DNA from: Flavobacteria bacterium BBFL7
GTDB lineage: Bacteria; Bacteroidota; Bacteroidia; Flavobacteriales; Flavobacteriaceae
Length of the DNA stretch: 64,000 nt
Reading direction: 5' to 3'
Assembly: GCA_000153385.1 (NCBI GenBank)
Contig: CH672375.1
Location: 354,352-418,351, forward strand
The position numbers were made by a program, and so were the translations under genes. The notes under the pieces were generated by a model, which did not search any database, was not told where the DNA came from, and worked only from the letters and a program-made list of their open reading frames with translations. Shown here one piece after another: positions 1 through 64,000 of the stretch (positions are counted from its first letter, which is position 1; every line of letters begins with the position of its first letter).

Positions 1-5
1 ACATA

Positions 6-1478
6 TTATAAATTTTCAGGCATAACTGCGAGACTCTTGAACAAGTTAGCTTTAGAAATAAAAAGCTTTTTATAGGTATTGATTTCTTTGAGCTTTGAAT
101 CAATGAGTTTAATTTCTCGACTATTAATTAGAAATAGAGAGCTGTCTCCTAATTCAAATTTGCGTTCTTCACCTGTCAACATGATTTGTGAAGATGCTAC
201 TATATCAGTAATCATATTAACCTGTACATTATAAGAATCTAATTCATTAAAAATGCTAGTTACTTTATTTTTAATTTCTAGCTGTGTAGATGCTAGATCA
301 TACTGTGCATCGGCTATTTTAATTTGAGAAAGCTTTAAATCTCCACGCTCTTTTCTTAAAAACAATGGCATCGAAAAAGTAATACCTCCTTTATAATTTG
401 AAGTTTCAAAACTATTGAACTCATTCCATTCTGGTGATAAAAAGTTATAATCCAGTGTTAACTTAGGTAATAATTTATTTGCTTTTAACTTTCTATCTAT
501 ATCTAGTTGATCTATTTTAAAGTTTATGGATCGCAATTTTGGATGATTTTCTATAGTAAATTCATCTAAAGCAAATCCATAAATCTCAAGAGTTGTATCA
601 ATCTCAGTATTTAAATCTGATTGAGGAACAATATTAGATTGTAATTCTACAGGTACTTCATTAAGCCATAAAAAATTAGAAAGTTCAAGGCGCTGTTTAA
701 CTAATTGAATTCGAGCTTGCTCTCTATTTAGCGCTCTATTTTGAGCTGCAATACTTGCTTCTACTGTATCAATTGCTGCCTTATCACCTGCCTGAAAACT
801 ACTTTTAACTGCTTGAAATCTTATCTGTGCATTAACATAAAATTGATCATACACCTTATATTCTTCATGAATTTGCCACCATTTGAAATATGCAAGTGCC
901 GCTTCATATAAAACAGCATTTACTAATAAATCACGATCTACTAAACTTTGCTCATTGTAGATTTTTGCTTTGCGTAAAGTAGCCATACGGTCATTAATTA
1001 AAAAACCTTTACCTAGATTTACACTAACGCCTGCATTATATAATCCGTTTTCTGGAACTGTATTTGACGGATCTAGAAAAGTTCCCTCGTTGCGCTCTAC
1101 GCCAGCTTTAAATTCTATTCCATACCATGTTGGAATCTTAAACATTGCATTAAGTTGATCATAATACTCTGTACCTTTAAATTCTTTACGATCATAATCT
1201 ACCTCAATTTTGGGGTCAAATCCACCGCGAGAACGAAGCAAATTAGCCTGTCCACCATCGATGAGTAACTGCGCTTGCCTGGCGATAGGATGATGTGCTT
1301 TTACAAAACCCATATATTCTCTAAAACTCATCTCAGTTGAGTCTAGCGCAGTGGTTAATTGAAGTGTGGTTTGTGTCATACGCTTTCGCGAAAGCGGACT
1401 AGCCAACACCATAGAATGAATGAACAAACTTACTAGCAGTGTAAGTACGAACAGGAGATTACTTCTTCTTATCGGCAT
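6..1478 (-). CDS. TolC-family outer membrane efflux protein
   Basis: Outer-membrane channel subunit of a three-part exporter. The N-terminus reads as a Sec signal peptide (MPIRRSNLLFVLTLLVSLFI, then ...LASP), followed by about 460 residues of long alternating alpha-helical and beta segments typical of the OEP/TolC family, with the expected pseudo-repeat. The start at 1478 is chosen because the upstream in-frame ATG at 1520 lies deep in the preceding HlyD gene and gives no signal peptide; the chosen start still overlaps that gene by 20 bases, which suggests translational coupling. It is the last gene of the tetR-ABC-HlyD-TolC operon. A copy of the GCTTTCGCGAAAGC palindrome sits at the predicted signal cleavage region and encodes LSRKR. 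Family assignment is solid; the exported substrate is unknown. Confidence 0.88.
   Translation of the reverse strand: MPIRRSNLLFVLTLLVSLFIHSMVLASPLSRKRMTQTTLQLTTALDSTEMSFREYMGFVKAHHPIARQAQLLIDGGQANLLRSRGGFDPKIEVDYDRKEFKGTEYYDQLNAMFKIPTWYGIEFKAGVERNEGTFLDPSNTVPENGLYNAGVSVNLGKGFLINDRMATLRKAKIYNEQSLVDRDLLVNAVLYEAALAYFKWWQIHEEYKVYDQFYVNAQIRFQAVKSSFQAGDKAAIDTVEASIAAQNRALNREQARIQLVKQRLELSNFLWLNEVPVELQSNIVPQSDLNTEIDTTLEIYGFALDEFTIENHPKLRSINFKIDQLDIDRKLKANKLLPKLTLDYNFLSPEWNEFNSFETSNYKGGITFSMPLFLRKERGDLKLSQIKIADAQYDLASTQLEIKNKVTSIFNELDSYNVQVNMITDIVASSQIMLTGEERKFELGDSSLFLINSREIKLIDSKLKEINTYKKLFISKANLFKSLAVMPENL
1382..1395. repeat. GCTTTCGCGAAAGC palindrome, copy 1
   Basis: Perfect copy inside the TolC-like gene, read in the phase giving LSRK(R), just after the signal peptide. 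Confidence 0.9.
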
Positions 1479-2811
1479 CTTTTGTAGTTTTGGGCTGATA
1501 ATAATTAGGTGGAAAACCATTTAAACGTCGCCATAGCTCATACCAAATAGGTACATCTTCTAACAAAGCGATTGTGTAAGCACCTGAGCCAGCACGTAAT
1601 GCCGTAGGCCACGGATGATCATTCTCATCTGGAGCAAGCAGCACGCGATACTTACCATTATCACTAATAAAAGTTTCGACCGCTACTACTTTTGCGCCAT
1701 AGGTTCCATAGGAAACATTAGGCCAACCAGAAAAAACAATGGATGGCCATCCATCAAATTGCACACGAACTTCTTCTCCCAAATGAATGAGTGGTAAATC
1801 AAGCGGTTCTACATAAGTTTCTACCGCTAGATCATAGTCTGCAGGCATGACATTAACAAGCGGTTCACCTTCTTTAAAAGTTTCTCCTAATCCACCAAAG
1901 ATGGCCTTGTTGATATAACCATTTTGTGGTGCGGTAATAAAATAAAGATCATTACGCATTTGGTAATTTGTACGATCTGATTCTAATTTAGACACCTGAG
2001 CCTCTGCATCAAACTGACTGGACTGTGCGGTAAATTGATCACTTCTAGCTTTAGCAATTTTTTCTGCATACTCTTGTTGTATGCGGTTTAAATCGATTTG
2101 CGCGTTAATAATGTCATTACGACTCGTTAATAATTTATTTTCTTGGGAAATTAACTTTGCCTGAGTTTCCTGAGTTTTCAAACGCTTTTCCTCCACTTCA
2201 GTCATAGGTTTCAACCCTTCATTATTTAAGGTTTGAGCACGTTGTAATTGGGTTTCGGCAATTTTAAGATTGGTTTGGGCTGCTATGTAATCGATACTGT
2301 CTGTAGTCACTTTTAAACGTGATTGCATCAATTTATTACGTCCTTGTTCAAGTTTTAATTGTCTTTCTTGTACTAGTGCTGCAATTTGACTTTCTAATGC
2401 TTTTACTTTCTCACTATAAGAAGAAACACTCATAGTCTTAGCATCGATTTGTTGCCCAGTACGCTTTACTAGATTAGGATCAAAATATTCATTTTTGATC
2501 TCACTAATACGTAGGATCGTATCTCCTTTTGCGACAAAATCGCCTTCTCGCACCAACCATTGTTCGATTCTACCAGGTATAGGTGATTGAATTGTTTGTG
2601 GTCGTTGATCAGGTGTAAGTGTCGTCACATAACCATTACCGGTAACACTTTGTGTCCATGGTAAGAATAAAATAACGATGGAGGCTATAGCTGCACCTGT
2701 TAAAAACCTATTGAAATATTTATAGTGTCTACGTTCTAGAACACGCTGACCTGACTTATAATTTATAAGATCTAGCCTTTTCACTAATTCTGTTTGAGAA
2801 ATATTAAGCAT
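1459..2811 (-). CDS. HlyD-family periplasmic adaptor (membrane fusion protein)
   Basis: Adaptor that would link the inner-membrane ABC protein to the TolC-like channel. It has a cytoplasmic N-terminus of about 35 residues, one membrane segment at about 36-55 (GAAIASIVILFLPW), a biotinyl-lipoyl-like half motif (IPGRIEQWLVREGDFVAKGD) at about 80-100, a long helical coiled-coil hairpin rich in Gln, Glu and Lys at about 120-290, the second lipoyl half (ITAPQNGYINK) and a beta-barrel domain. The C-terminus ends in a lysine-rich tail. It starts 7 bases after the ABC gene stop. This is the architecture of HlyD/EmrA-type adaptors; 450 residues is normal for type I secretion or bacteriocin exporters. 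Confidence 0.9.
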   Translation of the reverse strand: MLNISQTELVKRLDLINYKSGQRVLERRHYKYFNRFLTGAAIASIVILFLPWTQSVTGNGYVTTLTPDQRPQTIQSPIPGRIEQWLVREGDFVAKGDTILRISEIKNEYFDPNLVKRTGQQIDAKTMSVSSYSEKVKALESQIAALVQERQLKLEQGRNKLMQSRLKVTTDSIDYIAAQTNLKIAETQLQRAQTLNNEGLKPMTEVEEKRLKTQETQAKLISQENKLLTSRNDIINAQIDLNRIQQEYAEKIAKARSDQFTAQSSQFDAEAQVSKLESDRTNYQMRNDLYFITAPQNGYINKAIFGGLGETFKEGEPLVNVMPADYDLAVETYVEPLDLPLIHLGEEVRVQFDGWPSIVFSGWPNVSYGTYGAKVVAVETFISDNGKYRVLLAPDENDHPWPTALRAGSGAYTIALLEDVPIWYELWRRLNGFPPNYYQPKTTKDADKKK

Positions 2812-2818
2812 AGTTCTA

Positions 2819-4492
2819 TTATTTATCTTCTATTATTTTCCCTTGATCTAATGTGACAACACGGCTACATTTAGTCACCCATGCTGGATTCTGACTCACC
2901 ACAATAAGAGACCACCCGTTAGTTTTATCTGTTAAAAACGCCATGATTCTTTCTGCTTCAGAATCATCAAATTGATCTAATGGATCTTTAAGTATGAGTA
3001 ACTTAGGCTTACGTACAATACTACGTGCTAGTACAATTTTCTTAGATACTGTATAGGATAGTTGTTTACCTTCTGGAAACAAAATTGTTTTTAACCCTAG
3101 TGGTAGTTTCTTCAAGAAACTATTAAGCCCTACTTTACTAAGAGCCCAATACACCTCATCATCAGTAATTTCAGGATCACCGAAGGTTATATTTTCTCTC
3201 AAGGTACCTTCAAATGGAGATTCTTCAGTTAACGATTGACCTATATGTGATCTATAGTAATTAAGGTTCACACCTCTTAAGTCTGTATTATTAACATAAA
3301 TATTACCGTGTGTAGGCTCAATAATACCTGTGATAAGTCTTAATAAAGTTGCTTTACCACTTCCATTCCTACCTCTTAAAGCAATATTACATGATTGCGT
3401 TATTTTAAGTGATACATCTTTTATAATAGGTAGACTTCTATCCTCTACCTCATAAGTAACATGTTCTAAATCTACTGTAAAATTATCATCATCTTTAAAA
3501 GGTTTTTCACCATCCATAGGCTCTAATTCCTTGTCTACTACATTACCAAGTTTCTCTAGAGATGTCAATACATCATATACCGATTCTAGACCAGTAATCA
3601 ATTTTTCTACAGCACCTATTATGATTAGGATAATAAGTTCTGCAGCTACGAACTGACCTATATTCATCTCCTGACTCAAAACTAGAATTCCACCTATAAG
3701 CAATAGTCCAGCAGTTACTAATACTTTAAAACCTATCATTTGAGTAAACTGACTGATCAACACATTGAAATGCTTTTCCCGATGTTTTAGATATTGAGCA
3801 GTAAGATCATCGTTTTTATCTACCGCAAGTGTGGTTTTACCAGAAAGCTTAAAACTAACAATTGATCGCGCTACTTCCTGTAGCCAGTGAGCCACTTTAT
3901 ATTTGCTTTGAGACTCTAATAAGCTACTATCCAAACCTTTTTGTGCTGTAAATTTAAAAAGTATATACACCAGTAAAACAAGTAAAAAACCATAAATGAT
4001 AAAGAATGGATGATAAAATGATAATAGGATAAGTCCAAATATAATTTGCAATAAAGCAGTTGGATAATCAACTAATATTTTTGATAAGCTTTTTTGAATT
4101 GTCAGTGTATCAAAGAAGCGATTGGCTAATTCTGGTGGATAGATACCATGCAATTCACTCATTTTTATCTTTGGAAATCGATAAGCAAATTCAAATGAGG
4201 AACGTGTGAATATCTTTTGTTGAATATTTTCAGTAATTCTAATTTGCATTAGTTGTAATACACCACCAAAAGCAACACCTAGCGTTACTAAAATAACAAG
4301 GATGATCCATGAGGTGCTAATCTGTGCTCCTTGAATCAAATTTATTATCGCTTGGATTCCTAATGGTAATGATAAACCTACTAACCCAGCAAATATGGCA
4401 TAGTAGAAAATCTGTCGTACATCTTTCTTGTCCAGCTTAAGCATTCTCACTAAACGCTGCCATGCAGTTAAAATATTTTTACGCTTTGCCAT
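2819..4492 (-). CDS. ABC exporter (TMD-NBD fusion) with a degenerate ATPase domain
   Basis: Half-size ABC exporter: six predicted membrane helices over residues about 20-310, then a nucleotide-binding domain from about 335. The fold is clearly ABC, but the catalytic motifs are eroded. The Walker A reads GRNGSGK380-A381, with Ala where Ser/Thr is needed. The signature LSGGQ is LSYTV at 478-482. The Walker B end reads LILK502-D503-P, so the Asp is Lys and the catalytic Glu is Asp. The switch His is Gln534. The Q-loop Gln is kept (IGQSLTEE). Such a domain should bind or hydrolyse ATP poorly, if at all. Flanked by HlyD and TolC partners and by its TetR regulator, with no processing-peptidase domain. 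Whether it works with another ATPase or as a non-hydrolysing scaffold is inference. Confidence 0.85.
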   Translation of the reverse strand: MAKRKNILTAWQRLVRMLKLDKKDVRQIFYYAIFAGLVGLSLPLGIQAIINLIQGAQISTSWIILVILVTLGVAFGGVLQLMQIRITENIQQKIFTRSSFEFAYRFPKIKMSELHGIYPPELANRFFDTLTIQKSLSKILVDYPTALLQIIFGLILLSFYHPFFIIYGFLLVLLVYILFKFTAQKGLDSSLLESQSKYKVAHWLQEVARSIVSFKLSGKTTLAVDKNDDLTAQYLKHREKHFNVLISQFTQMIGFKVLVTAGLLLIGGILVLSQEMNIGQFVAAELIILIIIGAVEKLITGLESVYDVLTSLEKLGNVVDKELEPMDGEKPFKDDDNFTVDLEHVTYEVEDRSLPIIKDVSLKITQSCNIALRGRNGSGKATLLRLITGIIEPTHGNIYVNNTDLRGVNLNYYRSHIGQSLTEESPFEGTLRENITFGDPEITDDEVYWALSKVGLNSFLKKLPLGLKTILFPEGKQLSYTVSKKIVLARSIVRKPKLLILKDPLDQFDDSEAERIMAFLTDKTNGWSLIVVSQNPAWVTKCSRVVTLDQGKIIEDK

Positions 4493-4495
4493 GAT

Positions 4496-5167
4496 TTATT
4501 TTAGAGTTTGAAAAACTAAATGCTTAAAGTAGTCGGTAGGAGAAACGCGATCATTACAATCTGTTAAATTTTTAAAATGATCTTTTAAAAAATGCTGATG
4601 TAATGCTCCTTCTAATATCGTACTGCTTAATGAAGATGGATAAGGATAGTCAGGATTTACCATTAAAATCATGTCCTTAACTCTTTCTACTAATCTTTTA
4701 TAAATGGTAAAATAACCACTCTTATTTTCTTCGTCGACTTCTTTAGTAAGGTATGATTTAGAATACTCGGCAATGACAATTTTATTTAAAACGACTTCAT
4801 CAATATGTTCAAACTTTGAATCTTGCTCAATAGGTTGTGTAATAATTTCTACAGCTCTACTCAATCGATCAGTTTGATTTGCTATTTTAAGGGTATCGAT
4901 TACTAATTGATATTCTAACCAACCCCAATACCAAGATGTAAGATATAACAGAAGCTTATGCTTGTTCTCAAAATATCTGTAAATAGAACTTTCATTAGAA
5001 CCTATTAGTTTACCTAACTTTTTAAACGTAAATTGTTCAAAGCCCATCTCGTGTATCATAGTAATACTATTACTTATGATACGTTGCCCTAGTTCTGAAG
5101 ACTCAGGATCTTTTATAAAGATCTTGTCGTTAATCTGTACCTTTAAATTTTGTAGTAAACGATCCAT
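4496..5167 (-). CDS. TetR/AcrR-family transcriptional regulator
   Basis: One-component repressor. The N-terminal helix-turn-helix domain is visible at about 20-70 of the protein (TMIHEMGFEQFTFKKLGKLI, then GSNESSIYRYFENKHKLLLY), followed by an all-helical ligand domain of about 150 residues. The ATG at 5167 is preferred over an upstream in-frame TTG at 5188, because that TTG falls within a TAAATTTG -7 box and so would not be transcribed. The next gene, the ABC exporter, begins 3 bases after the stop, so regulator and pump form one operon. A perfect 9-1-9 inverted repeat directly upstream is the probable operator, implying autoregulation of the whole operon. Confidence 0.88.
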   Translation of the reverse strand: MDRLLQNLKVQINDKIFIKDPESSELGQRIISNSITMIHEMGFEQFTFKKLGKLIGSNESSIYRYFENKHKLLLYLTSWYWGWLEYQLVIDTLKIANQTDRLSRAVEIITQPIEQDSKFEHIDEVVLNKIVIAEYSKSYLTKEVDEENKSGYFTIYKRLVERVKDMILMVNPDYPYPSSLSSTILEGALHQHFLKDHFKNLTDCNDRVSPTDYFKHLVFQTLK

Positions 5168-5185
5168 TATTATAAGATTATCAAA

Positions 5186-5193
5186 CAAATTTA
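5186..5193 (-). promoter_or_regulatory. -7 promoter box TAAATTTG of the tetR-exporter operon
   Basis: Read on the minus strand this is a perfect TAnnTTTG, the Bacteroidota sigma-factor -7 box. It lies 18 bases upstream of the ATG at 5167. No good -33 element was seen. Confidence 0.6.
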
Positions 5194-5209
5194 ATAGTAA
5201 TACTATTAA
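5191..5209. promoter_or_regulatory. Probable TetR operator, perfect inverted repeat
   Basis: TTAATAGTA-A-TACTATTAA: nine-base arms around one central base. It overlaps the -7 box by three bases, the typical position for steric repression by the adjacent TetR-family protein. Its symmetry is seen directly; the assignment to this regulator is inferred from position. Confidence 0.65.
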
Positions 5210-5273
5210 CTATAGATAGTTTTAGTATTATTTAACAATCTCAGAATTTGCGATTTAAAAAAAGGTCATAAAA

Positions 5274-5296
5274 AAACCTGTGAGTATCACAGGTTT
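5274..5296 (-). terminator. Rho-independent terminator of clpS
   Basis: Stem AAACCTGTGA / TCACAGGTTT around a GTA loop, followed on the minus strand by a T-rich stretch. It ends the clpS transcript 22 bases past the stop and separates it from the tetR operon. Confidence 0.8.
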
Positions 5297-5318
5297 ATAA
5301 AATTTGAAAGTGTTATTT

Positions 5319-5594
5319 CTATTGAATTTCTGCCGTTAATCCTGCATCTAACAGCTTTGAGCAACGAGGTTCTAAATCCTTATAAGCTCCTGTCTTAACG
5401 CTACATTTCCCCTTATAATGTACAATCATTGAACATTGTTCTGCTTGCAGTGGTGTGTGGTCACAGGCTGCAACAAGCATGTCAATTACATGATCAAAGG
5501 TGTTAACCTCATCATTATAAAGAACAATTTTATTCTCCTCTTGCTCAAGCACCTCTAAGTCTAACTCTGGAGATACTTTTTCTTTAGTACTCAT
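5319..5594 (-). CDS. clpS: ATP-dependent Clp protease adaptor ClpS
   Basis: N-degron adaptor that delivers proteins with bulky hydrophobic N-termini to ClpAP-type proteases. The ClpS core is present: LYNDEVNTFDHVIDMLVAAC (the usual NDD.TTMEFVV region), then the His/Gly-Lys-Gly segment (HYKGKCSVKTG) and a final beta strand (LLDAGLTAEIQ). At about 91 residues it has the usual length. The ATG at 5594 is chosen over one nine bases upstream, because a -7 box ends at 5608 and places transcription start close to 5602. Downstream of prmA on the same strand but with its own promoter. Confidence 0.93.
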   Translation of the reverse strand: MSTKEKVSPELDLEVLEQEENKIVLYNDEVNTFDHVIDMLVAACDHTPLQAEQCSMIVHYKGKCSVKTGAYKDLEPRCSKLLDAGLTAEIQ

Positions 5595-5607
5595 AATCAT
5601 CATATTA

Positions 5608-5615
5608 CAAAGGTA
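5608..5615 (-). promoter_or_regulatory. -7 promoter box TACCTTTG of clpS
   Basis: Perfect TAnnTTTG on the minus strand, 14 bases upstream of the chosen clpS ATG, implying a very short leader. Confidence 0.6.
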
Positions 5616-5654
5616 AAAAAGATATTACTCTAAATTTTAAAAGCGTCTTAAATT

Positions 5655-6506
5655 TTAATTCTTTATCATTTTTAACCCTACCCAATTATCTTTTACCTTA
5701 TGTGAGTCGTATTGAATACCTACTTTATTACACGCTTTTTTAATTAATTCTAGGTCATCTGTATAAAAACCAGAAAAAAGAATCGTACCACCTGATTTTA
5801 AGCATTTCCCATACACCGGAATATCTTGAAGTAATATATTTCTATTAATATTTGCGATAATAAAATCATACATTTTACCTTCTAGCTGCTCTGAGCCACC
5901 TAGTATCACATTCACCTTGTCAGCTTTATTACGCTCAACATTCTCGATAGCATTCTCATAACACCACGTATCGATATCAATAGCATCAACATCTAACGCA
6001 CCACGCATTTGAGCTAGTATACCTAACACACCAGTTCCACTTCCCATATCTAACACTTTTAAACCAGTTAGATCTTCGTTTAATAAGTGCTGGATCATCA
6101 TGTGAGTGGTCTGGTGATGACCTGTACCAAAACTCATTTTGGGCTCAATAACAATGTCAAATTCTACACCTGTAGCCTTATGAAAAGGTGCTCTGACCTC
6201 ACAACGATTATCAACAGTGATTGGACTAAAGTTTCGCTCCCATTCTGCGTTCCAGTTTGTAGGTTCTATTTCTGCTTTCGCGAAAGCGATATCAACTAAT
6301 TCACTGCTCATAAGGTCCACATCTTCTAGAATTGAATCATGATCTAGCGATTTTAAAACATAGCCTGTGACACCGGACTCGGTCTCAACAAAACTTTCAA
6401 ACCCTACCTCGCCTAGTTGAGCGATTAAAACATCATTCCATGGTTGCAATGGTGTTATTGTAAATTGATATTCGATGTAAATTTGATCTGTAACGCTATG
6501 GCTCAT
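5655..6506 (-). CDS. prmA: Ribosomal protein L11 methyltransferase
   Basis: SAM-dependent methyltransferase that trimethylates ribosomal protein L11. An N-terminal L11-recognition domain of about 110 residues is followed by the conserved NWNAEWERNFSPI segment, KMSFGTGHH, the SAM motif VLDMGSGTGVLGILA at about 165-180, and the NPP-like catalytic motif in its PrmA form FIIANINRNILL. The C-terminal DNWVGLKMIK is typical. Its start overlaps the end of the DUF1287 gene by 11 bases, so it is the last gene of the five-gene operon. A palindrome copy encodes AFAKA just ahead of the NWNAEWE motif. Confidence 0.95.
   Translation of the reverse strand: MSHSVTDQIYIEYQFTITPLQPWNDVLIAQLGEVGFESFVETESGVTGYVLKSLDHDSILEDVDLMSSELVDIAFAKAEIEPTNWNAEWERNFSPITVDNRCEVRAPFHKATGVEFDIVIEPKMSFGTGHHQTTHMMIQHLLNEDLTGLKVLDMGSGTGVLGILAQMRGALDVDAIDIDTWCYENAIENVERNKADKVNVILGGSEQLEGKMYDFIIANINRNILLQDIPVYGKCLKSGGTILFSGFYTDDLELIKKACNKVGIQYDSHKVKDNWVGLKMIKN
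6274..6287. repeat. GCTTTCGCGAAAGC palindrome, copy 2
   Basis: Perfect copy inside prmA, read as AFAKA in the variable segment before the conserved NWNAEWE motif. Confidence 0.9.
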
Positions 6507-7080
6507 ACCTGTAATGTCCTGTTATTTTAAATTGAAACAGACAGTCTTCATATACCTGTCCTGCTCCTATATTGTGAATTATATAATATCTATTAGTTCC
6601 TTTTATTTTATTGCTACTCACGATGCCTATATGAGTTAAACCATTAGATAGTACCCAACTTACTATATCTCCTGGTAAATAATCTGACTCTTCTAAAGTA
6701 ATGTCTAACGAACTATCATGTCGTTCAAAAAAGCGTCTCAAATTAGGCACGCGCCTGTGGTCTATATTACTATCTGTATGAGTTAAACCCCAGTTTTGTG
6801 GATAAGCACTGAAGTGTTTCTTCATGTCCTCATGTACTTCTTTTTGAAGATCAATGTCTACTGCTCTATATGCTCTTATGATAACATCTGTACAAACTCC
6901 ATAACCAGATGGCACATCGCCGCCAGGATAATCTATTGAGAAATATGCGCCATTATACACCACATCATCTTTAGTAAGTTCATCTGCAGCATGGGCAAGT
7001 TGCCACCCAAAAGTAGTTTGACAAATTCCGGCAAATGGAATTAAAAGAAACGCGGTTAACAGTAATGTTTTAAAACGCAT
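6496..7080 (-). CDS. Secreted DUF1287 protein (NlpC/P60-like fold)
   Basis: The start at 7080 gives a clear signal peptide (MRFKTLLLTAFLLIPFAGIC) and overlaps the tpiA stop by 11 bases. The mature part carries the DUF1287 landmarks: YFSIDYPGGDVPSGYGVCTD with an invariant Cys, IIRAYRA, the DxxxDHRRVPNL segment and LPGDIVSWVL, then LTHIGIVSS with a likely catalytic His. DUF1287 belongs to the cysteine-peptidase/amidase-like superfamily, so a periplasmic amidase or peptidoglycan role is plausible but unproven. Fourth gene of the operon. Confidence 0.85.
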   Translation of the reverse strand: MRFKTLLLTAFLLIPFAGICQTTFGWQLAHAADELTKDDVVYNGAYFSIDYPGGDVPSGYGVCTDVIIRAYRAVDIDLQKEVHEDMKKHFSAYPQNWGLTHTDSNIDHRRVPNLRRFFERHDSSLDITLEESDYLPGDIVSWVLSNGLTHIGIVSSNKIKGTNRYYIIHNIGAGQVYEDCLFQFKITGHYRYEP

Positions 7081-7822
7081 CTGCAATAGCAAGGAAGGAT
7101 TTTGCGTCTAGTGATGCTCCACCTACTAATCCGCCATCAACATCTGGCTTTGCAAAAATCTCTGCAGCGTTGCTAGGTTTCACACTACCACCATAAAGTA
7201 TGCTTGTATGTCTAGCCGTCATGTCCCCATATTTTGCCTGAATAAACGATCTAATATCTGCATGCATATCTTGCGCCTGTTCTGGACTAGCTGTTTCTCC
7301 AGTACCTATTGCCCATACTGGCTCATATGCTATTACAATTTGTTCCATTTGAGAAGCATTTAATTGAAAAAGACCTTTTTCAATTTGTGCCGTTACTGTG
7401 CTTACATGATTACCAGCTTTGCGTTGTTCTAGGTGCTCTCCACAACAAAATATGACACGCATACCATTTTCTACAGCCGCAATGGTTTTGGCAGCTAGTA
7501 GCTCATCGGTCTCAGAATAAATGTCACGCCTTTCTGAATGGCCTATAATCACAGTTTTAACGCCTACACTTTGTAACATATCTATAGACACTTCTCCAGT
7601 ATAAGCTCCTTTATCTTGTTCACACACATTTTGAGCGACTACTTCTATAGGCGTATCTAATGTACTATTGAAAGCTGGATATAAACATGGAAATGAAGGC
7701 GCAATCATTAACTCACAATTATAGTCTGCTTTAAGACCCTTTTTTAAATCGCCTATTAAATTTTGTGTTAAGGATAAATCACAATTCATTTTCCAATTAC
7801 CTGCAACTATATTTTTTCTCAT
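7070..7822 (-). CDS. tpiA: Triosephosphate isomerase
   Basis: Interconverts dihydroxyacetone phosphate and glyceraldehyde 3-phosphate in glycolysis and gluconeogenesis. All catalytic landmarks are visible: NWKMN near residue 10 (Lys), IIGHSERR near 95 (His), AYEPVWAIGTG (catalytic Glu and start of loop 6) and ILYGGSVKPSNA with DGGLVGGASL (phosphate binding). Length of 250 residues is normal. It sits 23 bases after an ABC-type permease gene and overlaps the next gene; central metabolism is thus embedded in a mixed operon. Confidence 0.98.
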   Translation of the reverse strand: MRKNIVAGNWKMNCDLSLTQNLIGDLKKGLKADYNCELMIAPSFPCLYPAFNSTLDTPIEVVAQNVCEQDKGAYTGEVSIDMLQSVGVKTVIIGHSERRDIYSETDELLAAKTIAAVENGMRVIFCCGEHLEQRKAGNHVSTVTAQIEKGLFQLNASQMEQIVIAYEPVWAIGTGETASPEQAQDMHADIRSFIQAKYGDMTARHTSILYGGSVKPSNAAEIFAKPDVDGGLVGGASLDAKSFLAIADAF

Positions 7823-7845
7823 CGTATTGATTTTTTAAAGTAGTA

Positions 7846-8922
7846 TTAATCTAGTTGAACTCTAGGATCGAGCCATACATAAATTACATCTACAAAGATA
7901 TTGATAATTATAAAGAGCGTAGCAATAACTAACACAGCTCCTGTAATTATAGGTAGATCTAATGTATTAAGTGCCTCTACAATTTCTTTTCCTAATCCAT
8001 TCCAGTTGAAGATATATTCAACAAATACTGCTCCAGCAAGCATACTAGCAAACCATCCACTTACCGCTGTAACTACAGGATTAAGAGCATTTTTAAAAGC
8101 ATGTTTTTTTAAAACTTGTAAGGTCGTTAAACCTTTTGCATAGGCTGTGGTGATATATTCTTGACTCATTACTTCTAATAAACTATTGCGCATCAACTGT
8201 GTAATTACCGCAAGCGGTCTTATCCCTAATACCATTGCTGGCAAAATTAGATTGCGCCATTGTATATGCATTGCCTCACCATAATCATCCATTTCATAAA
8301 GACTACCACTCATTTTTAATCCAGTAAACTCATGTAAAACATAACCAAATAAGAAAGCGAATAGAATTGCACTAAAGAAAGATGGTACACTCATACCCAT
8401 GGTACTAACAACTTGTATCATTTTATCAACCCAACCATCTCGATATAATGCAGACATCACGCCTAATAGCAATCCTAATATTAACGCTATACTGATGGCT
8501 GCGACAGCCAGTATCATTGTGTTAGGCAAAGTCTCTCCAATAACCACACTAACATCTTTTCCTGTTTTTTGAAAGGACTGGCGTAAATAAGGAAATTTTA
8601 AAACTGTACTGGTTTTTCCCACTGTAAATAAAGTGACACCGGTATATTTTAAATTGGTATTAAAAGTGAAGTCTACAGGATCAGTGCTATGAAATGATAA
8701 AGGAGATAGGTCGTTTAAAAAATAAAGATATTGTGTTTCTATAGATTGGTCAAAACCATATTTATGTTTTACAATCGCCAGTTGTTCTGCACTTTCATTT
8801 TGTCCCATCATCATTTGTGCAGGATCTCCAGGCAGTAAGTAAAATAGCAAAAAAACTACAGTGACCACACCATATAGCGTGAGTAGAGCATAGCCTAATT
8901 TGCGTAAAGCATAGGAGATCAT
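7846..8922 (-). CDS. DppB/OppB-type ABC transporter permease
   Basis: Inner-membrane permease of the peptide/nickel class. The N-terminus follows the family pattern (first helix YALLTLYGVVTVVFLLFYLL, then PGDPAQMMMG), and the core binding-protein-dependent transport domain spans about 130-355, with the EAA-like loop YITTAYAKGLTTLQVLKKHA at about 245-265. Six membrane helices are predicted. It overlaps the DoxX-like gene by 4 bases. No cognate DppC-type permease, ATPase or binding protein is nearby, so partners must be encoded elsewhere; the substrate cannot be told from the sequence. Confidence 0.9.
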   Translation of the reverse strand: MISYALRKLGYALLTLYGVVTVVFLLFYLLPGDPAQMMMGQNESAEQLAIVKHKYGFDQSIETQYLYFLNDLSPLSFHSTDPVDFTFNTNLKYTGVTLFTVGKTSTVLKFPYLRQSFQKTGKDVSVVIGETLPNTMILAVAAISIALILGLLLGVMSALYRDGWVDKMIQVVSTMGMSVPSFFSAILFAFLFGYVLHEFTGLKMSGSLYEMDDYGEAMHIQWRNLILPAMVLGIRPLAVITQLMRNSLLEVMSQEYITTAYAKGLTTLQVLKKHAFKNALNPVVTAVSGWFASMLAGAVFVEYIFNWNGLGKEIVEALNTLDLPIITGAVLVIATLFIIINIFVDVIYVWLDPRVQLD

Positions 8923-10010
8923 AACTCTAGGCTATCGATATCGTTCCAATGTGATTTTGCCATTATCGTTCCTTTATCTAAGAGTACAACTCCAGGATTA
9001 GAACGTATGATAGTCTTTAGCGCTGTTTCATCTGTCACATAAAATGTAGTTTCAAAACCGTAAGTTCTCATTAATTCTTGAGCCTGACTATCGCTAGAAG
9101 CACTTAAAGCTAAAACTTCATAACCGGCACTTTCGGCGCGATCGATAAAAGCATTTAATTTGTAAAGGCCTTCACTTTCAGACTTGCTTAAATTATAGGT
9201 AATAATCACAGCTATCTTCTCTTTGGAAAGAATATCTGTTGTAAAATCCTCACCGTTTCTCTCGATAGAAAAATCATGTATAGGTGGCACATAACCTTTC
9301 TCTACCAGTCGTGGCTCAACTTTATCATATTTAGGGTATCCACTAGGTGGAGCTCCTTCTGTAGACACAATTTCTTCTTTACCATCAATAGTATAATACC
9401 AGTCATATGCATATACATCTGGATTATCAGGATCTTCTGCCATTCCTTCTTCAATATTTACACCTACCTTATATGCTCTAAAATCTAGAATTGGTAAGTG
9501 CATTAACACATAGTAAGCTATTGCAAAACAAATTAAAGTAACTACTAAAATGATATATTTCAAAGACGCTTTCGCGAAAAGCGGTTGAATATACTTCATA
9601 TTAAAAAACAAAATGACTATTAATATGGTAAGTAATACATCTTTAAGGAAAGATTCAAAAGGCACTAATGGTATCGCGTCCCCAAAGCAACCACAGTCTG
9701 TCACTTTATCAAATGCCCAAGAATAAAAGGTTAAAAAAGTAAAGAAAACGATCATCAATAATAACGACCAAATTGTAAATTTCTTCTGGAAGCCGATAAG
9801 TAACATCACTCCTAAAACTACTTCAAAAATCACTAAGAAAATAGCAAGCGGTAATGCTAATGGCTGTAAAAACTCTAATCCTAACACCGCAGCACTAAAG
9901 TATTCGTCTAATTTGTATGAAAACCCTAGAGGATCATTTAACTTGATTAATCCACTGAAAATAAATAGGATACCAACAAACCATCTGCAAAATTGAACCA
10001 GTGCTTTCAT
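8919..10010 (-). CDS. DoxX/MauE-like membrane protein with thioredoxin-like C-terminal domain
   Basis: First gene of the operon. Four N-terminal membrane helices over about 1-145 match the DoxX/MauE class (RWFVGILFIFSGLIKLNDP), with the cysteine pair DCGCFGD in a loop at about 98-104. A fifth helix is at about 150-170. The periplasmic C-terminal half (about 180-363) looks like a thioredoxin-fold domain (KIAVIITYNLSKSESEGLYK, GYEVLALSASS, NPGVVLLDKG) but lacks a CxxC motif. Similar proteins are widespread in Bacteroidota as 'DoxX family' or 'BT_3928 family'. A role in periplasmic redox chemistry is inference. Confidence 0.8.
   Translation of the reverse strand: MKALVQFCRWFVGILFIFSGLIKLNDPLGFSYKLDEYFSAAVLGLEFLQPLALPLAIFLVIFEVVLGVMLLIGFQKKFTIWSLLLMIVFFTFLTFYSWAFDKVTDCGCFGDAIPLVPFESFLKDVLLTILIVILFFNMKYIQPLFAKASLKYIILVVTLICFAIAYYVLMHLPILDFRAYKVGVNIEEGMAEDPDNPDVYAYDWYYTIDGKEEIVSTEGAPPSGYPKYDKVEPRLVEKGYVPPIHDFSIERNGEDFTTDILSKEKIAVIITYNLSKSESEGLYKLNAFIDRAESAGYEVLALSASSDSQAQELMRTYGFETTFYVTDETALKTIIRSNPGVVLLDKGTIMAKSHWNDIDSLEL
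9567..9583. repeat. Degenerate palindrome copy (one extra A)
   Basis: CGCTTTCGCGAAAAGCG inside the DoxX-like gene: the palindrome with one inserted A in the right arm. Read as FAKAS; the reading frame is intact. Confidence 0.75.
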
Positions 10011-10028
10011 TATATTTTTTTAGTTGCT

Positions 10029-10036
10029 CAAATATA
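10029..10036 (-). promoter_or_regulatory. -7 promoter box TATATTTG of the DoxX-permease-tpiA-DUF1287-prmA operon
   Basis: Perfect TAnnTTTG on the minus strand, 18 bases upstream of the ATG at 10010. The tight spacing of the following genes makes this the likely promoter for five genes. Confidence 0.6.
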
Positions 10037-10112
10037 GGAATTAGGGCCGAGTTGTTAGCTTTGCTGGTTTAGTTTATGAGAACTTTAGTGGTCAGTAATT
10101 GAATAAAATAAA

Positions 10113-10142
10113 AAAGCATCGATTCCTAAAAATCGATGCTTT
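10113..10142. terminator. Terminator hairpin after the PPIase gene
   Basis: Eleven-base perfect stem AAAGCATCGAT / ATCGATGCTTT with an 8-base loop. It lies 21 bases beyond the stop of the leftward PPIase gene, with A/T-rich flanks on both sides. Confidence 0.8.
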
Positions 10143-10163
10143 ATATAATAAGTGGTTGAGATA

Positions 10164-11096
10164 TTACTTAATCCCTACCAGCTCTACGTCAAAAACTAAC
10201 GTTGCATTAGGTGGAATAACACCGCCAGCTCCAGCACTTCCATAACCTATATGTGATGGAATTACTAATCTAGCTTTATCACCTACTTTAAGTAAAGCAA
10301 TTCCTTCATCCCAACCAGCGATAACCTGCCCAGCACCTAATTGAAAATCGATAGGTTGCTTACGTTCAAAACTAGAATCAAATACTTTACCGTTAGGTAA
10401 CATTCCTTTATAATGAACAGAAACCGTTTTACCACTTTCTGCCTTTGCGCCGTTACCTTCTTGGATGATTTTATAACGTAATCCGCTATCTGTTTTATCA
10501 AATCCAGCAGCAATTTCATCTAGATCTTGCTCAGCTTGCTTGCGTGCCTGCTCTTCGCGTAGTTTTGCAGCTCCTTCGAACTGACGGAACTCTTCTACAG
10601 CATTAAAGGATTGCGCCGCATTTCCTTCTCTAATAATTTCTACAGTTTCAATAGAATCTCCTTGTGCGATAGCATCTACTACATCCTGACCTTCTACAAC
10701 TTTACCAAAAACGGTATGCTTATCATCTAACCATGCTGTTTCTACATGGGTAATGAAAAATTGTGAACCATTTGTTCCAGGACCAGCATTTGCCATACTT
10801 AACACACCAGGACCGTCGTGACGTAATTCTGGGTGAAATTCATCGTCAAATTTGTAACCAGGTCCACCAGCACCAGATCCCTGTGGATCTCCACCTTGAA
10901 TCATAAAATCAGGAATTACTCTGTGAAAAGTTAACCCATCATAGTATGGTGTCCCTTGTGGTTTTGCATCGTTTTCTAAGTTTCCTTCTGCTAGTGCGAC
11001 AAAGTTTCCAACAGTACCAGGAGTTTTATCGTGGTGAAGTTGAATTAAAATTGAACCTTTAGTCGTATTAAATTTTGCATAAATACCTTCTTGCAT
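10164..11096 (-). CDS. Dual-family peptidyl-prolyl isomerase (cyclophilin-FKBP fusion)
   Basis: Catalyses cis-trans isomerisation of proline bonds. Residues about 5-150 are a cyclophilin domain ([57 protein letters not shown]). After a charged helical linker at about 160-200, residues about 205-310 form an FKBP domain ([53 protein letters not shown]). No signal peptide, so cytoplasmic. The ATG at 11096 is chosen because a -7 box lies 20 bases upstream, within the longer open frame that starts at 11132. Fusions in this order are known from Flavobacterium. Its single promoter and terminator make it monocistronic. Confidence 0.92.
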
Positions 11097-11115
11097 GTCT
11101 TCTTTTTTAAGGCTG

Positions 11116-11123
11116 CAAAGATA
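11116..11123 (-). promoter_or_regulatory. -7 promoter box TATCTTTG of the PPIase gene
   Basis: Perfect TAnnTTTG on the minus strand. It decides the start of the PPIase gene, since the upstream ATG at 11132 would lie before the transcription start. Confidence 0.65.
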
Positions 11124-11177
11124 CGCAATCAACTCAAAGTCTAACTCATAGCATTTTCACAAATTCAAATAAAAAAA

Positions 11178-11203
11178 CCATCACAACTTTTAAGATGTGA
11201 TGG
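11178..11203 (-). terminator. Terminator of the repeat-containing secreted protein gene
   Basis: Stem CCATCACA / TGTGATGG with a 10-base loop, followed on the minus strand by a run of T. It lies 23 bases past the stop. Confidence 0.8.
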
Positions 11204-11226
11204 CTTTTAAAATTATTACTCAATAT

Positions 11227-11814
11227 TTATTCTGTAGCACCTCTTTTAAAGAATACTCCATCATCCCAGTCATCGTGATTATCATCTGGGAAATGCCCAA
11301 AATCTTGATTATGGGTAAGTCTATCACGCATATTAACCTGACCACGAGCGGCAATTAACTTACCATTACGATTGTAACGCACTTCTAATCCACCTACTTG
11401 ATTTAAAACTCCGCCTCTACCAGTATAATCCATATTAAGATGACCTATACGAGCCACTTGACCGCTTGCAAAGTAAGAAATACGTGTGTTTCCTATTTTT
11501 GTAACTTGACCTCTACGGTTATACTTTACAAATCCTCTATAATTGTTACGGTTAGAAGATCGTCTATTAACATCATATCTACGGTAGTTACTACGGTTAC
11601 CATAAACTTGAGATCTATTAGGTAATTCAAACTCAACACGACCATCTGGAAATACAGCATAATCGATGCCATTAAGAGCAAATAGAACTGGTTGCGCATT
11701 GCGGTAACGTGTTAATTCACCCTGTAAATTATCTTGGTTTACAAGAACTTCATTTGCCTGTGCAGTAGTCATCATCATCAGACCAGCTGCCATTAAAAGT
11801 ATCATTTTTTTCAT
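11227..11814 (-). CDS. Secreted basic protein with four 16-residue Gly/Tyr repeats
   Basis: Function unknown. A clear signal peptide (MKKMILLMAAGLMMMTTAQA) precedes a short segment (YAVFPDGRVEFELPN), an Arg/Asn/Ser-rich stretch at about 70-90, and four tandem units of about 16 residues at about 92-160 with the pattern Y-x3-G-x-[VL]-x2-[IVA]-x-G: FVKYNRRGQVTKIGNTR, ISYFASGQVARIGHLN, MDYTGRGGVLNQVGGL, EVRYNRNGKLIAARGQ. The C-terminus is acidic and His/Asp-rich. The periodicity suggests a small beta-repeat structure like those in YD-type proteins. It has its own terminator, and a 22-bp palindrome lies about 80 bases upstream. Confidence 0.75.
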   Translation of the reverse strand: MKKMILLMAAGLMMMTTAQANEVLVNQDNLQGELTRYRNAQPVLFALNGIDYAVFPDGRVEFELPNRSQVYGNRSNYRRYDVNRRSSNRNNYRGFVKYNRRGQVTKIGNTRISYFASGQVARIGHLNMDYTGRGGVLNQVGGLEVRYNRNGKLIAARGQVNMRDRLTHNQDFGHFPDDNHDDWDDGVFFKRGATE

Positions 11815-11893
11815 GATTTTAATATTTAGGGTTTTGCCTACTCTATAAGCTTTTCGGCTGTCGCTTATTAGTTAGGTTTCAAATCTCGTGCCA

Positions 11894-11915
11894 TTTACGC
11901 AAACGTTTGCGTAAA
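11894..11915. promoter_or_regulatory. 22-bp perfect palindrome resembling a LacI/PurR-family operator
   Basis: TTTACGCAAACGTTTGCGTAAA type symmetry. The inner 16 bases, ACGCAAACGTTTGCGT, equal the classic PurR-type operator, and the central AACGTT is typical of LacI-family sites. It lies 80 bases upstream of the secreted repeat-protein gene and about 80 bases past the stop of the preceding gene. No LacI-family gene is in the window. Confidence 0.6.
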
Positions 11916-11991
11916 ACATAACTTAACATTCACTAAACAACTGAATTAATAGGATTTACACTTTTATCGAAAGAAAATATTAAAAAACAAT

Positions 11992-12525
11992 TTAAACATC
12001 AGATTTGTAATCAACAAGTATTCCTGCTGATTCAAAAAGCTCTAAAATAGAATGATGAAGCTGCAAATTTACTTTACTAACTATTCCATTAAAAAAAACT
12101 TCTAGGATTAAAATTATTGAAATTAAAATTACAGCAGTACTTAAGAATGGTAACACAACATTTAAACTACCTATTTCATAACGTACCATTGATAACACAA
12201 TTATAAAGAATATAGTGAACATTCCTAGAAGTTGTAACCTACTCAATCCTAAAAAAGCTCTAGGAATGAAATCAACCTCAACCTTAGTACGGTTCAATCT
12301 GTTAGTTGTTGAAAGTCTGATCTGAATTCTTGATCTAAAAAATCTTTCTTCTATAGTTGTATTAGAAGACAATTTAAAGTTGCATATCCATCTATTTTTA
12401 ACTTCGGAGGCTAATAAAAGATTCTCTGAAGAATTAAGCTGTTTACTATGATTAGTTAGCTTTTCTCTTACTACATCAATTTCACTTTTTAAAAGATAGG
12501 TTTGCGACAGTTTAGAGGAAATCAT
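11992..12525 (-). CDS. Unknown two-helix membrane protein
   Basis: No family recognised. The first 100 residues are soluble and rich in Ser/Asn/Arg (KNRWICNFKLSSNTTIEERF); two membrane helices follow at about 105-122 and 127-148, then a hydrophilic C-terminal helix (VSKVNLQLHHSILELFESAG). Its ATG overlaps the stop of the gene before it by four bases (ATGA), so the two are co-translated. The neighbour has the same domain plan, which suggests a divergent paralogous pair. Last gene of the recQ transcript. Confidence 0.7.
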   Translation of the reverse strand: MISSKLSQTYLLKSEIDVVREKLTNHSKQLNSSENLLLASEVKNRWICNFKLSSNTTIEERFFRSRIQIRLSTTNRLNRTKVEVDFIPRAFLGLSRLQLLGMFTIFFIIVLSMVRYEIGSLNVVLPFLSTAVILISIILILEVFFNGIVSKVNLQLHHSILELFESAGILVDYKSDV

Positions 12526-13019
12526 ATTTTAATAACTATAAAATTCTTCTTTAAATGCCTTTCTATAGTCTCAACTATTCGTTTTTGCTGCGATTTTACG
12601 GATAGTCGAGCATATATTTTCATAAATAAAATAGCTACAACAAATATGAGCGGAACAATAATCAGTAACCACATGGCTGACAACTTAATCATATTCATCC
12701 AAAGCAAGGACATAAACATAGAAGCTGCAATTCCTATTAAAATCCCAGCTCGCCAGTAATCTTGGTAAGCATCTCCTTTAATAAAAATTAAGGATAATTG
12801 ACAGTTTTGATTTTGAAGATCAGTAATTTTCAAATTGCAGCGTACAAAATCATAGTAATGTCGCTGATGTGTGAAGTAAATATAAGATTGAAATTGGGTT
12901 AAATCAGCTCCCAGCGGTTTGATATAGACATGATAATAATCATCTATATAGTTATCAAAAAAGCTATTGAACATAGTACCTACTTCATTCGAAAGCGCAT
13001 CAATTTTATAATAAATCAT
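12522..13019 (-). CDS. Unknown two-helix membrane protein, partner of the following gene
   Basis: No family recognised. Residues 1-87 are soluble and rich in Tyr/Phe (the segment YIYFTHQRHYYDFVRCNLKI); two membrane helices follow at about 91-110 and 117-134, then a basic C-terminal helix (KSQQKRIVETIERHLKKNF). It starts 6 bases after the recQ stop and overlaps the next gene by four bases. Soluble N-terminus, paired helices and amphipathic tail are shared with the next protein. Nothing in the sequence links either to DNA repair, so co-transcription with recQ is the only functional hint. Confidence 0.7.
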   Translation of the reverse strand: MIYYKIDALSNEVGTMFNSFFDNYIDDYYHVYIKPLGADLTQFQSYIYFTHQRHYYDFVRCNLKITDLQNQNCQLSLIFIKGDAYQDYWRAGILIGIAASMFMSLLWMNMIKLSAMWLLIIVPLIFVVAILFMKIYARLSVKSQQKRIVETIERHLKKNFIVIKI

Positions 13020-13025
13020 TTGGCT

Positions 13026-15221
13026 TTAATTTGCCACTTCACTAATAAATTTTAAGCGATACAATCGTATTTCTTCTTCTTCATAATCACCATCAAATTC
13101 TTCCATAGCATCCTCTATTTTGTCTGATTCAGACTCTATAAAATACTCGTGTAACTCTTCTTGTTGATCCTCATCTAGCATCTCATCAATCCAGTATCCT
13201 ACATTAAGGCGAGTACCGCTATAAACTATACTTTCTAATTCTTCTATTAGTTGATCTATTTCCATTCCTTTTGCGCTTGCTATGTCGTCAAAACTTAACT
13301 TGCGATCAATACTTGTGATAAAATAGAGTTTGTTTCCAGATTTAGATCCAGTAGATTTAATAATTAAATCATCAGGTCTTGTGATATCATTATCGTCAAC
13401 ATATCGTTGAATTAATTCAATAAATTTAGCTCCATACTTTTTGGCTTTTCCTTCTCCTACACCGTGTATATTAGCGAGCTCTTGCATGTTAATAGGATAC
13501 TTAGTTGCCATATCATCTAGAGACGGATCTTGAAAAACAACATATGGCGGCACACTCTTTTGCGCTCCTACTTTCTTGCGCAATTCTTTCAACATTTTAA
13601 CAAGCGCAGTGTCCACAGCGCCACCTTGACCAGCAGCTGTAACCGTCGTACTAGCATTTTCTGGATAGGTATGATCTTCAGTCATCATAAAGGACTTACC
13701 ATTTTGTAAGAACTCTTTACCTTCTTTTAAAAGTCTTAAGGTACCATAAGACTCAATATCCTTCTTTATATATCGTGCCACTAAAATTTGCCTAATTAGT
13801 GCCATCCAGTGAGTAGGCTCTTTATCTTTCCCACTGCCGAAAAAGTCTTGCTGATCTAATTTATGCGAACTAATCATCGCATTAGTCTTACCTATTATAA
13901 TGTTGACAATATCTTTTGCCTTATAGCGCTGTCCTGCAGATTCGATTACGTGAATTAATTTCTTAACATCTTCCACCGCTTCTTTTTGTGGTTTAGGGTT
14001 GCGCATGTTGTCATCCATATCACCACCATCACCAGTAGCAGGATCAAACTCTTCACCAAAATAGTGTAATATAAATTGCCTACGACTCATACTAGTCTCT
14101 GCATATCCAACCATTTCTTGTAATAGAGCATGGCCTATTTCCTGTTCGGCAATAGGTTTTCCTGCCATAAATTTTTCAAGCTTCTCAATATCTTTATAAG
14201 AATAATAAGCCAGGCAGTGACCTTCTCCTCCATCGCGACCAGCACGACCAGTTTCTTGATAATAGGACTCAATACTTTTAGGAATATCGTGATGTATTAC
14301 AAAACGAACATCTGGTTTATCAATTCCCATTCCAAAAGCAATGGTAGCCACAACTACATCACAGTCTTCCATCAAGAATTTATCCTGGTGCAAAACTCTA
14401 GTTTTTGCATCTAATCCGGCATGATAAGGAACAGCGTCTATACCATTTACCTGTAAAACCTGTGCTAGTTCTTCTACACGTTTGCGTGATAAACAGTAGA
14501 CAATACCACTCTTACCTTCATGTTGTTTTATAAACCTGGTAATATCTGCATCTACCTGTCCTGTTTTAGGACGTACTTCATAAAAAAGATTAGGTCTATT
14601 AAATGATGCTTGATATGTGGTGGCATCAGATATCTGTAAGTTTTTAAGAATATCTTCTTGTACTTTAGGTGTTGCAGTTGCTGTAAGTCCTATAATAGGT
14701 ATACGTTCATCTATACGATCAATAATCTTACGCAGGTTGCGATATTCTGGTCTGAAATCATGTCCCCATTCACTTATACAGTGTGCTTCATCAACAGCTA
14801 GGAAAGAGATCTTCTCACCTTTTAAGAAGTCTACATACTCTTCTTTAGTTAAAGACTCAGGTGCTACATAAAGTAATTTAGTAATACCATTTGAAATATC
14901 ATTTTTAACTTGTTGTACATCCGTTTTAGATAATGAAGAGTTCAATACATGTGCTACTCCATCATGATCGCTGATACCACGTATGGCATCAACTTGATTT
15001 TTCATAAGAGCGATTAGTGGAGAAACCACAATCGCAGTTCCTTCTTGCATTAACGCTGGCAATTGATAACATAGAGATTTCCCACCACCGGTAGGCATAA
15101 TTACAAATACATCTTCTTTATTAAGTAGTGATGTAATAACTTTCTTCTGTAATCCTCTGAATTGGTCAAAGCCGAAATACTTCTTTAATTGTTCCTCTAG
15201 TCCTGTAGACGATTCTGGCAT
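13026..15221 (-). CDS. recQ: ATP-dependent DNA helicase RecQ
   Basis: 3'-5' helicase acting in recombination and fork repair. The superfamily 2 motifs are complete: FRGLQKKVITSLLNKEDVFV, Walker A MPTGGGKSLCYQLPAL at about 40-55, DEAHCISEWGHDFRPEY, GLTATATP, GIVYCLSRKRVEEL, VVATIAFGMGIDKPDVRFV and YYQETGRAGRDG. An RQC winged-helix region (about 400-510) and an HRDC-like domain (about 540-620) follow. At 731 residues it is longer than the E. coli enzyme, the excess being an acidic C-terminal tail. No zinc-binding cysteine cluster is evident in the linker. Divergent from kdsD. Confidence 0.96.
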   Translation of the reverse strand: MPESSTGLEEQLKKYFGFDQFRGLQKKVITSLLNKEDVFVIMPTGGGKSLCYQLPALMQEGTAIVVSPLIALMKNQVDAIRGISDHDGVAHVLNSSLSKTDVQQVKNDISNGITKLLYVAPESLTKEEYVDFLKGEKISFLAVDEAHCISEWGHDFRPEYRNLRKIIDRIDERIPIIGLTATATPKVQEDILKNLQISDATTYQASFNRPNLFYEVRPKTGQVDADITRFIKQHEGKSGIVYCLSRKRVEELAQVLQVNGIDAVPYHAGLDAKTRVLHQDKFLMEDCDVVVATIAFGMGIDKPDVRFVIHHDIPKSIESYYQETGRAGRDGGEGHCLAYYSYKDIEKLEKFMAGKPIAEQEIGHALLQEMVGYAETSMSRRQFILHYFGEEFDPATGDGGDMDDNMRNPKPQKEAVEDVKKLIHVIESAGQRYKAKDIVNIIIGKTNAMISSHKLDQQDFFGSGKDKEPTHWMALIRQILVARYIKKDIESYGTLRLLKEGKEFLQNGKSFMMTEDHTYPENASTTVTAAGQGGAVDTALVKMLKELRKKVGAQKSVPPYVVFQDPSLDDMATKYPINMQELANIHGVGEGKAKKYGAKFIELIQRYVDDNDITRPDDLIIKSTGSKSGNKLYFITSIDRKLSFDDIASAKGMEIDQLIEELESIVYSGTRLNVGYWIDEMLDEDQQEELHEYFIESESDKIEDAMEEFDGDYEEEEIRLYRLKFISEVAN

Positions 15222-15240
15222 GGGGCTGATACGTTTTACT

Positions 15241-15248
15241 TATCTTTG
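15241..15248 (+). promoter_or_regulatory. -7 promoter box TATCTTTG of the kdsD operon
   Basis: Perfect TAnnTTTG on the plus strand in the recQ/kdsD divergent gap, 59 bases ahead of the kdsD start codon. Confidence 0.6.
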
Positions 15249-15307
15249 TAACTTGAAATTTACGATTTTTATCTTTTTCTACAAACCATAAAAAATAATT
15301 AACTTTT

Positions 15308-16273
15308 TTGGACACTGAGAATAACATTTTAGAAGTAGCAAAACGCACGATTCGTATCGAGTCTGCGGCCGTTAAAAACCTTGAAAATAGTTTGGATTCC
15401 GCTTTCGCGAAAGCAGTAAATCATATCCATACTGCTCAAGGAAGAGTCATTATTACCGGTATAGGTAAAAGTGCCATTATTGCGATGAAGATAGTAGCCA
15501 CAATGAATTCAACAGGTACGCCTGCTATTTTTATGCATGCTGCAGATGCCATACATGGAGATCTAGGAATCATACAAAAAAACGATGTGGTTATTTGTAT
15601 TTCAAAAAGTGGAAACACTCCAGAGATTAAAGTCCTCGTTCCTTTAATTAAAAATTTTGAAAATAAATTAATTGCTATAACGAGCCATCAAGATTCTTTT
15701 TTAGGTAAAGAAGCAGATTTTGTATTGCATGCACCTATTGAAGAAGAAGCGTGTCCAAACGGTCTGGCTCCTACCACAAGCACAACAGCTCAATTAGTTG
15801 TAGGTGATGCTCTCGCAATATGCTTACTAGAGTTAAAAGGATTTACTGATAAGGATTTTGCTCGTTACCATCCAGGTGGTGCATTAGGAAAAAAATTATA
15901 TTTAAGAGTCCAAGAACTTATTGATCAAAACGCAAAACCTCAAGTTACTTCTAATAGTACCTTAAGAGATGTGATTGTAAATATTTCAGAAAATCGACTA
16001 GGAATGACGGTAGTCGTAGATGAAACTAAACTTATCGGTATCATAACAGATGGTGATTTAAGACGCATGTTATCTACAGGTAAAAATATCGATAGTCTTA
16101 CAGCTGCAGATATTATGACTACATCTCCTAAAACTATCGATGCAGATGACATGGCTGTTCAAGCTCGCGAGGTGATGGAAGAATACAATGTTTCCCAATT
16201 AGTAGCAGTAAATAAAGATGGCTATGCAGGAGTAGTTCATATACATGATTTAATTAGAGAAGGAATTTTATAA
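15308..16273 (+). CDS. kdsD: D-arabinose 5-phosphate isomerase (KpsF/GutQ family)
   Basis: Converts ribulose 5-phosphate to arabinose 5-phosphate, the first committed step to Kdo for lipid A core. It has an SIS domain at about 40-180 (GRVIITGIGKSAIIAMKIVA, HGDLGIIQKNDVVICISKSG, ARYHPGGALGKKLY) and two CBS domains at about 205-320. The start is TTG: a stop lies just upstream in frame, the next in-frame ATG is far inside the SIS domain, and the family N-terminus (ILEVAKRTIRIESAAVKNL) is complete only from here. First gene of an operon with tatC, one base apart. A palindrome copy encodes AFAKA in the N-terminal helix. Confidence 0.94.
   Translation: MDTENNILEVAKRTIRIESAAVKNLENSLDSAFAKAVNHIHTAQGRVIITGIGKSAIIAMKIVATMNSTGTPAIFMHAADAIHGDLGIIQKNDVVICISKSGNTPEIKVLVPLIKNFENKLIAITSHQDSFLGKEADFVLHAPIEEEACPNGLAPTTSTTAQLVVGDALAICLLELKGFTDKDFARYHPGGALGKKLYLRVQELIDQNAKPQVTSNSTLRDVIVNISENRLGMTVVVDETKLIGIITDGDLRRMLSTGKNIDSLTAADIMTTSPKTIDADDMAVQAREVMEEYNVSQLVAVNKDGYAGVVHIHDLIREGIL
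15401..15414. repeat. GCTTTCGCGAAAGC palindrome, copy 3
   Basis: Perfect copy inside kdsD, read as SAFAKA in the N-terminal helix before the SIS core. Confidence 0.9.
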
Positions 16274-16274
16274 C

Positions 16275-17114
16275 ATGGCACGTCAAAAGGCAGACCCTAA
16301 TAAAATGTCATTTTTAGATCACGTGGAAGAACTGCGCTGGTCACTTATACGCTCTATTTTAGGTATTCTTATCGCGGCAATTATTGCATTTATTTTTACA
16401 GAATTTATTTTTGACACGATAATATTTGGGCCTAAGAGTAAGGACTTCATTACCTATGGTGCGTTATGTGATGTAGGACGTTTTATAGGAGTTGAGAGTG
16501 AATTTTGTAATCCACAGCTGGATTTTATGCCTCAATCGCGTAAGATGTCTGATTTATTTAGCGCTCACGTTTGGACGTCCATCACGGTAGGTTTTGTTGT
16601 AGCCTTTCCATGGGTTTTATGGCAATTCTGGAAATTTATATCACCTGGACTTAAAGCAAACGAACGCAAATATTCTAGTGGATTTATTATAATCAGTTCG
16701 GTTCTATTTTTTATGGGTGTTGTTTTTGGATACTACCTTATAGCACCATTATCTGTTCATTTTCTTGCTACCTATGACCTTAGTGATGGCATTAAATTTG
16801 AACCAGATCTACAGAGTTATATCGCTTTAATAAGAGCTAGTGTGCTGGCAAGTGGATTGATGTTTGAACTACCTGTTATCGTTTATTTTTTGACTAAAAT
16901 AGGTCTCTGCACACCACAAGGCATGCGTAAATACCGCAAGTATGCGTTAGTTCTCATACTTATTGTTGCGGCTGTAATTACACCACCAGATATACAAAGT
17001 CAGGTTATAGTTGCCATACCTGTGTTAATATTATATGAGCTAAGCATTTTTATATCGATGTTTGTACTCAGAAATAAACGCAAACAGAAATTAGCTGCTT
17101 TAAACAATGAGTAA
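16275..17114 (+). CDS. tatC: Sec-independent (twin-arginine) translocase subunit TatC
   Basis: Polytopic receptor for twin-arginine signal peptides. The N-terminus has the diagnostic MSFLDHVEELRWSLIRSI, with the conserved Glu and Arg. Six membrane helices are predicted, and the conserved FPWVLWQFWKFISPGL and YRKYALVLILIVAAVITPPD segments are present. The extra loop after helix 1 (about residues 50-85, with Cys residues) is longer than in proteobacteria but common in Bacteroidota. Directly after kdsD and overlapping the next gene by 8 bases. No tatA is in this window. Confidence 0.96.
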   Translation: MARQKADPNKMSFLDHVEELRWSLIRSILGILIAAIIAFIFTEFIFDTIIFGPKSKDFITYGALCDVGRFIGVESEFCNPQLDFMPQSRKMSDLFSAHVWTSITVGFVVAFPWVLWQFWKFISPGLKANERKYSSGFIIISSVLFFMGVVFGYYLIAPLSVHFLATYDLSDGIKFEPDLQSYIALIRASVLASGLMFELPVIVYFLTKIGLCTPQGMRKYRKYALVLILIVAAVITPPDIQSQVIVAIPVLILYELSIFISMFVLRNKRKQKLAALNNE

Positions 17115-17454
17115 TATCGTAGAAGAATTTAATGAGTATCGTGAGAAAATGAACGATGCCATTCTAGAGGACAATAATAAGATCATCAAACGTATCTTTA
17201 ATTTAGACACTAACGCCTTTGCAGAAGGTGCATTAGATAAAAAAACTAAAGAATTACTAGGCTTAGTTGCTAGTACTGTATTACGTTGTGACGACTGTGT
17301 TAAATATCACCTTGAGGCAAGTCACAAAGCTGGCTTATCTAAACAAGAAGTGGTTGAAGCACTTTCTATCGCAACCCTAGTTGGTGGTACTATTGTGATT
17401 CCACATTTAAGACGTGCTTATGAATACTGGGACGCTGTAGAGAAACAAGCATAG
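17107..17454 (+). CDS. Carboxymuconolactone decarboxylase-family (AhpD-like) protein
   Basis: Small all-helical CMD-fold protein of 115 residues. The AhpD-type motif is visible: an LRCDDCVKYHLEASHKAGLS segment with a CxxC pair and a following His at about 60-72, followed by the VVEALSIATLVGG helix. In AhpD this CxxC relays electrons to peroxiredoxins, so alkylhydroperoxidase-like redox activity is plausible. The start overlaps the 3' end of tatC, making it the third gene of the operon, which ends in a strong terminator. Confidence 0.9.
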   Translation: MSNIVEEFNEYREKMNDAILEDNNKIIKRIFNLDTNAFAEGALDKKTKELLGLVASTVLRCDDCVKYHLEASHKAGLSKQEVVEALSIATLVGGTIVIPHLRRAYEYWDAVEKQA

Positions 17455-17485
17455 TCATTGATGATTTATAAAAAGAATTCAAAAC

Positions 17486-17507
17486 TTCTATCCTTTGCAG
17501 GATAGAA
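17486..17507 (+). terminator. Terminator of the kdsD-tatC-CMD operon
   Basis: Stem TTCTATCC / GGATAGAA around a 6-base loop, followed by about ten T residues, 32 bases after the CMD gene stop. Confidence 0.9.
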
Positions 17508-17561
17508 TTTTTTTTTTGTAATCAACTTCAGTAGAAATTGGCTATTCTAGTTGCTCTATTT

Positions 17562-17569
17562 TATATTTG
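17562..17569 (+). promoter_or_regulatory. -7 promoter box TATATTTG
   Basis: Perfect TAnnTTTG with a TTG 21 bases upstream. It precedes the ATG at 17584 by 14 bases and rules out the longer TTG-initiated frame beginning at 17551. Confidence 0.6.
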
Positions 17570-17583
17570 AGAAATTAGCTTTT

Positions 17584-17736
17584 ATGTTTTACTGGGGAAT
17601 TTTTGGTTTTGGCGGAATCTTCTTTTTTATTTGGTTAAGTAATAAGAATCGCAAGTTACGACTACAAAAAAGAAAAGGTTATCGCAGTAATCTAAAAGCT
17701 AGACTTAAAGAAAGTAAAGAAAACAGAGAGATGTAG
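17584..17736 (+). CDS. Small single-pass membrane protein, unknown
   Basis: Fifty residues. One membrane helix at about 2-20 (FYWGIFGFGGIFFFIWLSN) is followed by a strongly basic cytoplasmic tail rich in Lys and Arg (about 14 in 30 residues). It has its own -7 box and a short leader, and lies 38 bases before the cobalamin adenosyltransferase gene, so the two may be co-transcribed. The positive-inside topology supports a real membrane protein. No family recognised. Confidence 0.6.
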   Translation: MFYWGIFGFGGIFFFIWLSNKNRKLRLQKRKGYRSNLKARLKESKENREM

Positions 17737-17774
17737 TAGTAATCCCTCTATAATTTAAGATACCACATACCAAA

Positions 17775-18347
17775 ATGAAAATATATACTAAAACAGGTGA
17801 CGAAGGAACCACGGCATTATTTGGCGGCACTCGAGTTCCTAAACACAATCTACGAATCGATAGTTATGGTACCGTTGACGAATTAAACTCGTGGATAGGT
17901 CTTATAAGAGATCAACCTGTAAATGATCACACCAAAAGTGTTTTAATTCAAATTCAAGATGATTTATTCACTGCTGGTGCCATACTGGCAACCGATCCTG
18001 AAAAATTAGTTTTAAAAAATGGTAAAGAAAGACTTAACATTCCTAAAATCGACGATGATAAAATAGAAGTGCTAGAAAATGAAATGGATAACATGGATCA
18101 GGAACTACCGCCTATGACTCACTTCATCTTACCAGGCGGTAATCAATCTGTGTCATTTTGTCACATTACACGTACAGTGTGCCGTCGTGCCGAGCGACTA
18201 GCGACCGAATTACATGCACAATCACCTATAGATGTTCAAGTATTAAAGTACTTAAATAGACTATCTGACTATCTTTTTGTCTTGGCACGTAAATTGTCAC
18301 AAGACTTACAAGCAGAAGAAATCAAATGGATCCCAAAGAAGTATTAA
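17775..18347 (+). CDS. Cob(I)yrinic acid a,c-diamide adenosyltransferase (PduO type)
   Basis: Transfers the adenosyl group of ATP to cob(I)alamin, giving adenosylcobalamin. The PduO-type ATP-binding N-terminus is intact (MKIYTKTGDEGTTALFGG), as are SYGTVDELNSWIG and the active-site helix FCHITRTVCRRAERLA with its paired Arg and Glu. Length of 190 residues is normal. The window also encodes MeaB, the methylmalonyl-CoA mutase chaperone, a natural user of this cofactor, though 8 kb away. Confidence 0.95.
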   Translation: MKIYTKTGDEGTTALFGGTRVPKHNLRIDSYGTVDELNSWIGLIRDQPVNDHTKSVLIQIQDDLFTAGAILATDPEKLVLKNGKERLNIPKIDDDKIEVLENEMDNMDQELPPMTHFILPGGNQSVSFCHITRTVCRRAERLATELHAQSPIDVQVLKYLNRLSDYLFVLARKLSQDLQAEEIKWIPKKY

Positions 18348-18446
18348 AAACGTGGGGCAACTGAAGAGTATTTTTCAGCAAAAACATTTTGATTCTCAAA
18401 AGCTTACACGCTCTTGTAAATCTTGATATCATTAATTAAAAAATAA

Positions 18447-18477
18447 CTTGCATAAATTCACAAGAAGTTTATTTTTG
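18447..18477 (+). promoter_or_regulatory. Complete Bacteroidota-type promoter (CTTG-N19-TATTTTTG)
   Basis: A CTTG at 18447-18450, a 19-base spacer and a perfect TAnnTTTG at 18470-18477, matching the Bacteroidota -33/-7 arrangement. It lies 22 bases upstream of the DUF2795 gene ATG. Confidence 0.7.
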
Positions 18478-18499
18478 CAAAAATTAAAACGGTAAAACT

Positions 18500-18721
18500 A
18501 TGTACTGGACATTAGAACTAGCATCTTATTTAAGTGACGCACCTTGGCCTGCTGAGAAAGACGAACTTATTGATTACGCTATTCGCACAGGTGCTCCTCT
18601 GGAAGTGGTAGAAAACCTTCAAGCAATTGAAGATGAAGGTGAAATGTACGACTCTATTGAAGAGATCTGGCCTGACTACCCTACAGACGATGACTACCTC
18701 TGGAATGAGGACGAATATTAA
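18500..18721 (+). CDS. DUF2795 domain protein
   Basis: Small acidic cytoplasmic protein of 73 residues. The DUF2795 core is clear: the segment WPAEKDELIDYAIRTGAPLE, then VVENLQAIEDEGEMYDS, followed by a very acidic tail (EIWPDYPTDDDYLWNEDEY). Proteins of this length are near-universal in Flavobacteriia. The biochemical role is unknown. It has its own promoter and a strong terminator, indicating a monocistronic and probably well-expressed gene. Confidence 0.88.
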   Translation: MYWTLELASYLSDAPWPAEKDELIDYAIRTGAPLEVVENLQAIEDEGEMYDSIEEIWPDYPTDDDYLWNEDEY

Positions 18722-18740
18722 TAGCGCTATGCGCTGCATA

Positions 18741-18763
18741 AAAAGTCTCGTAAAGAGACTTTT
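18741..18763 (+). terminator. Terminator of the DUF2795 gene
   Basis: Stem AAAAGTCTC / GAGACTTTT with a 5-base loop followed by an uninterrupted T run, 19 bases after the stop. Confidence 0.92.
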
Positions 18764-18842
18764 TTTTTGCCTTAATTTTTAGATATTGCAACTGGAACGT
18801 GTGTTTTCATAAACCACTATAAACCAATTAAATAACCACATA

Positions 18843-21800
18843 ATGGGACTATTAGATTCCGTACTTAAAGTATTTGTAGGCGATAAAGCCAAAAAGGATG
18901 TAAAAGATATTCAGCCTTTAGTTAATAAAATTCTTGCTATTGAACCTTCTATGGAAAAACTTTCCATTGATGAGTTACGTCATAAAACTGTAGAGTTTAA
19001 AGAAAAAATAGCTCAAGCAAAAGCAGATACTGTTGCAAAAATAAAGACTCTTAAAACCGATGCAGATAACGAAGAAGACATCGATAAGCGTGAAGATATC
19101 TATAACGAGATCGACAAGTTAGAAGATGTAGCTTATGAGCAAGGCGAAGTTGTTTTAAATGAATTGTTGCCAGAGGCATTTGCAGTTGTAAAAGAAACAG
19201 CAAAACGCTTTTTTCATAACAGTACCATAAAAGTAAAAGCAACAGAGCAAGATCGTATCTTATCTGCAAATAAAGATTATGTGAGCCTAGAAGGTGATGA
19301 TGCTATCTGGCAAAACTCATGGGATGCCGCTGGTAAACCTATTGTATGGGACATGATTCATTATGACGTACAACTTATAGGTGGTGCCGCATTGCATCAA
19401 GGTAAAATCGCCGAAATGCAAACTGGTGAAGGTAAAACCCTTGTAGCTACTTTACCTGTTTACCTTAATGCTCTTTCAGGTAATGGTGTTCACGTTGTAA
19501 CGGTAAATGATTACCTCGCAAAACGTGATGGCGCATGGATAGGTCCATTATTTGAATTTCATGGTTTAACGATAGACTGTATCGATTATCACAAACCTAA
19601 CTCTGAAGAACGTAGAAATGCCTACAATGCAGATATCACTTACGGAACAAACAATGAATTTGGTTTTGACTACCTACGTGATAATATGGCGCACAGTCCT
19701 AAGGACTTAGTACAAAGACGTCATAACTATGCTATTATTGATGAAACCGATTCTGTTCTTATTGATGATGCACGTACACCATTAATTATCTCTGGACCAG
19801 TACCAGAAGGTGACCGTCAAGAGTTTGACGTGCTTAAAGCACCTGTAGAAAGTATTGTACAAGTGCAGCGCACAGAGCTTATTAAGACTCTTGCACAAGC
19901 AAAGAAATTAATAGCTGACGGTGATCAAAAAGAAGGCGGAATGCAATTACTGCGCGTTTATAGAGGTCTGCCTAAAAATAAAGCTCTTATTAAATTCTTA
20001 AGTGAAGAAGGAATTAAAACGCTACTTCAAAAAACGGAGAATTTCTACATGCAAGATAACAACCGTGAAATGCCTAAAGTAGATGAGGCGCTTTACTTTG
20101 TTATTGACGAAAAAAATAATCAAGTAGAACTTACTGATAAAGGTATCGAGTATCTATCTGGTCAGGATGATCCTAACTTCTTTATCATGCCAGAAATGGG
20201 TATGGAAATAGGTAAGATTGAAAATTCAGGTCTTACTATAGAAGAACAAGCAGAAGCTAAAGAAGATTTATTCCGTGAGTTCTCTGTAAAATCAGAACGT
20301 ATTCATACATTAAATCAACTTCTTAAAGCTTACACGCTATTTGAAAAAGATACTGAATACGTAGTACAACCGCATGAAAAACGCACGCCTAATGGTATGG
20401 TGCAAGAAATGCAAGTAATGATTGTAGATGAGCAAACTGGTCGTATTATGGATGGACGTCGTTACAGCGATGGACTACACCAAGCGATTGAGGCAAAAGA
20501 GAACGTAAAAATTCAAGATGCTACACAAACCTTTGCTACCATTACATTACAAAACTACTTCCGTATGTATCGCAAACTGTCTGGTATGACAGGTACCGCG
20601 GTTACAGAAGCTGGAGAATTCTGGGAAATATATAAACTAGATGTTGTAGAAATACCTACTAACAGACCTATCGCTCGTGATGATCGTCAGGATTTAGTTT
20701 ATAAAACAAAACGTGAAAAGTATAACGCTGTTATAGAAGAAGTAACTCGTTTAAAACAAGCTGGTCGTCCAGTATTAATAGGTACAACTTCAGTTGAGAT
20801 CTCTGAGATTTTAAGTCGCACCTTACAACGTGCAGGAATCGATCATAACGTACTGAATGCAAAACAGCATAAACGTGAGGCAGAGATTGTAGCACAAGCT
20901 GGTGATCCTGGACAGATTACCATTGCAACTAACATGGCTGGTCGTGGTACAGATATTAAATTGTCTGACGAAGTAAAAGCCGCTGGTGGTCTTGCTATTA
21001 TAGGTACAGAACGCCATGATTCACGTCGTGTAGATAGACAATTACGTGGTCGTGCAGGTCGTCAAGGTGATCCAGGAAGCTCTCAATTCTATGTTTCTCT
21101 AGAGGATAACTTAATGAGACTCTTCGGTTCTGAGCGCATGGCAAAAACCATGGACAGATTAGGAATGAAAGAAGGCGAAGTAATTCAGCACTCTATGATT
21201 TCTAAGTCTATTGAACGTGCTCAAAAGAAAGTAGAAGAAAACGCATTCGGTGTACGTAAGCGTTTACTAGAATATGATGATGTGATGAACGCGCAACGTG
21301 AAGTGATTTACAAGCGCCGTTATAATGCTTTATTTGGTGATCGTCTTGCAGTAGATATTGCAAACATGGTCTATGATATTGCCGAGGTTGTTACCGAGAC
21401 TAATAAACAAGCTCAAGATTATAAAAACTTTGAATTTGAAATCATGCGTTACTTCTCGATGAGTAGCCCAGTTTCTGAAGCAGAGTTCGGTTCTAAAAAT
21501 GAGCAAACCATTACCGGTATTGTTTATAAAGCAGCTTACCAGCATTATAAAGAAAAAATGGAACGCACCGCTACAGAGGTGTATCCAGTCATCAAAAATG
21601 TTTATGAAAATGACGAGCGCCAGTACAAGCGCATCGCCGTACCATTTACAGATGGAATAAAAACTTTAAACGTTGCGACAGATTTAGATGAGGCTTATGA
21701 ATCTGAAGGAAAATCATTAGTCCTTGATTTTGAAAAGAACATTACACTAGCTATTATCGATGATTCTTGGAAAACGCACTTGCGCAAGATGGATGAATTA

Positions 21801-22241
21801 AAGCAAAGTGTTCAACTAGCCGTTCACGAGCAAAAAGACCCATTATTAATCTATAAGTTTGAAGCTTTTGAGCTTTTCAAAAAAATGGTTGATAAGGTAA
21901 ATAAAGAAGTTATCAGCTTTATGTTTAAAGGTGATTTACCTACACGAGACACTGCAGCTATTCAAGAGGCAGAACAACGCAAGGCTGAAAAAACCACTAC
22001 TCAAAAAGAAGAAATCTTAAACAGTGATGAACGTGCTGCACAAAACCGTGCCGTAGGTGCTGGAGCTAGTAACGCAGGACAACGTCCACCAGTAACTGAA
22101 ACCATTACTCGTGACCAGCCTAAAATAGGTCGTAATGATAAAGTCACTATTAAGAATGTAATGAACGGCGAGACTAAAGAAGTGAAGTATAAAGCCGCTA
22201 TCCCTTTGATTAATAAAGGAGAATGGGTTTTAGAACGATAA
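18843..22241 (+). CDS. secA: Preprotein translocase ATPase SecA
   Basis: Motor that pushes unfolded preproteins through SecYEG. Walker A is M192-QTGEGK198-T199; VHVVTVNDYLAKRDGAWIGP, DYLRDNM, DETDSVLIDDARTPLIISGP, FRMYRKLSGMTGTA, TNMAGRGTDIKL and QLRGRAGRQGDPGSS follow in order. At 1132 residues it is longer than the 901-residue E. coli enzyme; the excess includes an N-terminal helical insertion at about 60-110 and one in the preprotein cross-linking region at about 330-420, as in other Bacteroidota. The C-terminal zinc-binding CxCxSGKK motif is absent. Single-gene unit with its own terminator. Confidence 0.98.
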   Translation: MGLLDSVLKVFVGDKAKKDVKDIQPLVNKILAIEPSMEKLSIDELRHKTVEFKEKIAQAKADTVAKIKTLKTDADNEEDIDKREDIYNEIDKLEDVAYEQGEVVLNELLPEAFAVVKETAKRFFHNSTIKVKATEQDRILSANKDYVSLEGDDAIWQNSWDAAGKPIVWDMIHYDVQLIGGAALHQGKIAEMQTGEGKTLVATLPVYLNALSGNGVHVVTVNDYLAKRDGAWIGPLFEFHGLTIDCIDYHKPNSEERRNAYNADITYGTNNEFGFDYLRDNMAHSPKDLVQRRHNYAIIDETDSVLIDDARTPLIISGPVPEGDRQEFDVLKAPVESIVQVQRTELIKTLAQAKKLIADGDQKEGGMQLLRVYRGLPKNKALIKFLSEEGIKTLLQKTENFYMQDNNREMPKVDEALYFVIDEKNNQVELTDKGIEYLSGQDDPNFFIMPEMGMEIGKIENSGLTIEEQAEAKEDLFREFSVKSERIHTLNQLLKAYTLFEKDTEYVVQPHEKRTPNGMVQEMQVMIVDEQTGRIMDGRRYSDGLHQAIEAKENVKIQDATQTFATITLQNYFRMYRKLSGMTGTAVTEAGEFWEIYKLDVVEIPTNRPIARDDRQDLVYKTKREKYNAVIEEVTRLKQAGRPVLIGTTSVEISEILSRTLQRAGIDHNVLNAKQHKREAEIVAQAGDPGQITIATNMAGRGTDIKLSDEVKAAGGLAIIGTERHDSRRVDRQLRGRAGRQGDPGSSQFYVSLEDNLMRLFGSERMAKTMDRLGMKEGEVIQHSMISKSIERAQKKVEENAFGVRKRLLEYDDVMNAQREVIYKRRYNALFGDRLAVDIANMVYDIAEVVTETNKQAQDYKNFEFEIMRYFSMSSPVSEAEFGSKNEQTITGIVYKAAYQHYKEKMERTATEVYPVIKNVYENDERQYKRIAVPFTDGIKTLNVATDLDEAYESEGKSLVLDFEKNITLAIIDDSWKTHLRKMDELKQSVQLAVHEQKDPLLIYKFEAFELFKKMVDKVNKEVISFMFKGDLPTRDTAAIQEAEQRKAEKTTTQKEEILNSDERAAQNRAVGAGASNAGQRPPVTETITRDQPKIGRNDKVTIKNVMNGETKEVKYKAAIPLINKGEWVLER

Positions 22242-22275
22242 TTTTCTAATTACGCTTACGCGAAAAGATAATTTC

Positions 22276-22307
22276 AAAAATGCCTTGCTGTTTAGTAAGG
22301 CATTTTT
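22276..22307 (+). terminator. Terminator of secA
   Basis: Stem AAAAATGCCTT / AAGGCATTTTT with a 9-base loop and T-rich end, 34 bases after the stop. The bases just before it (22252-22267) look like an eroded copy of the GCTTTCGCGAAAGC palindrome. Confidence 0.85.
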
Positions 22308-22340
22308 TGTATTCCAAATAAATTGAACCTAAAAAGGAAA

Positions 22341-22964
22341 TTACTGCTTCGTTAGCAACATATTCGGTGGAATCTGGTAAGGCGTTGAATCTTGCTGACC
22401 AATTAAATAATTACTAGTGTCTATCGGTTCTTTTCCATTGAAGGTTATCCTATTCCAAAGTAATTGATCAACATTATTACTTAAATCAGGTTGATATGTT
22501 AATGATAGCGTTGATCTATACAAACCAAAATTATTATAAAAAGAATCGGTATAGCTGTTATCAGTTTCACTATAAAATAGTTTAATTTTTCTATTTAAAT
22601 TGGTAATCTTATAACCGTCGTTTATAGGATAATTATCAGTTGAATTTAAAGTATTGTAGATTGTTAATCCATTTAATCTCAATTCAAAATTTGCAACTAA
22701 CTGATCAAAATAAATAGGAGTATTATCCCAATCATTAATGGCACTGATTCTTTCCTTTTTTTGAATTACTACTTTAAAATAAGTGGTACCATCATCATAG
22801 ATCCATGTACCCACAAATTTATCTAAAACTCCATTTACGTCTTTATAATAATCGTTTAGGCTAATTGCATCTACAGAAAATTGTTCTAGTGGTATAATAT
22901 TATCTTGAGCTATCCCTTCTAAAACACTTATAAACAATATACTTAATAAAAATATCTTTTTCAT
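22341..22964 (-). CDS. Secreted DUF6705-like protein
   Basis: Exported protein of unknown function. Signal peptide MKKIFLLSILFISVLEGIAQ, then a region around residues 45-75 (LDKFVGTWIYDDGTTYFKVV, IQKKER) that resembles the conserved core of DUF6705 proteins, which are common next to secreted toxin-like or protease-like genes in Flavobacterium. The rest is predicted all-beta. It starts 15 bases after the stop of the lipoprotein gene and is almost certainly co-transcribed with it. Family assignment is from memory of the motif and moderate only. Confidence 0.65.
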   Translation of the reverse strand: MKKIFLLSILFISVLEGIAQDNIIPLEQFSVDAISLNDYYKDVNGVLDKFVGTWIYDDGTTYFKVVIQKKERISAINDWDNTPIYFDQLVANFELRLNGLTIYNTLNSTDNYPINDGYKITNLNRKIKLFYSETDNSYTDSFYNNFGLYRSTLSLTYQPDLSNNVDQLLWNRITFNGKEPIDTSNYLIGQQDSTPYQIPPNMLLTKQ

Positions 22965-22979
22965 CTCTTTACTTTAAAA

Positions 22980-24401
22980 TTAATCTATACAATTCCATAC
23001 ATAATTCCCATCCGAATCTTTTGTTGCTTTATACAAATCAATACCTAGATTTGCGTCGTTTAAGAAGTTATCTAAATTATTTTTGTATTTTTCTTCTAAT
23101 ATAGGATCGGAACATAATTGAATCGTACCATCAAAACATTCTTCATCTATCGGCTCAATAACACGGCTATTGTAGGCTCTTAAAAATAAATTACTTTGAT
23201 TTTGATTATATATTCTATCATAAAGGTTTTCAAGTTGACTCAAATTTCCAATTCTTAAAGCGACAATATTTCCATCTGAAATCATTATCGCAGTAATATT
23301 TTGTCCATTATTTAAAACAATCCCATTACTGTTTGTATTTGCCTCTTTAACTTGGTTAAGAAATACAGAGAATAGTACCAGATCTCCGTCAGTAGGATAA
23401 TCATAATCTCCTACTCCATGAGCATGAATTTGTACTACCGTATTAGCACTAGCCGTTGCAAAACTAGTAAAACCATTACCTGTTGAGACTGGTGGCACTG
23501 ATGTATAAGATCCATCACTTTCTAATTGCAATTCTACACCATCTTCGTTAGTAGGATTTCCATCCACATAAGCTTCCAGAGCTTCCATTTCTGGCTTAAC
23601 ATCAGGATGATTAGTTAATTCATTTAAATAATCTTTTTCCTCCTCACATTTATCATTTGGCCCAGGTAAAATGGGAGATGTACCTACAGTAGTGCCACCA
23701 CCACCGCCACCAGTCCAAGCACCACCACCAAATCCTCCACCAGAGGAACCACCGGTATTACCTCCAGAACCACCACCAGAATCAGGATCACTGTAATAAA
23801 CAAAAGTACAATCTGTTTCTGTTGATAATATTTTAATTACTTCACAATCACACATTGCATCCTGAAAGGATTCATAGGTGACCGTTGTTACGCAATCTAA
23901 ATAAAAGCTTTTTATATAATCCTGACTATTTATATTAATTGGTTTTCTAGAAATAGATACTTTGTTGTTTATATTAAAATCATATTTGACCAAATTCGCG
24001 CTATATCCACCTAAAGAGTCGGAAGAAAACACCAAATTCTCAATAATGTCATTTTGTTTATTTAAACGATTTACTAAAAACGTATAATTATGAAATGAGC
24101 TGTCTATTGCTTGCAAATATTTGACTTTATCTGTATTTACATAAAAGTTTTGAGCCGAATCTATAACCACATTACTCTTCCTGTTAATTTCAAAAGAGTT
24201 GTTACGAACAAATTGTGTAATATCTCTTGGAAGTTTAGTCTCCGTGAAATCCAGTTCCGATACCTTAAAAGGACTTTTATATTCACTCAGAGAATTATCA
24301 GTGAGATCATATTTTTCGCATGAAACAATAGAAGTTACCACAATAACAATAAGCAGAAAAATCTTATATACCTTATTCTTAATACTTATTTGATCAATCA
24401 A
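22980..24401 (-). CDS. Lipoprotein with Gly-rich linker and JAMM-like metalloprotease motif
   Basis: Starts at TTG (no in-frame ATG near), giving a lipoprotein signal (KIFLLIVIVVTSIVSCEK, lipobox Cys at about 28). Residues 30-205 are an unrecognised beta-rich domain with a Cys-rich end (MCDCEVIKIL). A linker of mostly Gly/Ser follows at about 208-240. The C-terminal domain (about 250-430) has H326-A-H328-GVGDYDYP-T337-DG-D340, matching the JAB1/MPN metal site HxH-x7/8-[S/T]-x2-D, with a possible upstream Glu in GVELQLESDG. Similar lipoprotein-linker-JAB layouts occur in other flavobacteria. Protease activity is inferred only. Confidence 0.65.
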   Translation of the reverse strand: MIDQISIKNKVYKIFLLIVIVVTSIVSCEKYDLTDNSLSEYKSPFKVSELDFTETKLPRDITQFVRNNSFEINRKSNVVIDSAQNFYVNTDKVKYLQAIDSSFHNYTFLVNRLNKQNDIIENLVFSSDSLGGYSANLVKYDFNINNKVSISRKPININSQDYIKSFYLDCVTTVTYESFQDAMCDCEVIKILSTETDCTFVYYSDPDSGGGSGGNTGGSSGGGFGGGAWTGGGGGGTTVGTSPILPGPNDKCEEEKDYLNELTNHPDVKPEMEALEAYVDGNPTNEDGVELQLESDGSYTSVPPVSTGNGFTSFATASANTVVQIHAHGVGDYDYPTDGDLVLFSVFLNQVKEANTNSNGIVLNNGQNITAIMISDGNIVALRIGNLSQLENLYDRIYNQNQSNLFLRAYNSRVIEPIDEECFDGTIQLCSDPILEEKYKNNLDNFLNDANLGIDLYKATKDSDGNYVWNCID

Positions 24402-24406
24402 AAGTC

Positions 24407-24418
24407 AAAAAAAAAAAA
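24407..24418. repeat. Homopolymeric A12/T12 tract in front of the lipoprotein gene
   Basis: Twelve consecutive A (plus strand) six bases upstream of the TTG start. On the minus strand it lies between TA and TTTG-like bases where a -7 box would be expected, so tract length could change promoter spacing. Confidence 0.5.
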
Positions 24419-24581
24419 TAATTGAGTTTATTTACTTGTTAAATTCTTGTTAATACATGATGATTATAAGTACGACCGCTTGATTCAAAATTCGGTAAGA
24501 TTGTTAAACGCGTTAAAATTACCTCATTTCAAATCTCCTTAACAGCTCTATCCATAACTTGTTCCTACATTCAAAATAAAA

Positions 24582-24926
24582 ATGAGCGATAGAACTAAAG
24601 ATGAAACTTACGACGAATTTTATAATGTAGTTAATATGACACCTAGCGAGCTGGAAGACTGGCTCGATACCGATAAATCAAAAAGCGTAGGGAAAGATAG
24701 TGGCGATGGCGAGTCCATAGGTCATAAATCTGGTCGCAAAATCATCAAGATTAAAAGAAAAAAGAAAAATGAGCTTACAGATACCAATTACGATCACATG
24801 AACGAAGTAATTGGTTATGTGCATAGACATAGCGCTCAAAAGCCTAAAAGCGATATCAAAGAAAGCGACTGGAGATACAGTTTAAAAAATTGGGGACACG
24901 ATCCTTGTAAAGAAATGGACTGTTAA
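24582..24926 (+). CDS. DUF3140 protein (putative DNA-binding)
   Basis: Small basic cytoplasmic protein of 114 residues. The DUF3140 hallmarks are all present: FYNVVNMTPSELEDWLDTDK, an ESIGHKSGRKIIKI segment, HMNEVIGYVHRHSAQKP and WRYSLKNWGHDPCK at the C-terminus. Database entries for the family are often labelled DNA-binding, but I know of no firm function. It stands alone between an opposite-strand lipoprotein operon and a repeat-containing gap. No clear promoter box was found. Confidence 0.85.
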   Translation: MSDRTKDETYDEFYNVVNMTPSELEDWLDTDKSKSVGKDSGDGESIGHKSGRKIIKIKRKKKNELTDTNYDHMNEVIGYVHRHSAQKPKSDIKESDWRYSLKNWGHDPCKEMDC

Positions 24927-25423
24927 GAAGTTCATTTTATAATTCAAACCCCATTTCAAAGACAGTAACTTCTATAATGTGGTTTGTTTTTGTGATTAAT
25001 AGGCATGAAATATAGACTAGCTTTTATGTAATATTCCAGCACCGCACATCATCTCCTGATTTACAGCAAAGCTCCGAAATCTGTCTTGTGCATTCCTCTC
25101 GCAAAAGCTCGTCGAATACAATTTTAAGGAGAGGATTTTTCTTTGTTCGATAATTAAAAATAACACACTTAATCCTTGATCTTTAATGTTTTATTTTATG
25201 AAATGAGAATAATATTTTCAATCTTACTAAAACTCCTTTCCTTGGAAAAGGAAAGGTGGGCAAAATGAGCGAAAGCGAATTTTGGTCGGAAAGGATCGAT
25301 GCAGTGTAAGCAATAATCAACATAGCTTTTAAATCAACTTTTCAAAATCACCATAAAACCGAAATGGTTTCCTATCGTTACCACAACTATTATTAGTATT
25401 TTTAAATCCTAAACCCAACCCAT
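24927..25423. other. Gene-free stretch holding a composite repeat
   Basis: About 500 bases without a credible gene on either strand. The middle (25053-25306) is a composite inverted-repeat element also found at 29493-29623. Nothing further was recognised in the flanks; the last 100 bases should hold the promoter of the next gene, but no clean TAnnTTTG was found. Confidence 0.6.
25053..25306. repeat. Composite REP-like intergenic repeat, copy A
   Basis: Three modules: CTCCTGATTTACAGCAAAGC (25053 on); a CCTCTC...GAGAGG stem at about 25096-25134; and a palindromic AACTCCTTTCCTTGG / AAAAGGAAAGG hairpin (25231-25259) followed after 25 bases by GTCGGAAAGGATCGATGC (25285-25302). Module order and orientation match copy B; the spacing is looser here. 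Confidence 0.75.
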
Positions 25424-25843
25424 ATGAACCCTATTGTTAGAAATATTATCGCTGTTGTTGCAGGATGGATTGTCGGAAGTGTGATTAACATGTTATTAAT
25501 CAATACTGGCCATAGTGTTTTTCCTGTTTCGGGAATTGATATTAATGATATGGATGCATACGCTAGTGTAATGCCTGACTTAGAACCTAAATATTTCTTA
25601 TTTCCGTTTTTAGCTCATGCGGTAGGAACGTTAGTCGGTGCATTAATCGCTGCCAAAGTTGCCACTACTCATCACATGAAAATGGCGTTGATAGTAGGTG
25701 GATTGTTCTTACTAGGCGGCATTGCTGTGAACTACATGTTACCAGGTCCTACTTGGTTTACGGCTTTAGATTTGCTTGTAGCATATATTCCGATGGCTTG
25801 GTTAGGTGGTAGAATTGGTATGAAGAAAAATCCAACGAAATAA
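25424..25843 (+). CDS. Four-helix integral membrane protein, unknown
   Basis: 139 residues, mostly membrane: helices at about 6-26, 62-82, 88-106 and 113-131, with a short extracytoplasmic loop at 30-55 (PVSGIDINDMDAYASVMPDL) and a basic C-terminus. Homologues of this size are common in Bacteroidota as unnamed membrane proteins; no function is known to me. The stop codon is followed directly by the TTG start of meaB, so the two are translationally linked. Confidence 0.75.
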   Translation: MNPIVRNIIAVVAGWIVGSVINMLLINTGHSVFPVSGIDINDMDAYASVMPDLEPKYFLFPFLAHAVGTLVGALIAAKVATTHHMKMALIVGGLFLLGGIAVNYMLPGPTWFTALDLLVAYIPMAWLGGRIGMKKNPTK

Positions 25844-26857
25844 TTGGCTACCAACTCACATATCAACCCTAATTTAAAGCGTAAGAAAGAAGCTGTAAAT
25901 GTAGATCAACTTTTTAGCGAGCTGAAATCTGGTCAAGTAAGCGCGTTGAGTCGTGCGATTACTTTAGTAGAAAGTACTGCTGGTGGTGATTCCGCTTTCG
26001 CGAAAGCGATAATAAAACAAGCCTTACCAAAGTCTGGAAAATCCTTTAGGTTAGGAATAACCGGCGTACCAGGCGTGGGAAAATCGACCTTTATAGAATC
26101 GCTGGGAAGACAGCTCATAGAACGTGGTAAAAAAGTCGCGGTACTCGCTATAGATCCATCCAGCAACATCTCAAGAGGCAGTATTTTGGGCGATAAAACA
26201 CGCATGGAAGAGTTGGTGAAAAACGACCAAGCCTTTATACGACCTAGCCCAGCAGGAACCACATTAGGCGGCGTAGCACGTAAAACGCGCGAGGCGATCA
26301 TCTTGTGTGAAGCCGCAGGATACGATTTTATCATCGTAGAAACCGTAGGCGTAGGACAAAGCGAGACCGCAGTCCACTCCATGACAGACTTTTTCTTACT
26401 CTTAAAACTTGCAGGCGCTGGCGATGACTTACAAGGCATCAAACGCGGCATTATGGAAATGGCTGATGCCATCATCATCAATAAAGCCGATGGAGAAAAT
26501 CAAACCGCCGCAAAGCACGCGAGACGCGAATTCAAAAACGCGGTGCACCTTATGCCACAAAAAGATCACGGCTGGCCTACACAAGTACTGACTTGTAGTG
26601 GTTTAAATGGCGTAGGAATCACAGAAGTCATAGAAGAAATTGACAACTATAAAACGCACGCTACCGATAACCAAAGCTTTACCAACAAACGCAACGCGCA
26701 AGAACTCTACTGGTTCCATCAAACCATAGAAGACGCTATTAAAACCAACTTCTACAACCGCCCAGAAGTCATTGCAAAACTTGCTGTACTAGAACAGGAA
26801 GTATTAAGCAAAAAGAAAAGCCCATTTGATGCTGCTGGAGAATTGTTGGGGTTGTAG
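25844..26857 (+). CDS. meaB: Methylmalonyl-CoA mutase-associated GTPase MeaB
   Basis: G3E-type GTPase that loads and protects adenosylcobalamin-dependent methylmalonyl-CoA mutase. Walker A GITGVPGVGKSTFIESLG at about 72-90, LAIDPSSNISRGSILGDKTR at about 103-122 (switch I), ETVGVGQSE (switch II) and NKADGEN (base recognition) are all intact; 337 residues is normal. The start is TTG, abutting the stop of the preceding gene, because no in-frame ATG exists before the GTPase core. A palindrome copy encodes AFAKA in the N-terminal helical region. Its codons are visibly more GC-rich than those of the next two genes. Confidence 0.95.
   Translation: MATNSHINPNLKRKKEAVNVDQLFSELKSGQVSALSRAITLVESTAGGDSAFAKAIIKQALPKSGKSFRLGITGVPGVGKSTFIESLGRQLIERGKKVAVLAIDPSSNISRGSILGDKTRMEELVKNDQAFIRPSPAGTTLGGVARKTREAIILCEAAGYDFIIVETVGVGQSETAVHSMTDFFLLLKLAGAGDDLQGIKRGIMEMADAIIINKADGENQTAAKHARREFKNAVHLMPQKDHGWPTQVLTCSGLNGVGITEVIEEIDNYKTHATDNQSFTNKRNAQELYWFHQTIEDAIKTNFYNRPEVIAKLAVLEQEVLSKKKSPFDAAGELLGL
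25994..26007. repeat. GCTTTCGCGAAAGC palindrome, copy 4
   Basis: Perfect copy inside meaB, read as SAFAKA about 20 residues before the P-loop. Confidence 0.9.
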
Positions 26858-26880
26858 GGTTACAAATTTCTAAATTCATT

Positions 26881-27156
26881 ATGGCAACTTTTCTTAACAA
26901 CTTATTTTCGAATTCATTAAAAATAGAAATTGCTGAGCTAAGTGCTGAAGTTTTTGAAATAGATACTAAAAAAGATATTAAAACTGACTTCGCAGGAATC
27001 ATAGATGGAAAAGAAATAATAACCGATCTCTTAGAAAATAATGAATGGTTACTTGCTTTTGAACATCTAAAATATGTCATTTCAGAATTGGAACTGAAAT
27101 TAAATCCTGAGCAAAATCATAAAATGAATTCCATTTCTAATAAATTCTCTTTGTAA
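26881..27156 (+). CDS. Unknown small acidic protein
   Basis: 91 residues, no signal peptide or membrane segment, helical. The central part (IITDLLENNEWLLAFEHLKY) resembles the motif of small immunity-like proteins of the MafI type, but the match is weak. It begins 24 bases after the meaB stop and is more AT-rich than meaB. Followed by another unknown gene 18 bases on. No function can be assigned. Confidence 0.55.
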   Translation: MATFLNNLFSNSLKIEIAELSAEVFEIDTKKDIKTDFAGIIDGKEIITDLLENNEWLLAFEHLKYVISELELKLNPEQNHKMNSISNKFSL

Positions 27157-27174
27157 CACAAAATCATAATTCAT

Positions 27175-27525
27175 ATGATTAATTTTAATTCCAAAATAGA
27201 AATTAAAGAGATTCTCGCTTGGATGGACGGTGGCTCTATTACATTAAAATGTAAAAACGAATTAGATCAAGAGTTTGAAATCGAATTTGTACAAAATGTG
27301 TCTTGGGAAGTATATAAGGATCAAAATGTTCCTGGAAGGATCTATCTAAATCAGAAAATAGTTACCCAAAGATCTCATTTAGAAACACAAATGATCAATC
27401 AACTAAGGAGCGCTGAGATCAAATCTAAAAATCTTCTTGATCGAAAAATGCTAGATGAAAAACTGGATTATGTTTCCACTGATAATTACTTGAAATACCA
27501 AACCAAAATTAAATGGCTTAATTAA
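27175..27525 (+). CDS. Unknown small cytoplasmic protein
   Basis: 116 residues, no signal peptide. The N-terminal half is predicted beta (ILAWMDGGSITLKCKNELDQ, EFEIEFVQNVSWE), the C-terminal half a basic helix (LETQMINQLRSAEIKSKNLL). No family recognised. It lies 18 bases after another unknown gene of similar AT-rich composition; together they look like a small accessory pair inserted between meaB and the M1 peptidase gene. Confidence 0.6.
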   Translation: MINFNSKIEIKEILAWMDGGSITLKCKNELDQEFEIEFVQNVSWEVYKDQNVPGRIYLNQKIVTQRSHLETQMINQLRSAEIKSKNLLDRKMLDEKLDYVSTDNYLKYQTKIKWLN

Positions 27526-27600
27526 CCCTATTTAATCTATTGAACATTCCTTCCCATTCCCTTAGCCTTTTCTTACTTTAGCAACTCTAAAATCTCCGAA

Positions 27601-29460
27601 ATGAAAAAGGCTCTACTTCTAGTTCTTATCAGCATTATCACCATCACCAGCTGTCATGAAAAAAAACAAACTGAACCTGAAATAGCCTCAAAAACCTACC
27701 TAGAAGAATCCCATTCCTATGCACAACCTAATGATGCAGTAATCACCCATCTAGATTTAGATATTGATGTAGATTTTGATAGCCAAATTATTAGCGGTAC
27801 TGCGACATATAATATTGAGAACAGTGGTAGCAATCAAATCATTCTAGATAGCAAATTCTTAGAAATTGAAAGTGTTACTCAAAATGGTGAGCAAACTGAA
27901 TTTGAGTTGGGTGAATTTGATGAATCATTAGGGCAATCGCTGATAATTAAGATTAAAGAAGACACTAAACAAATTGCCATCACCTACTCTACCACGGCTA
28001 AAACAGAAGCTTTACAATGGCTCACTACGCATCAAACGGCAGATAAGACGAATCCGTTTTTGTTTACGCAAGGTCAAGCTATTTTAACACGTACCTGGAT
28101 TCCAATTCAGGACAGTCCGCAAATACGTATTACTTATGATGCGACTGTAAAAGTTCCTCAAGAACTCATGGCAGTTATGAGTGCTGAGAATCCTAAGGAA
28201 AAAAACGAAAATGGCGTTTATCAATTTAAAATGGAACAGCCTATTCCGGCTTATTTAATTGCTTTAGCAGTTGGTGATATTGAGTACAAAGCGATAAGCG
28301 ATAGAACTGGTGTTTATGCAGAGAAATCCATGCTCGATAAAGTCCATGAAGAATTCTCAGACATGGAAAAAATGGTTGTTGCTGCAGAAAATCTCTATGG
28401 CGATTACGACTGGGAACAGTTTGATGTGATTGTATTACCACCTAGTTTTCCTTTTGGTGGAATGGAGAATCCGCGATTGACTTTTGCAACGCCTACGGTT
28501 ATTGCTGGAGATAAGAGTTTGACATCACTTGTAGCGCATGAGTTGGCTCATTCATGGTCTGGGAATCTAGTAACTAATGCGACTTGGAACGACTTCTGGC
28601 TTAATGAAGGTTTTACGGTTTATTTTGAAATCCGCATTATGGAAGCTTTATATGGAAAAGACCGCGCTAATATGCTTGCCTTAATAGGTAGACAAGATCT
28701 TGAAGATGAACTGGAAGCTCTAAAAGAGTCACCTAATGACACTAAGTTAAAACTAGATCTAAAAGGCCGCAATCCAGATGACGGAATGAACAGTATTGCT
28801 TATGATAAAGGATATCTGTTTTTACGCACGTTAGAAGAAAAAGTAGGTCGTGACAACATGGATGCTTTCTTAAAATCCTATTTTAAAAAGAATGCTTTTT
28901 CTACCACAAACACAGAGGATTTTATCTCGTACCTCAACGAGAATTTACTAGGTAAAAACAACATCACATTCAATACTGAGGAATGGATTTACCAGCCTGG
29001 CATTCCAGAAAATGCTGCTGTTATAGAGTCGGATGCTTTTTCTAATGTAGAGAAAACGCTAGAAGAATTCTTAAAAACTAACAGCATAGACGTTGCTAAA
29101 ACTGAAAACTGGGCCCCACAGGAATGGGTGCACTTCGTCCGTAATTTCCCAAAAGATATCACTCCAGATCAAATGCAGCAATTGGATAATAGCTTTGACT
29201 TTACAAATTCCACCAACTCATACATCACTATGGTTTGGTACGAGCAATCTATTTTGAATGGTTACCATGGTAATAATGTCGATACAAAAATCGCTAAGTT
29301 TTTAAATACGGTAGGTCGTCGCTGGTATGTAACTACTTTATTTTCCGCTTTCGCGAAAGCGGAACGAATTGAAGAAGCCATAGAAATTTACAAAACTGCA
29401 AGAGGTAACTACCATAGTGTTACCGCAAATACAGTGGATGAAATGTTGGGTGTAAAATAG
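27601..29460 (+). CDS. M1-family aminopeptidase, lipoprotein
   Basis: Zinc aminopeptidase of the leukotriene-A4-hydrolase-like M1 branch, anchored outside the cytoplasm. A lipoprotein signal (KALLLVLISIITITSC, lipobox Cys18) precedes a beta N-domain, the substrate motif GGMENPR at about 285-291, the zinc motif H313-ELAH317 with Glu336 eighteen residues on (NEGFTVYFE), and a C-terminal helical domain at about 480-619 typical of LTA4H-type enzymes. Length of 619 residues fits. A 22-bp extended palindrome copy encodes SAFAKAE near the C-terminus. Confidence 0.94.
   Translation: MKKALLLVLISIITITSCHEKKQTEPEIASKTYLEESHSYAQPNDAVITHLDLDIDVDFDSQIISGTATYNIENSGSNQIILDSKFLEIESVTQNGEQTEFELGEFDESLGQSLIIKIKEDTKQIAITYSTTAKTEALQWLTTHQTADKTNPFLFTQGQAILTRTWIPIQDSPQIRITYDATVKVPQELMAVMSAENPKEKNENGVYQFKMEQPIPAYLIALAVGDIEYKAISDRTGVYAEKSMLDKVHEEFSDMEKMVVAAENLYGDYDWEQFDVIVLPPSFPFGGMENPRLTFATPTVIAGDKSLTSLVAHELAHSWSGNLVTNATWNDFWLNEGFTVYFEIRIMEALYGKDRANMLALIGRQDLEDELEALKESPNDTKLKLDLKGRNPDDGMNSIAYDKGYLFLRTLEEKVGRDNMDAFLKSYFKKNAFSTTNTEDFISYLNENLLGKNNITFNTEEWIYQPGIPENAAVIESDAFSNVEKTLEEFLKTNSIDVAKTENWAPQEWVHFVRNFPKDITPDQMQQLDNSFDFTNSTNSYITMVWYEQSILNGYHGNNVDTKIAKFLNTVGRRWYVTTLFSAFAKAERIEEAIEIYKTARGNYHSVTANTVDEMLGVK
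29347..29360. repeat. GCTTTCGCGAAAGC palindrome, copy 5
   Basis: Perfect copy in the M1 peptidase gene. Symmetry extends to 22 bases (29343-29364, TTCC...GGAA), the longest in the window. Read as SAFAKAE. Confidence 0.92.
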
Positions 29461-29492
29461 AGTTTGTTTTTAAAACCAGCATCTTTCAACCA

Positions 29493-29623
29493 CTCCTGGT
29501 TTGCAGCAAAGCTGCTAAACCTGTCCTCGCCTTTTCTAAGGCGAGGAATTAAATAACTCCTTTCCTTGGAAAAGGAAAGGTGGCTCTAGGCATCGCCGAG
29601 AGTCGGAAAGGATCGATGCGATG
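29493..29623. repeat. Composite REP-like intergenic repeat, copy B
   Basis: Same modules as copy A in the same orientation but compact: CTCCTGGTTTGCAGCAAAGC with an internal GCAGC-AAA-GCTGC stem; a CCTCGCC / AGGCGAGG hairpin (29524-29547); AACTCCTTTCCTTGG / AAAAGGAAAGG (29555-29583); and GTCGGAAAGGATCGATGC (29602-29619). It fills most of the 267-base gap between two genes. Confidence 0.78.
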
Positions 29624-29727
29624 TTTTTTAAAATCTACTAACAGTTTTAAGATTTTTTAATGGCAAATATGTAGAATAGTAAAGTATCTTACTACCTGTT
29701 AAACAAGCGATTTACAAATTAAGTATT

Positions 29728-32034
29728 ATGAAAACGTCCATCAGTATTGAAGATTCTCTTTTACCATTTTTACCCTTATTATACATCGCATGGGCTGATG
29801 AAGTGCTGGAAGAACATGAAATCTTATATATAAAAGAGCAATTTGATAAAAACGAAACGATACAATCTGAGGTAAAAGAATCTATTTACAAATGGTTGAA
29901 TCCGGATATGCCGCCATCTGCAAGAGAACTGGCTTACTGGAAAAGCTACATTAAAGACCATGCAGATTTGCTAGATCCGACTGCCAAAATGGATTTATTT
30001 ACATTAGGTAAAACATTAGCAAAAAATCCAGATTCTGAAGAATGGGTGAATGAACAAACAAAGCAATCACTGATTCATATAGAAAATTATCTAGGTGTAG
30101 CAAGTCATGAGGCGATTAGATCGGTTTATGAAACTAACCCTTTACCACTCAAGGAATCGTTTAACCTAAATAAACCTTTAAAGGATTACTCTTTAGCTCT
30201 AAAAACTTTACTTCAACATAATAATGCAGATTTAAAAGCTAGAGTTCAAAACATTCTAGATCCACATAAAGAAGCTATAGAAAGTTATGATGATGACTTA
30301 ATTACTCGCAAAGAGAAAGTTTTTAAATGGACTAAAGAACTTGCAGATGCTGGATTAGGAAAGCTTGCTTATCCTAATGCTTATGGTGGATCTGACTCTA
30401 TGGTGCAATATGCTGCTGTTTTTGAAGAACTGGCAAAATATGATTTAAGTCTAACTATAAAGTTCGGTGTTCATTTTGGATTGTTCGGTGGTAGTGTGGA
30501 ATCTCTTGGGACTACATACCATCATGATAAGTATTTGAAAGACATCGGTAACATGACCTTACCTGGTTGCTTTGCCATGACCGAAATGCATCATGGTAGT
30601 AATGTAAAAGCACTGCAAACTACGGCAATTTACCAACCAGATAGTAATAGCTTTATAATTCACACACCATCACAACACGATAGAAAAACGTACATAGGTA
30701 ATGCTGCGATGCATGCACAAATGGCTACCGTATTTGCACAACTGATCGTAGATGGTGAAGAGCACGGAATTCATGCTTTTTTAGTTCCCATAAGAAATAT
30801 AAAAGGTGATGCAATGCCAGGAATTACCATAGGTGATAATGGCCATAAAATGGGATTAAACGGTGTAGATAATGGAACCTTACATTTCAATTCTGTACGT
30901 ATTCCTAAAGAGAACTTGCTTAATAAATTTGGCGATATCGATGAAGATGGACAATATTTTAGCCCCATAATAAGTCCATCGAGAAGATTTTTTACCATGT
31001 TAGGTACTTTAGTAGGTGGTCGTTTATGTGTTCCTATGGCAGGAAATACAGCTTCTAAAAAAGCGCTCAATATGGCAGTCTACTTTGCATTAGACCGTAA
31101 ACAGTTTGGTCCTCCAGGAGAACCAGAACAATCTATTATGGATTATCCTACCCATCAAAAAAAGTTGATGCCTTTAATTGCCAATGCCTATGCATACGAT
31201 TTTGCTCATAATCATTTATTGAGAGAATATACCAGCGATGCTAAACACGACGCTCAAGAAATGGAGGCTCTTGCTGCTGGATTAAAAGCGTTAAGCACTT
31301 GGAACACTACTGCAACTATACAAACCTGTAGAGAAGCTTGTGGTGGTAAGGGATATTTGAGCGAGATGTACTTTGATTTATTAAAAGCAGATTCTGATAT
31401 CTTTACGACATTTGAAGGTGATAATACGGTGTTGTTACAACTTACTGCAAAAAGTAGATTGACCTATTTTAGAAAACAATTTGGTAAAATGGATTGGTGG
31501 GATACCTTAAAGTATATATCGAGTATTGCTTCAACTAATCTTAGCGAATTGAATCCATTAGTTACAAGAGATACATCTGAGGATCATTTGTTAGATAATG
31601 ATTTTCTTTTAAGTGCTTTTTCTTATCGAGAGGAATATTCCCTGCGCTCACTGGCTATGCGTTTAAGTAAAAAGATTAAAAATGGAATGGATAGCTATGA
31701 GGCATTTTTGCAAGTTCAAGTGCATTTAATAGATATGGCAAGCGCCTATATTGATCGCATTGTTTTAGAAAGGTTTATAGCTACTATTGATGAACAGGAA
31801 AACGAAAGCGTAAAAGAGATACTTACTTCATTAAAGAATCTATATGCGCTACATCGTATTGAAGAAAACAAAGGTTGGTATCTAGAACATGATTATATAT
31901 CCGGATCCAAATCCCTTGCTATAAATAAACTTGTTCAAAAACTGTGTGAAGAATTTAAAGAAGATAGCCAGCATTTAGTGGATGTATTTGATATCCCTAA
32001 ACACATGACAGAAACAGCTTTGAAATTTTATTAG
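29728..32034 (+). CDS. Acyl-CoA oxidase/dehydrogenase-like enzyme with TerB-like N-terminal domain
   Basis: FAD-dependent acyl-CoA oxidation, first step of beta-oxidation. Residues about 180-620 show the acyl-CoA oxidase pattern: GCFAMTEMHHGSNVKALQTT, NGHKMGLNGVDNGTLHFNSV, RKQFGPP, and CREACGGKGYLSEMYFDLLK with TFEGDNTVLL, which matches peroxisomal-type acyl-CoA oxidases more closely than short dehydrogenases. A C-terminal helical domain completes the 768 residues. The first 100 residues are unusual: LPFLPLLYIAWADEVLEEHE resembles a TerB-fold helix pair. Monocistronic in appearance, with the composite repeat B upstream. Confidence 0.88.
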   Translation: MKTSISIEDSLLPFLPLLYIAWADEVLEEHEILYIKEQFDKNETIQSEVKESIYKWLNPDMPPSARELAYWKSYIKDHADLLDPTAKMDLFTLGKTLAKNPDSEEWVNEQTKQSLIHIENYLGVASHEAIRSVYETNPLPLKESFNLNKPLKDYSLALKTLLQHNNADLKARVQNILDPHKEAIESYDDDLITRKEKVFKWTKELADAGLGKLAYPNAYGGSDSMVQYAAVFEELAKYDLSLTIKFGVHFGLFGGSVESLGTTYHHDKYLKDIGNMTLPGCFAMTEMHHGSNVKALQTTAIYQPDSNSFIIHTPSQHDRKTYIGNAAMHAQMATVFAQLIVDGEEHGIHAFLVPIRNIKGDAMPGITIGDNGHKMGLNGVDNGTLHFNSVRIPKENLLNKFGDIDEDGQYFSPIISPSRRFFTMLGTLVGGRLCVPMAGNTASKKALNMAVYFALDRKQFGPPGEPEQSIMDYPTHQKKLMPLIANAYAYDFAHNHLLREYTSDAKHDAQEMEALAAGLKALSTWNTTATIQTCREACGGKGYLSEMYFDLLKADSDIFTTFEGDNTVLLQLTAKSRLTYFRKQFGKMDWWDTLKYISSIASTNLSELNPLVTRDTSEDHLLDNDFLLSAFSYREEYSLRSLAMRLSKKIKNGMDSYEAFLQVQVHLIDMASAYIDRIVLERFIATIDEQENESVKEILTSLKNLYALHRIEENKGWYLEHDYISGSKSLAINKLVQKLCEEFKEDSQHLVDVFDIPKHMTETALKFY

Positions 32035-32150
32035 CACCATTAGTTTTAAAGTAAGCATTAATGCCGGATTTATAAATGAGCTTAGACCTTCATTTTGCTT
32101 ATTATTGCACAACAAGTACAGTATATTTTCAAAATCAGAAGGTATCAAAA

Positions 32151-32158
32151 TAATTTTG
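32151..32158 (+). promoter_or_regulatory. -7 promoter box TAATTTTG of the marC-like gene
   Basis: Perfect TAnnTTTG on the plus strand, 23 bases upstream of the ATG at 32182; a TTTC about 20 bases further upstream is a weak -33 candidate. Confidence 0.55.
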
Positions 32159-32181
32159 CATAGAGATATTAAAACAAATTA

Positions 32182-32805
32182 ATGGACGATTTACTAACCT
32201 TTGCTTTTACTGTTTTCACAGGTTTTTTTGCTATTATGAATCCTATTTCTAATATGCCTATCTTCTTAACGATTACGGAAGGAGCAGATAAAGAAACGAA
32301 ACAAAGGATTAATCTAAAAGCTATAATTGTAGCCTTTATCATTGTAAGCACATTTGTACTTTTAGGAAATTACATTTTTGAGCTATTTGGAATTACTATT
32401 CCAGCTTTTAAAATTACAGGCGGTATTTTAATATTCTTTGTTGGTTTTGAAATGTTACAATCCAAAAAGTCAAACATTAAGAGACTGAAAACGGTAAATT
32501 ATGATGAGAACATCGCTATTTCACCACTTGCTATTCCGATACTTGCAGGTCCTGGCACTATAGTAACGGCCACTAACTTTGTGGCAAACACCTCATCGTA
32601 TGCTGATATTGCTGTAGTTCTTCTAGTTTTTGCTTTAATGTGTTTATTGAATTATATCGCATTTTCACTAAGTGATGTCATCGCTAAGAAAATAGGTGAT
32701 AATGTCATTTCTGTAATTGGAAAATTGATGGGATTAATCATCGCGATAATAGGAACTAGTATGATTATTTCAGGATTGAAATTATCATTTGATGTTTTAA
32801 ATTAA
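32182..32805 (+). CDS. MarC-family integral membrane protein
   Basis: Six-helix inner-membrane protein of 207 residues. The N-terminus FTGFFAIMNPISNMPIFLTI and the mid segment AIPILAGPGTIVTATNFV are hallmarks of the MarC/UPF0056 family, with FKITGGILIFFVGFEML between them. MarC was once linked to multiple antibiotic resistance, but its function is unknown. It converges on the Sco gene with only 8 bases between stops. Confidence 0.92.
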   Translation: MDDLLTFAFTVFTGFFAIMNPISNMPIFLTITEGADKETKQRINLKAIIVAFIIVSTFVLLGNYIFELFGITIPAFKITGGILIFFVGFEMLQSKKSNIKRLKTVNYDENIAISPLAIPILAGPGTIVTATNFVANTSSYADIAVVLLVFALMCLLNYIAFSLSDVIAKKIGDNVISVIGKLMGLIIAIIGTSMIISGLKLSFDVLN

Positions 32806-32813
32806 ATAACCCT

Positions 32814-33551
32814 TTACTCAGCTTTTAAAGTCTTTACATCTGCTATCAATTGATTTACAGAGGCTTTATTTAACCCATTATATATTCCACGAATACGTTT
32901 ATTTTTATCTATTAAAATAAAGTTTTCAGTATGAAGAAAATCATCAACATCTTTAGTTGTCCCTAGATCTTCTTCCACAAAATAATGATTTCTACCTAGA
33001 TTATAAATAAGCTCTTTATCACCAGTAACGAGATTCCATTTTGCAGCGTTCACACCCATACGTTGAGCATATTCTTTTAATACAGCAGGTGTATCATAAT
33101 CTGGTGTGACAGAATGTGATAGCAACAACACTTCTTCATCGTCTAAAAACTTTTTTTGAAGATGATTCATATTTTTAGTCATTGCAGGACAAATTCCAGG
33201 ACAAACGGTGAAAAAGAAGTCTGTAATATAAATTTTGTCTTTGTAGAAGTCTTGTGTGATGGTATCACTATGTTGATTGATAAAAGTAAAATCAGGAATT
33301 CTATGAAAATCTATAAGCGAGTCACTATCATTTGAAAGCCAGTATGGTGTAAAAGTGGCCTCTTGATAATAAGGCAACGCCTCTACTCTACTTACTACCT
33401 CTTGCTCAATGGGTTTATTATTCTGTTCTTTAGAACCACAACTAACTATTAAAGCAACATTACAAAGTATCAATAACAACTTCTTGATTCTCGAGAGAGA
33501 AACAAAGTGTTGCTTTCTTAAGCCCAAAAATTCTGCCGTTTTTTGCTTCAT
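32814..33551 (-). CDS. SCO1/SenC-family copper-handling lipoprotein
   Basis: Thioredoxin-fold protein that delivers copper or reduces cysteines of cytochrome oxidase subunit II. The metal site is present: VCPGICPAMTKNMNHLQ with the CxxxC pair, and the distal His in DDFLHTENFILID. The N-terminus has a lipoprotein signal (KKLLLILCNVALIVSCGSKE). The start is uncertain: ATG 33551 gives an over-long N-region, while TTG 33527 would give a cleaner signal; both overlap the MORN gene. Longer frames from 33611 are less likely. Third gene of a YHYH-MORN-Sco cluster, suggesting a shared copper or respiratory context. Confidence 0.88.
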   Translation of the reverse strand: MKQKTAEFLGLRKQHFVSLSRIKKLLLILCNVALIVSCGSKEQNNKPIEQEVVSRVEALPYYQEATFTPYWLSNDSDSLIDFHRIPDFTFINQHSDTITQDFYKDKIYITDFFFTVCPGICPAMTKNMNHLQKKFLDDEEVLLLSHSVTPDYDTPAVLKEYAQRMGVNAAKWNLVTGDKELIYNLGRNHYFVEEDLGTTKDVDDFLHTENFILIDKNKRIRGIYNGLNKASVNQLIADVKTLKAE

Positions 33552-33981
33552 AATTATTATATAATTTACCATTCTGACGGTAAGACCTTTGCATGCCTTG
33601 CTCCTTACCATCGACTAGATGTATTTCTTTAAAAATAGAACCATTAGTATACCATTGAAACTGGGCACCTTGAGCTACACCATTCTCAAAATTACTTTGA
33701 GAACGTTTATGACCATTATTCCACCATGATATTGTCTTACCATGCTGTATACCATTCTTATACCGAGATTGAAAACTCAAAGTTCCATCCCTAAACCACT
33801 TCTCATATAATCCATGACGCAATCCATTGAGATACTCAATCTTTTCTGCGATTAATCCATTAGAATAACTAATTACAGAGAATCCTGTAAAAAGCTCATT
33901 ATTATAATACATGAGCCCTTCATTCGGTTTTAATTCTAATTTTTCTTTGGCTACTTCTTCCGTTAATTTGTTAATATCCAC
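33460..33981 (-). CDS. MORN-repeat (YwqK-like) lipoprotein
   Basis: Contains about five MORN_2 repeats of about 23 residues (GLRHGLYEKWFRDGTLSFQS, GIQHGKTISWWNNGHKRSQS, GVAQGAQFQWYTNGSIFKEI, GKEQGMQRSYRQNGKLYNNY), as in proteins loosely labelled YwqK antitoxins. The only canonical start is GTG 33981, but the frame stays open upstream and encodes a perfect lipoprotein signal (AYLITYSSFLFLILLLSCK) whose only possible starts are ATT 34059 or ATC 34056, overlapping the YHYH gene by about 30 bases. I therefore think the true N-terminus is longer. Function unknown; co-transcribed with the Sco gene. Confidence 0.82.
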   Translation of the reverse strand: MDINKLTEEVAKEKLELKPNEGLMYYNNELFTGFSVISYSNGLIAEKIEYLNGLRHGLYEKWFRDGTLSFQSRYKNGIQHGKTISWWNNGHKRSQSNFENGVAQGAQFQWYTNGSIFKEIHLVDGKEQGMQRSYRQNGKLYNNYEAKNGRIFGLKKATLCFSLENQEVVIDTL

Positions 33982-34027
33982 AACCGAATCTGTCTTGCAA
34001 CTGAGAAGCAGAATTAAGAAAAGAAAA

Positions 34028-34882
34028 CTACTGTATGTTATTAGGTATGCCTTGATAATCTCCTGGAAAAATGATGTAATATTGATTTAAATATGTTGTA
34101 TTTTCTATATGATAATGATACTCTGCAGTAGTTGTATGCTGCGTTGTTGAAGTATGACCACCAGAAGCATCTAAATCTGTTGGATAAGTACCGGTTGAAT
34201 TACATTTTCTACCGTAAATAAAGAAACCATCACCTATAATACCTACTAATGCATCGTCATCATCAGAAAAAGCCTTAGGCTCTAAATGGTAGTGATAACT
34301 TTGTGGTCCTGTGTGCGCAGCCGTATAATCTAAAGACCCTACAGCACTATCGAGTGGCACATTAGGACCTTCTTCGTCATTATAAATCATGGAACCACTA
34401 ACTGCAATTCCTATAGCACCTAATCCTGTTGAAGATGAACTAGTGGCCAGTGTAGGAGATGCTGGTATCGTTAAAGAATAAGAACCATTAAAGTCATCTA
34501 TATTTCCAGGAGCCATGTTTGCAAAGCTGGTAACCGTAGGATCAACGTATAAAGGATGATTAACTGCCGCGGCTGGTGTAGTTAGTGTATTCCCCATAGG
34601 ATCTACAGCGCTACGTGCTGTTGTATTAGACCAGTAAGGCGATGTATGATTAGGCAATCCATTGCTTTCGATAATTACTGTGGTTCCACTAAGCATTATG
34701 GTAACGTTATTGCTATCAAAATCAGCAAAGGCTGCGTGAAGTTCTGTTGTGCCAGTTCCGTCACCATCATCTGTAGTTATACCACCGTCATCATCGCTAG
34801 AAGTACAAGAGTAAACTCCTGCCATAGAAATTATCGCAATCCCTAAATAAGTAAGGAAAGTTTTGCTTTTTGAAAGATTCAT
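34028..34882 (-). CDS. YHYH-domain lipoprotein
   Basis: Exported lipoprotein (TYLGIAIISMAGVYSCTSSD, lipobox Cys26) with an Asp/Gly/Thr-rich linker at 28-46. The rest matches the YHYH family: GLPNHTSPYWSN, the motif QSYHYHLEP, VGIIGDGFFIYGRKC, and a closing AEYHYHIENT, with repeated Tyr-His that could bind metal. YHYH proteins are often found beside Sco or copper-related genes in marine bacteria, and here Sco is two genes downstream. First gene of the three-gene cluster. Confidence 0.88.
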   Translation of the reverse strand: MNLSKSKTFLTYLGIAIISMAGVYSCTSSDDDGGITTDDGDGTGTTELHAAFADFDSNNVTIMLSGTTVIIESNGLPNHTSPYWSNTTARSAVDPMGNTLTTPAAAVNHPLYVDPTVTSFANMAPGNIDDFNGSYSLTIPASPTLATSSSSTGLGAIGIAVSGSMIYNDEEGPNVPLDSAVGSLDYTAAHTGPQSYHYHLEPKAFSDDDDALVGIIGDGFFIYGRKCNSTGTYPTDLDASGGHTSTTQHTTTAEYHYHIENTTYLNQYYIIFPGDYQGIPNNIQ

Positions 34883-34983
34883 ATATTTTAATGGTTTGTG
34901 CGACTTATATTTAAGTGCTGTTCATTGATATAAAATTTAGACTATTAAAAAATCTAAAGGTTTAATCAGCTCTTAAAGAAAAG

Positions 34984-35433
34984 TTATCTACCATTAACTA
35001 CAGGCTTTATCTCAATCTCAAAATTGACAGAATTTGCTATGAAACATAACTGGTGCGCTTTTTCATGCAATTGTAAAGCCAATTCATTTTGATCATCATT
35101 TTTTAAGGTAATCACAGGATTCAAATTTACTTCTTTGAAACCACCGCTAGAATCATCTTTTAATTCTAAGATCCCTATAGCGTTATCCTTGTATTCTTGA
35201 ATGTCAATTCCATTTTGCCCACATATATAGAAATATGACATCATATGACAGGATGATAGGGCACTTAACAAAAGTTCTTCTGGATTATATAAATCTCTAT
35301 CTCCTTTAAATTCACCAGCAGCAGAAATAATTATATCTTCTTTACCTTTTATTTTGGTAACATGTGATTTTGCGTTGATAAACATTCCTTTTTCCCACTG
35401 AGTCTGCACCTCAAAAAAGAAATCTTTTTTCAT
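34984..35433 (-). CDS. OsmC-family protein (thiol peroxidase-like)
   Basis: Small alpha/beta peroxidase-like protein that reduces organic hydroperoxides. The two conserved cysteines are visible in the helix LLSALSSCHMMSYFYICG and in AHQLCFIANSVNFEIEI near the C-terminus, and the family Arg/Glu region (NPEELLL) is present. The ATG at 35433 is chosen (MKKDFFFEV) because the longer frame begins inside the preceding PAP2 gene; with this start the gene follows that stop directly. Co-transcribed with the PAP2 phosphatase. Confidence 0.9.
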   Translation of the reverse strand: MKKDFFFEVQTQWEKGMFINAKSHVTKIKGKEDIIISAAGEFKGDRDLYNPEELLLSALSSCHMMSYFYICGQNGIDIQEYKDNAIGILELKDDSSGGFKEVNLNPVITLKNDDQNELALQLHEKAHQLCFIANSVNFEIEIKPVVNGR

Positions 35434-35434
35434 T

Positions 35435-36025
35435 CTAAAGCGTTGTGGATGTTGAAGAAGCTGGTGCATATTTCGCTTTCGCGAAAGCGTATAAACGATA
35501 ACATAGCCAGCCTATAATTGCCCCCATAAACATACCCATAGAAACATCACCAGGATAATGTACACCTAAATACACGCGACTATAAGCCACTAAAATTGCC
35601 CATATAAAAAGAAGGATTCCCGTAATTTTATGTGATTTTTTAATCATGTGCCACATAAAAACAGCTAATGCCATCGCATTACTAGCATGTCCACTATAAA
35701 AACCATAAGTACCACCACTTTTCCCTACCTTAGAAATCAAACCTTCTAAGGCTGGTTCTCTAAATGGTCTTAATCGTTGTACCCATGTGTTCTTAAATAG
35801 CATCGCAACTTGATCACTTATCGCAACTAATAATGCAATTGTGATTAACGCTATAATCAATTCTTTTTTATTCAACTTTTTAAATAGTACATAAAACAAG
35901 TACAGATAAAGTGGAATCGCATAGAATTTATAAGTAATGATATTGAAGATTAAATCGACTGTATCGTTTCCCCAATCATTCAACAAAAGCATTAAATCCC
36001 AGTCTAGCTGTTTAATATCTTCCAT
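35435..36025 (-). CDS. PAP2-family membrane phosphatase
   Basis: Integral membrane phosphatase related to undecaprenyl-diphosphate and phosphatidylglycerophosphate phosphatases. All three motifs are seen: KNTWVQRLRPFREP (KxxxxxxRP), YSGHASNAMA (PSGH-type) and SRVYLGVHYPGDV (SRxxxxxHxxxD). Five membrane helices in 196 residues. Its start overlaps the stop of the small acidic gene upstream by one base. A palindrome copy encodes AFAKAK in the basic C-terminal tail. Confidence 0.92.
   Translation of the reverse strand: MEDIKQLDWDLMLLLNDWGNDTVDLIFNIITYKFYAIPLYLYLFYVLFKKLNKKELIIALITIALLVAISDQVAMLFKNTWVQRLRPFREPALEGLISKVGKSGGTYGFYSGHASNAMALAVFMWHMIKKSHKITGILLFIWAILVAYSRVYLGVHYPGDVSMGMFMGAIIGWLCYRLYAFAKAKYAPASSTSTTL
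35475..35488. repeat. GCTTTCGCGAAAGC palindrome, copy 6
   Basis: Perfect copy in the PAP2 gene, read as YAFAKAK ten codons before the stop. Confidence 0.9.
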
Positions 36026-36255
36026 TATTCTTTATCATAGATAGCACACTGCTCGTCGTAGAATCGACTAGCTTCTTCGATTAGGTTCTTGGTTTCTTCC
36101 TCAAGTTCTTCCTTATCTTTTTTATCAATGTCTTCTAGAAATTCTAGAGTATCATCTTTTAAATTAATCACAAATCGTGGATAATCGAGGTGTACTACAA
36201 AAATATCTTCGGGATGGTGAGCGTTATCGCCCATAAGAAATCTAGGGAAAGCCAT
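36025..36255 (-). CDS. Small acidic protein of unknown function
   Basis: 76 residues, no signal or membrane segment. The first half (PRFLMGDNAHHPEDIFVVHL, DYPRFVINL) is followed by a highly charged helix (EELEEETKNLIEEASRFYDE) that could form a coiled coil. I recall similar short proteins in many flavobacteria but no function. It shares a one-base overlap with the PAP2 gene and is the first gene of that transcript, divergent from lptB. Confidence 0.75.
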   Translation of the reverse strand: MAFPRFLMGDNAHHPEDIFVVHLDYPRFVINLKDDTLEFLEDIDKKDKEELEEETKNLIEEASRFYDEQCAIYDKE

Positions 36256-36397
36256 TTTATTAATTCAGAGTTAGGATTAAGAGATGAAGATTTTTATTGA
36301 TTACTTAAAGTACATTTACAATTACTCAACGATCACTTAATTTCGTTTTTTAATTCTAGTGCAATCTAAGAAATTCTAAATTCAGAATTATAAAAAG

Positions 36398-36405
36398 TAT
36401 CTTTG
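36398..36405 (+). promoter_or_regulatory. -7 promoter box TATCTTTG of lptB (leaderless arrangement)
   Basis: Perfect TAnnTTTG ending 4 bases before the lptB ATG at 36410. With the usual distance from the box to the +1, transcription would begin at or next to the A of the start codon. Confidence 0.65.
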
Positions 36406-36409
36406 TTTT

Positions 36410-37156
36410 ATGCAACAACTAAGAGCAGACAATTTACAGAAGTCCTATAAAGGCAGACCAGTGGTTAAAGGTGTTTCTTTTGAAGTCAACCAAGGTGAGA
36501 TCGTAGGTCTTCTAGGTCCTAATGGTGCTGGTAAAACCACTTCATTTTATATGACTGTAGGATTAGTAAAACCTACTGGTGGTGACGTATGGTTAGATGA
36601 TAAAAAGATCACTCAATACCCAATGTACAAACGTGCACAAAATGGTATAGGTTATCTAGCACAAGAAGCTTCTATTTTCAGAAAGCTTACTGTAGAACAA
36701 AATATACTAGGTGTACTGCAATTAACTGACCTTTCTAAAAAAGAACAGAAAGAGAGATGTGAGATGTTGCTAGAAGAGTTTAGTCTAGAAGATAGACGTA
36801 ATCGTAACGGTGATTTATTAAGTGGTGGAGAAAGAAGACGTACAGAGATTGCTCGCGCTCTTGCGACTAACCCAACTTTCATCCTACTGGACGAGCCATT
36901 TGCAGGTGTAGACCCAGTAGCTGTAGAAGATATACAACGCATCGTCGCACAGTTAACTAAAAAAAACATAGGAATTCTTATCACTGATCATAACGTACAA
37001 GAAACGCTGGCTATTACGGACCGTACCTACCTGATGTTTGAAGGTAATATACTTAAGCATGGTAGCCCAGAAGAACTGGCAGAAGATGAAGTAGTACGTC
37101 GAGTATATCTAGGACAAAACTTTGAACTGCGCAAGAAAAAGTTGTTTATGGATTAA
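36410..37156 (+). CDS. lptB: LPS export ABC transporter ATPase LptB
   Basis: Cytoplasmic ATPase that powers LptFG extraction of lipopolysaccharide. Walker A G36-PNGAGK42-TT, the LptB-type Q-loop segment [20 protein letters not shown], signature [16 protein letters not shown], Walker [14 protein letters not shown] and the switch His in [12 protein letters not shown] are intact; 248 residues is standard. Single gene with an almost leaderless promoter. It converges on pssA, with a 48-base gap without a convincing hairpin. Confidence 0.96.
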
Positions 37157-37204
37157 GTGGTCTTCCAAAGACTATCGCATATTTAAAACCTTATCAAGTA
37201 ATGA

Positions 37205-37960
37205 CTACGGCGTCTTAGTGAGTGAATTATGAATTACACTCATTAATATATATAGCACAATTATACATGGTACAGCATATACCTTAAGTGTTATAATCAT
37301 GGCGATACATAAGGCTATAAAAACCCATCGTATTTCGTTATTTCTCCATCCAAAACTTTTGAATTTCAAGGCAAATAATGGTAATTCTGCGTTTAATAAA
37401 AAACAGCTTATCATAGTGATTATTATTAAGGCATATGGATTATTGAGCAAACTAAATATCCAATCACTGGTAGTAATTTGAGCTATAATCCCTAGTGAGA
37501 TAATAAGAATTGCATTTGCTGGAGTAGGTACACCAATAAATGAATCTGTCTGACGTGTATCTATATTAAATTTGGCCAGCCTATATCCACTAGCTGCAGT
37601 AATTAAAAAACCTAAAAAAGTGATTTCTTTAAAAAGACTGGTTGCACTACTCCATCCTAGGTCGCCATTCACAGCAAATAATGTAGAAGAGTGACCAGTA
37701 GCATCTGCAAGCAACTGGCACATCACAATACCAGGAACTAAACCACTGGTTATCATATCTGCAAGAGAGTCTAATTGTGTCCCTAATTCACTAGAAACTT
37801 TTAGTAATCGTGCCGCTAGACCATCAAAGAAGTCAAAGAAAATACCTAATGCTACAAATATACCAGCAAAAATCAACTCGTCTTTAAAAGCATATACCGC
37901 AGCGATGCAACCAGATAATAGGTTTAACATCGTTATAATATTGGGAATCCATTTCTTCAT
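37205..37960 (-). CDS. pssA: CDP-diacylglycerol-serine O-phosphatidyltransferase
   Basis: Membrane enzyme that makes phosphatidylserine, precursor of phosphatidylethanolamine. The CDP-alcohol phosphotransferase motif is complete (DFFDGLAARLLKVSSELG, then TQLDSLADMITSG). The N-terminus PNIITMLNLLSGC is the usual PssA pattern, and about seven helices follow over 251 residues. Other CDP-alcohol transferases are possible, but the N-terminal sequence points to PssA. A near-consensus -7 box (CATATTTG on the minus strand) lies just upstream of the ATG. Confidence 0.92.
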   Translation of the reverse strand: MKKWIPNIITMLNLLSGCIAAVYAFKDELIFAGIFVALGIFFDFFDGLAARLLKVSSELGTQLDSLADMITSGLVPGIVMCQLLADATGHSSTLFAVNGDLGWSSATSLFKEITFLGFLITAASGYRLAKFNIDTRQTDSFIGVPTPANAILIISLGIIAQITTSDWIFSLLNNPYALIIITMISCFLLNAELPLFALKFKSFGWRNNEIRWVFIALCIAMIITLKVYAVPCIIVLYILMSVIHNSLTKTP

Positions 37961-38069
37961 AATACAAATATGCAGTTTTCTACGATACTTGTTTCAACTT
38001 GATATGCAATATCCTAGGATTTTGCTAGTTATTTAGTGAGAAACCTAGATATTTGCAGCTAGATTATAT

Positions 38070-39152
38070 ATGACCCGAAAAGCAAATTTTATCATCGTAT
38101 TGTGTTGCGTTCTCGCTTTCGCGAAAGCGTATTCACAAACCTCTAGAGCATACTCTAATGAATTCTTAAATATAGGAGTTGATGCCGCAGCACTAGGAAT
38201 GAGTAATGCCGTAGTTGCCAGTACTAATGATGTAAACGCTGGATACTGGAATCCTGCAGGATTAATGCGCGTTCAAGAACAAGAGATTAGTGTAATGCAT
38301 GCTAACTATTTTGCAAATATTGCACAGTATAATTACGGTGCTTTTGCCATGCCTATCGACGACTTTAGCGCATTTGGCTTTTCAGTCATACGGTTTTCTG
38401 TAGACGATATATTAAATACAACTCAATTAATCGATCAACAAGGAAATATTAATTATGATCGTATTTCGACCTTCTCAACTGCAGATTGGGCGTTCACATT
38501 TTCTTATGCAAGAGAATCACAATTAGACGGTTTTAGTTATGGTGGTAATGTGAAAGTCATACGACGAGTTATAGGAGAATTTGCAAATGCATGGGGATTT
38601 GGCTTTGATATAGGCGCACAGTTTAAACGTGGTGATTGGGAACTAGGTTTTATGGCTAGAGATATTACAACCACCTATAATACCTGGACCATCGATGAAG
38701 AAAAATATGCCGAAGTTCAAGGTGCAGTAGCCAATCAAAATCAAGCTTTACCTGAAACGACTGAAATCACTTTACCCAAATTGCAATTAGGTATAGCACG
38801 TACCTTTACCTTCCACTACGACCATGTACTTACTGCCGAGGTTGATTTAAACATGCGTTTTATACAAACTAATGATATTATTTCAAGTAATGCCGTTAGT
38901 GCATCACCAGCATTTGGATTGCAGTATGGTTTTACTGATTTGGTTTTTGTTAGAGCCGGAATGGGAAATTTTCAAAACATACAACAACTAGATGGAAGTG
39001 ACAATGTTAGCTTCCAACCCAATATAGGTATAGGCTTTAAATACAAAGGGATTGCGGTAGACTATGCACTTACTGACATAGGAGATTCTAGTGAGGCTTT
39101 ATACTCTAATATTTTTTCTCTTAAAGTAGATTTATCTACATTCTCAAGGTAA
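38070..39152 (+). CDS. PorV/PorQ-family outer membrane beta-barrel protein
   Basis: Related to the type IX secretion shuttle components PorV and PorQ. A signal peptide (NFIIVLCCVLAFAKAYSQ) precedes FLNIGVDAAALGMSNAVVAS and NAGYWNPAGLMRV, the UPF0164/FadL-like N-terminal plug pattern of this family, then alternating beta strands to a barrel-type end (YSNIFSLKVDLSTF). It is the kind often named PorV2 in flavobacteria. The palindrome copy at 38115 encodes the end of the signal peptide h-region (AFAKA). Confidence 0.85.
   Translation: MTRKANFIIVLCCVLAFAKAYSQTSRAYSNEFLNIGVDAAALGMSNAVVASTNDVNAGYWNPAGLMRVQEQEISVMHANYFANIAQYNYGAFAMPIDDFSAFGFSVIRFSVDDILNTTQLIDQQGNINYDRISTFSTADWAFTFSYARESQLDGFSYGGNVKVIRRVIGEFANAWGFGFDIGAQFKRGDWELGFMARDITTTYNTWTIDEEKYAEVQGAVANQNQALPETTEITLPKLQLGIARTFTFHYDHVLTAEVDLNMRFIQTNDIISSNAVSASPAFGLQYGFTDLVFVRAGMGNFQNIQQLDGSDNVSFQPNIGIGFKYKGIAVDYALTDIGDSSEALYSNIFSLKVDLSTFSR
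38115..38128. repeat. GCTTTCGCGAAAGC palindrome, copy 7
   Basis: Perfect copy in the PorV-like gene, read as LAFAKAYS directly before the predicted signal peptide cleavage site. Confidence 0.9.
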
Positions 39153-39195
39153 GTTTTATTCCCGTATTAGTAAATATTGGATTTTTTAATACTTA

Positions 39196-39203
39196 TAAGT
39201 TTG
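39196..39203 (+). promoter_or_regulatory. -7 promoter box TAAGTTTG of lnt
   Basis: Perfect TAnnTTTG, 24 bases upstream of the ATG at 39228, with a TTG 16 bases further upstream. Confidence 0.5.
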
Positions 39204-39227
39204 ATAACTTAGCAGCTTATATTTCTT

Positions 39228-40835
39228 ATGAAGTTTACAAGTCTCCTTCTCGCATTATTATCTGGTATATTATTATGGTTAGGATGGCCTACTTATGGTT
39301 TTCCTTTACTATTATTTGGTGCTTTTGTGCCTTTATTAATTACTGAACAGTACATCAGAAAAACTAATTTGAAGAATAAAGGATGGCGTGTTTTAGGACT
39401 ATCCTATCTCAGTTTTTTTATTTGGAATATGGCTACTACCTGGTGGTTATATCTCGCTACAGGATTTGGAATGTGGTTTGCTGTCTTGGTAAACAGTTTA
39501 TTAATGTCATTAGTATTTTTAATCTATCATCAATTTGCCAGGAAAGCTTCTCAAGGAGCTGCATTTACATTTTTAATATGTCTATGGATGAGCTTTGAAT
39601 ACATGCACTTGCATTGGGACTTTTCATGGCCATGGCTTAATCTAGGTAATGGATTTAGTGAGTTTACCAATTGGATACAATGGTATGAATATACTGGAAC
39701 TTTTGGAGGAACTTTATGGATATGGTTATTAAATATCGTTTTGTTTTATACTATTACACGCTTGCGCGAAAACGGATTTACCTTAAAAAATCTACTGATC
39801 AAGTTGCTCACACCAATTGGTATCATTTTAATACCTATTGCAATTTCTCAAATCATAAGACTCAATAACTTTGAAATCAATAAAGGAAAAGGTACCGAAA
39901 TACTTATTATCCAACCCAATATTGATCCATATAAAGAAAAGTACAACACCAGTAATGATAAGGTAGCTCAACTTATCATTGATCTTGCCCTACCTGAATT
40001 GACCCAAGACACAGAGTTTATTATCGCACCAGAAACTGTCATAGCAGATAATATAAGAATTAGCCAAGTTCCTTATCATCCAACTTTACAAAGATTAAAA
40101 GGCAACTTCTCCTCTTTTCCTAATTTAAGTTACCTAGGTGGTATATCACTAGTTGATGTCTTTAAAAATCCAGCACAAGCAACTAGTCAAACTAATCTAG
40201 CTAGTGATGGCGTTACTTATTATAATGATTATAACAGTGCCATGTTTTTTAATTCTTCAGGCCCGACAGAACTTTATCACAAATCAAAACTAGTAGTAGG
40301 TGTTGAAAATTTTCCTTATAAAGGATTATTACAGCCTGTATTAGGTGACGCAATGATCGATTTGGGCGGAACGGTATCTACTAAAACAACACAAAAAGAA
40401 CGTAGCGTTTTCACATCTTTTAATAAAACCCATATAGCACCAATTATATGTTATGAATCAGTTTATGGAGAATATGTAACTGATTATGTAAATAATGATG
40501 CAGATTTCCTCGCTATTATTACTAATGATGCGTGGTGGGGTAATACACAAGGCCATCAACAACATTTAAGTCTAGCAAGGTTAAGAGCGATTGAGTCTAG
40601 ACGATGGATTGTTAGAAGTGCTAATACTGGAATTAGTGCCATAATTGACCATCGCGGTAACATTATTCAGTCATTAGGTTATGGTAAACAAGGTATAATA
40701 AGTGGTACAATTAGGAAACGTGATAACATTACTTTTTATGTAAAACATGGTGACTATATAGTTCGAGTAGCAATGTTTATGGGGATTTTCACTCTTCTTT
40801 TTGCCTATACAAAACGTCGTAAAAAACATTCTTAA
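39228..40835 (+). CDS. lnt: Apolipoprotein N-acyltransferase
   Basis: Adds the third acyl chain to lipoproteins on the periplasmic face. About seven N-terminal membrane helices (residues 1-200) precede a nitrilase-fold catalytic domain at about 220-500 with the Glu-Lys-Cys triad: Glu269 in FIIAPETVIA, Lys352 in YHKSKLVVGVENFPY, and Cys408 in PIICYESVYG. A last membrane helix lies at about 510-528. The LxxFGEY loop reads VGVENFPY, as in other Bacteroidota. Consistent with the many lipoproteins in this window. A weak degenerate palindrome (CGCTTGCGCGAAAACGG) sits at 39769-39785. Confidence 0.95.
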   Translation: MKFTSLLLALLSGILLWLGWPTYGFPLLLFGAFVPLLITEQYIRKTNLKNKGWRVLGLSYLSFFIWNMATTWWLYLATGFGMWFAVLVNSLLMSLVFLIYHQFARKASQGAAFTFLICLWMSFEYMHLHWDFSWPWLNLGNGFSEFTNWIQWYEYTGTFGGTLWIWLLNIVLFYTITRLRENGFTLKNLLIKLLTPIGIILIPIAISQIIRLNNFEINKGKGTEILIIQPNIDPYKEKYNTSNDKVAQLIIDLALPELTQDTEFIIAPETVIADNIRISQVPYHPTLQRLKGNFSSFPNLSYLGGISLVDVFKNPAQATSQTNLASDGVTYYNDYNSAMFFNSSGPTELYHKSKLVVGVENFPYKGLLQPVLGDAMIDLGGTVSTKTTQKERSVFTSFNKTHIAPIICYESVYGEYVTDYVNNDADFLAIITNDAWWGNTQGHQQHLSLARLRAIESRRWIVRSANTGISAIIDHRGNIIQSLGYGKQGIISGTIRKRDNITFYVKHGDYIVRVAMFMGIFTLLFAYTKRRKKHS

Positions 40836-40838
40836 AAG

Positions 40839-40864
40839 AATAGAATCAGAATACTGATGCTATT
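40839..40864. terminator. Possible bidirectional terminator between lnt and the glycan locus
   Basis: AATAGAATCAG-AATA-CTGATGCTATT: an 11-base stem with one mismatch, between two convergent genes and overlapping the last codons of the sugar transferase. T tracts are weak, so the assignment is tentative. Confidence 0.4.
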
Positions 40865-42251
40865 GCCCTTTAAAGAAAACTATAGTGCTTAAAGTTTTCA
40901 CTATAATTCTCAAGTCTAAGAACAAACTACGATGTTTTATATAATATAGATCATACTGCAATTTCCTAAGACTATCTAATTCAGATTCACCATATTTAGT
41001 TTTGACTTGTGCCCATCCGGTTAAACCTGGATTTACAACATGTCTTGTTTCATAAAACGGGATTTTTTCAGATAGTTGTTTTACAAATACAGGTCGCTCA
41101 GGTCTAGGTCCTATAATACTCATTTCTCCCTTTAAAATATTATAGAATTGTGGAAACTCATCCAGACGAGATTTTCTTAAAAACTTTCCAAATGCAGTAA
41201 TTCTACTATCATTTTTAGTGGCAAATTGAGCTCCATTAACCTCGGCATTTTTAACCATGGTTCTAAATTTATAAATCTGAAAAGACTTACGATTCTTACC
41301 TATACGTTCTTGTTTATAGAATAAAGAACCTCTATTCCCTAAAAGATTTCCAATAAAGATAAAAGGTATTAATACTAGGCTTAAAATTAGACCCAATAGC
41401 GAGCATATAATGTCAAACAATCTATGGTATACCATATAAAGTTTGTTCTGATTACTACGTGCAAATGGGAAGTACTTATAAAAATCTTTACCTACATATT
41501 GCACTGGTACACGATCTGTAATTTCCTCATAGATTTGTGTATACTCTCGTACTGAGAAACCATTTTCTACCAGCTCAATTAACCATTCATAAAGTTCTGG
41601 TGTGATTCCTTCTACATTTGAAGATGCGATAACAATCTCGCTCACCTCTTGTCCTTCTAATCGATCTTTGGCCTGTTGTATAGTCAGGATACTAATACGA
41701 TCATCATGACCTATATCCAGTTCCCTATCTGTATTGATATAACCAGCAATTTTATAATTAGGATCTGCTTCTTGTAAGGTTTCTGCAACTTGACCAGCAT
41801 CAGTAGCATCAGCAATAATTAAAATATTTTTATAAAACCTAGAACTAGAAAAGAGTTTTATATAAAGTGCACGCCAGATTAATAGAGATAAAGTGATGGC
41901 TAGATAAAAATATAAAATCTGTAATCTATTCTCTGGTAAAGATGGTGTTAAGAAAGGTGTCAACAGGTAAACTAACGAAGTAATAGAACTGGTAAAAACC
42001 ACACCTCTTAAGGTAGAAGTAATACGACTAGCCTTTTGTAAATGGTATAATTCAAATACTGTCGCAAAAAAAAGCAAATATCCACCTAGCAGTATAATCC
42101 ATGACCAGTGTTCTTCATTAATTTTAAAATAATCAAAATTAAATACTGTAGCTACTAGGTGTAAAGCACCTAAAACGACAGCCACATCTATGATTCGTAA
42201 TAATACCTTACGCTCAGATATTTCAAAATGTATAGAACCTGGTTGGGACAT
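40860..42251 (-). CDS. Polyprenyl-phosphate sugar-1-phosphate transferase (WcaJ-like)
   Basis: Initiating transferase that puts the first sugar phosphate on undecaprenyl phosphate. Four N-terminal helices (about 20-130), a cytosolic Rossmann-like CoA-binding-type region (about 140-265, starting FYKNILIIADATDAG), a fifth helix at about 275-300, then the C-terminal bacterial sugar transferase domain: YKFRTMVKNAEVNG, RKSRLDEFPQFYNILKGEMS, IIGPRPERPVFV. The Asp-Glu and Arg-Pro-Glu catalytic elements are intact. It is the distal gene of the leftward locus, yet catalyses the first step. Sugar specificity cannot be read. Confidence 0.92.
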   Translation of the reverse strand: MSQPGSIHFEISERKVLLRIIDVAVVLGALHLVATVFNFDYFKINEEHWSWIILLGGYLLFFATVFELYHLQKASRITSTLRGVVFTSSITSLVYLLTPFLTPSLPENRLQILYFYLAITLSLLIWRALYIKLFSSSRFYKNILIIADATDAGQVAETLQEADPNYKIAGYINTDRELDIGHDDRISILTIQQAKDRLEGQEVSEIVIASSNVEGITPELYEWLIELVENGFSVREYTQIYEEITDRVPVQYVGKDFYKYFPFARSNQNKLYMVYHRLFDIICSLLGLILSLVLIPFIFIGNLLGNRGSLFYKQERIGKNRKSFQIYKFRTMVKNAEVNGAQFATKNDSRITAFGKFLRKSRLDEFPQFYNILKGEMSIIGPRPERPVFVKQLSEKIPFYETRHVVNPGLTGWAQVKTKYGESELDSLRKLQYDLYYIKHRSLFLDLRIIVKTLSTIVFFKGQ

Positions 42252-42279
42252 TATTCAATTTGGGGCTCTAAAGATAAGA

Positions 42280-43293
42280 TTACCCTTCAAATAATTGAAG
42301 CCATAGTAGTTTAACTTTATTCCAATCAAAATTTTCGGCAGTTGCTCGAGCATTTTCCGATACTTGCTCACATTCAATTCTATTATTTATCAAGTAGGTA
42401 ATATGACTCACCATTTCATCAACTTGAAAAGGTTTAGTGAGAAAACCATTTTCTGAATTTTTGATCAAGTAAGGAATACCTCCTACATCTGTTGATACTA
42501 CAGGAAAACCCAGCGCCATAGCTTCTATTACACTTACCGGAAGGTTATCAAAATTAGAGGTGTTTAAAAAAATATCATAATTATCACTTAACGTGATCCA
42601 ATCTTCTTTATCGAGCAACCCAGTAAATTCTACCGTTAAATTCTTTTGAGCTGCAATAGAGATACATTTCTTCATCGAACCATCTTTATCCGGTCCGACC
42701 ATGCATAGCTGCGCATCAGGGAATTTTTCAGATAAAACATCAAGTACTTCTAGCGCCATTTCAGGATTATAAATATCTGCAAATGACCTGACCCATAGTA
42801 ATCGAGGTTTTATCTCAGCTCTCTTTTTAAATGTATACTTTTTTAAATCAATATGATTTGGAATTTTTATCAGCTGTTTGTAGTTCGCTTTCGCGAAAGC
42901 GTCTATCAAATAATCACTAGGACTCACCACAGTATGTGCATTATTAATAAAGGCCTGAAAAGCTTTGGGATTTTTAAGTAATCGATCTGGTAAATTCCCA
43001 CCATGCAATATAGGTATATATCTAATCTTTAAAGACTTACACAACCTTGCTATTGTTATAGCGTACCAAAAATTACGAGTACTATACGTATCAATTAAAA
43101 CGAAATGAGCCCAATTTCTACTTAAAAAAGTTAAACGCATCATATGCAGTAACCTTGCGCTTGTATTTTGCACTGATGAGGCATAACGTAATTTAAACCC
43201 TTCTTGCTGAAGTAATGGGCCAAGTATATCTATAGTGGTAGCAGTGCGACCTTTATCTGCTAACTTATTGCCTATGTATAAAATATTTTTCAT
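42280..43293 (-). CDS. Glycosyltransferase, family 4 (GT-B)
   Basis: Retaining GT-B glycosyltransferase. The nucleotide-sugar half is clear at about 165-330: RLLWVRSFADIYNPEMALEV, LCMVGPDKDGSMKKC, and the EX7E-like region SNFDNLPVSVIEAMALGFPV with VSTDVGGIPYLI. The N-terminal half is shorter than usual for GT4 (337 residues in total). It overlaps the polymerase stop by one base. A palindrome copy encodes DAFAKANYK in the interdomain region. Confidence 0.88.
   Translation of the reverse strand: MKNILYIGNKLADKGRTATTIDILGPLLQQEGFKLRYASSVQNTSARLLHMMRLTFLSRNWAHFVLIDTYSTRNFWYAITIARLCKSLKIRYIPILHGGNLPDRLLKNPKAFQAFINNAHTVVSPSDYLIDAFAKANYKQLIKIPNHIDLKKYTFKKRAEIKPRLLWVRSFADIYNPEMALEVLDVLSEKFPDAQLCMVGPDKDGSMKKCISIAAQKNLTVEFTGLLDKEDWITLSDNYDIFLNTSNFDNLPVSVIEAMALGFPVVSTDVGGIPYLIKNSENGFLTKPFQVDEMVSHITYLINNRIECEQVSENARATAENFDWNKVKLLWLQLFEG
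42887..42900. repeat. GCTTTCGCGAAAGC palindrome, copy 8
   Basis: Perfect copy in the GT4 gene, read as DAFAKA near the hinge between the two GT-B halves. Confidence 0.9.
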
Positions 43294-44666
43294 TAGGCGA
43301 TAAGTACCTTATCTGTATTGCTCTTGAGTTGTTTTTTATTTTTTGCCTTTACAGGTCTTATATATAAAAGGGCTAGACCATAGAAAAATGCTGGTGCAGC
43401 AATACGCATGGCACTATGATTAATTGTAGCAATCCAAAATATTAAAAACGCGTAGAAGTAAATATTTCCACGATGAAAAAGTCTAAAAAACAAAGGAGTA
43501 AATATTAAGACTAAAAGAGAAAATATTCCAATCGCACCATGTTCAGACAGTAGTCTACTGGTCTCATTATGTGATGCAGCTATAATTCCATCTTTTTTTG
43601 CTCTATAATACTTTACCTGTCCAGCACCTATACCAGCAATAGGGTTTTCAAAAAACGCTTCTAATTCAATTGATATAAGCTCAGTGCGTCCTGTGGACAA
43701 ATCATCTTTAGCACGACCAGCAGCATCTTCATTTGCATAGCGTTTATCAATCAGCCCATTTGTAACGAGTGAGGTAAAACCCCAAGCCATTATTAAACCT
43801 AATGCAATCACGGCGAGCTTAGGTATAAATGAAACTTTAAACTCACTTCTTTTTAAAAGAAATAAAGTTCCTATTACCGCAATAATCATTAAAAACGAAG
43901 TATAAACGCCACCTCTTGAAAATGTTACCCATGCCCGATATGTCATGGCCAGAAAGAGAACGATATCTAAGACGTTAATCATCAAGTTTTTGATACGTAA
44001 AAACCTTACAAAGGTAATAAACATACCTATCCCTAATACGGTTGCTACTTGATTAGGACCATATCCGCCAGATGTCGCAAAGTTTGAAGCCGTATTAGTT
44101 ACCACATCTCTAATATCTGGAGTTACTAAGAATAAATACGTGGTTATCATAACTACAGGTCCCACACAAAGTTTTAATATTTGATCTAATCTCGTATTTG
44201 TAATTGACCTTTGATAACAGTAAATCGCAGTTATTCCTAACGTCACTGGACCACTTAAATTAAATGCAACCGCTTTACGTAGACTTTCTCCTAAAGGAAT
44301 ATTACCTGCAGCGACAATTATACTGGGTATTAATAATAAAAGGTAAAAAACGTAAGGAATAGATTTTAATGAAAAGCCTCTCATGATAATTCCCATAATC
44401 ATAAAAACGATGACTAGGTATTTCATAAATTCATAAAAGATTAAGGCTTGATTCATCCTTAAGAAAACCTCTAAAGTCACTAAGTAAGCACAGGCTAAAA
44501 GTGCTTCTTGACCTGAATCTTTTTGTAACAACACCCTAAGTCCAAAATAAATAATGGAGGCATAAAAAAATAACGGAATCAAAAATGGTACTGCAATCAT
44601 GAATATGGTCAAAATGATATGACCAGCAATCAGTAACGGATATGGTAATTTCTCAAATTGAATCAT
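43293..44666 (-). CDS. O-antigen polymerase/ligase-like membrane protein (Wzy/WaaL class)
   Basis: Polytopic protein with about 11 membrane helices in 457 residues. The large periplasmic loop at about 320-375 holds the Wzy_C-type signature: SIELEAFFENPIAGIGAGQV, followed by SHNETSRLLSEHGAIGIFSL. These are the common features of O-antigen polymerases and ligases. In this locus, beside an initiating transferase, repeat-unit polymerisation (Wzy) is the more likely role. Overlaps both neighbours by one base. Confidence 0.88.
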   Translation of the reverse strand: MIQFEKLPYPLLIAGHIILTIFMIAVPFLIPLFFYASIIYFGLRVLLQKDSGQEALLACAYLVTLEVFLRMNQALIFYEFMKYLVIVFMIMGIIMRGFSLKSIPYVFYLLLLIPSIIVAAGNIPLGESLRKAVAFNLSGPVTLGITAIYCYQRSITNTRLDQILKLCVGPVVMITTYLFLVTPDIRDVVTNTASNFATSGGYGPNQVATVLGIGMFITFVRFLRIKNLMINVLDIVLFLAMTYRAWVTFSRGGVYTSFLMIIAVIGTLFLLKRSEFKVSFIPKLAVIALGLIMAWGFTSLVTNGLIDKRYANEDAAGRAKDDLSTGRTELISIELEAFFENPIAGIGAGQVKYYRAKKDGIIAASHNETSRLLSEHGAIGIFSLLVLIFTPLFFRLFHRGNIYFYAFLIFWIATINHSAMRIAAPAFFYGLALLYIRPVKAKNKKQLKSNTDKVLIA

Positions 44667-45733
44667 TATAGGGAACTATAAAAAGTCTCTAACTTCTCGA
44701 TGTAAGAAGCAGCTCCAAAGGTAGTGATTACATGTTGTTGGAAAGAGTGAGCCATTAATTTTGCTTCTTCCGGATTTTCTATAAATTCTTGGATGGCTTG
44801 AGATAAGGAGTTGATATTTTGAGACGGTACTACTTTACCATAATCTAACACCACTTCTTTGCATGCTCCTACATCTGTTGTTACTATAGGTAAACCTGCA
44901 AGTCCATATTCTAGTAATGCCACTGGTAAACCTTCAGACCTTGAGGACAACACTCCTAAATCACATGCTTTTAGAATTGCAATCGTATCTTGTCGAGAAC
45001 CTAACAAGTGTATGTGTTCATCTAGTTTTAAGTCTTCTATTGTAGATTTAATGTCTCGAGAATAGTCATCTTGAAAATCCATTCCGACTAGTAATAAATT
45101 CCATCCGGCAGTATTTTTATATACTTCTTGAAATGCTTTAATTAAAGTTGTATGATCTTTTTGGGACCTCAGATTTGCCAAATGTACTATTCGTTTCCCT
45201 GCTGAACCAGGCAAGGGTTTTAATAGTTGTTGTTCTAAGGAATTAGACACAAAATTTCTTAAATAAATAACTTTTGAAGGTTTCAAGTTACGGATAGACC
45301 AATCTTTCAATAGTTCATTGACGCTTATAATTCCATTGAAAAAACGAGAACATTTTTTTAAAGTACCTGCTTTGCGATTCTCAACTTCTTCAGCATTACC
45401 GTAGTGGTCATGCCATACTAACTTGATAGAAGGCAACCACCATTTGATTATCGTCGCAGTAAAAAAAGAGGTACTATGCGCATGAATAATTTCAATCTTA
45501 TTCTTTAAAACATAGGTCTTTAACTTGGTCATGGCTTTAATCCCTATACGACCTTTTTTTTCCAAAAAAATATAAGCTACAGATTCGTGAATAGTTTTTT
45601 TAAGTAATCCTTCTCTTCTTGTAACACATAAGTGCGATTCATGTCCTGCGATTTGCAATTCGTTTGCAATTTGCACCGCCATACGCTCAGCTCCACCAGC
45701 ATCAAGACTATCTATGATTTGAATTACTCTCAT
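44666..45733 (-). CDS. Glycosyltransferase, family 4 (GT-B)
   Basis: Complete GT4: N-terminal acceptor-domain signature QIIDSLDAGGAERMAVQIAN, and donor-domain motifs HLANLRSQKDHTTLIKAFQE, LLVGMDFQDDY, HLLGSRQDTIAIL and SEGLPVALLEYGLAGLPIVT with the second conserved Glu. 355 residues, no membrane segment. It overlaps the next GT gene by four bases and the polymerase gene by one base. Confidence 0.9.
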   Translation of the reverse strand: MRVIQIIDSLDAGGAERMAVQIANELQIAGHESHLCVTRREGLLKKTIHESVAYIFLEKKGRIGIKAMTKLKTYVLKNKIEIIHAHSTSFFTATIIKWWLPSIKLVWHDHYGNAEEVENRKAGTLKKCSRFFNGIISVNELLKDWSIRNLKPSKVIYLRNFVSNSLEQQLLKPLPGSAGKRIVHLANLRSQKDHTTLIKAFQEVYKNTAGWNLLLVGMDFQDDYSRDIKSTIEDLKLDEHIHLLGSRQDTIAILKACDLGVLSSRSEGLPVALLEYGLAGLPIVTTDVGACKEVVLDYGKVVPSQNINSLSQAIQEFIENPEEAKLMAHSFQQHVITTFGAASYIEKLETFYSSL

Positions 45734-46875
45734 GACTGAAGCAATTTAATTATTTCGGTTTCAAACTTCTCTAACGTATAATCTTGTGACCACTCTTGTG
45801 CGTTTTGAGATAATAAATTGAAATCTTCTTGCTGATTTAAAAATTGTTTTATAGTTGCAATGGTGTTGTCTATATCTGTAAAAATAATACCTCTAGAACC
45901 TAAACTTTTATTATCACTTACACCTAACATCCATGGAATACAACTTACTGCTGTCGCTATAGGAATGCAACCATACCACATAGATTCTGCAACAGCCTTG
46001 GGCCAGCCTTCACTCTGTGATGCTAGAAACGAAAAATGAGCTTTCTTATAACCGGCTTGAACTATTTCTTTAGGTTGATTACCGTAGAAGTGAAAAGCTT
46101 TTTCTGAGCCGTTTAAACTATTTACTTCAATTAATGAACTTTCATTTTTAACCTTATCCATTAAAATACCATCTCCATAAAAATGAGCTTGAGATACTAT
46201 TCCTTTATGATTCAATAGCTTAATAAGTTCGACTAATAATTGCGGATTCTTATTAGGAGAAAGTGTCCCTACAAAAATAAATTGTAGTGGTTCTTTAAAC
46301 TCTTTTTTAAAGTGTTTCTTATCCTTTTCTGAATAGGTTGCTGTAAAAAACGATTTGATATTTCTAGACTGACCACTCCATTTTCCATAAACTAATACAT
46401 CGATATTTTTAGACAGACTAGTATTTGACAATATTCGCTTCTGCCATCTGTAAGAAAGAGGTTGAGATGCATTAGGACTAAAATTACCTGCGTACTTTAT
46501 AGTTTTACGCTTTCGCGGAAGGGTAATTTGAACAATGCTGGCAAGTAAAGCCAAATTCCCTGGACATCTTACATGGATATGATGTGCTTTGCGCATGGCA
46601 TTCCATAAAATAATAATCTGATATGGAATGGTGATTAACGAAATTAATGCCGAAATAATGTTATGAAACTCTAATCGCCTGAGGGAAGTTATTTTAAAAT
46701 CTTGTTCTTGAAAAGGCTGTGTTAATAGTTTGCGTTGATATCGCGTAGGACATACAAATGAAATATCGCTAGCATGCTGCATCCATAAATCCATCTCACG
46801 AACATATGGTGCATATGCTTCTTTTTTATCTGAGAGACGCAAAATAGGAGCGTCTGATATAATGAGCAGTTTCAT
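45730..46875 (-). CDS. Glycosyltransferase, family 4-like
   Basis: GT-B fold of 381 residues. Donor domain: LQFIFVGTLSPNKNPQLLVE, FHFYGNQPKEIVQAGYKKAH, and SEGWPKAVAESMWYGCIPIA with SCIPWML. The N-terminal half is divergent (LLIISDAPILRLSDKKEAYA). Overlaps its neighbours by four bases on each side. A partial palindrome (46507-46522) encodes PRKRK in the N-terminal half. Confidence 0.85.
   Translation of the reverse strand: MKLLIISDAPILRLSDKKEAYAPYVREMDLWMQHASDISFVCPTRYQRKLLTQPFQEQDFKITSLRRLEFHNIISALISLITIPYQIIILWNAMRKAHHIHVRCPGNLALLASIVQITLPRKRKTIKYAGNFSPNASQPLSYRWQKRILSNTSLSKNIDVLVYGKWSGQSRNIKSFFTATYSEKDKKHFKKEFKEPLQFIFVGTLSPNKNPQLLVELIKLLNHKGIVSQAHFYGDGILMDKVKNESSLIEVNSLNGSEKAFHFYGNQPKEIVQAGYKKAHFSFLASQSEGWPKAVAESMWYGCIPIATAVSCIPWMLGVSDNKSLGSRGIIFTDIDNTIATIKQFLNQQEDFNLLSQNAQEWSQDYTLEKFETEIIKLLQS
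46507..46522. repeat. Degenerate palindrome copy
   Basis: ACGCTTTCGCGGAAGG: left arm intact, right arm with two changes. Read in the RKR phase. Confidence 0.5.
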
Positions 46876-47420
46876 AAAATATAGTCGGCTGAGTCGTTAT
46901 CACTAACTTTTATGGCTGGAACACCTAAAACAGTTGTACCTTCTTCCACATCTTTAATAACTAAACTATTAGCACCTATAACCGCGTTATTGCCTACAAT
47001 GATATTGCCGGCAACAGTAGCATTGGCTCCTATATATACGTGATCGCCTATGACTGGCACACCTCGATTTTCTCCACGACCGCTCACTCCTATCGTTACT
47101 CCTTGAGAGACATTACAATTGACACCGATTACAGCATTAGCATTAATAATAATCCCTGAATGATGACCTATGTAAAAACCTTCTCCAATGGTTGCGCTAT
47201 ATGGAATGGTTATCCCTGTCAACACTTCAATACCTTTCAATTTAAGAACTCCTATACCTAATAAAGGCCATTTTATTACTTTAGGCCATTTAGAAGTATA
47301 AATCCAATTGAAGAAACGATACTGTAGTAACGCCCATAATCCTTGTTGAGTCAACAACATGAGAAAGGCAGACTTACCACTGTAATCTGTATATCGTTTA
47401 ATGTCTTTTGAAAACTTCAT
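46872..47420 (-). CDS. Serine acetyltransferase-like hexapeptide acyltransferase
   Basis: Left-handed beta-helix acyltransferase of 182 residues. Hexapeptide coils run from about 85 to 170 (GFYIGHHSGIIINANAVIG, GVTIGVSGRGENRGVPVIGD, VYIGANATVAGNIIVGNNAV). The N-terminal segment lacks the full serine-acetyltransferase helical domain, so it is more likely a sugar O-acetyltransferase of the WcaB/CysE class acting on the glycan. His in YIGHHSG is the probable catalytic base. Tightly packed between two GT genes. Confidence 0.87.
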   Translation of the reverse strand: MKFSKDIKRYTDYSGKSAFLMLLTQQGLWALLQYRFFNWIYTSKWPKVIKWPLLGIGVLKLKGIEVLTGITIPYSATIGEGFYIGHHSGIIINANAVIGVNCNVSQGVTIGVSGRGENRGVPVIGDHVYIGANATVAGNIIVGNNAVIGANSLVIKDVEEGTTVLGVPAIKVSDNDSADYIL

Positions 47421-48412
47421 TAATTAGGTTTATTGAAAATCAAACTTAAGATCCCAACGGTTCTACCCATCGCCTCTGTAAAAGCTTCTTTACGTTCACT
47501 AGTAGTAAAGATATTGAGAAATCTAATAGAAGTAAGCAATGCTGTAATTTGATACCATTTCATCTTGTTTTTAAATGACGGGTTGGGATGCTTAACACGC
47601 CATACATACCAGCCATTGCGCACTACCATTTTACCGTATCTATACTTATTAGGTCTTCCTGCTGCGTCGTGGTGGTGTTCTAATTGTGCTGCTGTATTCA
47701 CATACAAATCTCCTATATTAGATAATCGCAATGTAAAATCTGCATCTTCATAAAGACCGTAACCTTCAAAATATTCTGAAAACTTATGCTCTTTTAAAAC
47801 AGCAAGAGGAAAACTTGAAACACCACCCATTAACTGTTCTACTTTATAAATTTTACCAGATGGAGGCAAGAAACTTATAGATCTACCATGGCCAAACTCT
47901 GGATAAACAGCAGGTTGTGTCATTTGAGCCAGTCCTAATTTTCTTCTTAGTTTGTAACGACTACTCTCGACTCTCCTATAACCATCGTAATAATAGTAGT
48001 TTAAATCTGCTGGATTTTCTTTTGATGATTCTTCCCAAGAAACTTCGTTTGTGATATAACCACCTACTCCTACTGCTTTTGGATATTGAGCATAAGTAGA
48101 TACTAAATTCTCAAAGTAATCTGAATTTAAAATCGTGTCGTCATCTAAGAAAGCGACAATATCCATATCACCTTGCACTCGTTCAATACCATAATTACGT
48201 TGTTTGGTAAGACCACGATGATCTGGCGGCACTTTGTGATATTTTAAAATATTGTTTTCGCTTTCGCGAAAGCGAGATCCCGTATCATCATCTGTAGAAC
48301 CATCGATAATTAAAACCTCATCAGGCACTTGAGTTTGTACCATAACCGATTCCATAAGTCTAGTTAGAGGTTCTGGTCGCATGTAGGTGCATATGATGAG
48401 AGAAAGATTCAA
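47420..48412 (-). CDS. Glycosyltransferase, family 2 (GT-A)
   Basis: GT-A inverting transferase of 330 residues. N-terminal NLSLIICTYMRPEPLTRLME, first Asp motif LIIDGSTDD, DxD-like FLDDDTIL at about 90, and GYGLYEDADFTLRLSNIGDL with the ED motif before the catalytic region. No clear membrane helix. A palindrome copy is read here in the FRES phase, between the donor-site strands. One-base overlap with the acyltransferase gene. Confidence 0.9.
   Translation of the reverse strand: MNLSLIICTYMRPEPLTRLMESVMVQTQVPDEVLIIDGSTDDDTGSRFRESENNILKYHKVPPDHRGLTKQRNYGIERVQGDMDIVAFLDDDTILNSDYFENLVSTYAQYPKAVGVGGYITNEVSWEESSKENPADLNYYYYDGYRRVESSRYKLRRKLGLAQMTQPAVYPEFGHGRSISFLPPSGKIYKVEQLMGGVSSFPLAVLKEHKFSEYFEGYGLYEDADFTLRLSNIGDLYVNTAAQLEHHHDAAGRPNKYRYGKMVVRNGWYVWRVKHPNPSFKNKMKWYQITALLTSIRFLNIFTTSERKEAFTEAMGRTVGILSLIFNKPN
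48260..48273. repeat. GCTTTCGCGAAAGC palindrome, copy 9
   Basis: Perfect copy in the GT2 gene, read in a different phase from most, giving SRFRESE. Confidence 0.9.
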
Positions 48413-48413
48413 T

Positions 48414-49445
48414 TTACAAAAGTGCTTTTAATGAATCATGCAACTTACAAAAAAATGCATGTCTAACTAAGTAATTTTCATAGAGCTCGCGATTTGATTT
48501 TTGTAAGTCTCGAAAACTGTCAGGTGTTTGAGTTTTGTGAAAGGCAATTAGTTTTTCGGCAAGATTTTCATTGGGCAACACACGACAGATATGTCTATCC
48601 CAATCTATTTGATCTTCTAATGGTAATTGCACATCTGTATCCACTAAAACTGGAATACGACCACAAGCTAATGACTCGTAAAATCGCACTGAAAAATTAC
48701 CAGCACCACGCAAGCAAAAGGTGTAAGGAGAGCTATTTAAGTTTTGGAAGAATTCAATTGTAGATTTTTCACGTTGTTCATTAGTAATAGCGCCTGCACG
48801 ATATTTATCTCGATAAATAAAATCGGTATGAATTGCTGGATGAGACTCCAGTTGTTTGAGGTAGGTAAATCTTTTGCCCGCTGCGTTATAAATATACTGC
48901 CTATCGCTAGTATCTTCTTTTAAAACACGCTTGAAATTTGCTTTTAAAGTTGAGAGTGAAACTCGCAAAAATTCTTTAAGACTGGGATTTGCAAAACCTG
49001 TAAATGAAATTAAGGGATGCTCTTGATAATCGTGAACTAGAAAATATAAATCATCACGTTCTAACGGATTATTGATAAATGATGGAATAATAATGGTTTG
49101 ATGATCATTTAAAGATTTAAAACCGGCATTCTTCCAAGTAATAATATCTTGGTCATTAGAAGTTTTCCCATAGTCACCACCTGTGTATAACATCGACTTC
49201 TTCCCATGAGCAAGTGCTTTGACATAAAAATCTCTAAATTCAGTGACATAGTCTTTAGCACCTATTGAGAATGCGTCTACTGGAAAAATAAATACGTCAG
49301 CTTTTTCTGGTTCATTTACAAGCTCATAATGTTTAAAAACAGATTCATGCGCATGTTCATAATAGTGCAAATCAAAAAGTAAAGGATGTACTTTACTCCT
49401 GTTATCAGGTATCAACAGATCTTGATTTGTGTAGAGTTTTATCAT
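48414..49445 (-). CDS. Exostosin-family (GT47-like) glycosyltransferase
   Basis: 343 residues with the exostosin pattern: a divergent N-terminus (IKLYTNQDLLIPDNRSKVHP) with YYEHAHESVFKHYELV, EKADVFIFPVD, and the C-terminal donor motif FCLRGAGNFSVRFYESLACG then RIPVLVDTDVQLPLE. Exostosin-like proteins occur in bacterial surface-glycan loci as presumed glycosyltransferases. It follows the large GT2 gene with a 4-base overlap. Confidence 0.82.
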   Translation of the reverse strand: MIKLYTNQDLLIPDNRSKVHPLLFDLHYYEHAHESVFKHYELVNEPEKADVFIFPVDAFSIGAKDYVTEFRDFYVKALAHGKKSMLYTGGDYGKTSNDQDIITWKNAGFKSLNDHQTIIIPSFINNPLERDDLYFLVHDYQEHPLISFTGFANPSLKEFLRVSLSTLKANFKRVLKEDTSDRQYIYNAAGKRFTYLKQLESHPAIHTDFIYRDKYRAGAITNEQREKSTIEFFQNLNSSPYTFCLRGAGNFSVRFYESLACGRIPVLVDTDVQLPLEDQIDWDRHICRVLPNENLAEKLIAFHKTQTPDSFRDLQKSNRELYENYLVRHAFFCKLHDSLKALL

Positions 49446-50932
49446 AATTGCTTAGCCCATTTTTCACTCAAGTTCCATGCTTGCTTATACTTTGCATAAT
49501 GTTTCCATGGAATCTTAGTTCCAAAAGCACCATAGGTTTTAAAAAATTGCACCATTTTATAACCTAATAATTGTTTATGCGTATAATTTTTTTTGCGATA
49601 ATACATAATTTGAGGTGAAGGCTTCGGCTGTACATCTTCGTTATTCCATGGAAACACATGTGATTGTCTAAATCCACCTATAGGAGCTTTTAAATGCAAA
49701 ATTTGAATTTGCGGTGCATAGATCACATCATATCCAGCATTACGTATTTGCATTCCAAAATCGACATCTTCTCCATAGCCATGCTCTAGTGCCATATCAA
49801 AATTACATTGTTCTAATACATCTCTATGAACTATAGAACAACCTGAACCAAGAAACGGCCACTGTTTGAAAGTTTTTTGAGACTCAATTTCTCCTTTTTG
49901 AAGATACGCCATATTTAACACAGCTGTCTTAGTAATAGATAAACTATTAAAAATACGTTCGATTAAATTTTTATCAAATCTATTATCATCATCAAATAGT
50001 AATACCCATGGTGATCTTGTATGCGCTATCGCAATATTACGAGCATTACAAGCGCCCGTTTGATGTATAAATTTATGGATGATTTTAAAAGACCAATTCT
50101 CATTATTTAAAAAACCCAAATCAGAGCTAGAACTATGATCGCCATTTTGTTCAATTATTATTACTTGTTGAGGCTTTATAGTTTGTTGGTCAAGATCGAG
50201 CAGTACATCTTTAAGATAAGAAGCTCTTCCCATTGTTGGAATTATGACATCATAACGTTTCTCCATATCACTCTCTGGCACTGAATACTGTATGGGTTCT
50301 AATCTTAGTGTATAATTCAGTTGTCTTTTAAATAACGCTTTCGCGAAAGCAAGAATAGGAAACTTTTTTTCATAACATATCTGGCATAGCAATAGAAAAA
50401 AGATCCATGATTTCTTTTTAGTTTGAGCTATGAATGAGAATACCTCTGAATTTGAGATTTGAGTACGTTCTCTAGAAAGTTGAGAATAACAAAAAAGACC
50501 TTGAGACTGATAGATTTTGGTAAATAGATTTAAATCATAAATCCAATTACCCGTAGATTTAAATTCTGTTTCTTGTTGAAGAACACTTGAATGAATTAAA
50601 CCAATATTATCACTCATCATCCAAGTAGGATACCATTGATCTTCTTTAAAGTTAATAAAAGGTGTATCATCTACATAATCTATAGAGTCCCTTAAAAAGT
50701 CAGGAGCTGAACCTTTACTTAGCACCATATAAGGGACAGTTGCTTTATTAAGTAAGTCATTCCAATCTGAAACTGGTCTTTCTATAGAAGTCCATCCTAT
50801 CCATTGTTGAGGAAACTTGCGAGCCAACTCCTTTAAATGGTCGAAGGTTGTTCCAGCGTCTAATTTTAGTTCATTATTATTTAAATAAGCCTTATCAAAA
50901 TCCGGATTTATATGTGATTTGAGAATGATCAT
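49442..50932 (-). CDS. Two-domain glycosyltransferase, unknown N-terminal domain plus GT2
   Basis: 496 residues. Residues about 225-480 are a GT2 domain: RYDVIIPTMGRASYLKDVLL, VIIIEQNGD, TGACNARNIAIAHTRSPWVL, LLFDDDNRF (DxD) and EHGYGEDVDFGMQIRNAGYD. Residues 1-215 form a domain I do not recognise (KFPQQWIGWTSIERPVSDWN, DLNLFTKIYQSQGLFCYSQL); its WIGW, NLFTKIY pattern suggests a degenerate second GT-A-like unit. A palindrome copy at the domain junction encodes LAFAKALFK. Confidence 0.85.
   Translation of the reverse strand: MIILKSHINPDFDKAYLNNNELKLDAGTTFDHLKELARKFPQQWIGWTSIERPVSDWNDLLNKATVPYMVLSKGSAPDFLRDSIDYVDDTPFINFKEDQWYPTWMMSDNIGLIHSSVLQQETEFKSTGNWIYDLNLFTKIYQSQGLFCYSQLSRERTQISNSEVFSFIAQTKKKSWIFFLLLCQICYEKKFPILAFAKALFKRQLNYTLRLEPIQYSVPESDMEKRYDVIIPTMGRASYLKDVLLDLDQQTIKPQQVIIIEQNGDHSSSSDLGFLNNENWSFKIIHKFIHQTGACNARNIAIAHTRSPWVLLFDDDNRFDKNLIERIFNSLSITKTAVLNMAYLQKGEIESQKTFKQWPFLGSGCSIVHRDVLEQCNFDMALEHGYGEDVDFGMQIRNAGYDVIYAPQIQILHLKAPIGGFRQSHVFPWNNEDVQPKPSPQIMYYRKKNYTHKQLLGYKMVQFFKTYGAFGTKIPWKHYAKYKQAWNLSEKWAKQL
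50337..50350. repeat. GCTTTCGCGAAAGC palindrome, copy 10
   Basis: Perfect copy in the two-domain GT gene, read as LAFAKAL in the linker between the unknown domain and the GT2 domain. Confidence 0.9.
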
Positions 50933-52071
50933 AGTCCTAGAACATATCGATAAAATTTCACATTTTCCTCAACTAAATGATTGATATCAAACTTAGAAGC
51001 TACGCTATTTATAGCATTTTGCCCTATACGATTTACTTCTTCTCCATCGGAAAATAGTTTATTAATAGAAGAAACATAGTTATTTATATCATCCGGATGA
51101 TGCATATAACCATCTACTCCATCTTCTATTAGGTCCTGAGCCCATCCTATATTTGTATTGACAACCGCCTTTCCCATAGCCATAGACTCTATAGTAACCA
51201 TTCCTAAAGTTTCGGCGAGTGAAGGAAATACACAGACATGTGCTTTTCTAATATGTTCCTGAACTTGAGAGTAAGGTACTTTTCCTAAATAATTGATATT
51301 CTCAAGGACAAGCGGTGGTGTTGTATTCTGTATTAATTCCCATGTAGAGTGCGCACCAGTTTGAACATCATTACTATCTCCACCAATAAATGTAAGTTGG
51401 GATTGTGGGTATTTTTCTAGGACTTTTTCAAATACCTGAACAAGCTGAAAAACTCCTTTTTTGCGTATCAAAGTTCCAACGTTAAGAATAGTAAAGGGAT
51501 TATAATTTGAAATATCTTCATTTATAAACTGACTTAAATCTAGCCCGTATGGAATTACCTTTAATAAATCCATAGGTAGATTAAATAATCGCATAGAAGT
51601 AGATCCGGCAAATTGTGTAGGTGCTATATAGGCTTGCGCTTTGGAAACGGCATTACTTTCAAAGTATTTATTTTTTTTCTTTTGAGGCCTGTTTTCTACA
51701 TGGCAAAAATATGTATCACTTCCATGAAAACGTATAATTAACGGCATCTTCAATTTCATAAAAGCTGTAATACCTGTCCAGTCTGGCGCCTCTAAAAGAT
51801 CAACGTTTTTTAAGTGTTTATTTATGTAATTTTCAATGTTCTTACGATAAAAGTAAAAGCCACCTATTTTATATTTTTTTTGTTTTATAAGATGAAAATG
51901 AATATCGTTTTCTTCAAATATCTCTTGCGTTTTCTGACCATAAACCACTATAGTTATTTGGTGGCCTTTCACAACTAATCGAGTTACCAAATTTTTAATA
52001 CTCGTTCCCATGCCACCAGAGTGACCGGTTTTTTCATGAGGATATTCTGGTGTGATGTAGGCGATGTGCAT
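50929..52071 (-). CDS. Glycosyltransferase, family 4 (GT-B)
   Basis: Well-formed GT4 of 380 residues. Acceptor domain: AYITPEYPHEKTGHSGGMGT with the glycine-rich loop, then MPLIIRFHGSD. Donor domain: ILNVGTLIRKKGVFQLVQVF, LTFIGGDSNDVQTGAHSTWE, YLGKVPYSQVQEHIRKAHVC, and LAETLGMVTIESMAMGKAVV with NTNIGWAQDLIEDG. Four-base overlap with the next gene and one base with the one before. Confidence 0.92.
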   Translation of the reverse strand: MHIAYITPEYPHEKTGHSGGMGTSIKNLVTRLVVKGHQITIVVYGQKTQEIFEENDIHFHLIKQKKYKIGGFYFYRKNIENYINKHLKNVDLLEAPDWTGITAFMKLKMPLIIRFHGSDTYFCHVENRPQKKKNKYFESNAVSKAQAYIAPTQFAGSTSMRLFNLPMDLLKVIPYGLDLSQFINEDISNYNPFTILNVGTLIRKKGVFQLVQVFEKVLEKYPQSQLTFIGGDSNDVQTGAHSTWELIQNTTPPLVLENINYLGKVPYSQVQEHIRKAHVCVFPSLAETLGMVTIESMAMGKAVVNTNIGWAQDLIEDGVDGYMHHPDDINNYVSSINKLFSDGEEVNRIGQNAINSVASKFDINHLVEENVKFYRYVLGL

Positions 52072-53474
52072 TATTCTATAATTCTTTTAATCCCATCCCA
52101 TATACGTTCACTCGCTTTTTCTGGAGATTCAGGTTTATTAACTATTCCATACCACTTTTTAGTAATAGGTACTGGATCTAAATCACCATCCAGCAATCCT
52201 TTAATTCCATCATATATTTCTGACTTATTCATCGCCCAAATGACCGATGTATCATAATCTGGCATAGAACGGAAGTGAACATACTTATAATTTTGTCCTA
52301 TATCACGTGTTCCTTTTTTGAGTTGCGGTTGCTCATAGTTAGGATAAATAGTGGGCTTACCGTGCGCTACAAAATCAAACACCATACTAGAGCAAATGTT
52401 AACCACAAGTTCACTGTGGTGACAAGTATTCACTAATAATGTAAAATCCTCTTTGGTAGGCATTACTTGATTCCACTGGCTTCCCAAAGGTTTCCATAAA
52501 GGATCTATAGGTGTAATGACATCTTTATATTCTTCAAGTACCTTATCATAACGACCCGAAAAGTCTATAGGTACTTTACGATAAATAATCGCCACATCTC
52601 GACCTTCTTCACGCAGCTTACGTATGGCGATAGCTGTATCTTCTAAATAATATTGGTCTAGCGGAGAAGTCGTCTGATCATCTCCTGAAAAACAGATGTA
52701 TTTAGTGTCTTCATTTAAACCATGACCTTCACAAAAACGCTTTCGCGAAAGCAATATAGAAGCATCATAATGAGGCTCAAATTGAGGTGTTCCTGTAACA
52801 AATATTTGTTTTTCTCTGGTTTTAGGGTAATATTCTAGCAGTTGCGATTTCATCAAATCTGACCAAACAAAATAATAATCAGTTTCAACGGTGGTCATTC
52901 CTTTAGGAAGATTATCCCAACTGTAAATCCAGCACGCAGTTTTAATCCCAAGATCTTTTGCAGCAAGAATAGGTGCAATAGCTTGTGTTGCTCGTTGAGT
53001 GGTGCAAAAAACCAGATCTGGCCGATGCTCTTTTAGTTGCGCCTTAACTTCTTGATACCGTTGTGTAGAACGTTCGGCAGCATTCATTTGATCCATCAAG
53101 CGTTGCCAGCCTTTAGGTGTAGCGCTAAAGGTTTCATGAAATTTTACAAAAGAACTTTTAGCTATATTCTTAATACTATTCCATCGTAGTGGAAATCTGT
53201 AGGTAGGATACACCTTATCCTTAGTCCGCTTTCGCGAAAGCGATAACTCCACTCTTTTACGAGCATGATTGATTACCGGTGTTTTAGGATGTATTCTAGT
53301 ACTTTCTATCTTTAATTCTGGATAGCCCGACTCTTTTTCAAGAGAAAAGATAGTATTATTCCAATATGTAATATCAAAGCCTTGTTGCTCACCGATTTCT
53401 TTGAATTCAGTAAACGCAAAATTGCGCAGTCCTACGCCGTCAGGGAAAAGAATGAAAATTTTAGGGTTAGACAT
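52071..53474 (-). CDS. Putative GT-B-like surface-glycan protein, family not recognised
   Basis: 467 residues, no signal peptide or membrane helix. It begins IFILFPDGVGLRNFAFTEF; a central region AAKDLGIKTACWIYSWDNLP with KGMTTVETDYYFVWSDLMK and IFVTGTPQFEPHY, then VVNICSSMVFDFVAHGKPTI, resembles the donor half of CDP-glycerol or UDP-glycosyltransferase-type GT-B enzymes. Function as a transferase or glycerophosphotransferase is inference. Notable for containing two perfect palindromes, both in the LSRKR phase. It precedes the GT4 gene with a one-base overlap and follows an intergenic repeat. Confidence 0.7.
   Translation of the reverse strand: MSNPKIFILFPDGVGLRNFAFTEFKEIGEQQGFDITYWNNTIFSLEKESGYPELKIESTRIHPKTPVINHARKRVELSLSRKRTKDKVYPTYRFPLRWNSIKNIAKSSFVKFHETFSATPKGWQRLMDQMNAAERSTQRYQEVKAQLKEHRPDLVFCTTQRATQAIAPILAAKDLGIKTACWIYSWDNLPKGMTTVETDYYFVWSDLMKSQLLEYYPKTREKQIFVTGTPQFEPHYDASILLSRKRFCEGHGLNEDTKYICFSGDDQTTSPLDQYYLEDTAIAIRKLREEGRDVAIIYRKVPIDFSGRYDKVLEEYKDVITPIDPLWKPLGSQWNQVMPTKEDFTLLVNTCHHSELVVNICSSMVFDFVAHGKPTIYPNYEQPQLKKGTRDIGQNYKYVHFRSMPDYDTSVIWAMNKSEIYDGIKGLLDGDLDPVPITKKWYGIVNKPESPEKASERIWDGIKRIIE
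52739..52752. repeat. GCTTTCGCGAAAGC palindrome, copy 11
   Basis: Perfect copy, read as LLSRKRF. Confidence 0.9.
53228..53241. repeat. GCTTTCGCGAAAGC palindrome, copy 12
   Basis: Perfect copy in the same gene as copy 11 and 489 bases from it, read as LSLSRKRT. The two copies share the reading phase and the peptide LSRKR. Confidence 0.9.
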
Positions 53475-53487
53475 TTGAATTTTTAAA

Positions 53488-53618
53488 TCGTTCTCGACTG
53501 CGCTCGAACTGACATTTTAAATTTACTTTTTAATCGTCATTACGAGGAGCAATAGCGACGAAGTAATCTGTTAAATGTAATCAAAAAAGCAGATTGCCGC
53601 GCTACGCTCGCAATGACG
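53488..53618. repeat. Intergenic inverted repeat of the GTCATT-CGAG type
   Basis: Left arm CGTCATTACGAGGAGCAATA... (53535-53570) ends GTAATCTG; right arm CAGATTGCCGCGCTACGCTC... (53590-53618) ends CAATGACG, so the element folds as a long imperfect hairpin. A separate small motif, TTCTCGACTGCGCTCGAACTGAC (53490 on), precedes it. I recognise similar hairpins as common dispersed elements in many bacterial genomes, including Bacteroidota. It fills the only sizeable gap inside the glycan locus. Confidence 0.75.
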
Positions 53619-53624
53619 TTCTAT

Positions 53625-54500
53625 TTACTCTTTACGATACTTCAACTTATCGCGTTGTACTTGCTCAATAGGTAAAATGTCGGTCGCTTTATAGTCTAAC
53701 GCTTGATAAACGGCTTTTAAATCACGAGCTAATTTTCTCATTCCGGCTGGTTCTAGAGATGCGCTATGATCGGTTCCTTTCCATGTACGATCTAGTGTGT
53801 AATGACGTTCTACCACATTTGCGCCTAGTGTATAAGCAGCAACATCAACAGCGATTCCTAAATGATGTCCAGAGAATCCTATCGTTTTTACTCGCTCACC
53901 ATATTTTTGAATCATGGTGGTGATATCTAGTAAACACACATCGGGAAATGGTACTGGATAACCTGAAGTACAGTTGTAAAGCACAAGATCTTTTGCACGA
54001 TGATGCTTTTCAAAAAACGCTACGAGTTCTTCCACCTCATCCTTAGTAGTCATTCCTGTAGAACAGTGGATTTCTCCTTTATAGTTTTCACACAACCAGC
54101 CTAGCATTTCGTAGTGATTGTTACAAGCACTAGGAATTTTAATAAAATCAGGGTTTAGACCTGCTATTTCTTTAGCACTGGTAACATCCCATACACTTGT
54201 AGAATAAGTAATACCAACCTCTTCACAATAGGCTTTCAATTCTGCATGCTGATTGACATCAAATTCTAAAAATTCTCTATGCGCTCCATAAGTATCTCCA
54301 TATGAGTTTACTGGATTAGGATGCGGTGCCTCGTATTGTTCTTTAGTTAACAATTCTACATTATGACGTTTTTGAAACTTTACCGCATCTACTTTACAAA
54401 AAATGGCAGCTACTTTGATCAACTCTTTTGCGATTTCCATATCGCCTTTGTGATTACCACCTATCTCTGCAATGGTATATGGTGCTTTATAATGACTCAT
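53625..54500 (-). CDS. NeuB-family nonulosonate (sialic acid) synthase, without SAF domain
   Basis: Condenses phosphoenolpyruvate with a six-carbon amino or plain sugar (or its 6-phosphate) to a nine-carbon nonulosonic acid. TIM-barrel motifs of NeuB are complete: YTIAEIGGNHKGDMEIAKEL, DAVKFQKR, DFIKIPSACNNHYEMLGWLC, GEIHCSTGMTTKDEVEELV, VLYNCTSGYPVPF, IGFSGHHLGIAVDVAAYTLG, and VVERHYTLDRTWKGTDHSAS. At 291 residues it stops after the barrel and lacks the C-terminal antifreeze-like SAF domain of E. coli-type NeuB. Overlaps the CMP-nonulosonate synthetase gene by 14 bases. Confidence 0.9.
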   Translation of the reverse strand: MSHYKAPYTIAEIGGNHKGDMEIAKELIKVAAIFCKVDAVKFQKRHNVELLTKEQYEAPHPNPVNSYGDTYGAHREFLEFDVNQHAELKAYCEEVGITYSTSVWDVTSAKEIAGLNPDFIKIPSACNNHYEMLGWLCENYKGEIHCSTGMTTKDEVEELVAFFEKHHRAKDLVLYNCTSGYPVPFPDVCLLDITTMIQKYGERVKTIGFSGHHLGIAVDVAAYTLGANVVERHYTLDRTWKGTDHSASLEPAGMRKLARDLKAVYQALDYKATDILPIEQVQRDKLKYRKE

Positions 54501-55656
54501 ATCGGTTGTTATACTTTATAATAAATTCTGTAGCCTCACGGATGGCACCTTCGGCACTATTATTTTGCAGGATCACATCTGCATGATTTTTTATAGGCTG
54601 TGTAGCATTTGCAGGTGTAAACGACCAGCCTGCAGCACAAATATTTGCCATATCATTAACGTCATCACCTATGTAGGCGATGTTTGAAAAGGATAATTCT
54701 CTGTCAATTACTATCCTAGAGAGCAAACTGTATTTATCCTTTACACCTAGATAAACGTCTTTAATTTTTAATTTCTTCATACGGCTAGCGACTATCTGAG
54801 AATCCTCAGAAGTCATGACCATTACTTCTACTCCATACTGACGTAGAATTTCTAAGCCCATGCCGTCACGCATGTCAAACTTTTTCATCAACTCACCATC
54901 TGCACCGTAATAAATACAACCGTCTGTAAAAACGCCATCTACGTCTAGAATGAGATGTGTGATTTTTTCACTTTGCTTTTTAGACTTTAAACGAGCAGCT
55001 AGTAATTCCTCAACAATTTTCCAGTCGGTTAAAGAATCTATTTCGGTAAGACTGTCTTCTGACATTTTGATGGTTGCGATGTTACCGCTTATTCTATTTT
55101 TGCTTTCGCGTAAAGCGGAATCAGTAGTTACATAACAAGCGCCATTTTCAATTAATAGTCCTTCAAAATCCTGTCTTCTTGGCCTATTGAAGATATCATA
55201 GTTTTTAGGTGTACCATCAGCATGCCAAGTGAATCGATGTGAATTTACGACGGTTAAGGCACTGTCATAATTCTTACCATTTGTAACAGCATCTAGACAG
55301 TTGTTGATATCAGCAGCAGTGGTAAATGGTGAAGTCGCTTGAAGCAAGCAAAATAAATCAAAGTTTGATTCATGCTTGTTTATAAATTCCATCATTGCTA
55401 GTTCAGTACTCGCGGTATCTGAAGCGCTGGCATCACTGCGTTTCATCGCTTTTACCTTAGTAGTCCAATGATACTCTTTTTCTATAAAAGAAAGGATGTC
55501 GACATCGTCTGTATAAACGTAAATCTCGTCGAGATGTGACGCAATGGCTTCACCTAGTACCCAACAAAAAAGTGGTCTCCCTAAAAGCTTCTTTTTGTTT
55601 TTACCTGGTATGCCTTTTGAGCCTGCGCGTAATGGGATAAATCCTATGGATTTCAT
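54487..55656 (-). CDS. CMP-nonulosonate synthetase fused to KdsC-like HAD phosphatase
   Basis: Bifunctional protein of 389 residues. Residues 1-228 are an acylneuraminate cytidylyltransferase (SIGFIPLRAGSKGIPGKNKK, KAMKRSDASASDTAST, FCLLQATSPFTTAADINNCL), which activates the sugar with CTP. Residues 232-389 are a HAD phosphatase of the KdsC type: nucleophile LILD238-V-D240-GVFTDG, MVMTSEDSQIVASR, and IAYIGDDVNDMANICAAGWS. The phosphatase half suggests that a 9-phosphorylated nonulosonate is dephosphorylated before activation. Vertebrate CMAS shows the same fusion. A degenerate palindrome (55102-55116) lies in the cytidylyltransferase half. Confidence 0.9.
   Translation of the reverse strand: MKSIGFIPLRAGSKGIPGKNKKKLLGRPLFCWVLGEAIASHLDEIYVYTDDVDILSFIEKEYHWTTKVKAMKRSDASASDTASTELAMMEFINKHESNFDLFCLLQATSPFTTAADINNCLDAVTNGKNYDSALTVVNSHRFTWHADGTPKNYDIFNRPRRQDFEGLLIENGACYVTTDSALRESKNRISGNIATIKMSEDSLTEIDSLTDWKIVEELLAARLKSKKQSEKITHLILDVDGVFTDGCIYYGADGELMKKFDMRDGMGLEILRQYGVEVMVMTSEDSQIVASRMKKLKIKDVYLGVKDKYSLLSRIVIDRELSFSNIAYIGDDVNDMANICAAGWSFTPANATQPIKNHADVILQNNSAEGAIREATEFIIKYNNRYESL
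55102..55116. repeat. Degenerate palindrome copy (one extra T)
   Basis: GCTTTCGCGTAAAGC inside the CMP-nonulosonate synthetase gene: the palindrome with one inserted base, read as LRESK, frame intact. Confidence 0.7.
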
Positions 55657-55719
55657 AGATATAGGGTTGTGAGCAAATTTAAGGAATCAAGACGATAACC
55701 TTAATATAATTTAATATAA

Positions 55720-56847
55720 TCAACAATTAATCGAAGTATAGGCTTTTATGACTTGTTGTGTAATTTTATAACGACTAAGCATAGGTAAAATATGAGTTGT
55801 ATTATGAGCTACTCCACCTTCTAAAAGAGTTTTATTAGAAATTGCTTTATGAATAATTGCTTGAATATGTTTTACATCTTCACATTCTTCTATAAGCAAT
55901 CCATTTGTACCATTTTCTATAAGCTCAGCTGTAGCTCCACCAGGATTTGATTGAATAGGGAAAGCCCCAGCACAAATAGCTTCTAGTAGCGTATTAGGCA
56001 TTCCATCGCTGTTTGAATTCCCTATATAAATCAAGGATTCCCCAAAAAGCTCCAGTATTTGGTCGTGATTTAAAATCGCTTTTATAGTTAGGTTTTTAAT
56101 CTGATCTGTCTCAAAATTTAAAATTAGGGAATTAGTAGCTCCAAAAACAATAACTTCTAAATGGTCGATATGTTCCCCTAGTTGCTCTAATGCTTTTAAT
56201 ACCTGTAGGGCTCTTCCCGAGCGATTATGATTTCCTTTAACAGCAACGATTTTACGATTTTCAAAAGGGATTTTATAGTTCTCAATTAATTCCAAATCAA
56301 AACCACCGCCACCAGGAAAAACTCCTAAATGAGTTCCGTTAAAACCTAGTTCATTTGCTATTTGTTGATCGCGCTTACAGTCTGCAAACATATAATTTAA
56401 TCGTGGCAAGACGGCTTGAATGTCTTTTAAGTAATCTGGTTTATTTTTATAATAAAACAAATCACTTCCCCATGATGAATAAATCCATGGAATGCTGTTC
56501 TTGAGCATTACAGAAAGTATAGGTGATGCACTTATATACAATGCAAAACTATGAACGAGATCTGGTTGTATTTCTTGTAAGGCATTCGCAAAAGCATCTT
56601 CCACCTTATTATCGTATTTATGAACGAGTGCGTTGAATAATTTAGGAAGTTTACTCTTTAAAATGCTACGTCCACGTTTTTTCAAAAAACCTTTTTTCCA
56701 TCCTGTAATTTGAGTCATCCAGCTCATGGATGGTGCATATCCTTGATCAAGTATATCAAACCAATAAACGTCAAATCCACTATCTCGCAACTGGTCAGAC
56801 CAGCGACGGAAATGTATCGAATTCATGGAAACTAAGAGGATTTTCAT
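55720..56847 (-). CDS. Glycosyltransferase, family 4 (GT-B)
   Basis: 375 residues. N-terminus ILLVSMNSIHFRRWSDQLRD, with the segment SFALYISASPILSVMLKNSI. The donor domain has IVAVKGNHNRSGRALQVLKA, HLEVIVFGATNSLI and IYIGNSNSDGMPNTLLEAIC, then AGAFPIQSNPGGATAELIEN. The sequence resembles the 4-alpha-glycosyltransferase/FucNAc-type branch but specificity is unknown. The stop lies 63 bases before the CMP-nonulosonate synthetase gene; a 4-base overlap joins it to the GT2 gene upstream. Confidence 0.88.
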   Translation of the reverse strand: MKILLVSMNSIHFRRWSDQLRDSGFDVYWFDILDQGYAPSMSWMTQITGWKKGFLKKRGRSILKSKLPKLFNALVHKYDNKVEDAFANALQEIQPDLVHSFALYISASPILSVMLKNSIPWIYSSWGSDLFYYKNKPDYLKDIQAVLPRLNYMFADCKRDQQIANELGFNGTHLGVFPGGGGFDLELIENYKIPFENRKIVAVKGNHNRSGRALQVLKALEQLGEHIDHLEVIVFGATNSLILNFETDQIKNLTIKAILNHDQILELFGESLIYIGNSNSDGMPNTLLEAICAGAFPIQSNPGGATAELIENGTNGLLIEECEDVKHIQAIIHKAISNKTLLEGGVAHNTTHILPMLSRYKITQQVIKAYTSINC

Positions 56848-57755
56848 TTTTTAATTAAGGTCTTTAGGTAGCGTTTTATGACCATGGGAATTGAACTCAA
56901 TTTTGTTTTAAATATGACATTTAGAAATACTTGAAATGCTTTTAAGTATTCACCGGTCTGATTTAAAACACCTAGCAAATGAAAGTCATTATAGATGATA
57001 GCTTCCTTTATTTCTTGCTTAAAGTTAATAAACTTGGGGTCTTTAAGTAAATTTTTATAAATAAAATTCGTCCCTTTTAAAAAATGTGTACGTCTCGAAA
57101 TATTATTTTTTGTTACTCCTACATCTTTGCGATATACTATTGAAGATTCTTTACTGATATGGAGTTTGGCATCTGGTCGCATAGACAATAAATAAAAAGG
57201 CCAATCACCAAAAACACTTTCTTTAAACCATGAAGGCAAAACAACTTTATAATTACGCATTAATGTAGAAGAGGCAACAACCTTATTCCCTTTTAACAAA
57301 TCAGAAAAAGTAAAATAAATACTTTCTGTAAAAATTTCAGATTCTGACAGCACTTCACTATCGGGATACTTAAGCATAGCTCTAGTGCTAGTAATATCTA
57401 CATTAGGTTCCGTTTCTAAAAGATGAACTTGTTTTCCTAATTTCTCTGGATCTAACCAGTAATCGTCGCCATCACAAAAGGCAATGTACTTAGTATTGCA
57501 CCTACTTAAAGCGTCCATAAAATTAGGCATCATACCTATGTTTTCTTCTCTTAAAAGAAGTTGAACTTGATTATCTTCTTTATAACGTAAATTCAATAGT
57601 CTTTGAGTACCATCTTGAGAACCATCATCACAAACTAGAATTTTGTAGTTAAAATTAGTTTTTTGAGTCAGTAGACTATCTATGGTCTGCTGAATAAATT
57701 GCTCTTGATTATAGGTCAATACCACCACGGTAAGAAGATCATCTTTGGAATACAT
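56844..57755 (-). CDS. Glycosyltransferase, family 2 (GT-A), EpsE-like
   Basis: 303 residues. N-terminal LLTVVVLTYNQEQFIQQTID, ILVCDDGSQDGTQRLL, and the donor/metal motif YIAFCDGDDYWLDPEKLGKQ. The GDDYW form of the DxD region is typical of EpsE/LgtA-type GT2. Paralogous to the following gene in the locus (57771-58715), with the same motif and length. Lys-rich C-terminus may touch the membrane. Confidence 0.92.
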   Translation of the reverse strand: MYSKDDLLTVVVLTYNQEQFIQQTIDSLLTQKTNFNYKILVCDDGSQDGTQRLLNLRYKEDNQVQLLLREENIGMMPNFMDALSRCNTKYIAFCDGDDYWLDPEKLGKQVHLLETEPNVDITSTRAMLKYPDSEVLSESEIFTESIYFTFSDLLKGNKVVASSTLMRNYKVVLPSWFKESVFGDWPFYLLSMRPDAKLHISKESSIVYRKDVGVTKNNISRRTHFLKGTNFIYKNLLKDPKFINFKQEIKEAIIYNDFHLLGVLNQTGEYLKAFQVFLNVIFKTKLSSIPMVIKRYLKTLIKK

Positions 57756-57770
57756 ACTGAGTTAAATCTT

Positions 57771-58715
57771 TTAAGTTAATTGATGTATTCTTGTTTTAAT
57801 TAATAGATACTTTATAACAACTTTAGAACTCAATTGAAATAAATCATTAAAATTATTTATCTGGGTTTCTCTCATTAATTCTGTACTGTCTTTTTTATTT
57901 CTAACGTAAAAAGCACGATTAATTATTGAGGTATTATGCCCTTTTAAATAGTCTTGCAACCAAGATCTAGGCAACTTATTTCTTTGTATAAATTGCTTTC
58001 TACACAGTAGAGAATCCTTCTTAATCCTAATGAACTTATCCACTTTATGAGAATGACTAGCACTATCTTCTAAAACTCTGTAAACAGACATAGGTTGTTC
58101 TATGAAATGAAAATCTCCTAAAACACTAGCTTCAAGAAAAATCCTAGTATCTCCTATAATAGCATCTTTCAATTCATCTTTAATACTTTCAATAATGACT
58201 TTTAAGGTGTGAGCAGGAAAAACTGAAGCTGCAAATTCTACAAATTTAGAACTTAGTAATTTTTTGGTGTTTCCTTCTTGATTTAAATCAGGATATCTTG
58301 GACCATGGTCTGTTAAAGAGCCAGTCGAATTATTAAGAAATAAAGAATGCGTATAGCTAAGGCTATAATCTGGATGATTAGATAAAAAGTCTATTTGTTT
58401 TTCTAGCTTAGATTCATCCATCCAGTAGTCATCACCTTCACACATAGCGATAAAATCTCCTGTACACTTTTTAATGGCAAATAATAAATTTTCCATAGCA
58501 CCCACATTAGTAGCATGCCTATAATATTTGATATCGATTTTAGAAGTATTATTTACGATTAATTGATTCACAATACTTTCAGTATCATCAGGTGATGCAT
58601 CATCTGCAATGATTAATTCTAGCTCGTGATTCGTTTCTTGAGAGAGCACTCCTTCAATTGCTTGGCCTATGTATAAAGAATGCCTATAAGTAATCATGCA
58701 TACAGAGACCTTCAT
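57771..58715 (-). CDS. Glycosyltransferase, family 2 (GT-A), paralogue of its neighbour
   Basis: 314 residues, with VSVCMITYRHSLYIGQAIEG, LIIADDASPDDTESIV and FIAMCEGDDYWMDESKLEKQ, then a second-sphere IIGDTRIFLEASVLGDFHFI. Same GDDYW class as 56844-57755 but only moderately similar overall, so an old duplication with diverged specificity is likely. Six bases separate it from the acyltransferase gene upstream, whose stop is at 58721. Confidence 0.92.
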   Translation of the reverse strand: MKVSVCMITYRHSLYIGQAIEGVLSQETNHELELIIADDASPDDTESIVNQLIVNNTSKIDIKYYRHATNVGAMENLLFAIKKCTGDFIAMCEGDDYWMDESKLEKQIDFLSNHPDYSLSYTHSLFLNNSTGSLTDHGPRYPDLNQEGNTKKLLSSKFVEFAASVFPAHTLKVIIESIKDELKDAIIGDTRIFLEASVLGDFHFIEQPMSVYRVLEDSASHSHKVDKFIRIKKDSLLCRKQFIQRNKLPRSWLQDYLKGHNTSIINRAFYVRNKKDSTELMRETQINNFNDLFQLSSKVVIKYLLIKTRIHQLT

Positions 58716-58720
58716 AATTC

Positions 58721-59359
58721 TTATTTATATTTAATGACACGAGCAGGAACACCTACTGCAACTGCATTTGCTGGTATATCTTGTGTTACAACTGCGCCAG
58801 CGCCTATAGTAACATTATTTCCTATAGCAACATCGGGTAAAATAATCGCTCCGGTTCCTATACTTACCAAGTCACCAATAGTACATCTCCCAGAGATATT
58901 TACAGATGGAGAAAGCTCACTAAAAGAACCTATTTTTGTGTCATGTCCTATGGTACAATTCAGATTAATTAAACAACCAGTGCCTATCATAACACTATTA
59001 GTAATAACGGTGCCTTGCATCACTTGAACACCATTACCAATTATTACATCAAAGCTCCCTACTCTTGAATATTTAGAAATAAAAGTTGTATTTAATCCTC
59101 CTAAATCCTCAAAAACAGCTGTAAGTTTTTTTCTTTTATGTGGATTTCCTAATCCTAGAGTAAACCTTTTATCTGTCTGAAGTTTAAAATATTCTTGTAC
59201 TTCTTGAAAAGACACTAAGATTTTAAATCTGTTAAATAGAAGGTTTTCGTCGTAATTATTAATGTTATCAAAGAATAATAAACTAGAAGAAGAATATTTC
59301 TCCTCCAGTATGACTTCCAGTATTTCTTTTGCAAACCCTTTAGAACCAATCACTATCAT
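58721..59359 (-). CDS. NeuD-family sugar O-acyltransferase
   Basis: 212 residues in two parts. The N-terminal Rossmann-like nucleotide-sugar region (MIVIGSKGFAKEILEVILEE) is typical of NeuD/PglD proteins; a left-handed beta-helix follows from about 95 (VGSFDVIIGNGVQVMQGTVI, CTIGHDTKIGSFSELSPSVN, CTIGDLVSIGTGAIILPDVA). His in TIGHD is the likely catalytic residue. Given the NeuB/NeuA homologues nearby, N- or O-acetylation of a nonulosonate or an amino sugar precursor is plausible. It overlaps the aminotransferase gene by four bases, which supports a PglE/PglD-like amination-acetylation pair. Confidence 0.9.
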   Translation of the reverse strand: MIVIGSKGFAKEILEVILEEKYSSSSLLFFDNINNYDENLLFNRFKILVSFQEVQEYFKLQTDKRFTLGLGNPHKRKKLTAVFEDLGGLNTTFISKYSRVGSFDVIIGNGVQVMQGTVITNSVMIGTGCLINLNCTIGHDTKIGSFSELSPSVNISGRCTIGDLVSIGTGAIILPDVAIGNNVTIGAGAVVTQDIPANAVAVGVPARVIKYK

Positions 59360-60456
59360 AGTATCTCTTTTATTATAATTTCTATAATTTTATCCACATC
59401 AGATCCTGAAATATTATGAGATAATGGCAAACATAGAATTCTACCAGCAATATCCTCAGCTATTGGCATAGTAACTAGATGATCTAAATATGGTAATTTA
59501 TTTAAACTAGGATAAAAATAACGTCTAGGAAAAATTTTATTTTTTTCAAGAGCTACTTTTACTTGGCTCATGATTTCATGACTCGGAAATAAGACCGGGA
59601 AATAAGAATAATTTCTAGTAGCTCCTTTTCTCCATTTTATGAAAGTAATTTCCACATTTGAAAGAAGCTCTTCATATCGTTTACTTACGGCTTCTCTTTT
59701 TGATAAAATCATTTCCATGTGAGGCAATACGGTTAAACCCATAGCTGCCTGCAATTCACTCATCTTAGAGTTAATGCCTAATCCATGAAACTCCTCAGCT
59801 CCATTATGTCCAAAATTATGATGGTAAAAAAGTTGATGTTTTAATTTTTCATCGTTACAGAAAGAAGCACCACCTTCAGCCGTGTGAAATAATTTAGTCG
59901 CATGAAAACTACAAGTACTTACATGTCCATAATTAAACAAGCTTTCACCTTTATAATTCACACCAAAACTATGTGCAGCGTCATAAATTACGATTAATCC
60001 ATGTTTTAATGCAATTTCTTCAATCGCTTCAATATCACATGGATTACCAAAAACATGAGTCGCAAGAATAGCCTGCGTGTTTTCAGTTATTTTCTCTTCT
60101 ATTCTTTTAGGATCGATAGTCCAGTGTTCCTCGTCTATGTCTGCAAAAACGGGCTTTGCTCCTTCCCAAATTATGGCACTCGTTGTAGCGACGTAACTAA
60201 ATGGAGTTGTAATTACTTCTTTATGAATACCGAGGGCTTTTAAGGCTATTTGAATAGGTAAAGTCCCATTAGTATGCAACGTGATTTGATTCACACCTAG
60301 ATAATCCTGTAATTTATGTTCAAGCTCTAGAACAAGTTCACCTCGATTAGTCAACCACTCTTTTTTAAATGCCCGATCTACATTTTTTTGATACTCCTCT
60401 ATGGGTGGAATAAATGATTTAGTAACATAGATTGGTTTTTGATCTGAACTACTCAC
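59356..60456 (-). CDS. DegT/DnrJ/EryC1/StrS-family sugar aminotransferase
   Basis: PLP enzyme that aminates a keto-sugar nucleotide. Motifs: LHTNGTLPIQIALKALGI, VITTPFSYVATTSAIIWEGA with PVFADID, IYDAAHSFGV (PLP-binding Asp), and CSFHATK188-LFHTAEGGA with the Schiff-base Lys. The acceptor-loop region RRYFYPSLNKLPYLD is also typical. 366 residues is normal. With the NeuD-like gene it could build a 4-amino or 3-amino sugar; no 4,6-dehydratase is seen in the window, so the keto substrate must come from elsewhere. Confidence 0.93.
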   Translation of the reverse strand: MSSSDQKPIYVTKSFIPPIEEYQKNVDRAFKKEWLTNRGELVLELEHKLQDYLGVNQITLHTNGTLPIQIALKALGIHKEVITTPFSYVATTSAIIWEGAKPVFADIDEEHWTIDPKRIEEKITENTQAILATHVFGNPCDIEAIEEIALKHGLIVIYDAAHSFGVNYKGESLFNYGHVSTCSFHATKLFHTAEGGASFCNDEKLKHQLFYHHNFGHNGAEEFHGLGINSKMSELQAAMGLTVLPHMEMILSKREAVSKRYEELLSNVEITFIKWRKGATRNYSYFPVLFPSHEIMSQVKVALEKNKIFPRRYFYPSLNKLPYLDHLVTMPIAEDIAGRILCLPLSHNISGSDVDKIIEIIIKEIL

Positions 60457-61516
60457 AAAGCATAATTTTAAGAGATATAGACTCTTTTGAATAACTATAA
60501 AAATAAGGTAAGTTTCTATAACGATTGACTATTTCTAGAAGTATCATATCGTTTACGGCTGCGGCATCTAGAAAATATTGTTTGGGCTTTAAATAATTCT
60601 TGATTTTAGCAGTCCATGAAACTTCCTCTTTTATAAAACGAATCTCAATCACTTTGTTAAGACCCATAATAGGTAAACTAGCTAGCGTGGCAATTACATT
60701 GTTCTTCTCAAAGTTTACAGATATTAATTCTTCAGTAGTCTCTAGTCTACCATAATCTTGCTCAACAGGCATAAGTCCAAAACTATAATGTAGGTTTGAC
60801 TGGACAAGTTTGTGTTTTTTAACGATTTCGGTACGTTGATGATTGATTTTTTCAAGTTGTGTGTGAAATATAGATCCTAGATTTAAACTTCTATAAGCCT
60901 TTTCATGCCATTGATGTTTAAAGTAAATCTCGCTTTCGCGGAAGCGGACTTCATAACCAGCATTTCTCAATCGCAAATGAACATCTGTATCCTCACTGCC
61001 CCAACCGTGATAAAACTCATCAAAACCATTAATTTCTAACAGCTGATGAACTGGAAAAATAGAGATTCCAGTAGCCTCTTCATTGGACATAAACTTGATA
61101 GTTCTTTGATGAAAACTCACATCCTTCACAGACTCTTCTTGAGACATAAAACCAACTGAGAAATAAGATGTACTCTTATTATCGAGCAGCGGCAACATTG
61201 TTTCTAAAAAATCCGGATGCCAAATTAAGTCCATGTCAGACACCATTAAATGTGTTGCTGTGGTGTTTTTTAATATCAAATTAATGCAGCGCGATTTATT
61301 CCATAGCTGACCTTGAACTGGGCAAGTAATCAATTCTATTCCTTTGAAACCATCAATAACTTCCTTGAGCTGGCGCTGATATGAAAGAGCACTACCATAA
61401 TCCACGAGAGTAATCGTTACATGATCTATTAGTTGAGGATGAATAGATTTTAACGATTGCTTTACGATTTTTAAATCCCGATTGCGATTAGGAATAACGA
61501 TAGTGAGTTTTTCCAT
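60449..61516 (-). CDS. Glycosyltransferase, family 2 with galactosyltransferase-type C-terminus
   Basis: 355 residues. GT-A start KLTIVIPNRNRDLKIVKQSL, LVDYGSALSYQRQL, and a DxD in THLMVSDMDLIWHPDFLETM. The segment GFDEFYHGWGSEDTDVHLRL matches the galactosyltransferase C-terminal (Glyco_transf_7C) motif with the catalytic ED pair. The C-terminal 100 residues are unassigned. It overlaps the aminotransferase gene by 8 bases. A near-perfect palindrome (60932-60945, one mismatch) is read as RFRES. Confidence 0.9.
   Translation of the reverse strand: MEKLTIVIPNRNRDLKIVKQSLKSIHPQLIDHVTITLVDYGSALSYQRQLKEVIDGFKGIELITCPVQGQLWNKSRCINLILKNTTATHLMVSDMDLIWHPDFLETMLPLLDNKSTSYFSVGFMSQEESVKDVSFHQRTIKFMSNEEATGISIFPVHQLLEINGFDEFYHGWGSEDTDVHLRLRNAGYEVRFRESEIYFKHQWHEKAYRSLNLGSIFHTQLEKINHQRTEIVKKHKLVQSNLHYSFGLMPVEQDYGRLETTEELISVNFEKNNVIATLASLPIMGLNKVIEIRFIKEEVSWTAKIKNYLKPKQYFLDAAAVNDMILLEIVNRYRNLPYFYSYSKESISLKIMLCE
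60932..60945. repeat. Near-perfect palindrome copy (one mismatch)
   Basis: GCTTTCGCGGAAGC in the GT2 gene, read as RFRESE, the same phase as copy 9. Confidence 0.75.
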
Positions 61517-61517
61517 T

Positions 61518-62543
61518 CTATTTTAAATAATGTTCTTTATAGATTCCGGGAACCTTAAATCTATTCATTGCGTAATTATAAAACCTTTTTCTGAAAAGAA
61601 TTTTTTTGAAAAATTTAAATTTTAACCAATAGCTAAATTTCTTTTGAGATAATTTTTTATAAACGGGCCACTCAACTAGAGATAATGTATTACTTTCTAA
61701 AGCCTCCAATTCTGTATCCATCCATGATTCCCAAGTGTTACCCAAGTGATAGGCATGGTTTTTAAAACAGGAAAGTCTATATCCATCATTTTTAATAGTA
61801 GGTATATCTAAATAAACGCCTTCAGAATTTCCACTCAATAAAAACTCTGATGGTTCTTGTGGCGCAAATAACAAGGCCTCTCTTTTATAGGTAGTACAGA
61901 AGTGACTGCAACCTACAATAGCTTGAGAAGTTCCATTAGATATAGTAAGTATGGTGTTTTTTTGCTCATCATTAAGGTACGACCATCCTATACTATTAGC
62001 AAACTTTTCTAATCCTTCAGGATCACCTGGCGTCTTAAATTCCACTTTACCAGTCCATAAATTTTCCAACCAAATATTACTCGTAAATTGATTGAAAGTT
62101 TTAAAAACAGGTACTGGAGAAACAGCCGTTGCTCGAGGAAAATTTTTAAAAATGGCAGCTACTTCTAGATCCCATTTTTTTAAAAACATCACATCACCAT
62201 CTGTAATGGTAACATAGGGTTCATCACTTGCTCCTATGACGCGTCGTAAACTATTTACTTTACCTAATTGCTCTGTTTCTAATAGTAATTCATCGATAAG
62301 TCCTTCATTTTGCAGGCCTAGCAATTTATCATGAATAGTTGGTGAGCAGCCATTTGCAATAACGCTTATAGGTGTACCAGCGCTAGTAGTTTTTCTTAAA
62401 CTTAAAACACAGGCTTTAAATATCTTAAAAGAATCTTTATAATAATCTTCTTCATGCGGAATGTATAAAGGAACGATAACTCTATGTTGCGCTTTATTTC
62501 CTTCATACTTTTTATCATGTGTATTACTACGTCCTATGCGCAT
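61518..62543 (-). CDS. GT-A fold glycosyltransferase
   Basis: 341 residues without signal peptide. HRVIVPLYIPHEEDYYKDSF, ACVLSLRKTTSAGTPISVIA, YVTITDGDVMFLKKWDLEVA (DGD metal site) and a central ATAVSPVPVFKTF segment indicate a GT-A transferase, probably of family A/GT2. C-terminal region basic and aromatic (FKFFKKILFRKRFYNYAMN), possibly membrane-associated. One base before the next gene; six bases after the epimerase. Confidence 0.82.
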   Translation of the reverse strand: MRIGRSNTHDKKYEGNKAQHRVIVPLYIPHEEDYYKDSFKIFKACVLSLRKTTSAGTPISVIANGCSPTIHDKLLGLQNEGLIDELLLETEQLGKVNSLRRVIGASDEPYVTITDGDVMFLKKWDLEVAAIFKNFPRATAVSPVPVFKTFNQFTSNIWLENLWTGKVEFKTPGDPEGLEKFANSIGWSYLNDEQKNTILTISNGTSQAIVGCSHFCTTYKREALLFAPQEPSEFLLSGNSEGVYLDIPTIKNDGYRLSCFKNHAYHLGNTWESWMDTELEALESNTLSLVEWPVYKKLSQKKFSYWLKFKFFKKILFRKRFYNYAMNRFKVPGIYKEHYLK

Positions 62544-62549
62544 AAGAGC

Positions 62550-63470
62550 TTATTTTTTAAGATGCTCCATTAATTTAACGATTCCATTTTCTAGAGGTAT
62601 TAATTCTCTATTTAAAACAGCTTTCATTTTTGAATTATCAGGCTGTCTGCGCGTCATATCACCTTCTTCTAGTGCAGGTAAGTGAATGATTTGTGAGTTG
62701 CTACCTGTGACTTTCAGAATAACATCTACGAGTTCTTTAATATTATAAACTAAATCACTTCCTATATTGAAAACCTCGTTTTTTAAGGAATCATCACTAA
62801 AAATGCGATAACTAGCCTCAATATTATCATCTATATAACAAAAAGTTCTCGATTGTAATCCATCTCCATAGATCGTGATATCTTCATTATGAAGCGCTTG
62901 ATGAAGTAATTTAGGAATCACAAAATCCTTACTTTGTTGTGGACCATAGGTGTTGAAAAATCTAAAAATAGTATAGTCTAATCCATATTCCTGATGATAG
63001 GATCTAAAATATGCCTCACCTAAATTCTTAACTACTGCATAGGGCAACTTAGAATTTAAAGGTGTCTCATCTTCAATTTGGGGTAAGCTCACTGGCTCTC
63101 CATAAACCTCACTACTCGAGGAGTATGCTACTTTTTTTACTCCTGTATTTTTACTTAATCGCAGTATATTTTTAATCCCATCTATATCTTGAAGAACTTT
63201 AATAGGGTTATCAAGAGTGCGTTGCACTCCTACCATAGCAGCATAATGAAAGACATAATGAAATTTATGAGACAACATTACCTCTGCAAGTTCCTCATAT
63301 TTATTAACATCTAATTTTATAAAAGTAAAGTTCTTGTCCTCAGGTAATTTTGAAATATTACCAGTACTCAAATTATCTACACCTACTACTTGATTTCCTT
63401 TTGCTAAGAGGTAATGAGCTAGAGCACTTCCTACATTTCCAGCTACTCCGGTGATTAGTGTTTTATTCAA
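62550..63470 (-). CDS. NAD-dependent sugar epimerase/dehydratase (extended SDR)
   Basis: 306 residues. Rossmann nucleotide motif LITGVAGNVGSALAHYLLAK, GVDNLSTG, KVAYSSSSEVYGEPV with the catalytic Ser, and the active-site YxxxK in LPYAVVKNLGEAYF. C-terminal substrate region RTFCYIDDNIEASYRIF. The pattern fits UDP-glucose 4-epimerase-like enzymes (GalE/WbpP class), not a 4,6-dehydratase; the Ser-x-Glu around the active site also allows a UDP-glucuronate 4-epimerase. Substrate unknown. Confidence 0.92.
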   Translation of the reverse strand: MNKTLITGVAGNVGSALAHYLLAKGNQVVGVDNLSTGNISKLPEDKNFTFIKLDVNKYEELAEVMLSHKFHYVFHYAAMVGVQRTLDNPIKVLQDIDGIKNILRLSKNTGVKKVAYSSSSEVYGEPVSLPQIEDETPLNSKLPYAVVKNLGEAYFRSYHQEYGLDYTIFRFFNTYGPQQSKDFVIPKLLHQALHNEDITIYGDGLQSRTFCYIDDNIEASYRIFSDDSLKNEVFNIGSDLVYNIKELVDVILKVTGSNSQIIHLPALEEGDMTRRQPDNSKMKAVLNRELIPLENGIVKLMEHLKK

Positions 63471-63488
63471 AATTGGGCTTTTATGAAT

Positions 63489-64000
63489 TTATGTATTGAC
63501 CGTAAATTTACTTTTTTTATAAAAAAAGTGACCTTTATTTAAATACTTCTTCAATAATAATGATAATCTAAAAGATATACCACTCATAAATGTCATATCT
63601 CGTTGCAAAAACTTAAGCGCATGATTATTAAATGAATATGATTTGAATTTCATCAATCTGAAATAAAAACTTAAACAATGATTGATAAGGTATTCCTTCT
63701 CATCCTTTTCCAGAAATTCATATGTATCTCGTAAAGTTTGATAATAACAGCTCAGTTTATTTTCTAAGTAGGCCTCCTCTTGTCTATTTTGGTTGGATTG
63801 TATAGAATCACTATGTATTAAACGCAGTGATAACACTTCATCTATAAAAAAGCCTTTCCCTCTATATCTAATTAAAAGATTACAAAAAAAGTTGTATTCC
63901 TGACCACTTTTTAAATTTTCATTCCATCTAGTTTGATTAATGAAATTCCTTTTAAACATTACGTTTATGGTACCAAAAAAGATCTGTTGTTTTAAAAACT
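63489..64000 (-). CDS. Glycosyltransferase (GT2) C-terminal part, cut by the window edge
   Basis: The frame is open to the right edge (upstream residues read LKQQIFFGTINVMFKRNF), so the N-terminus lies outside the window. The visible part has NENLKSGQEYNFFCNLLIRY and a 'bad-sugar' helix end (FFIDEVLSLRLIHSDSIQSN), which match the C-terminal part of EpsE-like GT2 enzymes (the usual 'SxxxxxxE..F' followed by the R-x-x-x-S sequence). C-terminal basic tail. First visible gene of the leftward locus. Confidence 0.75.
   Translation of the reverse strand, partial: FLKQQIFFGTINVMFKRNFINQTRWNENLKSGQEYNFFCNLLIRYRGKGFFIDEVLSLRLIHSDSIQSNQNRQEEAYLENKLSCYYQTLRDTYEFLEKDEKEYLINHCLSFYFRLMKFKSYSFNNHALKFLQRDMTFMSGISFRLSLLLKKYLNKGHFFYKKSKFTVNT

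What the first reader, a model, noticed from the sequence alone, without database searches (positions are those of the whole stretch)
1382..60945. Highly iterated 14-bp palindrome GCTTTCGCGAAAGC inside genes, read in all three phases
Seen directly: perfect copies start at 1382, 6274, 15401, 25994, 29347, 35475, 38115, 42887, 48260, 50337, 52739 and 53228. At about 37% GC, a simple base-composition estimate expects far less than 0.001 copies in 64 kb. All perfect copies fall within coding sequence (not surprising given >90% coding). They are read as AFAKA (8), LSRK (3) or FRES (1), so selection or spread acts on DNA, not peptide. Copies sit at variable positions: signal peptide end, linkers, non-core helices. 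In meaB and prmA the peptide replaces residues that homologues also have, suggesting substitution or conversion and not clean insertion. This is a HIP1-like element. Possible roles include a binding site for a nucleoid protein, methylation or restriction signal, uptake signal, or a recombination or repair signal.
Basis: partly seen in the sequence, partly recalled or inferred. Interest (0 to 1): 0.8.

Follow-up and report, generated by a model that had tools for sequence, protein, structure and literature searches.

The report
Evenly spaced palindrome across Nonlabens genomes
Marine bacteria of the genus Nonlabens, and a few relatives, carry one exact short palindrome hundreds of times, spread evenly along the chromosome and kept in place over evolution, which looks like a self-DNA recognition signal that we did not find described.

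Summary
Confirmed and extended. GCTTTCGCGAAAGC occurs 12 times in the window and 551 times in the 3.10-Mb genome; Markov models of order 3-5 expect 0.0005-1.9. All 23 genomes of the genus (Nonlabens, by contig-length match) hold 288-857 copies, one Dokdonia 857 and one unnamed genus 408; every other genome sampled holds 0-19. The element is longer than reported: free of coding constraint it reads TACGCTTTCGCGAAAGCGTA, with a T-rich left and an A-rich right flank. 'Inside genes' is a quirk of this window: intergenic density is 5.5 times coding density. Sites are strikingly even, and near-matches keep their distance too. Copies come and go by small changes in place, not insertion. Two DNA-methyltransferase families and a Noc-like ParB do not explain it. 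These traits fit DNA uptake sequences (Haemophilus, Neisseria) better than HIP1, and Flavobacteriaceae can be naturally competent. What reads the site was not found; a chromosome-architecture site is the main rival. No paper in the library searched contains the 14-mer.

The parts
1382..1395 (.). perfect site, in TolC-like outer-membrane efflux gene 6-1520 (-), read LSRK
   Evidence: PF02321
6274..6287 (.). perfect site, in prmA 5655-6506 (-), read AFAKA
15401..15414 (.). perfect site, in KpsF/GutQ-family sugar-phosphate isomerase 15308-16273 (+), AFAKA
25994..26007 (.). perfect site, in meaB 25844-26857 (+), AFAKA
29347..29360 (.). perfect site, in leukotriene-A4-hydrolase-like aminopeptidase 27601-29460 (+) (below the NCBIfam cut-off), AFAKA
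35475..35488 (.). perfect site, near the C-terminal end (residue 180 of 196) of PAP2 phosphatase gene 35435-36025 (-), AFAKA
38115..38128 (.). perfect site, at residue 16 of porV2-type gene 38070-39152 (+), AFAKA
42887..42900 (.). perfect site, in glycosyltransferase-like gene 42280-43293 (-), AFAKA
48260..48273 (.). perfect site, in family-2 glycosyltransferase 47420-48412 (-), FRES
50337..50350 (.). perfect site, in family-2 glycosyltransferase 49442-50932 (-), AFAKA
52739..52752 (.). perfect site, in ORF 52071-53474 (-) without a Pfam match, LSRK
53228..53241 (.). perfect site, second in ORF 52071-53474 (-), LSRK; this 489-bp pair is the closest among the 100 listed sites of contig C1
60932..60945 (.). 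one-mismatch site GCTTTCGCGGAAGC, changed at the tolerant position 5/10, in an 11-kb gap between perfect sites
9568..9581 (.). two-mismatch site in the 9.1-kb gap 6274-15401; G002 has a perfect copy at the orthologous place, differing by one base of A-run length
39760..39773 (.). two-mismatch site; G009 has a perfect copy at the orthologous place
46509..46522 (.). two-mismatch site between perfect sites 42887 and 48260
56582..56595 (.). two-mismatch site in the gap after 53228

Best explanation
The palindrome (core GCTTTCGCGAAAGC, full form about TACGCTTTCGCGAAAGCGTA with T-rich left and A-rich right flanks) is a chromosome-wide recognition site for a dedicated, probably dimeric, DNA-binding machine. 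Most likely it is a DNA-uptake (self-DNA) signal of naturally competent Nonlabens and Dokdonia. A surface or periplasmic receptor would favour fragments that carry the site. Recombination of such fragments would then restore and spread the site at homologous places (molecular drive), wherever coding constraint allows and no other site is already on the same fragment, giving one site per about 5 kb. Shown: excess, extended motif, flank bias, even spacing, spacing of near-matches, intergenic preference in the own genome and Dokdonia, turnover by small changes in place, conservation of position, lineage limits. Inferred: competence of these genera, binding by a dimer, uptake, drive. Not found: the receptor.
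For: 551 copies against at most 1.9 expected. All 23 genus genomes hold 288-857; one Dokdonia genome 857 and one of an unnamed genus 408. Core plus AT-biased flanks: third-codon bases within 18 bp are T:A 172:56 on the left and 64:142 on the right (56 sites of four Nonlabens genomes, odds ratio 6.8, p 1e-20); 25-60 bp out the odds ratio is 1.7 (p 1e-4). Intergenic consensus of 20 bp. Coding 106 per Mb, intergenic 577 per Mb, p 3e-12; Dokdonia 19 of 33 outside ORFs. Turnover in place: the 8 changed orthologues differ inside the 14-mer by base changes only, none is an empty site. Spacing: CV 0.58 against 0.99, 1 of 99 gaps under 1 kb against 17.3; 0 of 37 near-matches within 1 kb of a perfect site against 8.4. 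Two near-identical phages of a Persicivirga/Nonlabens host have no site even with 2 mismatches. For Haemophilus and Neisseria uptake sequences these traits are in print: point-mutational origin, depletion in coding and newly acquired DNA, AT-tracts (Haemophilus), drive (PMC7811141, passages and one section); significant even spacing after Karlin and a noncoding excess (PMC1939737, passages). Riemerella, also Flavobacteriaceae, is naturally competent and needs a DUF5689 protein and an outer-membrane protein encoded beside it (PMC8459023, passages and one section); DUF5689 is in 40 of 40 genomes searched, and an ORF of 906-974 aa stands beside it in 20 of 20 read (domain checked for G000 only).
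Against: No test of uptake or competence in these genera was found. Known uptake sequences are not palindromic. The lack of close pairs is stronger than in Haemophilus, where 23% of strong USS lie within 100 bp of another, and PMC1939737 itself calls uptake sequences 'not as evenly spaced' as compaction sites would be: this speaks for the architecture rival. The DUF5689 and barrel proteins show 0 positions that separate 9 motif-bearing from 11 other genomes, but control pairs give almost 0 too (means 0.04 and 0.15), so the test is weak; their trees do not group the motif bearers. The 18 other genomes (17 genera) looked at have no palindrome of 12 bp or more occurring more than twice in 20 kb, unlike the dialects of Neisseriaceae. 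A phage-like contig of unknown host holds 3 sites in 11.3 kb. In stretches of three other Nonlabens orthologous to the window only 4 of 38 sites are intergenic, no excess.
Confidence: 0.45

Rival explanations
1. Chromosome-architecture site: a nucleoid-associated or condensin-linked protein, acquired by Nonlabens and Dokdonia, binds the palindrome; a regular lattice of one anchor per about 5 kb is selected, and close pairs are disfavoured.
For: Very even spacing and near-matches filling gaps; no trend of density with distance from parS over 25 stretches of contig C2 (Spearman -0.04, p 0.83); a palindromic, AT-flanked site suits a DNA-bending dimer; sites conserved at orthologous places at about 75% identity, 7 of 7 aligned in G002; uptake sequences are said to be less even than compaction sites would be (PMC1939737).
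Against: No candidate protein found; no Noc-like ParB paralogue. 551-857 redundant sites kept so nearly perfect (94 one-mismatch against 551) would need selection on each. Restriction to three genera among those sampled is odd for a core chromosome function.
Confidence: 0.28
2. Self-marker for a nuclease, Chi-like or defence: DNA lacking the site for more than about 10 kb is attacked; the site protects resident DNA.
For: Density of one per 5.6 kb; two phages of a Persicivirga/Nonlabens host lack it; one accessory 20-kb stretch has none; patchy distribution.
Against: Chi sites are short, non-palindromic and directional (recalled). A maximum-gap rule alone does not explain the lack of close pairs. 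The two phages are near-copies and count as one.
Confidence: 0.1
3. HIP1-type element made by methylation-directed repair around an orphan methyltransferase site.
For: Highly iterated palindrome with a CGCG core, present in coding DNA. TTCGCGAA occurs 6 times outside the 14-mer against 1.2 expected, though near-matches of the 14-mer may account for these.
Against: N6_N4 and C5 methyltransferase families both absent in G007 (752 copies) and G009 (563 copies). The 12-mer core occurs 93 times for 92 14-mers; TCGCGA outside the motif 54 observed, 54.7 expected. One-mismatch forms cluster at position 5 (14 of 25), not at the ends as for HIP1. Other methyltransferase families were not tested.
Confidence: 0.06
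4. Mobile palindrome (REP/RAYT-like) that inserts copies.
For: Intergenic excess; perfect palindrome.
Against: Aligned orthologous places without a perfect copy show no clean gap of motif size; they differ by base changes, once by a single-base indel in an A-run (G002 against window 9568), apart from single-base deletions in G001. Symmetric flanks, so no one-sided REP tag (tag recalled).
Confidence: 0.02
5. Selection on the peptide AFAKA, or on an mRNA hairpin or terminator.
For: AFAKA is the commonest reading, 39 of 62 coding sites.
Against: Three frames and intergenic copies. Flanks are T-rich left and A-rich right, the reverse of a terminator. Of 7 variant sites inside ORFs, read in sense, 4 give a C.A mismatch, 2 another mismatch and 1 a G.U wobble, so pairing is not preserved.
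Confidence: 0.01

Closest known systems
Uptake signal sequences of Pasteurellaceae (USS) and DNA uptake sequences of Neisseriaceae (DUS)
   Same: hundreds to thousands of copies; core plus AT-biased flanks (USS); gain and loss by point mutation; depleted in coding DNA; spread over the genome; one-off copies few in at least one case (here 94 for 551 perfect; K. oralis 5918 perfect, +21% with one change, passage of PMC3630211, which elsewhere says one-off forms are more numerous)
   Different: perfect 14-20 bp palindrome; stronger lack of close pairs; in Bacteroidota, where the outer-membrane genes found in Riemerella are not type IV pilus genes; no uptake data; no dialect seen in 17 other genera
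HIP1 and alternate HIPs of cyanobacteria
   Same: highly iterated palindrome, in genes, in most members of a group
   Different: 14-20 bp instead of 8; neither of two methyltransferase families present throughout; different mismatch pattern; one per 5.6 kb instead of about one per 1 kb (PMC4390886, abstract and part of one section)
Noc/ParB-type binding sites (parS, NBS)
   Same: 14-16 bp contiguous palindrome (recalled)
   Different: hundreds of copies genome-wide; each motif-rich genome keeps one ~300-aa ParB and parS: perfect in five Nonlabens, with one change in G250 and G234
REP sequences with RAYT transposases
   Same: palindromic repeats with intergenic preference (recalled)
   Different: no insertion footprint seen, symmetric

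Membership tests
DNA uptake sequences (USS/DUS) | preferred uptake or transformation of DNA that carries the motif | not testable with these tools
   needs a wet experiment
DNA uptake sequences (USS/DUS) | gross genomic excess of one short motif | tested here: met
   551 against at most 1.9 expected
DNA uptake sequences (USS/DUS) | evolves by point mutation, not insertion | tested here: met
   one single-base indel case (window 9568 against G002)
DNA uptake sequences (USS/DUS) | depleted in coding DNA | tested here: met
   106 and 577 per Mb in the own genome, Dokdonia likewise; not seen in window-orthologous stretches of three relatives
DNA uptake sequences (USS/DUS) | depleted in newly acquired DNA | tested here: inconclusive
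   one site-free accessory stretch and two near-identical phages without sites, but a phage-like contig with three
DNA uptake sequences (USS/DUS) | specific receptor (ComP in Neisseria) | tested here: inconclusive
   DUF5689/barrel pair present; no motif-specific signature, in a test of low power
HIP1/HIP | highly iterated palindrome in most members of a clade | tested here: met
   23 of 23 genomes of the genus
HIP1/HIP | resident methyltransferase for the site or its core | tested here: not met
   PF01555 and PF00145 both absent in two of 13 motif-rich genomes; other families not tested
HIP1/HIP | one-off forms deviate at first and last base | tested here: not met
   14 of 25 at position 5, 3 of 25 at position 1
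Noc/ParB sites | dedicated ParB paralogue | tested here: not met
   one ~300-aa ParB per motif-rich genome, plus a 616-aa relative in G014 and G019 only
REP/RAYT | copies arise by insertion | tested here: not met
   transposase genes were not searched for
Chi | short, directional, non-palindromic site | tested here: not met
   site is a perfect palindrome; the definition is recalled

The most novel reading that the evidence does not exclude
The first palindromic DNA-uptake or self-recognition signal, and the first in the Bacteroidota, shared letter for letter by Nonlabens and Dokdonia, which are not recovered as sisters in a SecA tree (backbone unresolved). It would be a common 'mating language' that lets these marine genera exchange DNA preferentially, kept by molecular drive so strictly that it sets a regular 5-kb beat along the chromosome.
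Probability: 0.4. Interest if true: 0.85.

Novelty: new variant of a known kind. Interest (0 to 1): 0.74.

Why it matters
Uptake sequences are well established in two proteobacterial families (recalled; the papers read here treat these two). A further, independent and palindromic system in an abundant marine phylum would show that self-DNA recognition evolved again, give a handle on gene flow in the ocean, and tell makers of genetic tools for these bacteria to add the site to transforming DNA. If the site turns out to be architectural instead, it is a regular 5-kb lattice that makes bacterial chromosome folding directly testable. Either way the motif is very sharp: 551 perfect copies, only 94 with one change.

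Tried and rejected
Noc-like ParB: rejected. Methyltransferase link: not met for two families; others untested. Receptor in the DUF5689/barrel pair: present everywhere looked, no signature, weak test. A family-wide dialect system: no palindrome of 12 bp or more occurring more than twice in 20 kb of each of 18 other genomes (one stretch has masked bases). Ori-ter gradient: none on contig C2, with the origin assumed at parS. RNA hairpin or terminator: flanks and variants speak against it. A toy model of fragment redundancy gives even spacing, but it was built to do so and is not counted as evidence. The fold and the pattern added nothing. Results pooled over related genomes share orthologous sites, so the near-match test was repeated on the own genome alone. 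G001: 6 of 11 aligned sites perfect, 4 with single-base deletions inside the motif, 1 base change; I take the deletions for sequencing errors and left G001 out of later pools. Sites without an alignment were dropped from the orthologue counts. Paper searches without a relevant hit: the 14-mer (0 papers), TTTCGCGAAA (10 papers, none relevant by title and abstract), Dokdonia/Nonlabens combinations (listings only), uptake sequence with Flavobacteri (0 papers).


Full report
What is there. The window holds 12 perfect copies of GCTTTCGCGAAAGC at the stated coordinates, one copy with one change and four with two changes, against 0.19 expected. All 12 lie in ORFs and are read AFAKA 8, LSRK 3 and FRES 1. 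The genome, 3,103,424 bases in 7 contigs of which the window is C1:354352-418351, holds 551 perfect copies and 645 with up to one change. The reversed control pattern gives 0. Markov expectation scaled to the genome lies between 0.0005 and 1.9 for orders 3-5, the highest figure coming from a model trained with the motif left in.

Who has it. One search covered 59 genomes: all 23 of the genus hold 288-857 copies; of the other 36 one holds 6 and the rest none. One search covered 299 genomes of the family: 61 have a match, five of them 408 or more (three of the own genus, G234 with 408, G250 with 857), the other 56 have 1-19. One search covered 295 genomes of the class: 16 have a match, the own genome and 15 others with 1-4 copies. 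Contig lengths equate G001 with N. ulvanivorans JCM 19298, G250 with Dokdonia sinensis and G145 with Altibacter lentus (my inference). In a SecA tree of 25 rows the Nonlabens form one clade, and G234, G250 and G188 another; G188 has only 9 copies. The backbone is unresolved and the root was set at the midpoint, so one or two origins remain open. Several low-copy genera carry a pair of sites exactly 933 bp apart; in the one read it lies in a TolC-like gene of what looks like a metal-resistance cluster (my reading of the ORFs, no family search), so some stray copies look horizontally carried.

The motif is larger than reported. In 129 Nonlabens sites the base before the 14-mer is C in 88% (mirrored 3'), and in 57 Dokdonia sites in 81%. 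In 35 intergenic sites (16 Nonlabens, 17 Dokdonia, 2 of the third genus) the consensus is TACGCTTTCGCGAAAGCGTA: 28 of 35 have the perfect 16-mer and 12 of 35 the perfect 20-mer. Flanks to about 18 bp are T-rich and C-poor on the left, A-rich and G-poor on the right. At third codon positions, where the protein constrains little, T:A is 172:56 on the left and 64:142 on the right (56 sites of G000, G002, G005 and G009, some of them orthologous; p 1e-20, odds ratio 6.8); 25-60 bp out the odds ratio is 1.7 (p 1e-4). One-change forms cluster at position 5 of the half-site: 14 of 25 in the own genome.

Not mainly a gene feature. In 644 kb of the own genome (window plus 29 stretches of 20 kb) 62 of 95 sites lie in ORFs of at least 80 aa and 33 outside, while noncoding DNA is 8.9%: 106 against 577 per Mb, p 3e-12. 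Frames among coding sites are 39 AFAKA, 14 FRES, 9 LSRK. Dokdonia: 14 of 33 in ORFs, p 5e-10. Against this, the stretches of G002, G005 and G009 orthologous to the window show 34 of 38 in ORFs, no excess outside.

Even spacing. The first 100 listed sites of contig C1 have a mean gap of 5192 bp and a coefficient of variation of 0.58, against 0.99 for random placement (none of 20,000 simulations as low); 1 of 99 gaps is under 1 kb, 17.3 expected. Listed sites of G003, G250, G018 and contig C2 agree; G234 with 13 sites is suggestive only (p 0.07). Over the 30 own-genome pieces 1 of 66 gaps is under 1 kb (11.5 expected), and 0 of 37 near-matches lie within 1 kb of a perfect site (8.4 expected). 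The largest of the 99 gaps (21.8 kb) holds three one-change sites in the part read. So near-matches behave as working sites. Counts in 25 stretches of contig C2 show no trend with distance from parS (Spearman -0.04, p 0.83); contig C1 was not part of that test.

History. Of the window's sites 11 of 12 are perfect in G011, 8 of 10 aligned in G016, 7 of 7 aligned in G002 (about 75% identity), 3 of 5 in G009, 1 of 3 in G005, 6 of 11 in G001, where 4 have a single-base deletion that I take for sequencing error. With further stretches, 15 of 17 aligned own sites are perfect in G011 and 15 of 18 in G016; reversed, 15 of 16 and 15 of 17. Inside the 14-mer the 8 changed copies differ by base changes only; one pair (G002 against window 9568) differs by one base of an A-run. 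No empty site was seen.

Tests of mechanism. Among 40 genomes (13 motif-rich, 27 others) N6_N4 methyltransferases are absent from 5 of the 13 motif-rich and C5 methyltransferases from 6 of the 13; G007 and G009 have neither. Of inner cores outside the 14-mer, the 12-mer and TCGCGA show no excess; TTCGCGAA shows a small one, 6 against 1.2. A Noc-type ParB paralogue is absent; parS persists, perfect in five Nonlabens and with one change in G250 and G234. The uptake pair known from Riemerella (DUF5689 protein and outer-membrane protein; PMC8459023) is represented: DUF5689 in 40 of 40 genomes, with an ORF of 906-974 aa beside it in 20 of 20 read (domains checked for G000). No residue separates 9 motif-bearing from 11 other genomes, but control groupings give almost none either, so this is a weak test; neither tree groups the motif bearers. 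ComEC and DprA were not searched for. Two near-identical phages of a Persicivirga/Nonlabens host have no site within 2 changes in 35.7 kb each, where about 3.8 each would be expected at coding density; a phage-like contig of unknown host has 3 in 11.3 kb.

Reading. Published traits of uptake sequences are that they evolve by point mutation, are depleted in coding and newly acquired DNA, have (in Haemophilus) a core with AT-tracts, and are relatively evenly distributed as expected from molecular drive (PMC7811141, passages and one section; PMC1939737, passages, which also says they are less even than compaction sites would be). This element shows most of them, in a family where competence is established for Riemerella. 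The palindromic form, the strong lack of close pairs and the missing receptor keep the claim below one half; a chromosome-architecture site is the main rival. It behaves like an uptake sequence in the genome; it cannot be filed as one until uptake is measured. The 14-mer occurs in no paper of the library searched.

Noticed in passing
L068:115-1332 and places in G145, G122, G259, G131: A TolC-like gene with two sites exactly 933 bp apart, next to ORFs that I read as a multicopper oxidase, a heavy-metal-associated-domain protein and a metal P-type ATPase (no family search); the same 933-bp pair recurs in several genera and looks like a horizontally spread metal-resistance island.
   Followed up: partly
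L303-L305 (G001): Four of 11 aligned motif sites have a single-base deletion inside the palindrome; probably sequencing errors, so the motif may be an error hot spot that breaks gene calls.
   Followed up: no
L287:1-20000 (G000 C2 start): A 20-kb stretch without any site and only 65% coding: a reverse-transcriptase gene, a MORN-repeat protein, a transglutaminase-like protein and several ORFs of repeated lengths, all on one strand; an accessory or immunity-like array.
   Followed up: partly
L189:1-11283 (IMGVR_UViG_2617271332): A phage-like contig (my reading of its ORFs) carries three sites at host density, whereas phages P12024S and P12024L carry none.
   Followed up: partly
L347 and L353: Two 20-kb stretches of very low GC (26.2% and 27.5%) in the same chromosome, which nevertheless carry 3 and 2 sites.
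   Followed up: no
window 11835-11867 (-): DUF805b RNA motif, the only Rfam match at gathering score in the window.
   Followed up: no
window 42280-61516: A long run of minus-strand genes with several glycosyltransferases, probably a polysaccharide biosynthesis cluster; it carries 5 of the 12 perfect sites.
   Followed up: no
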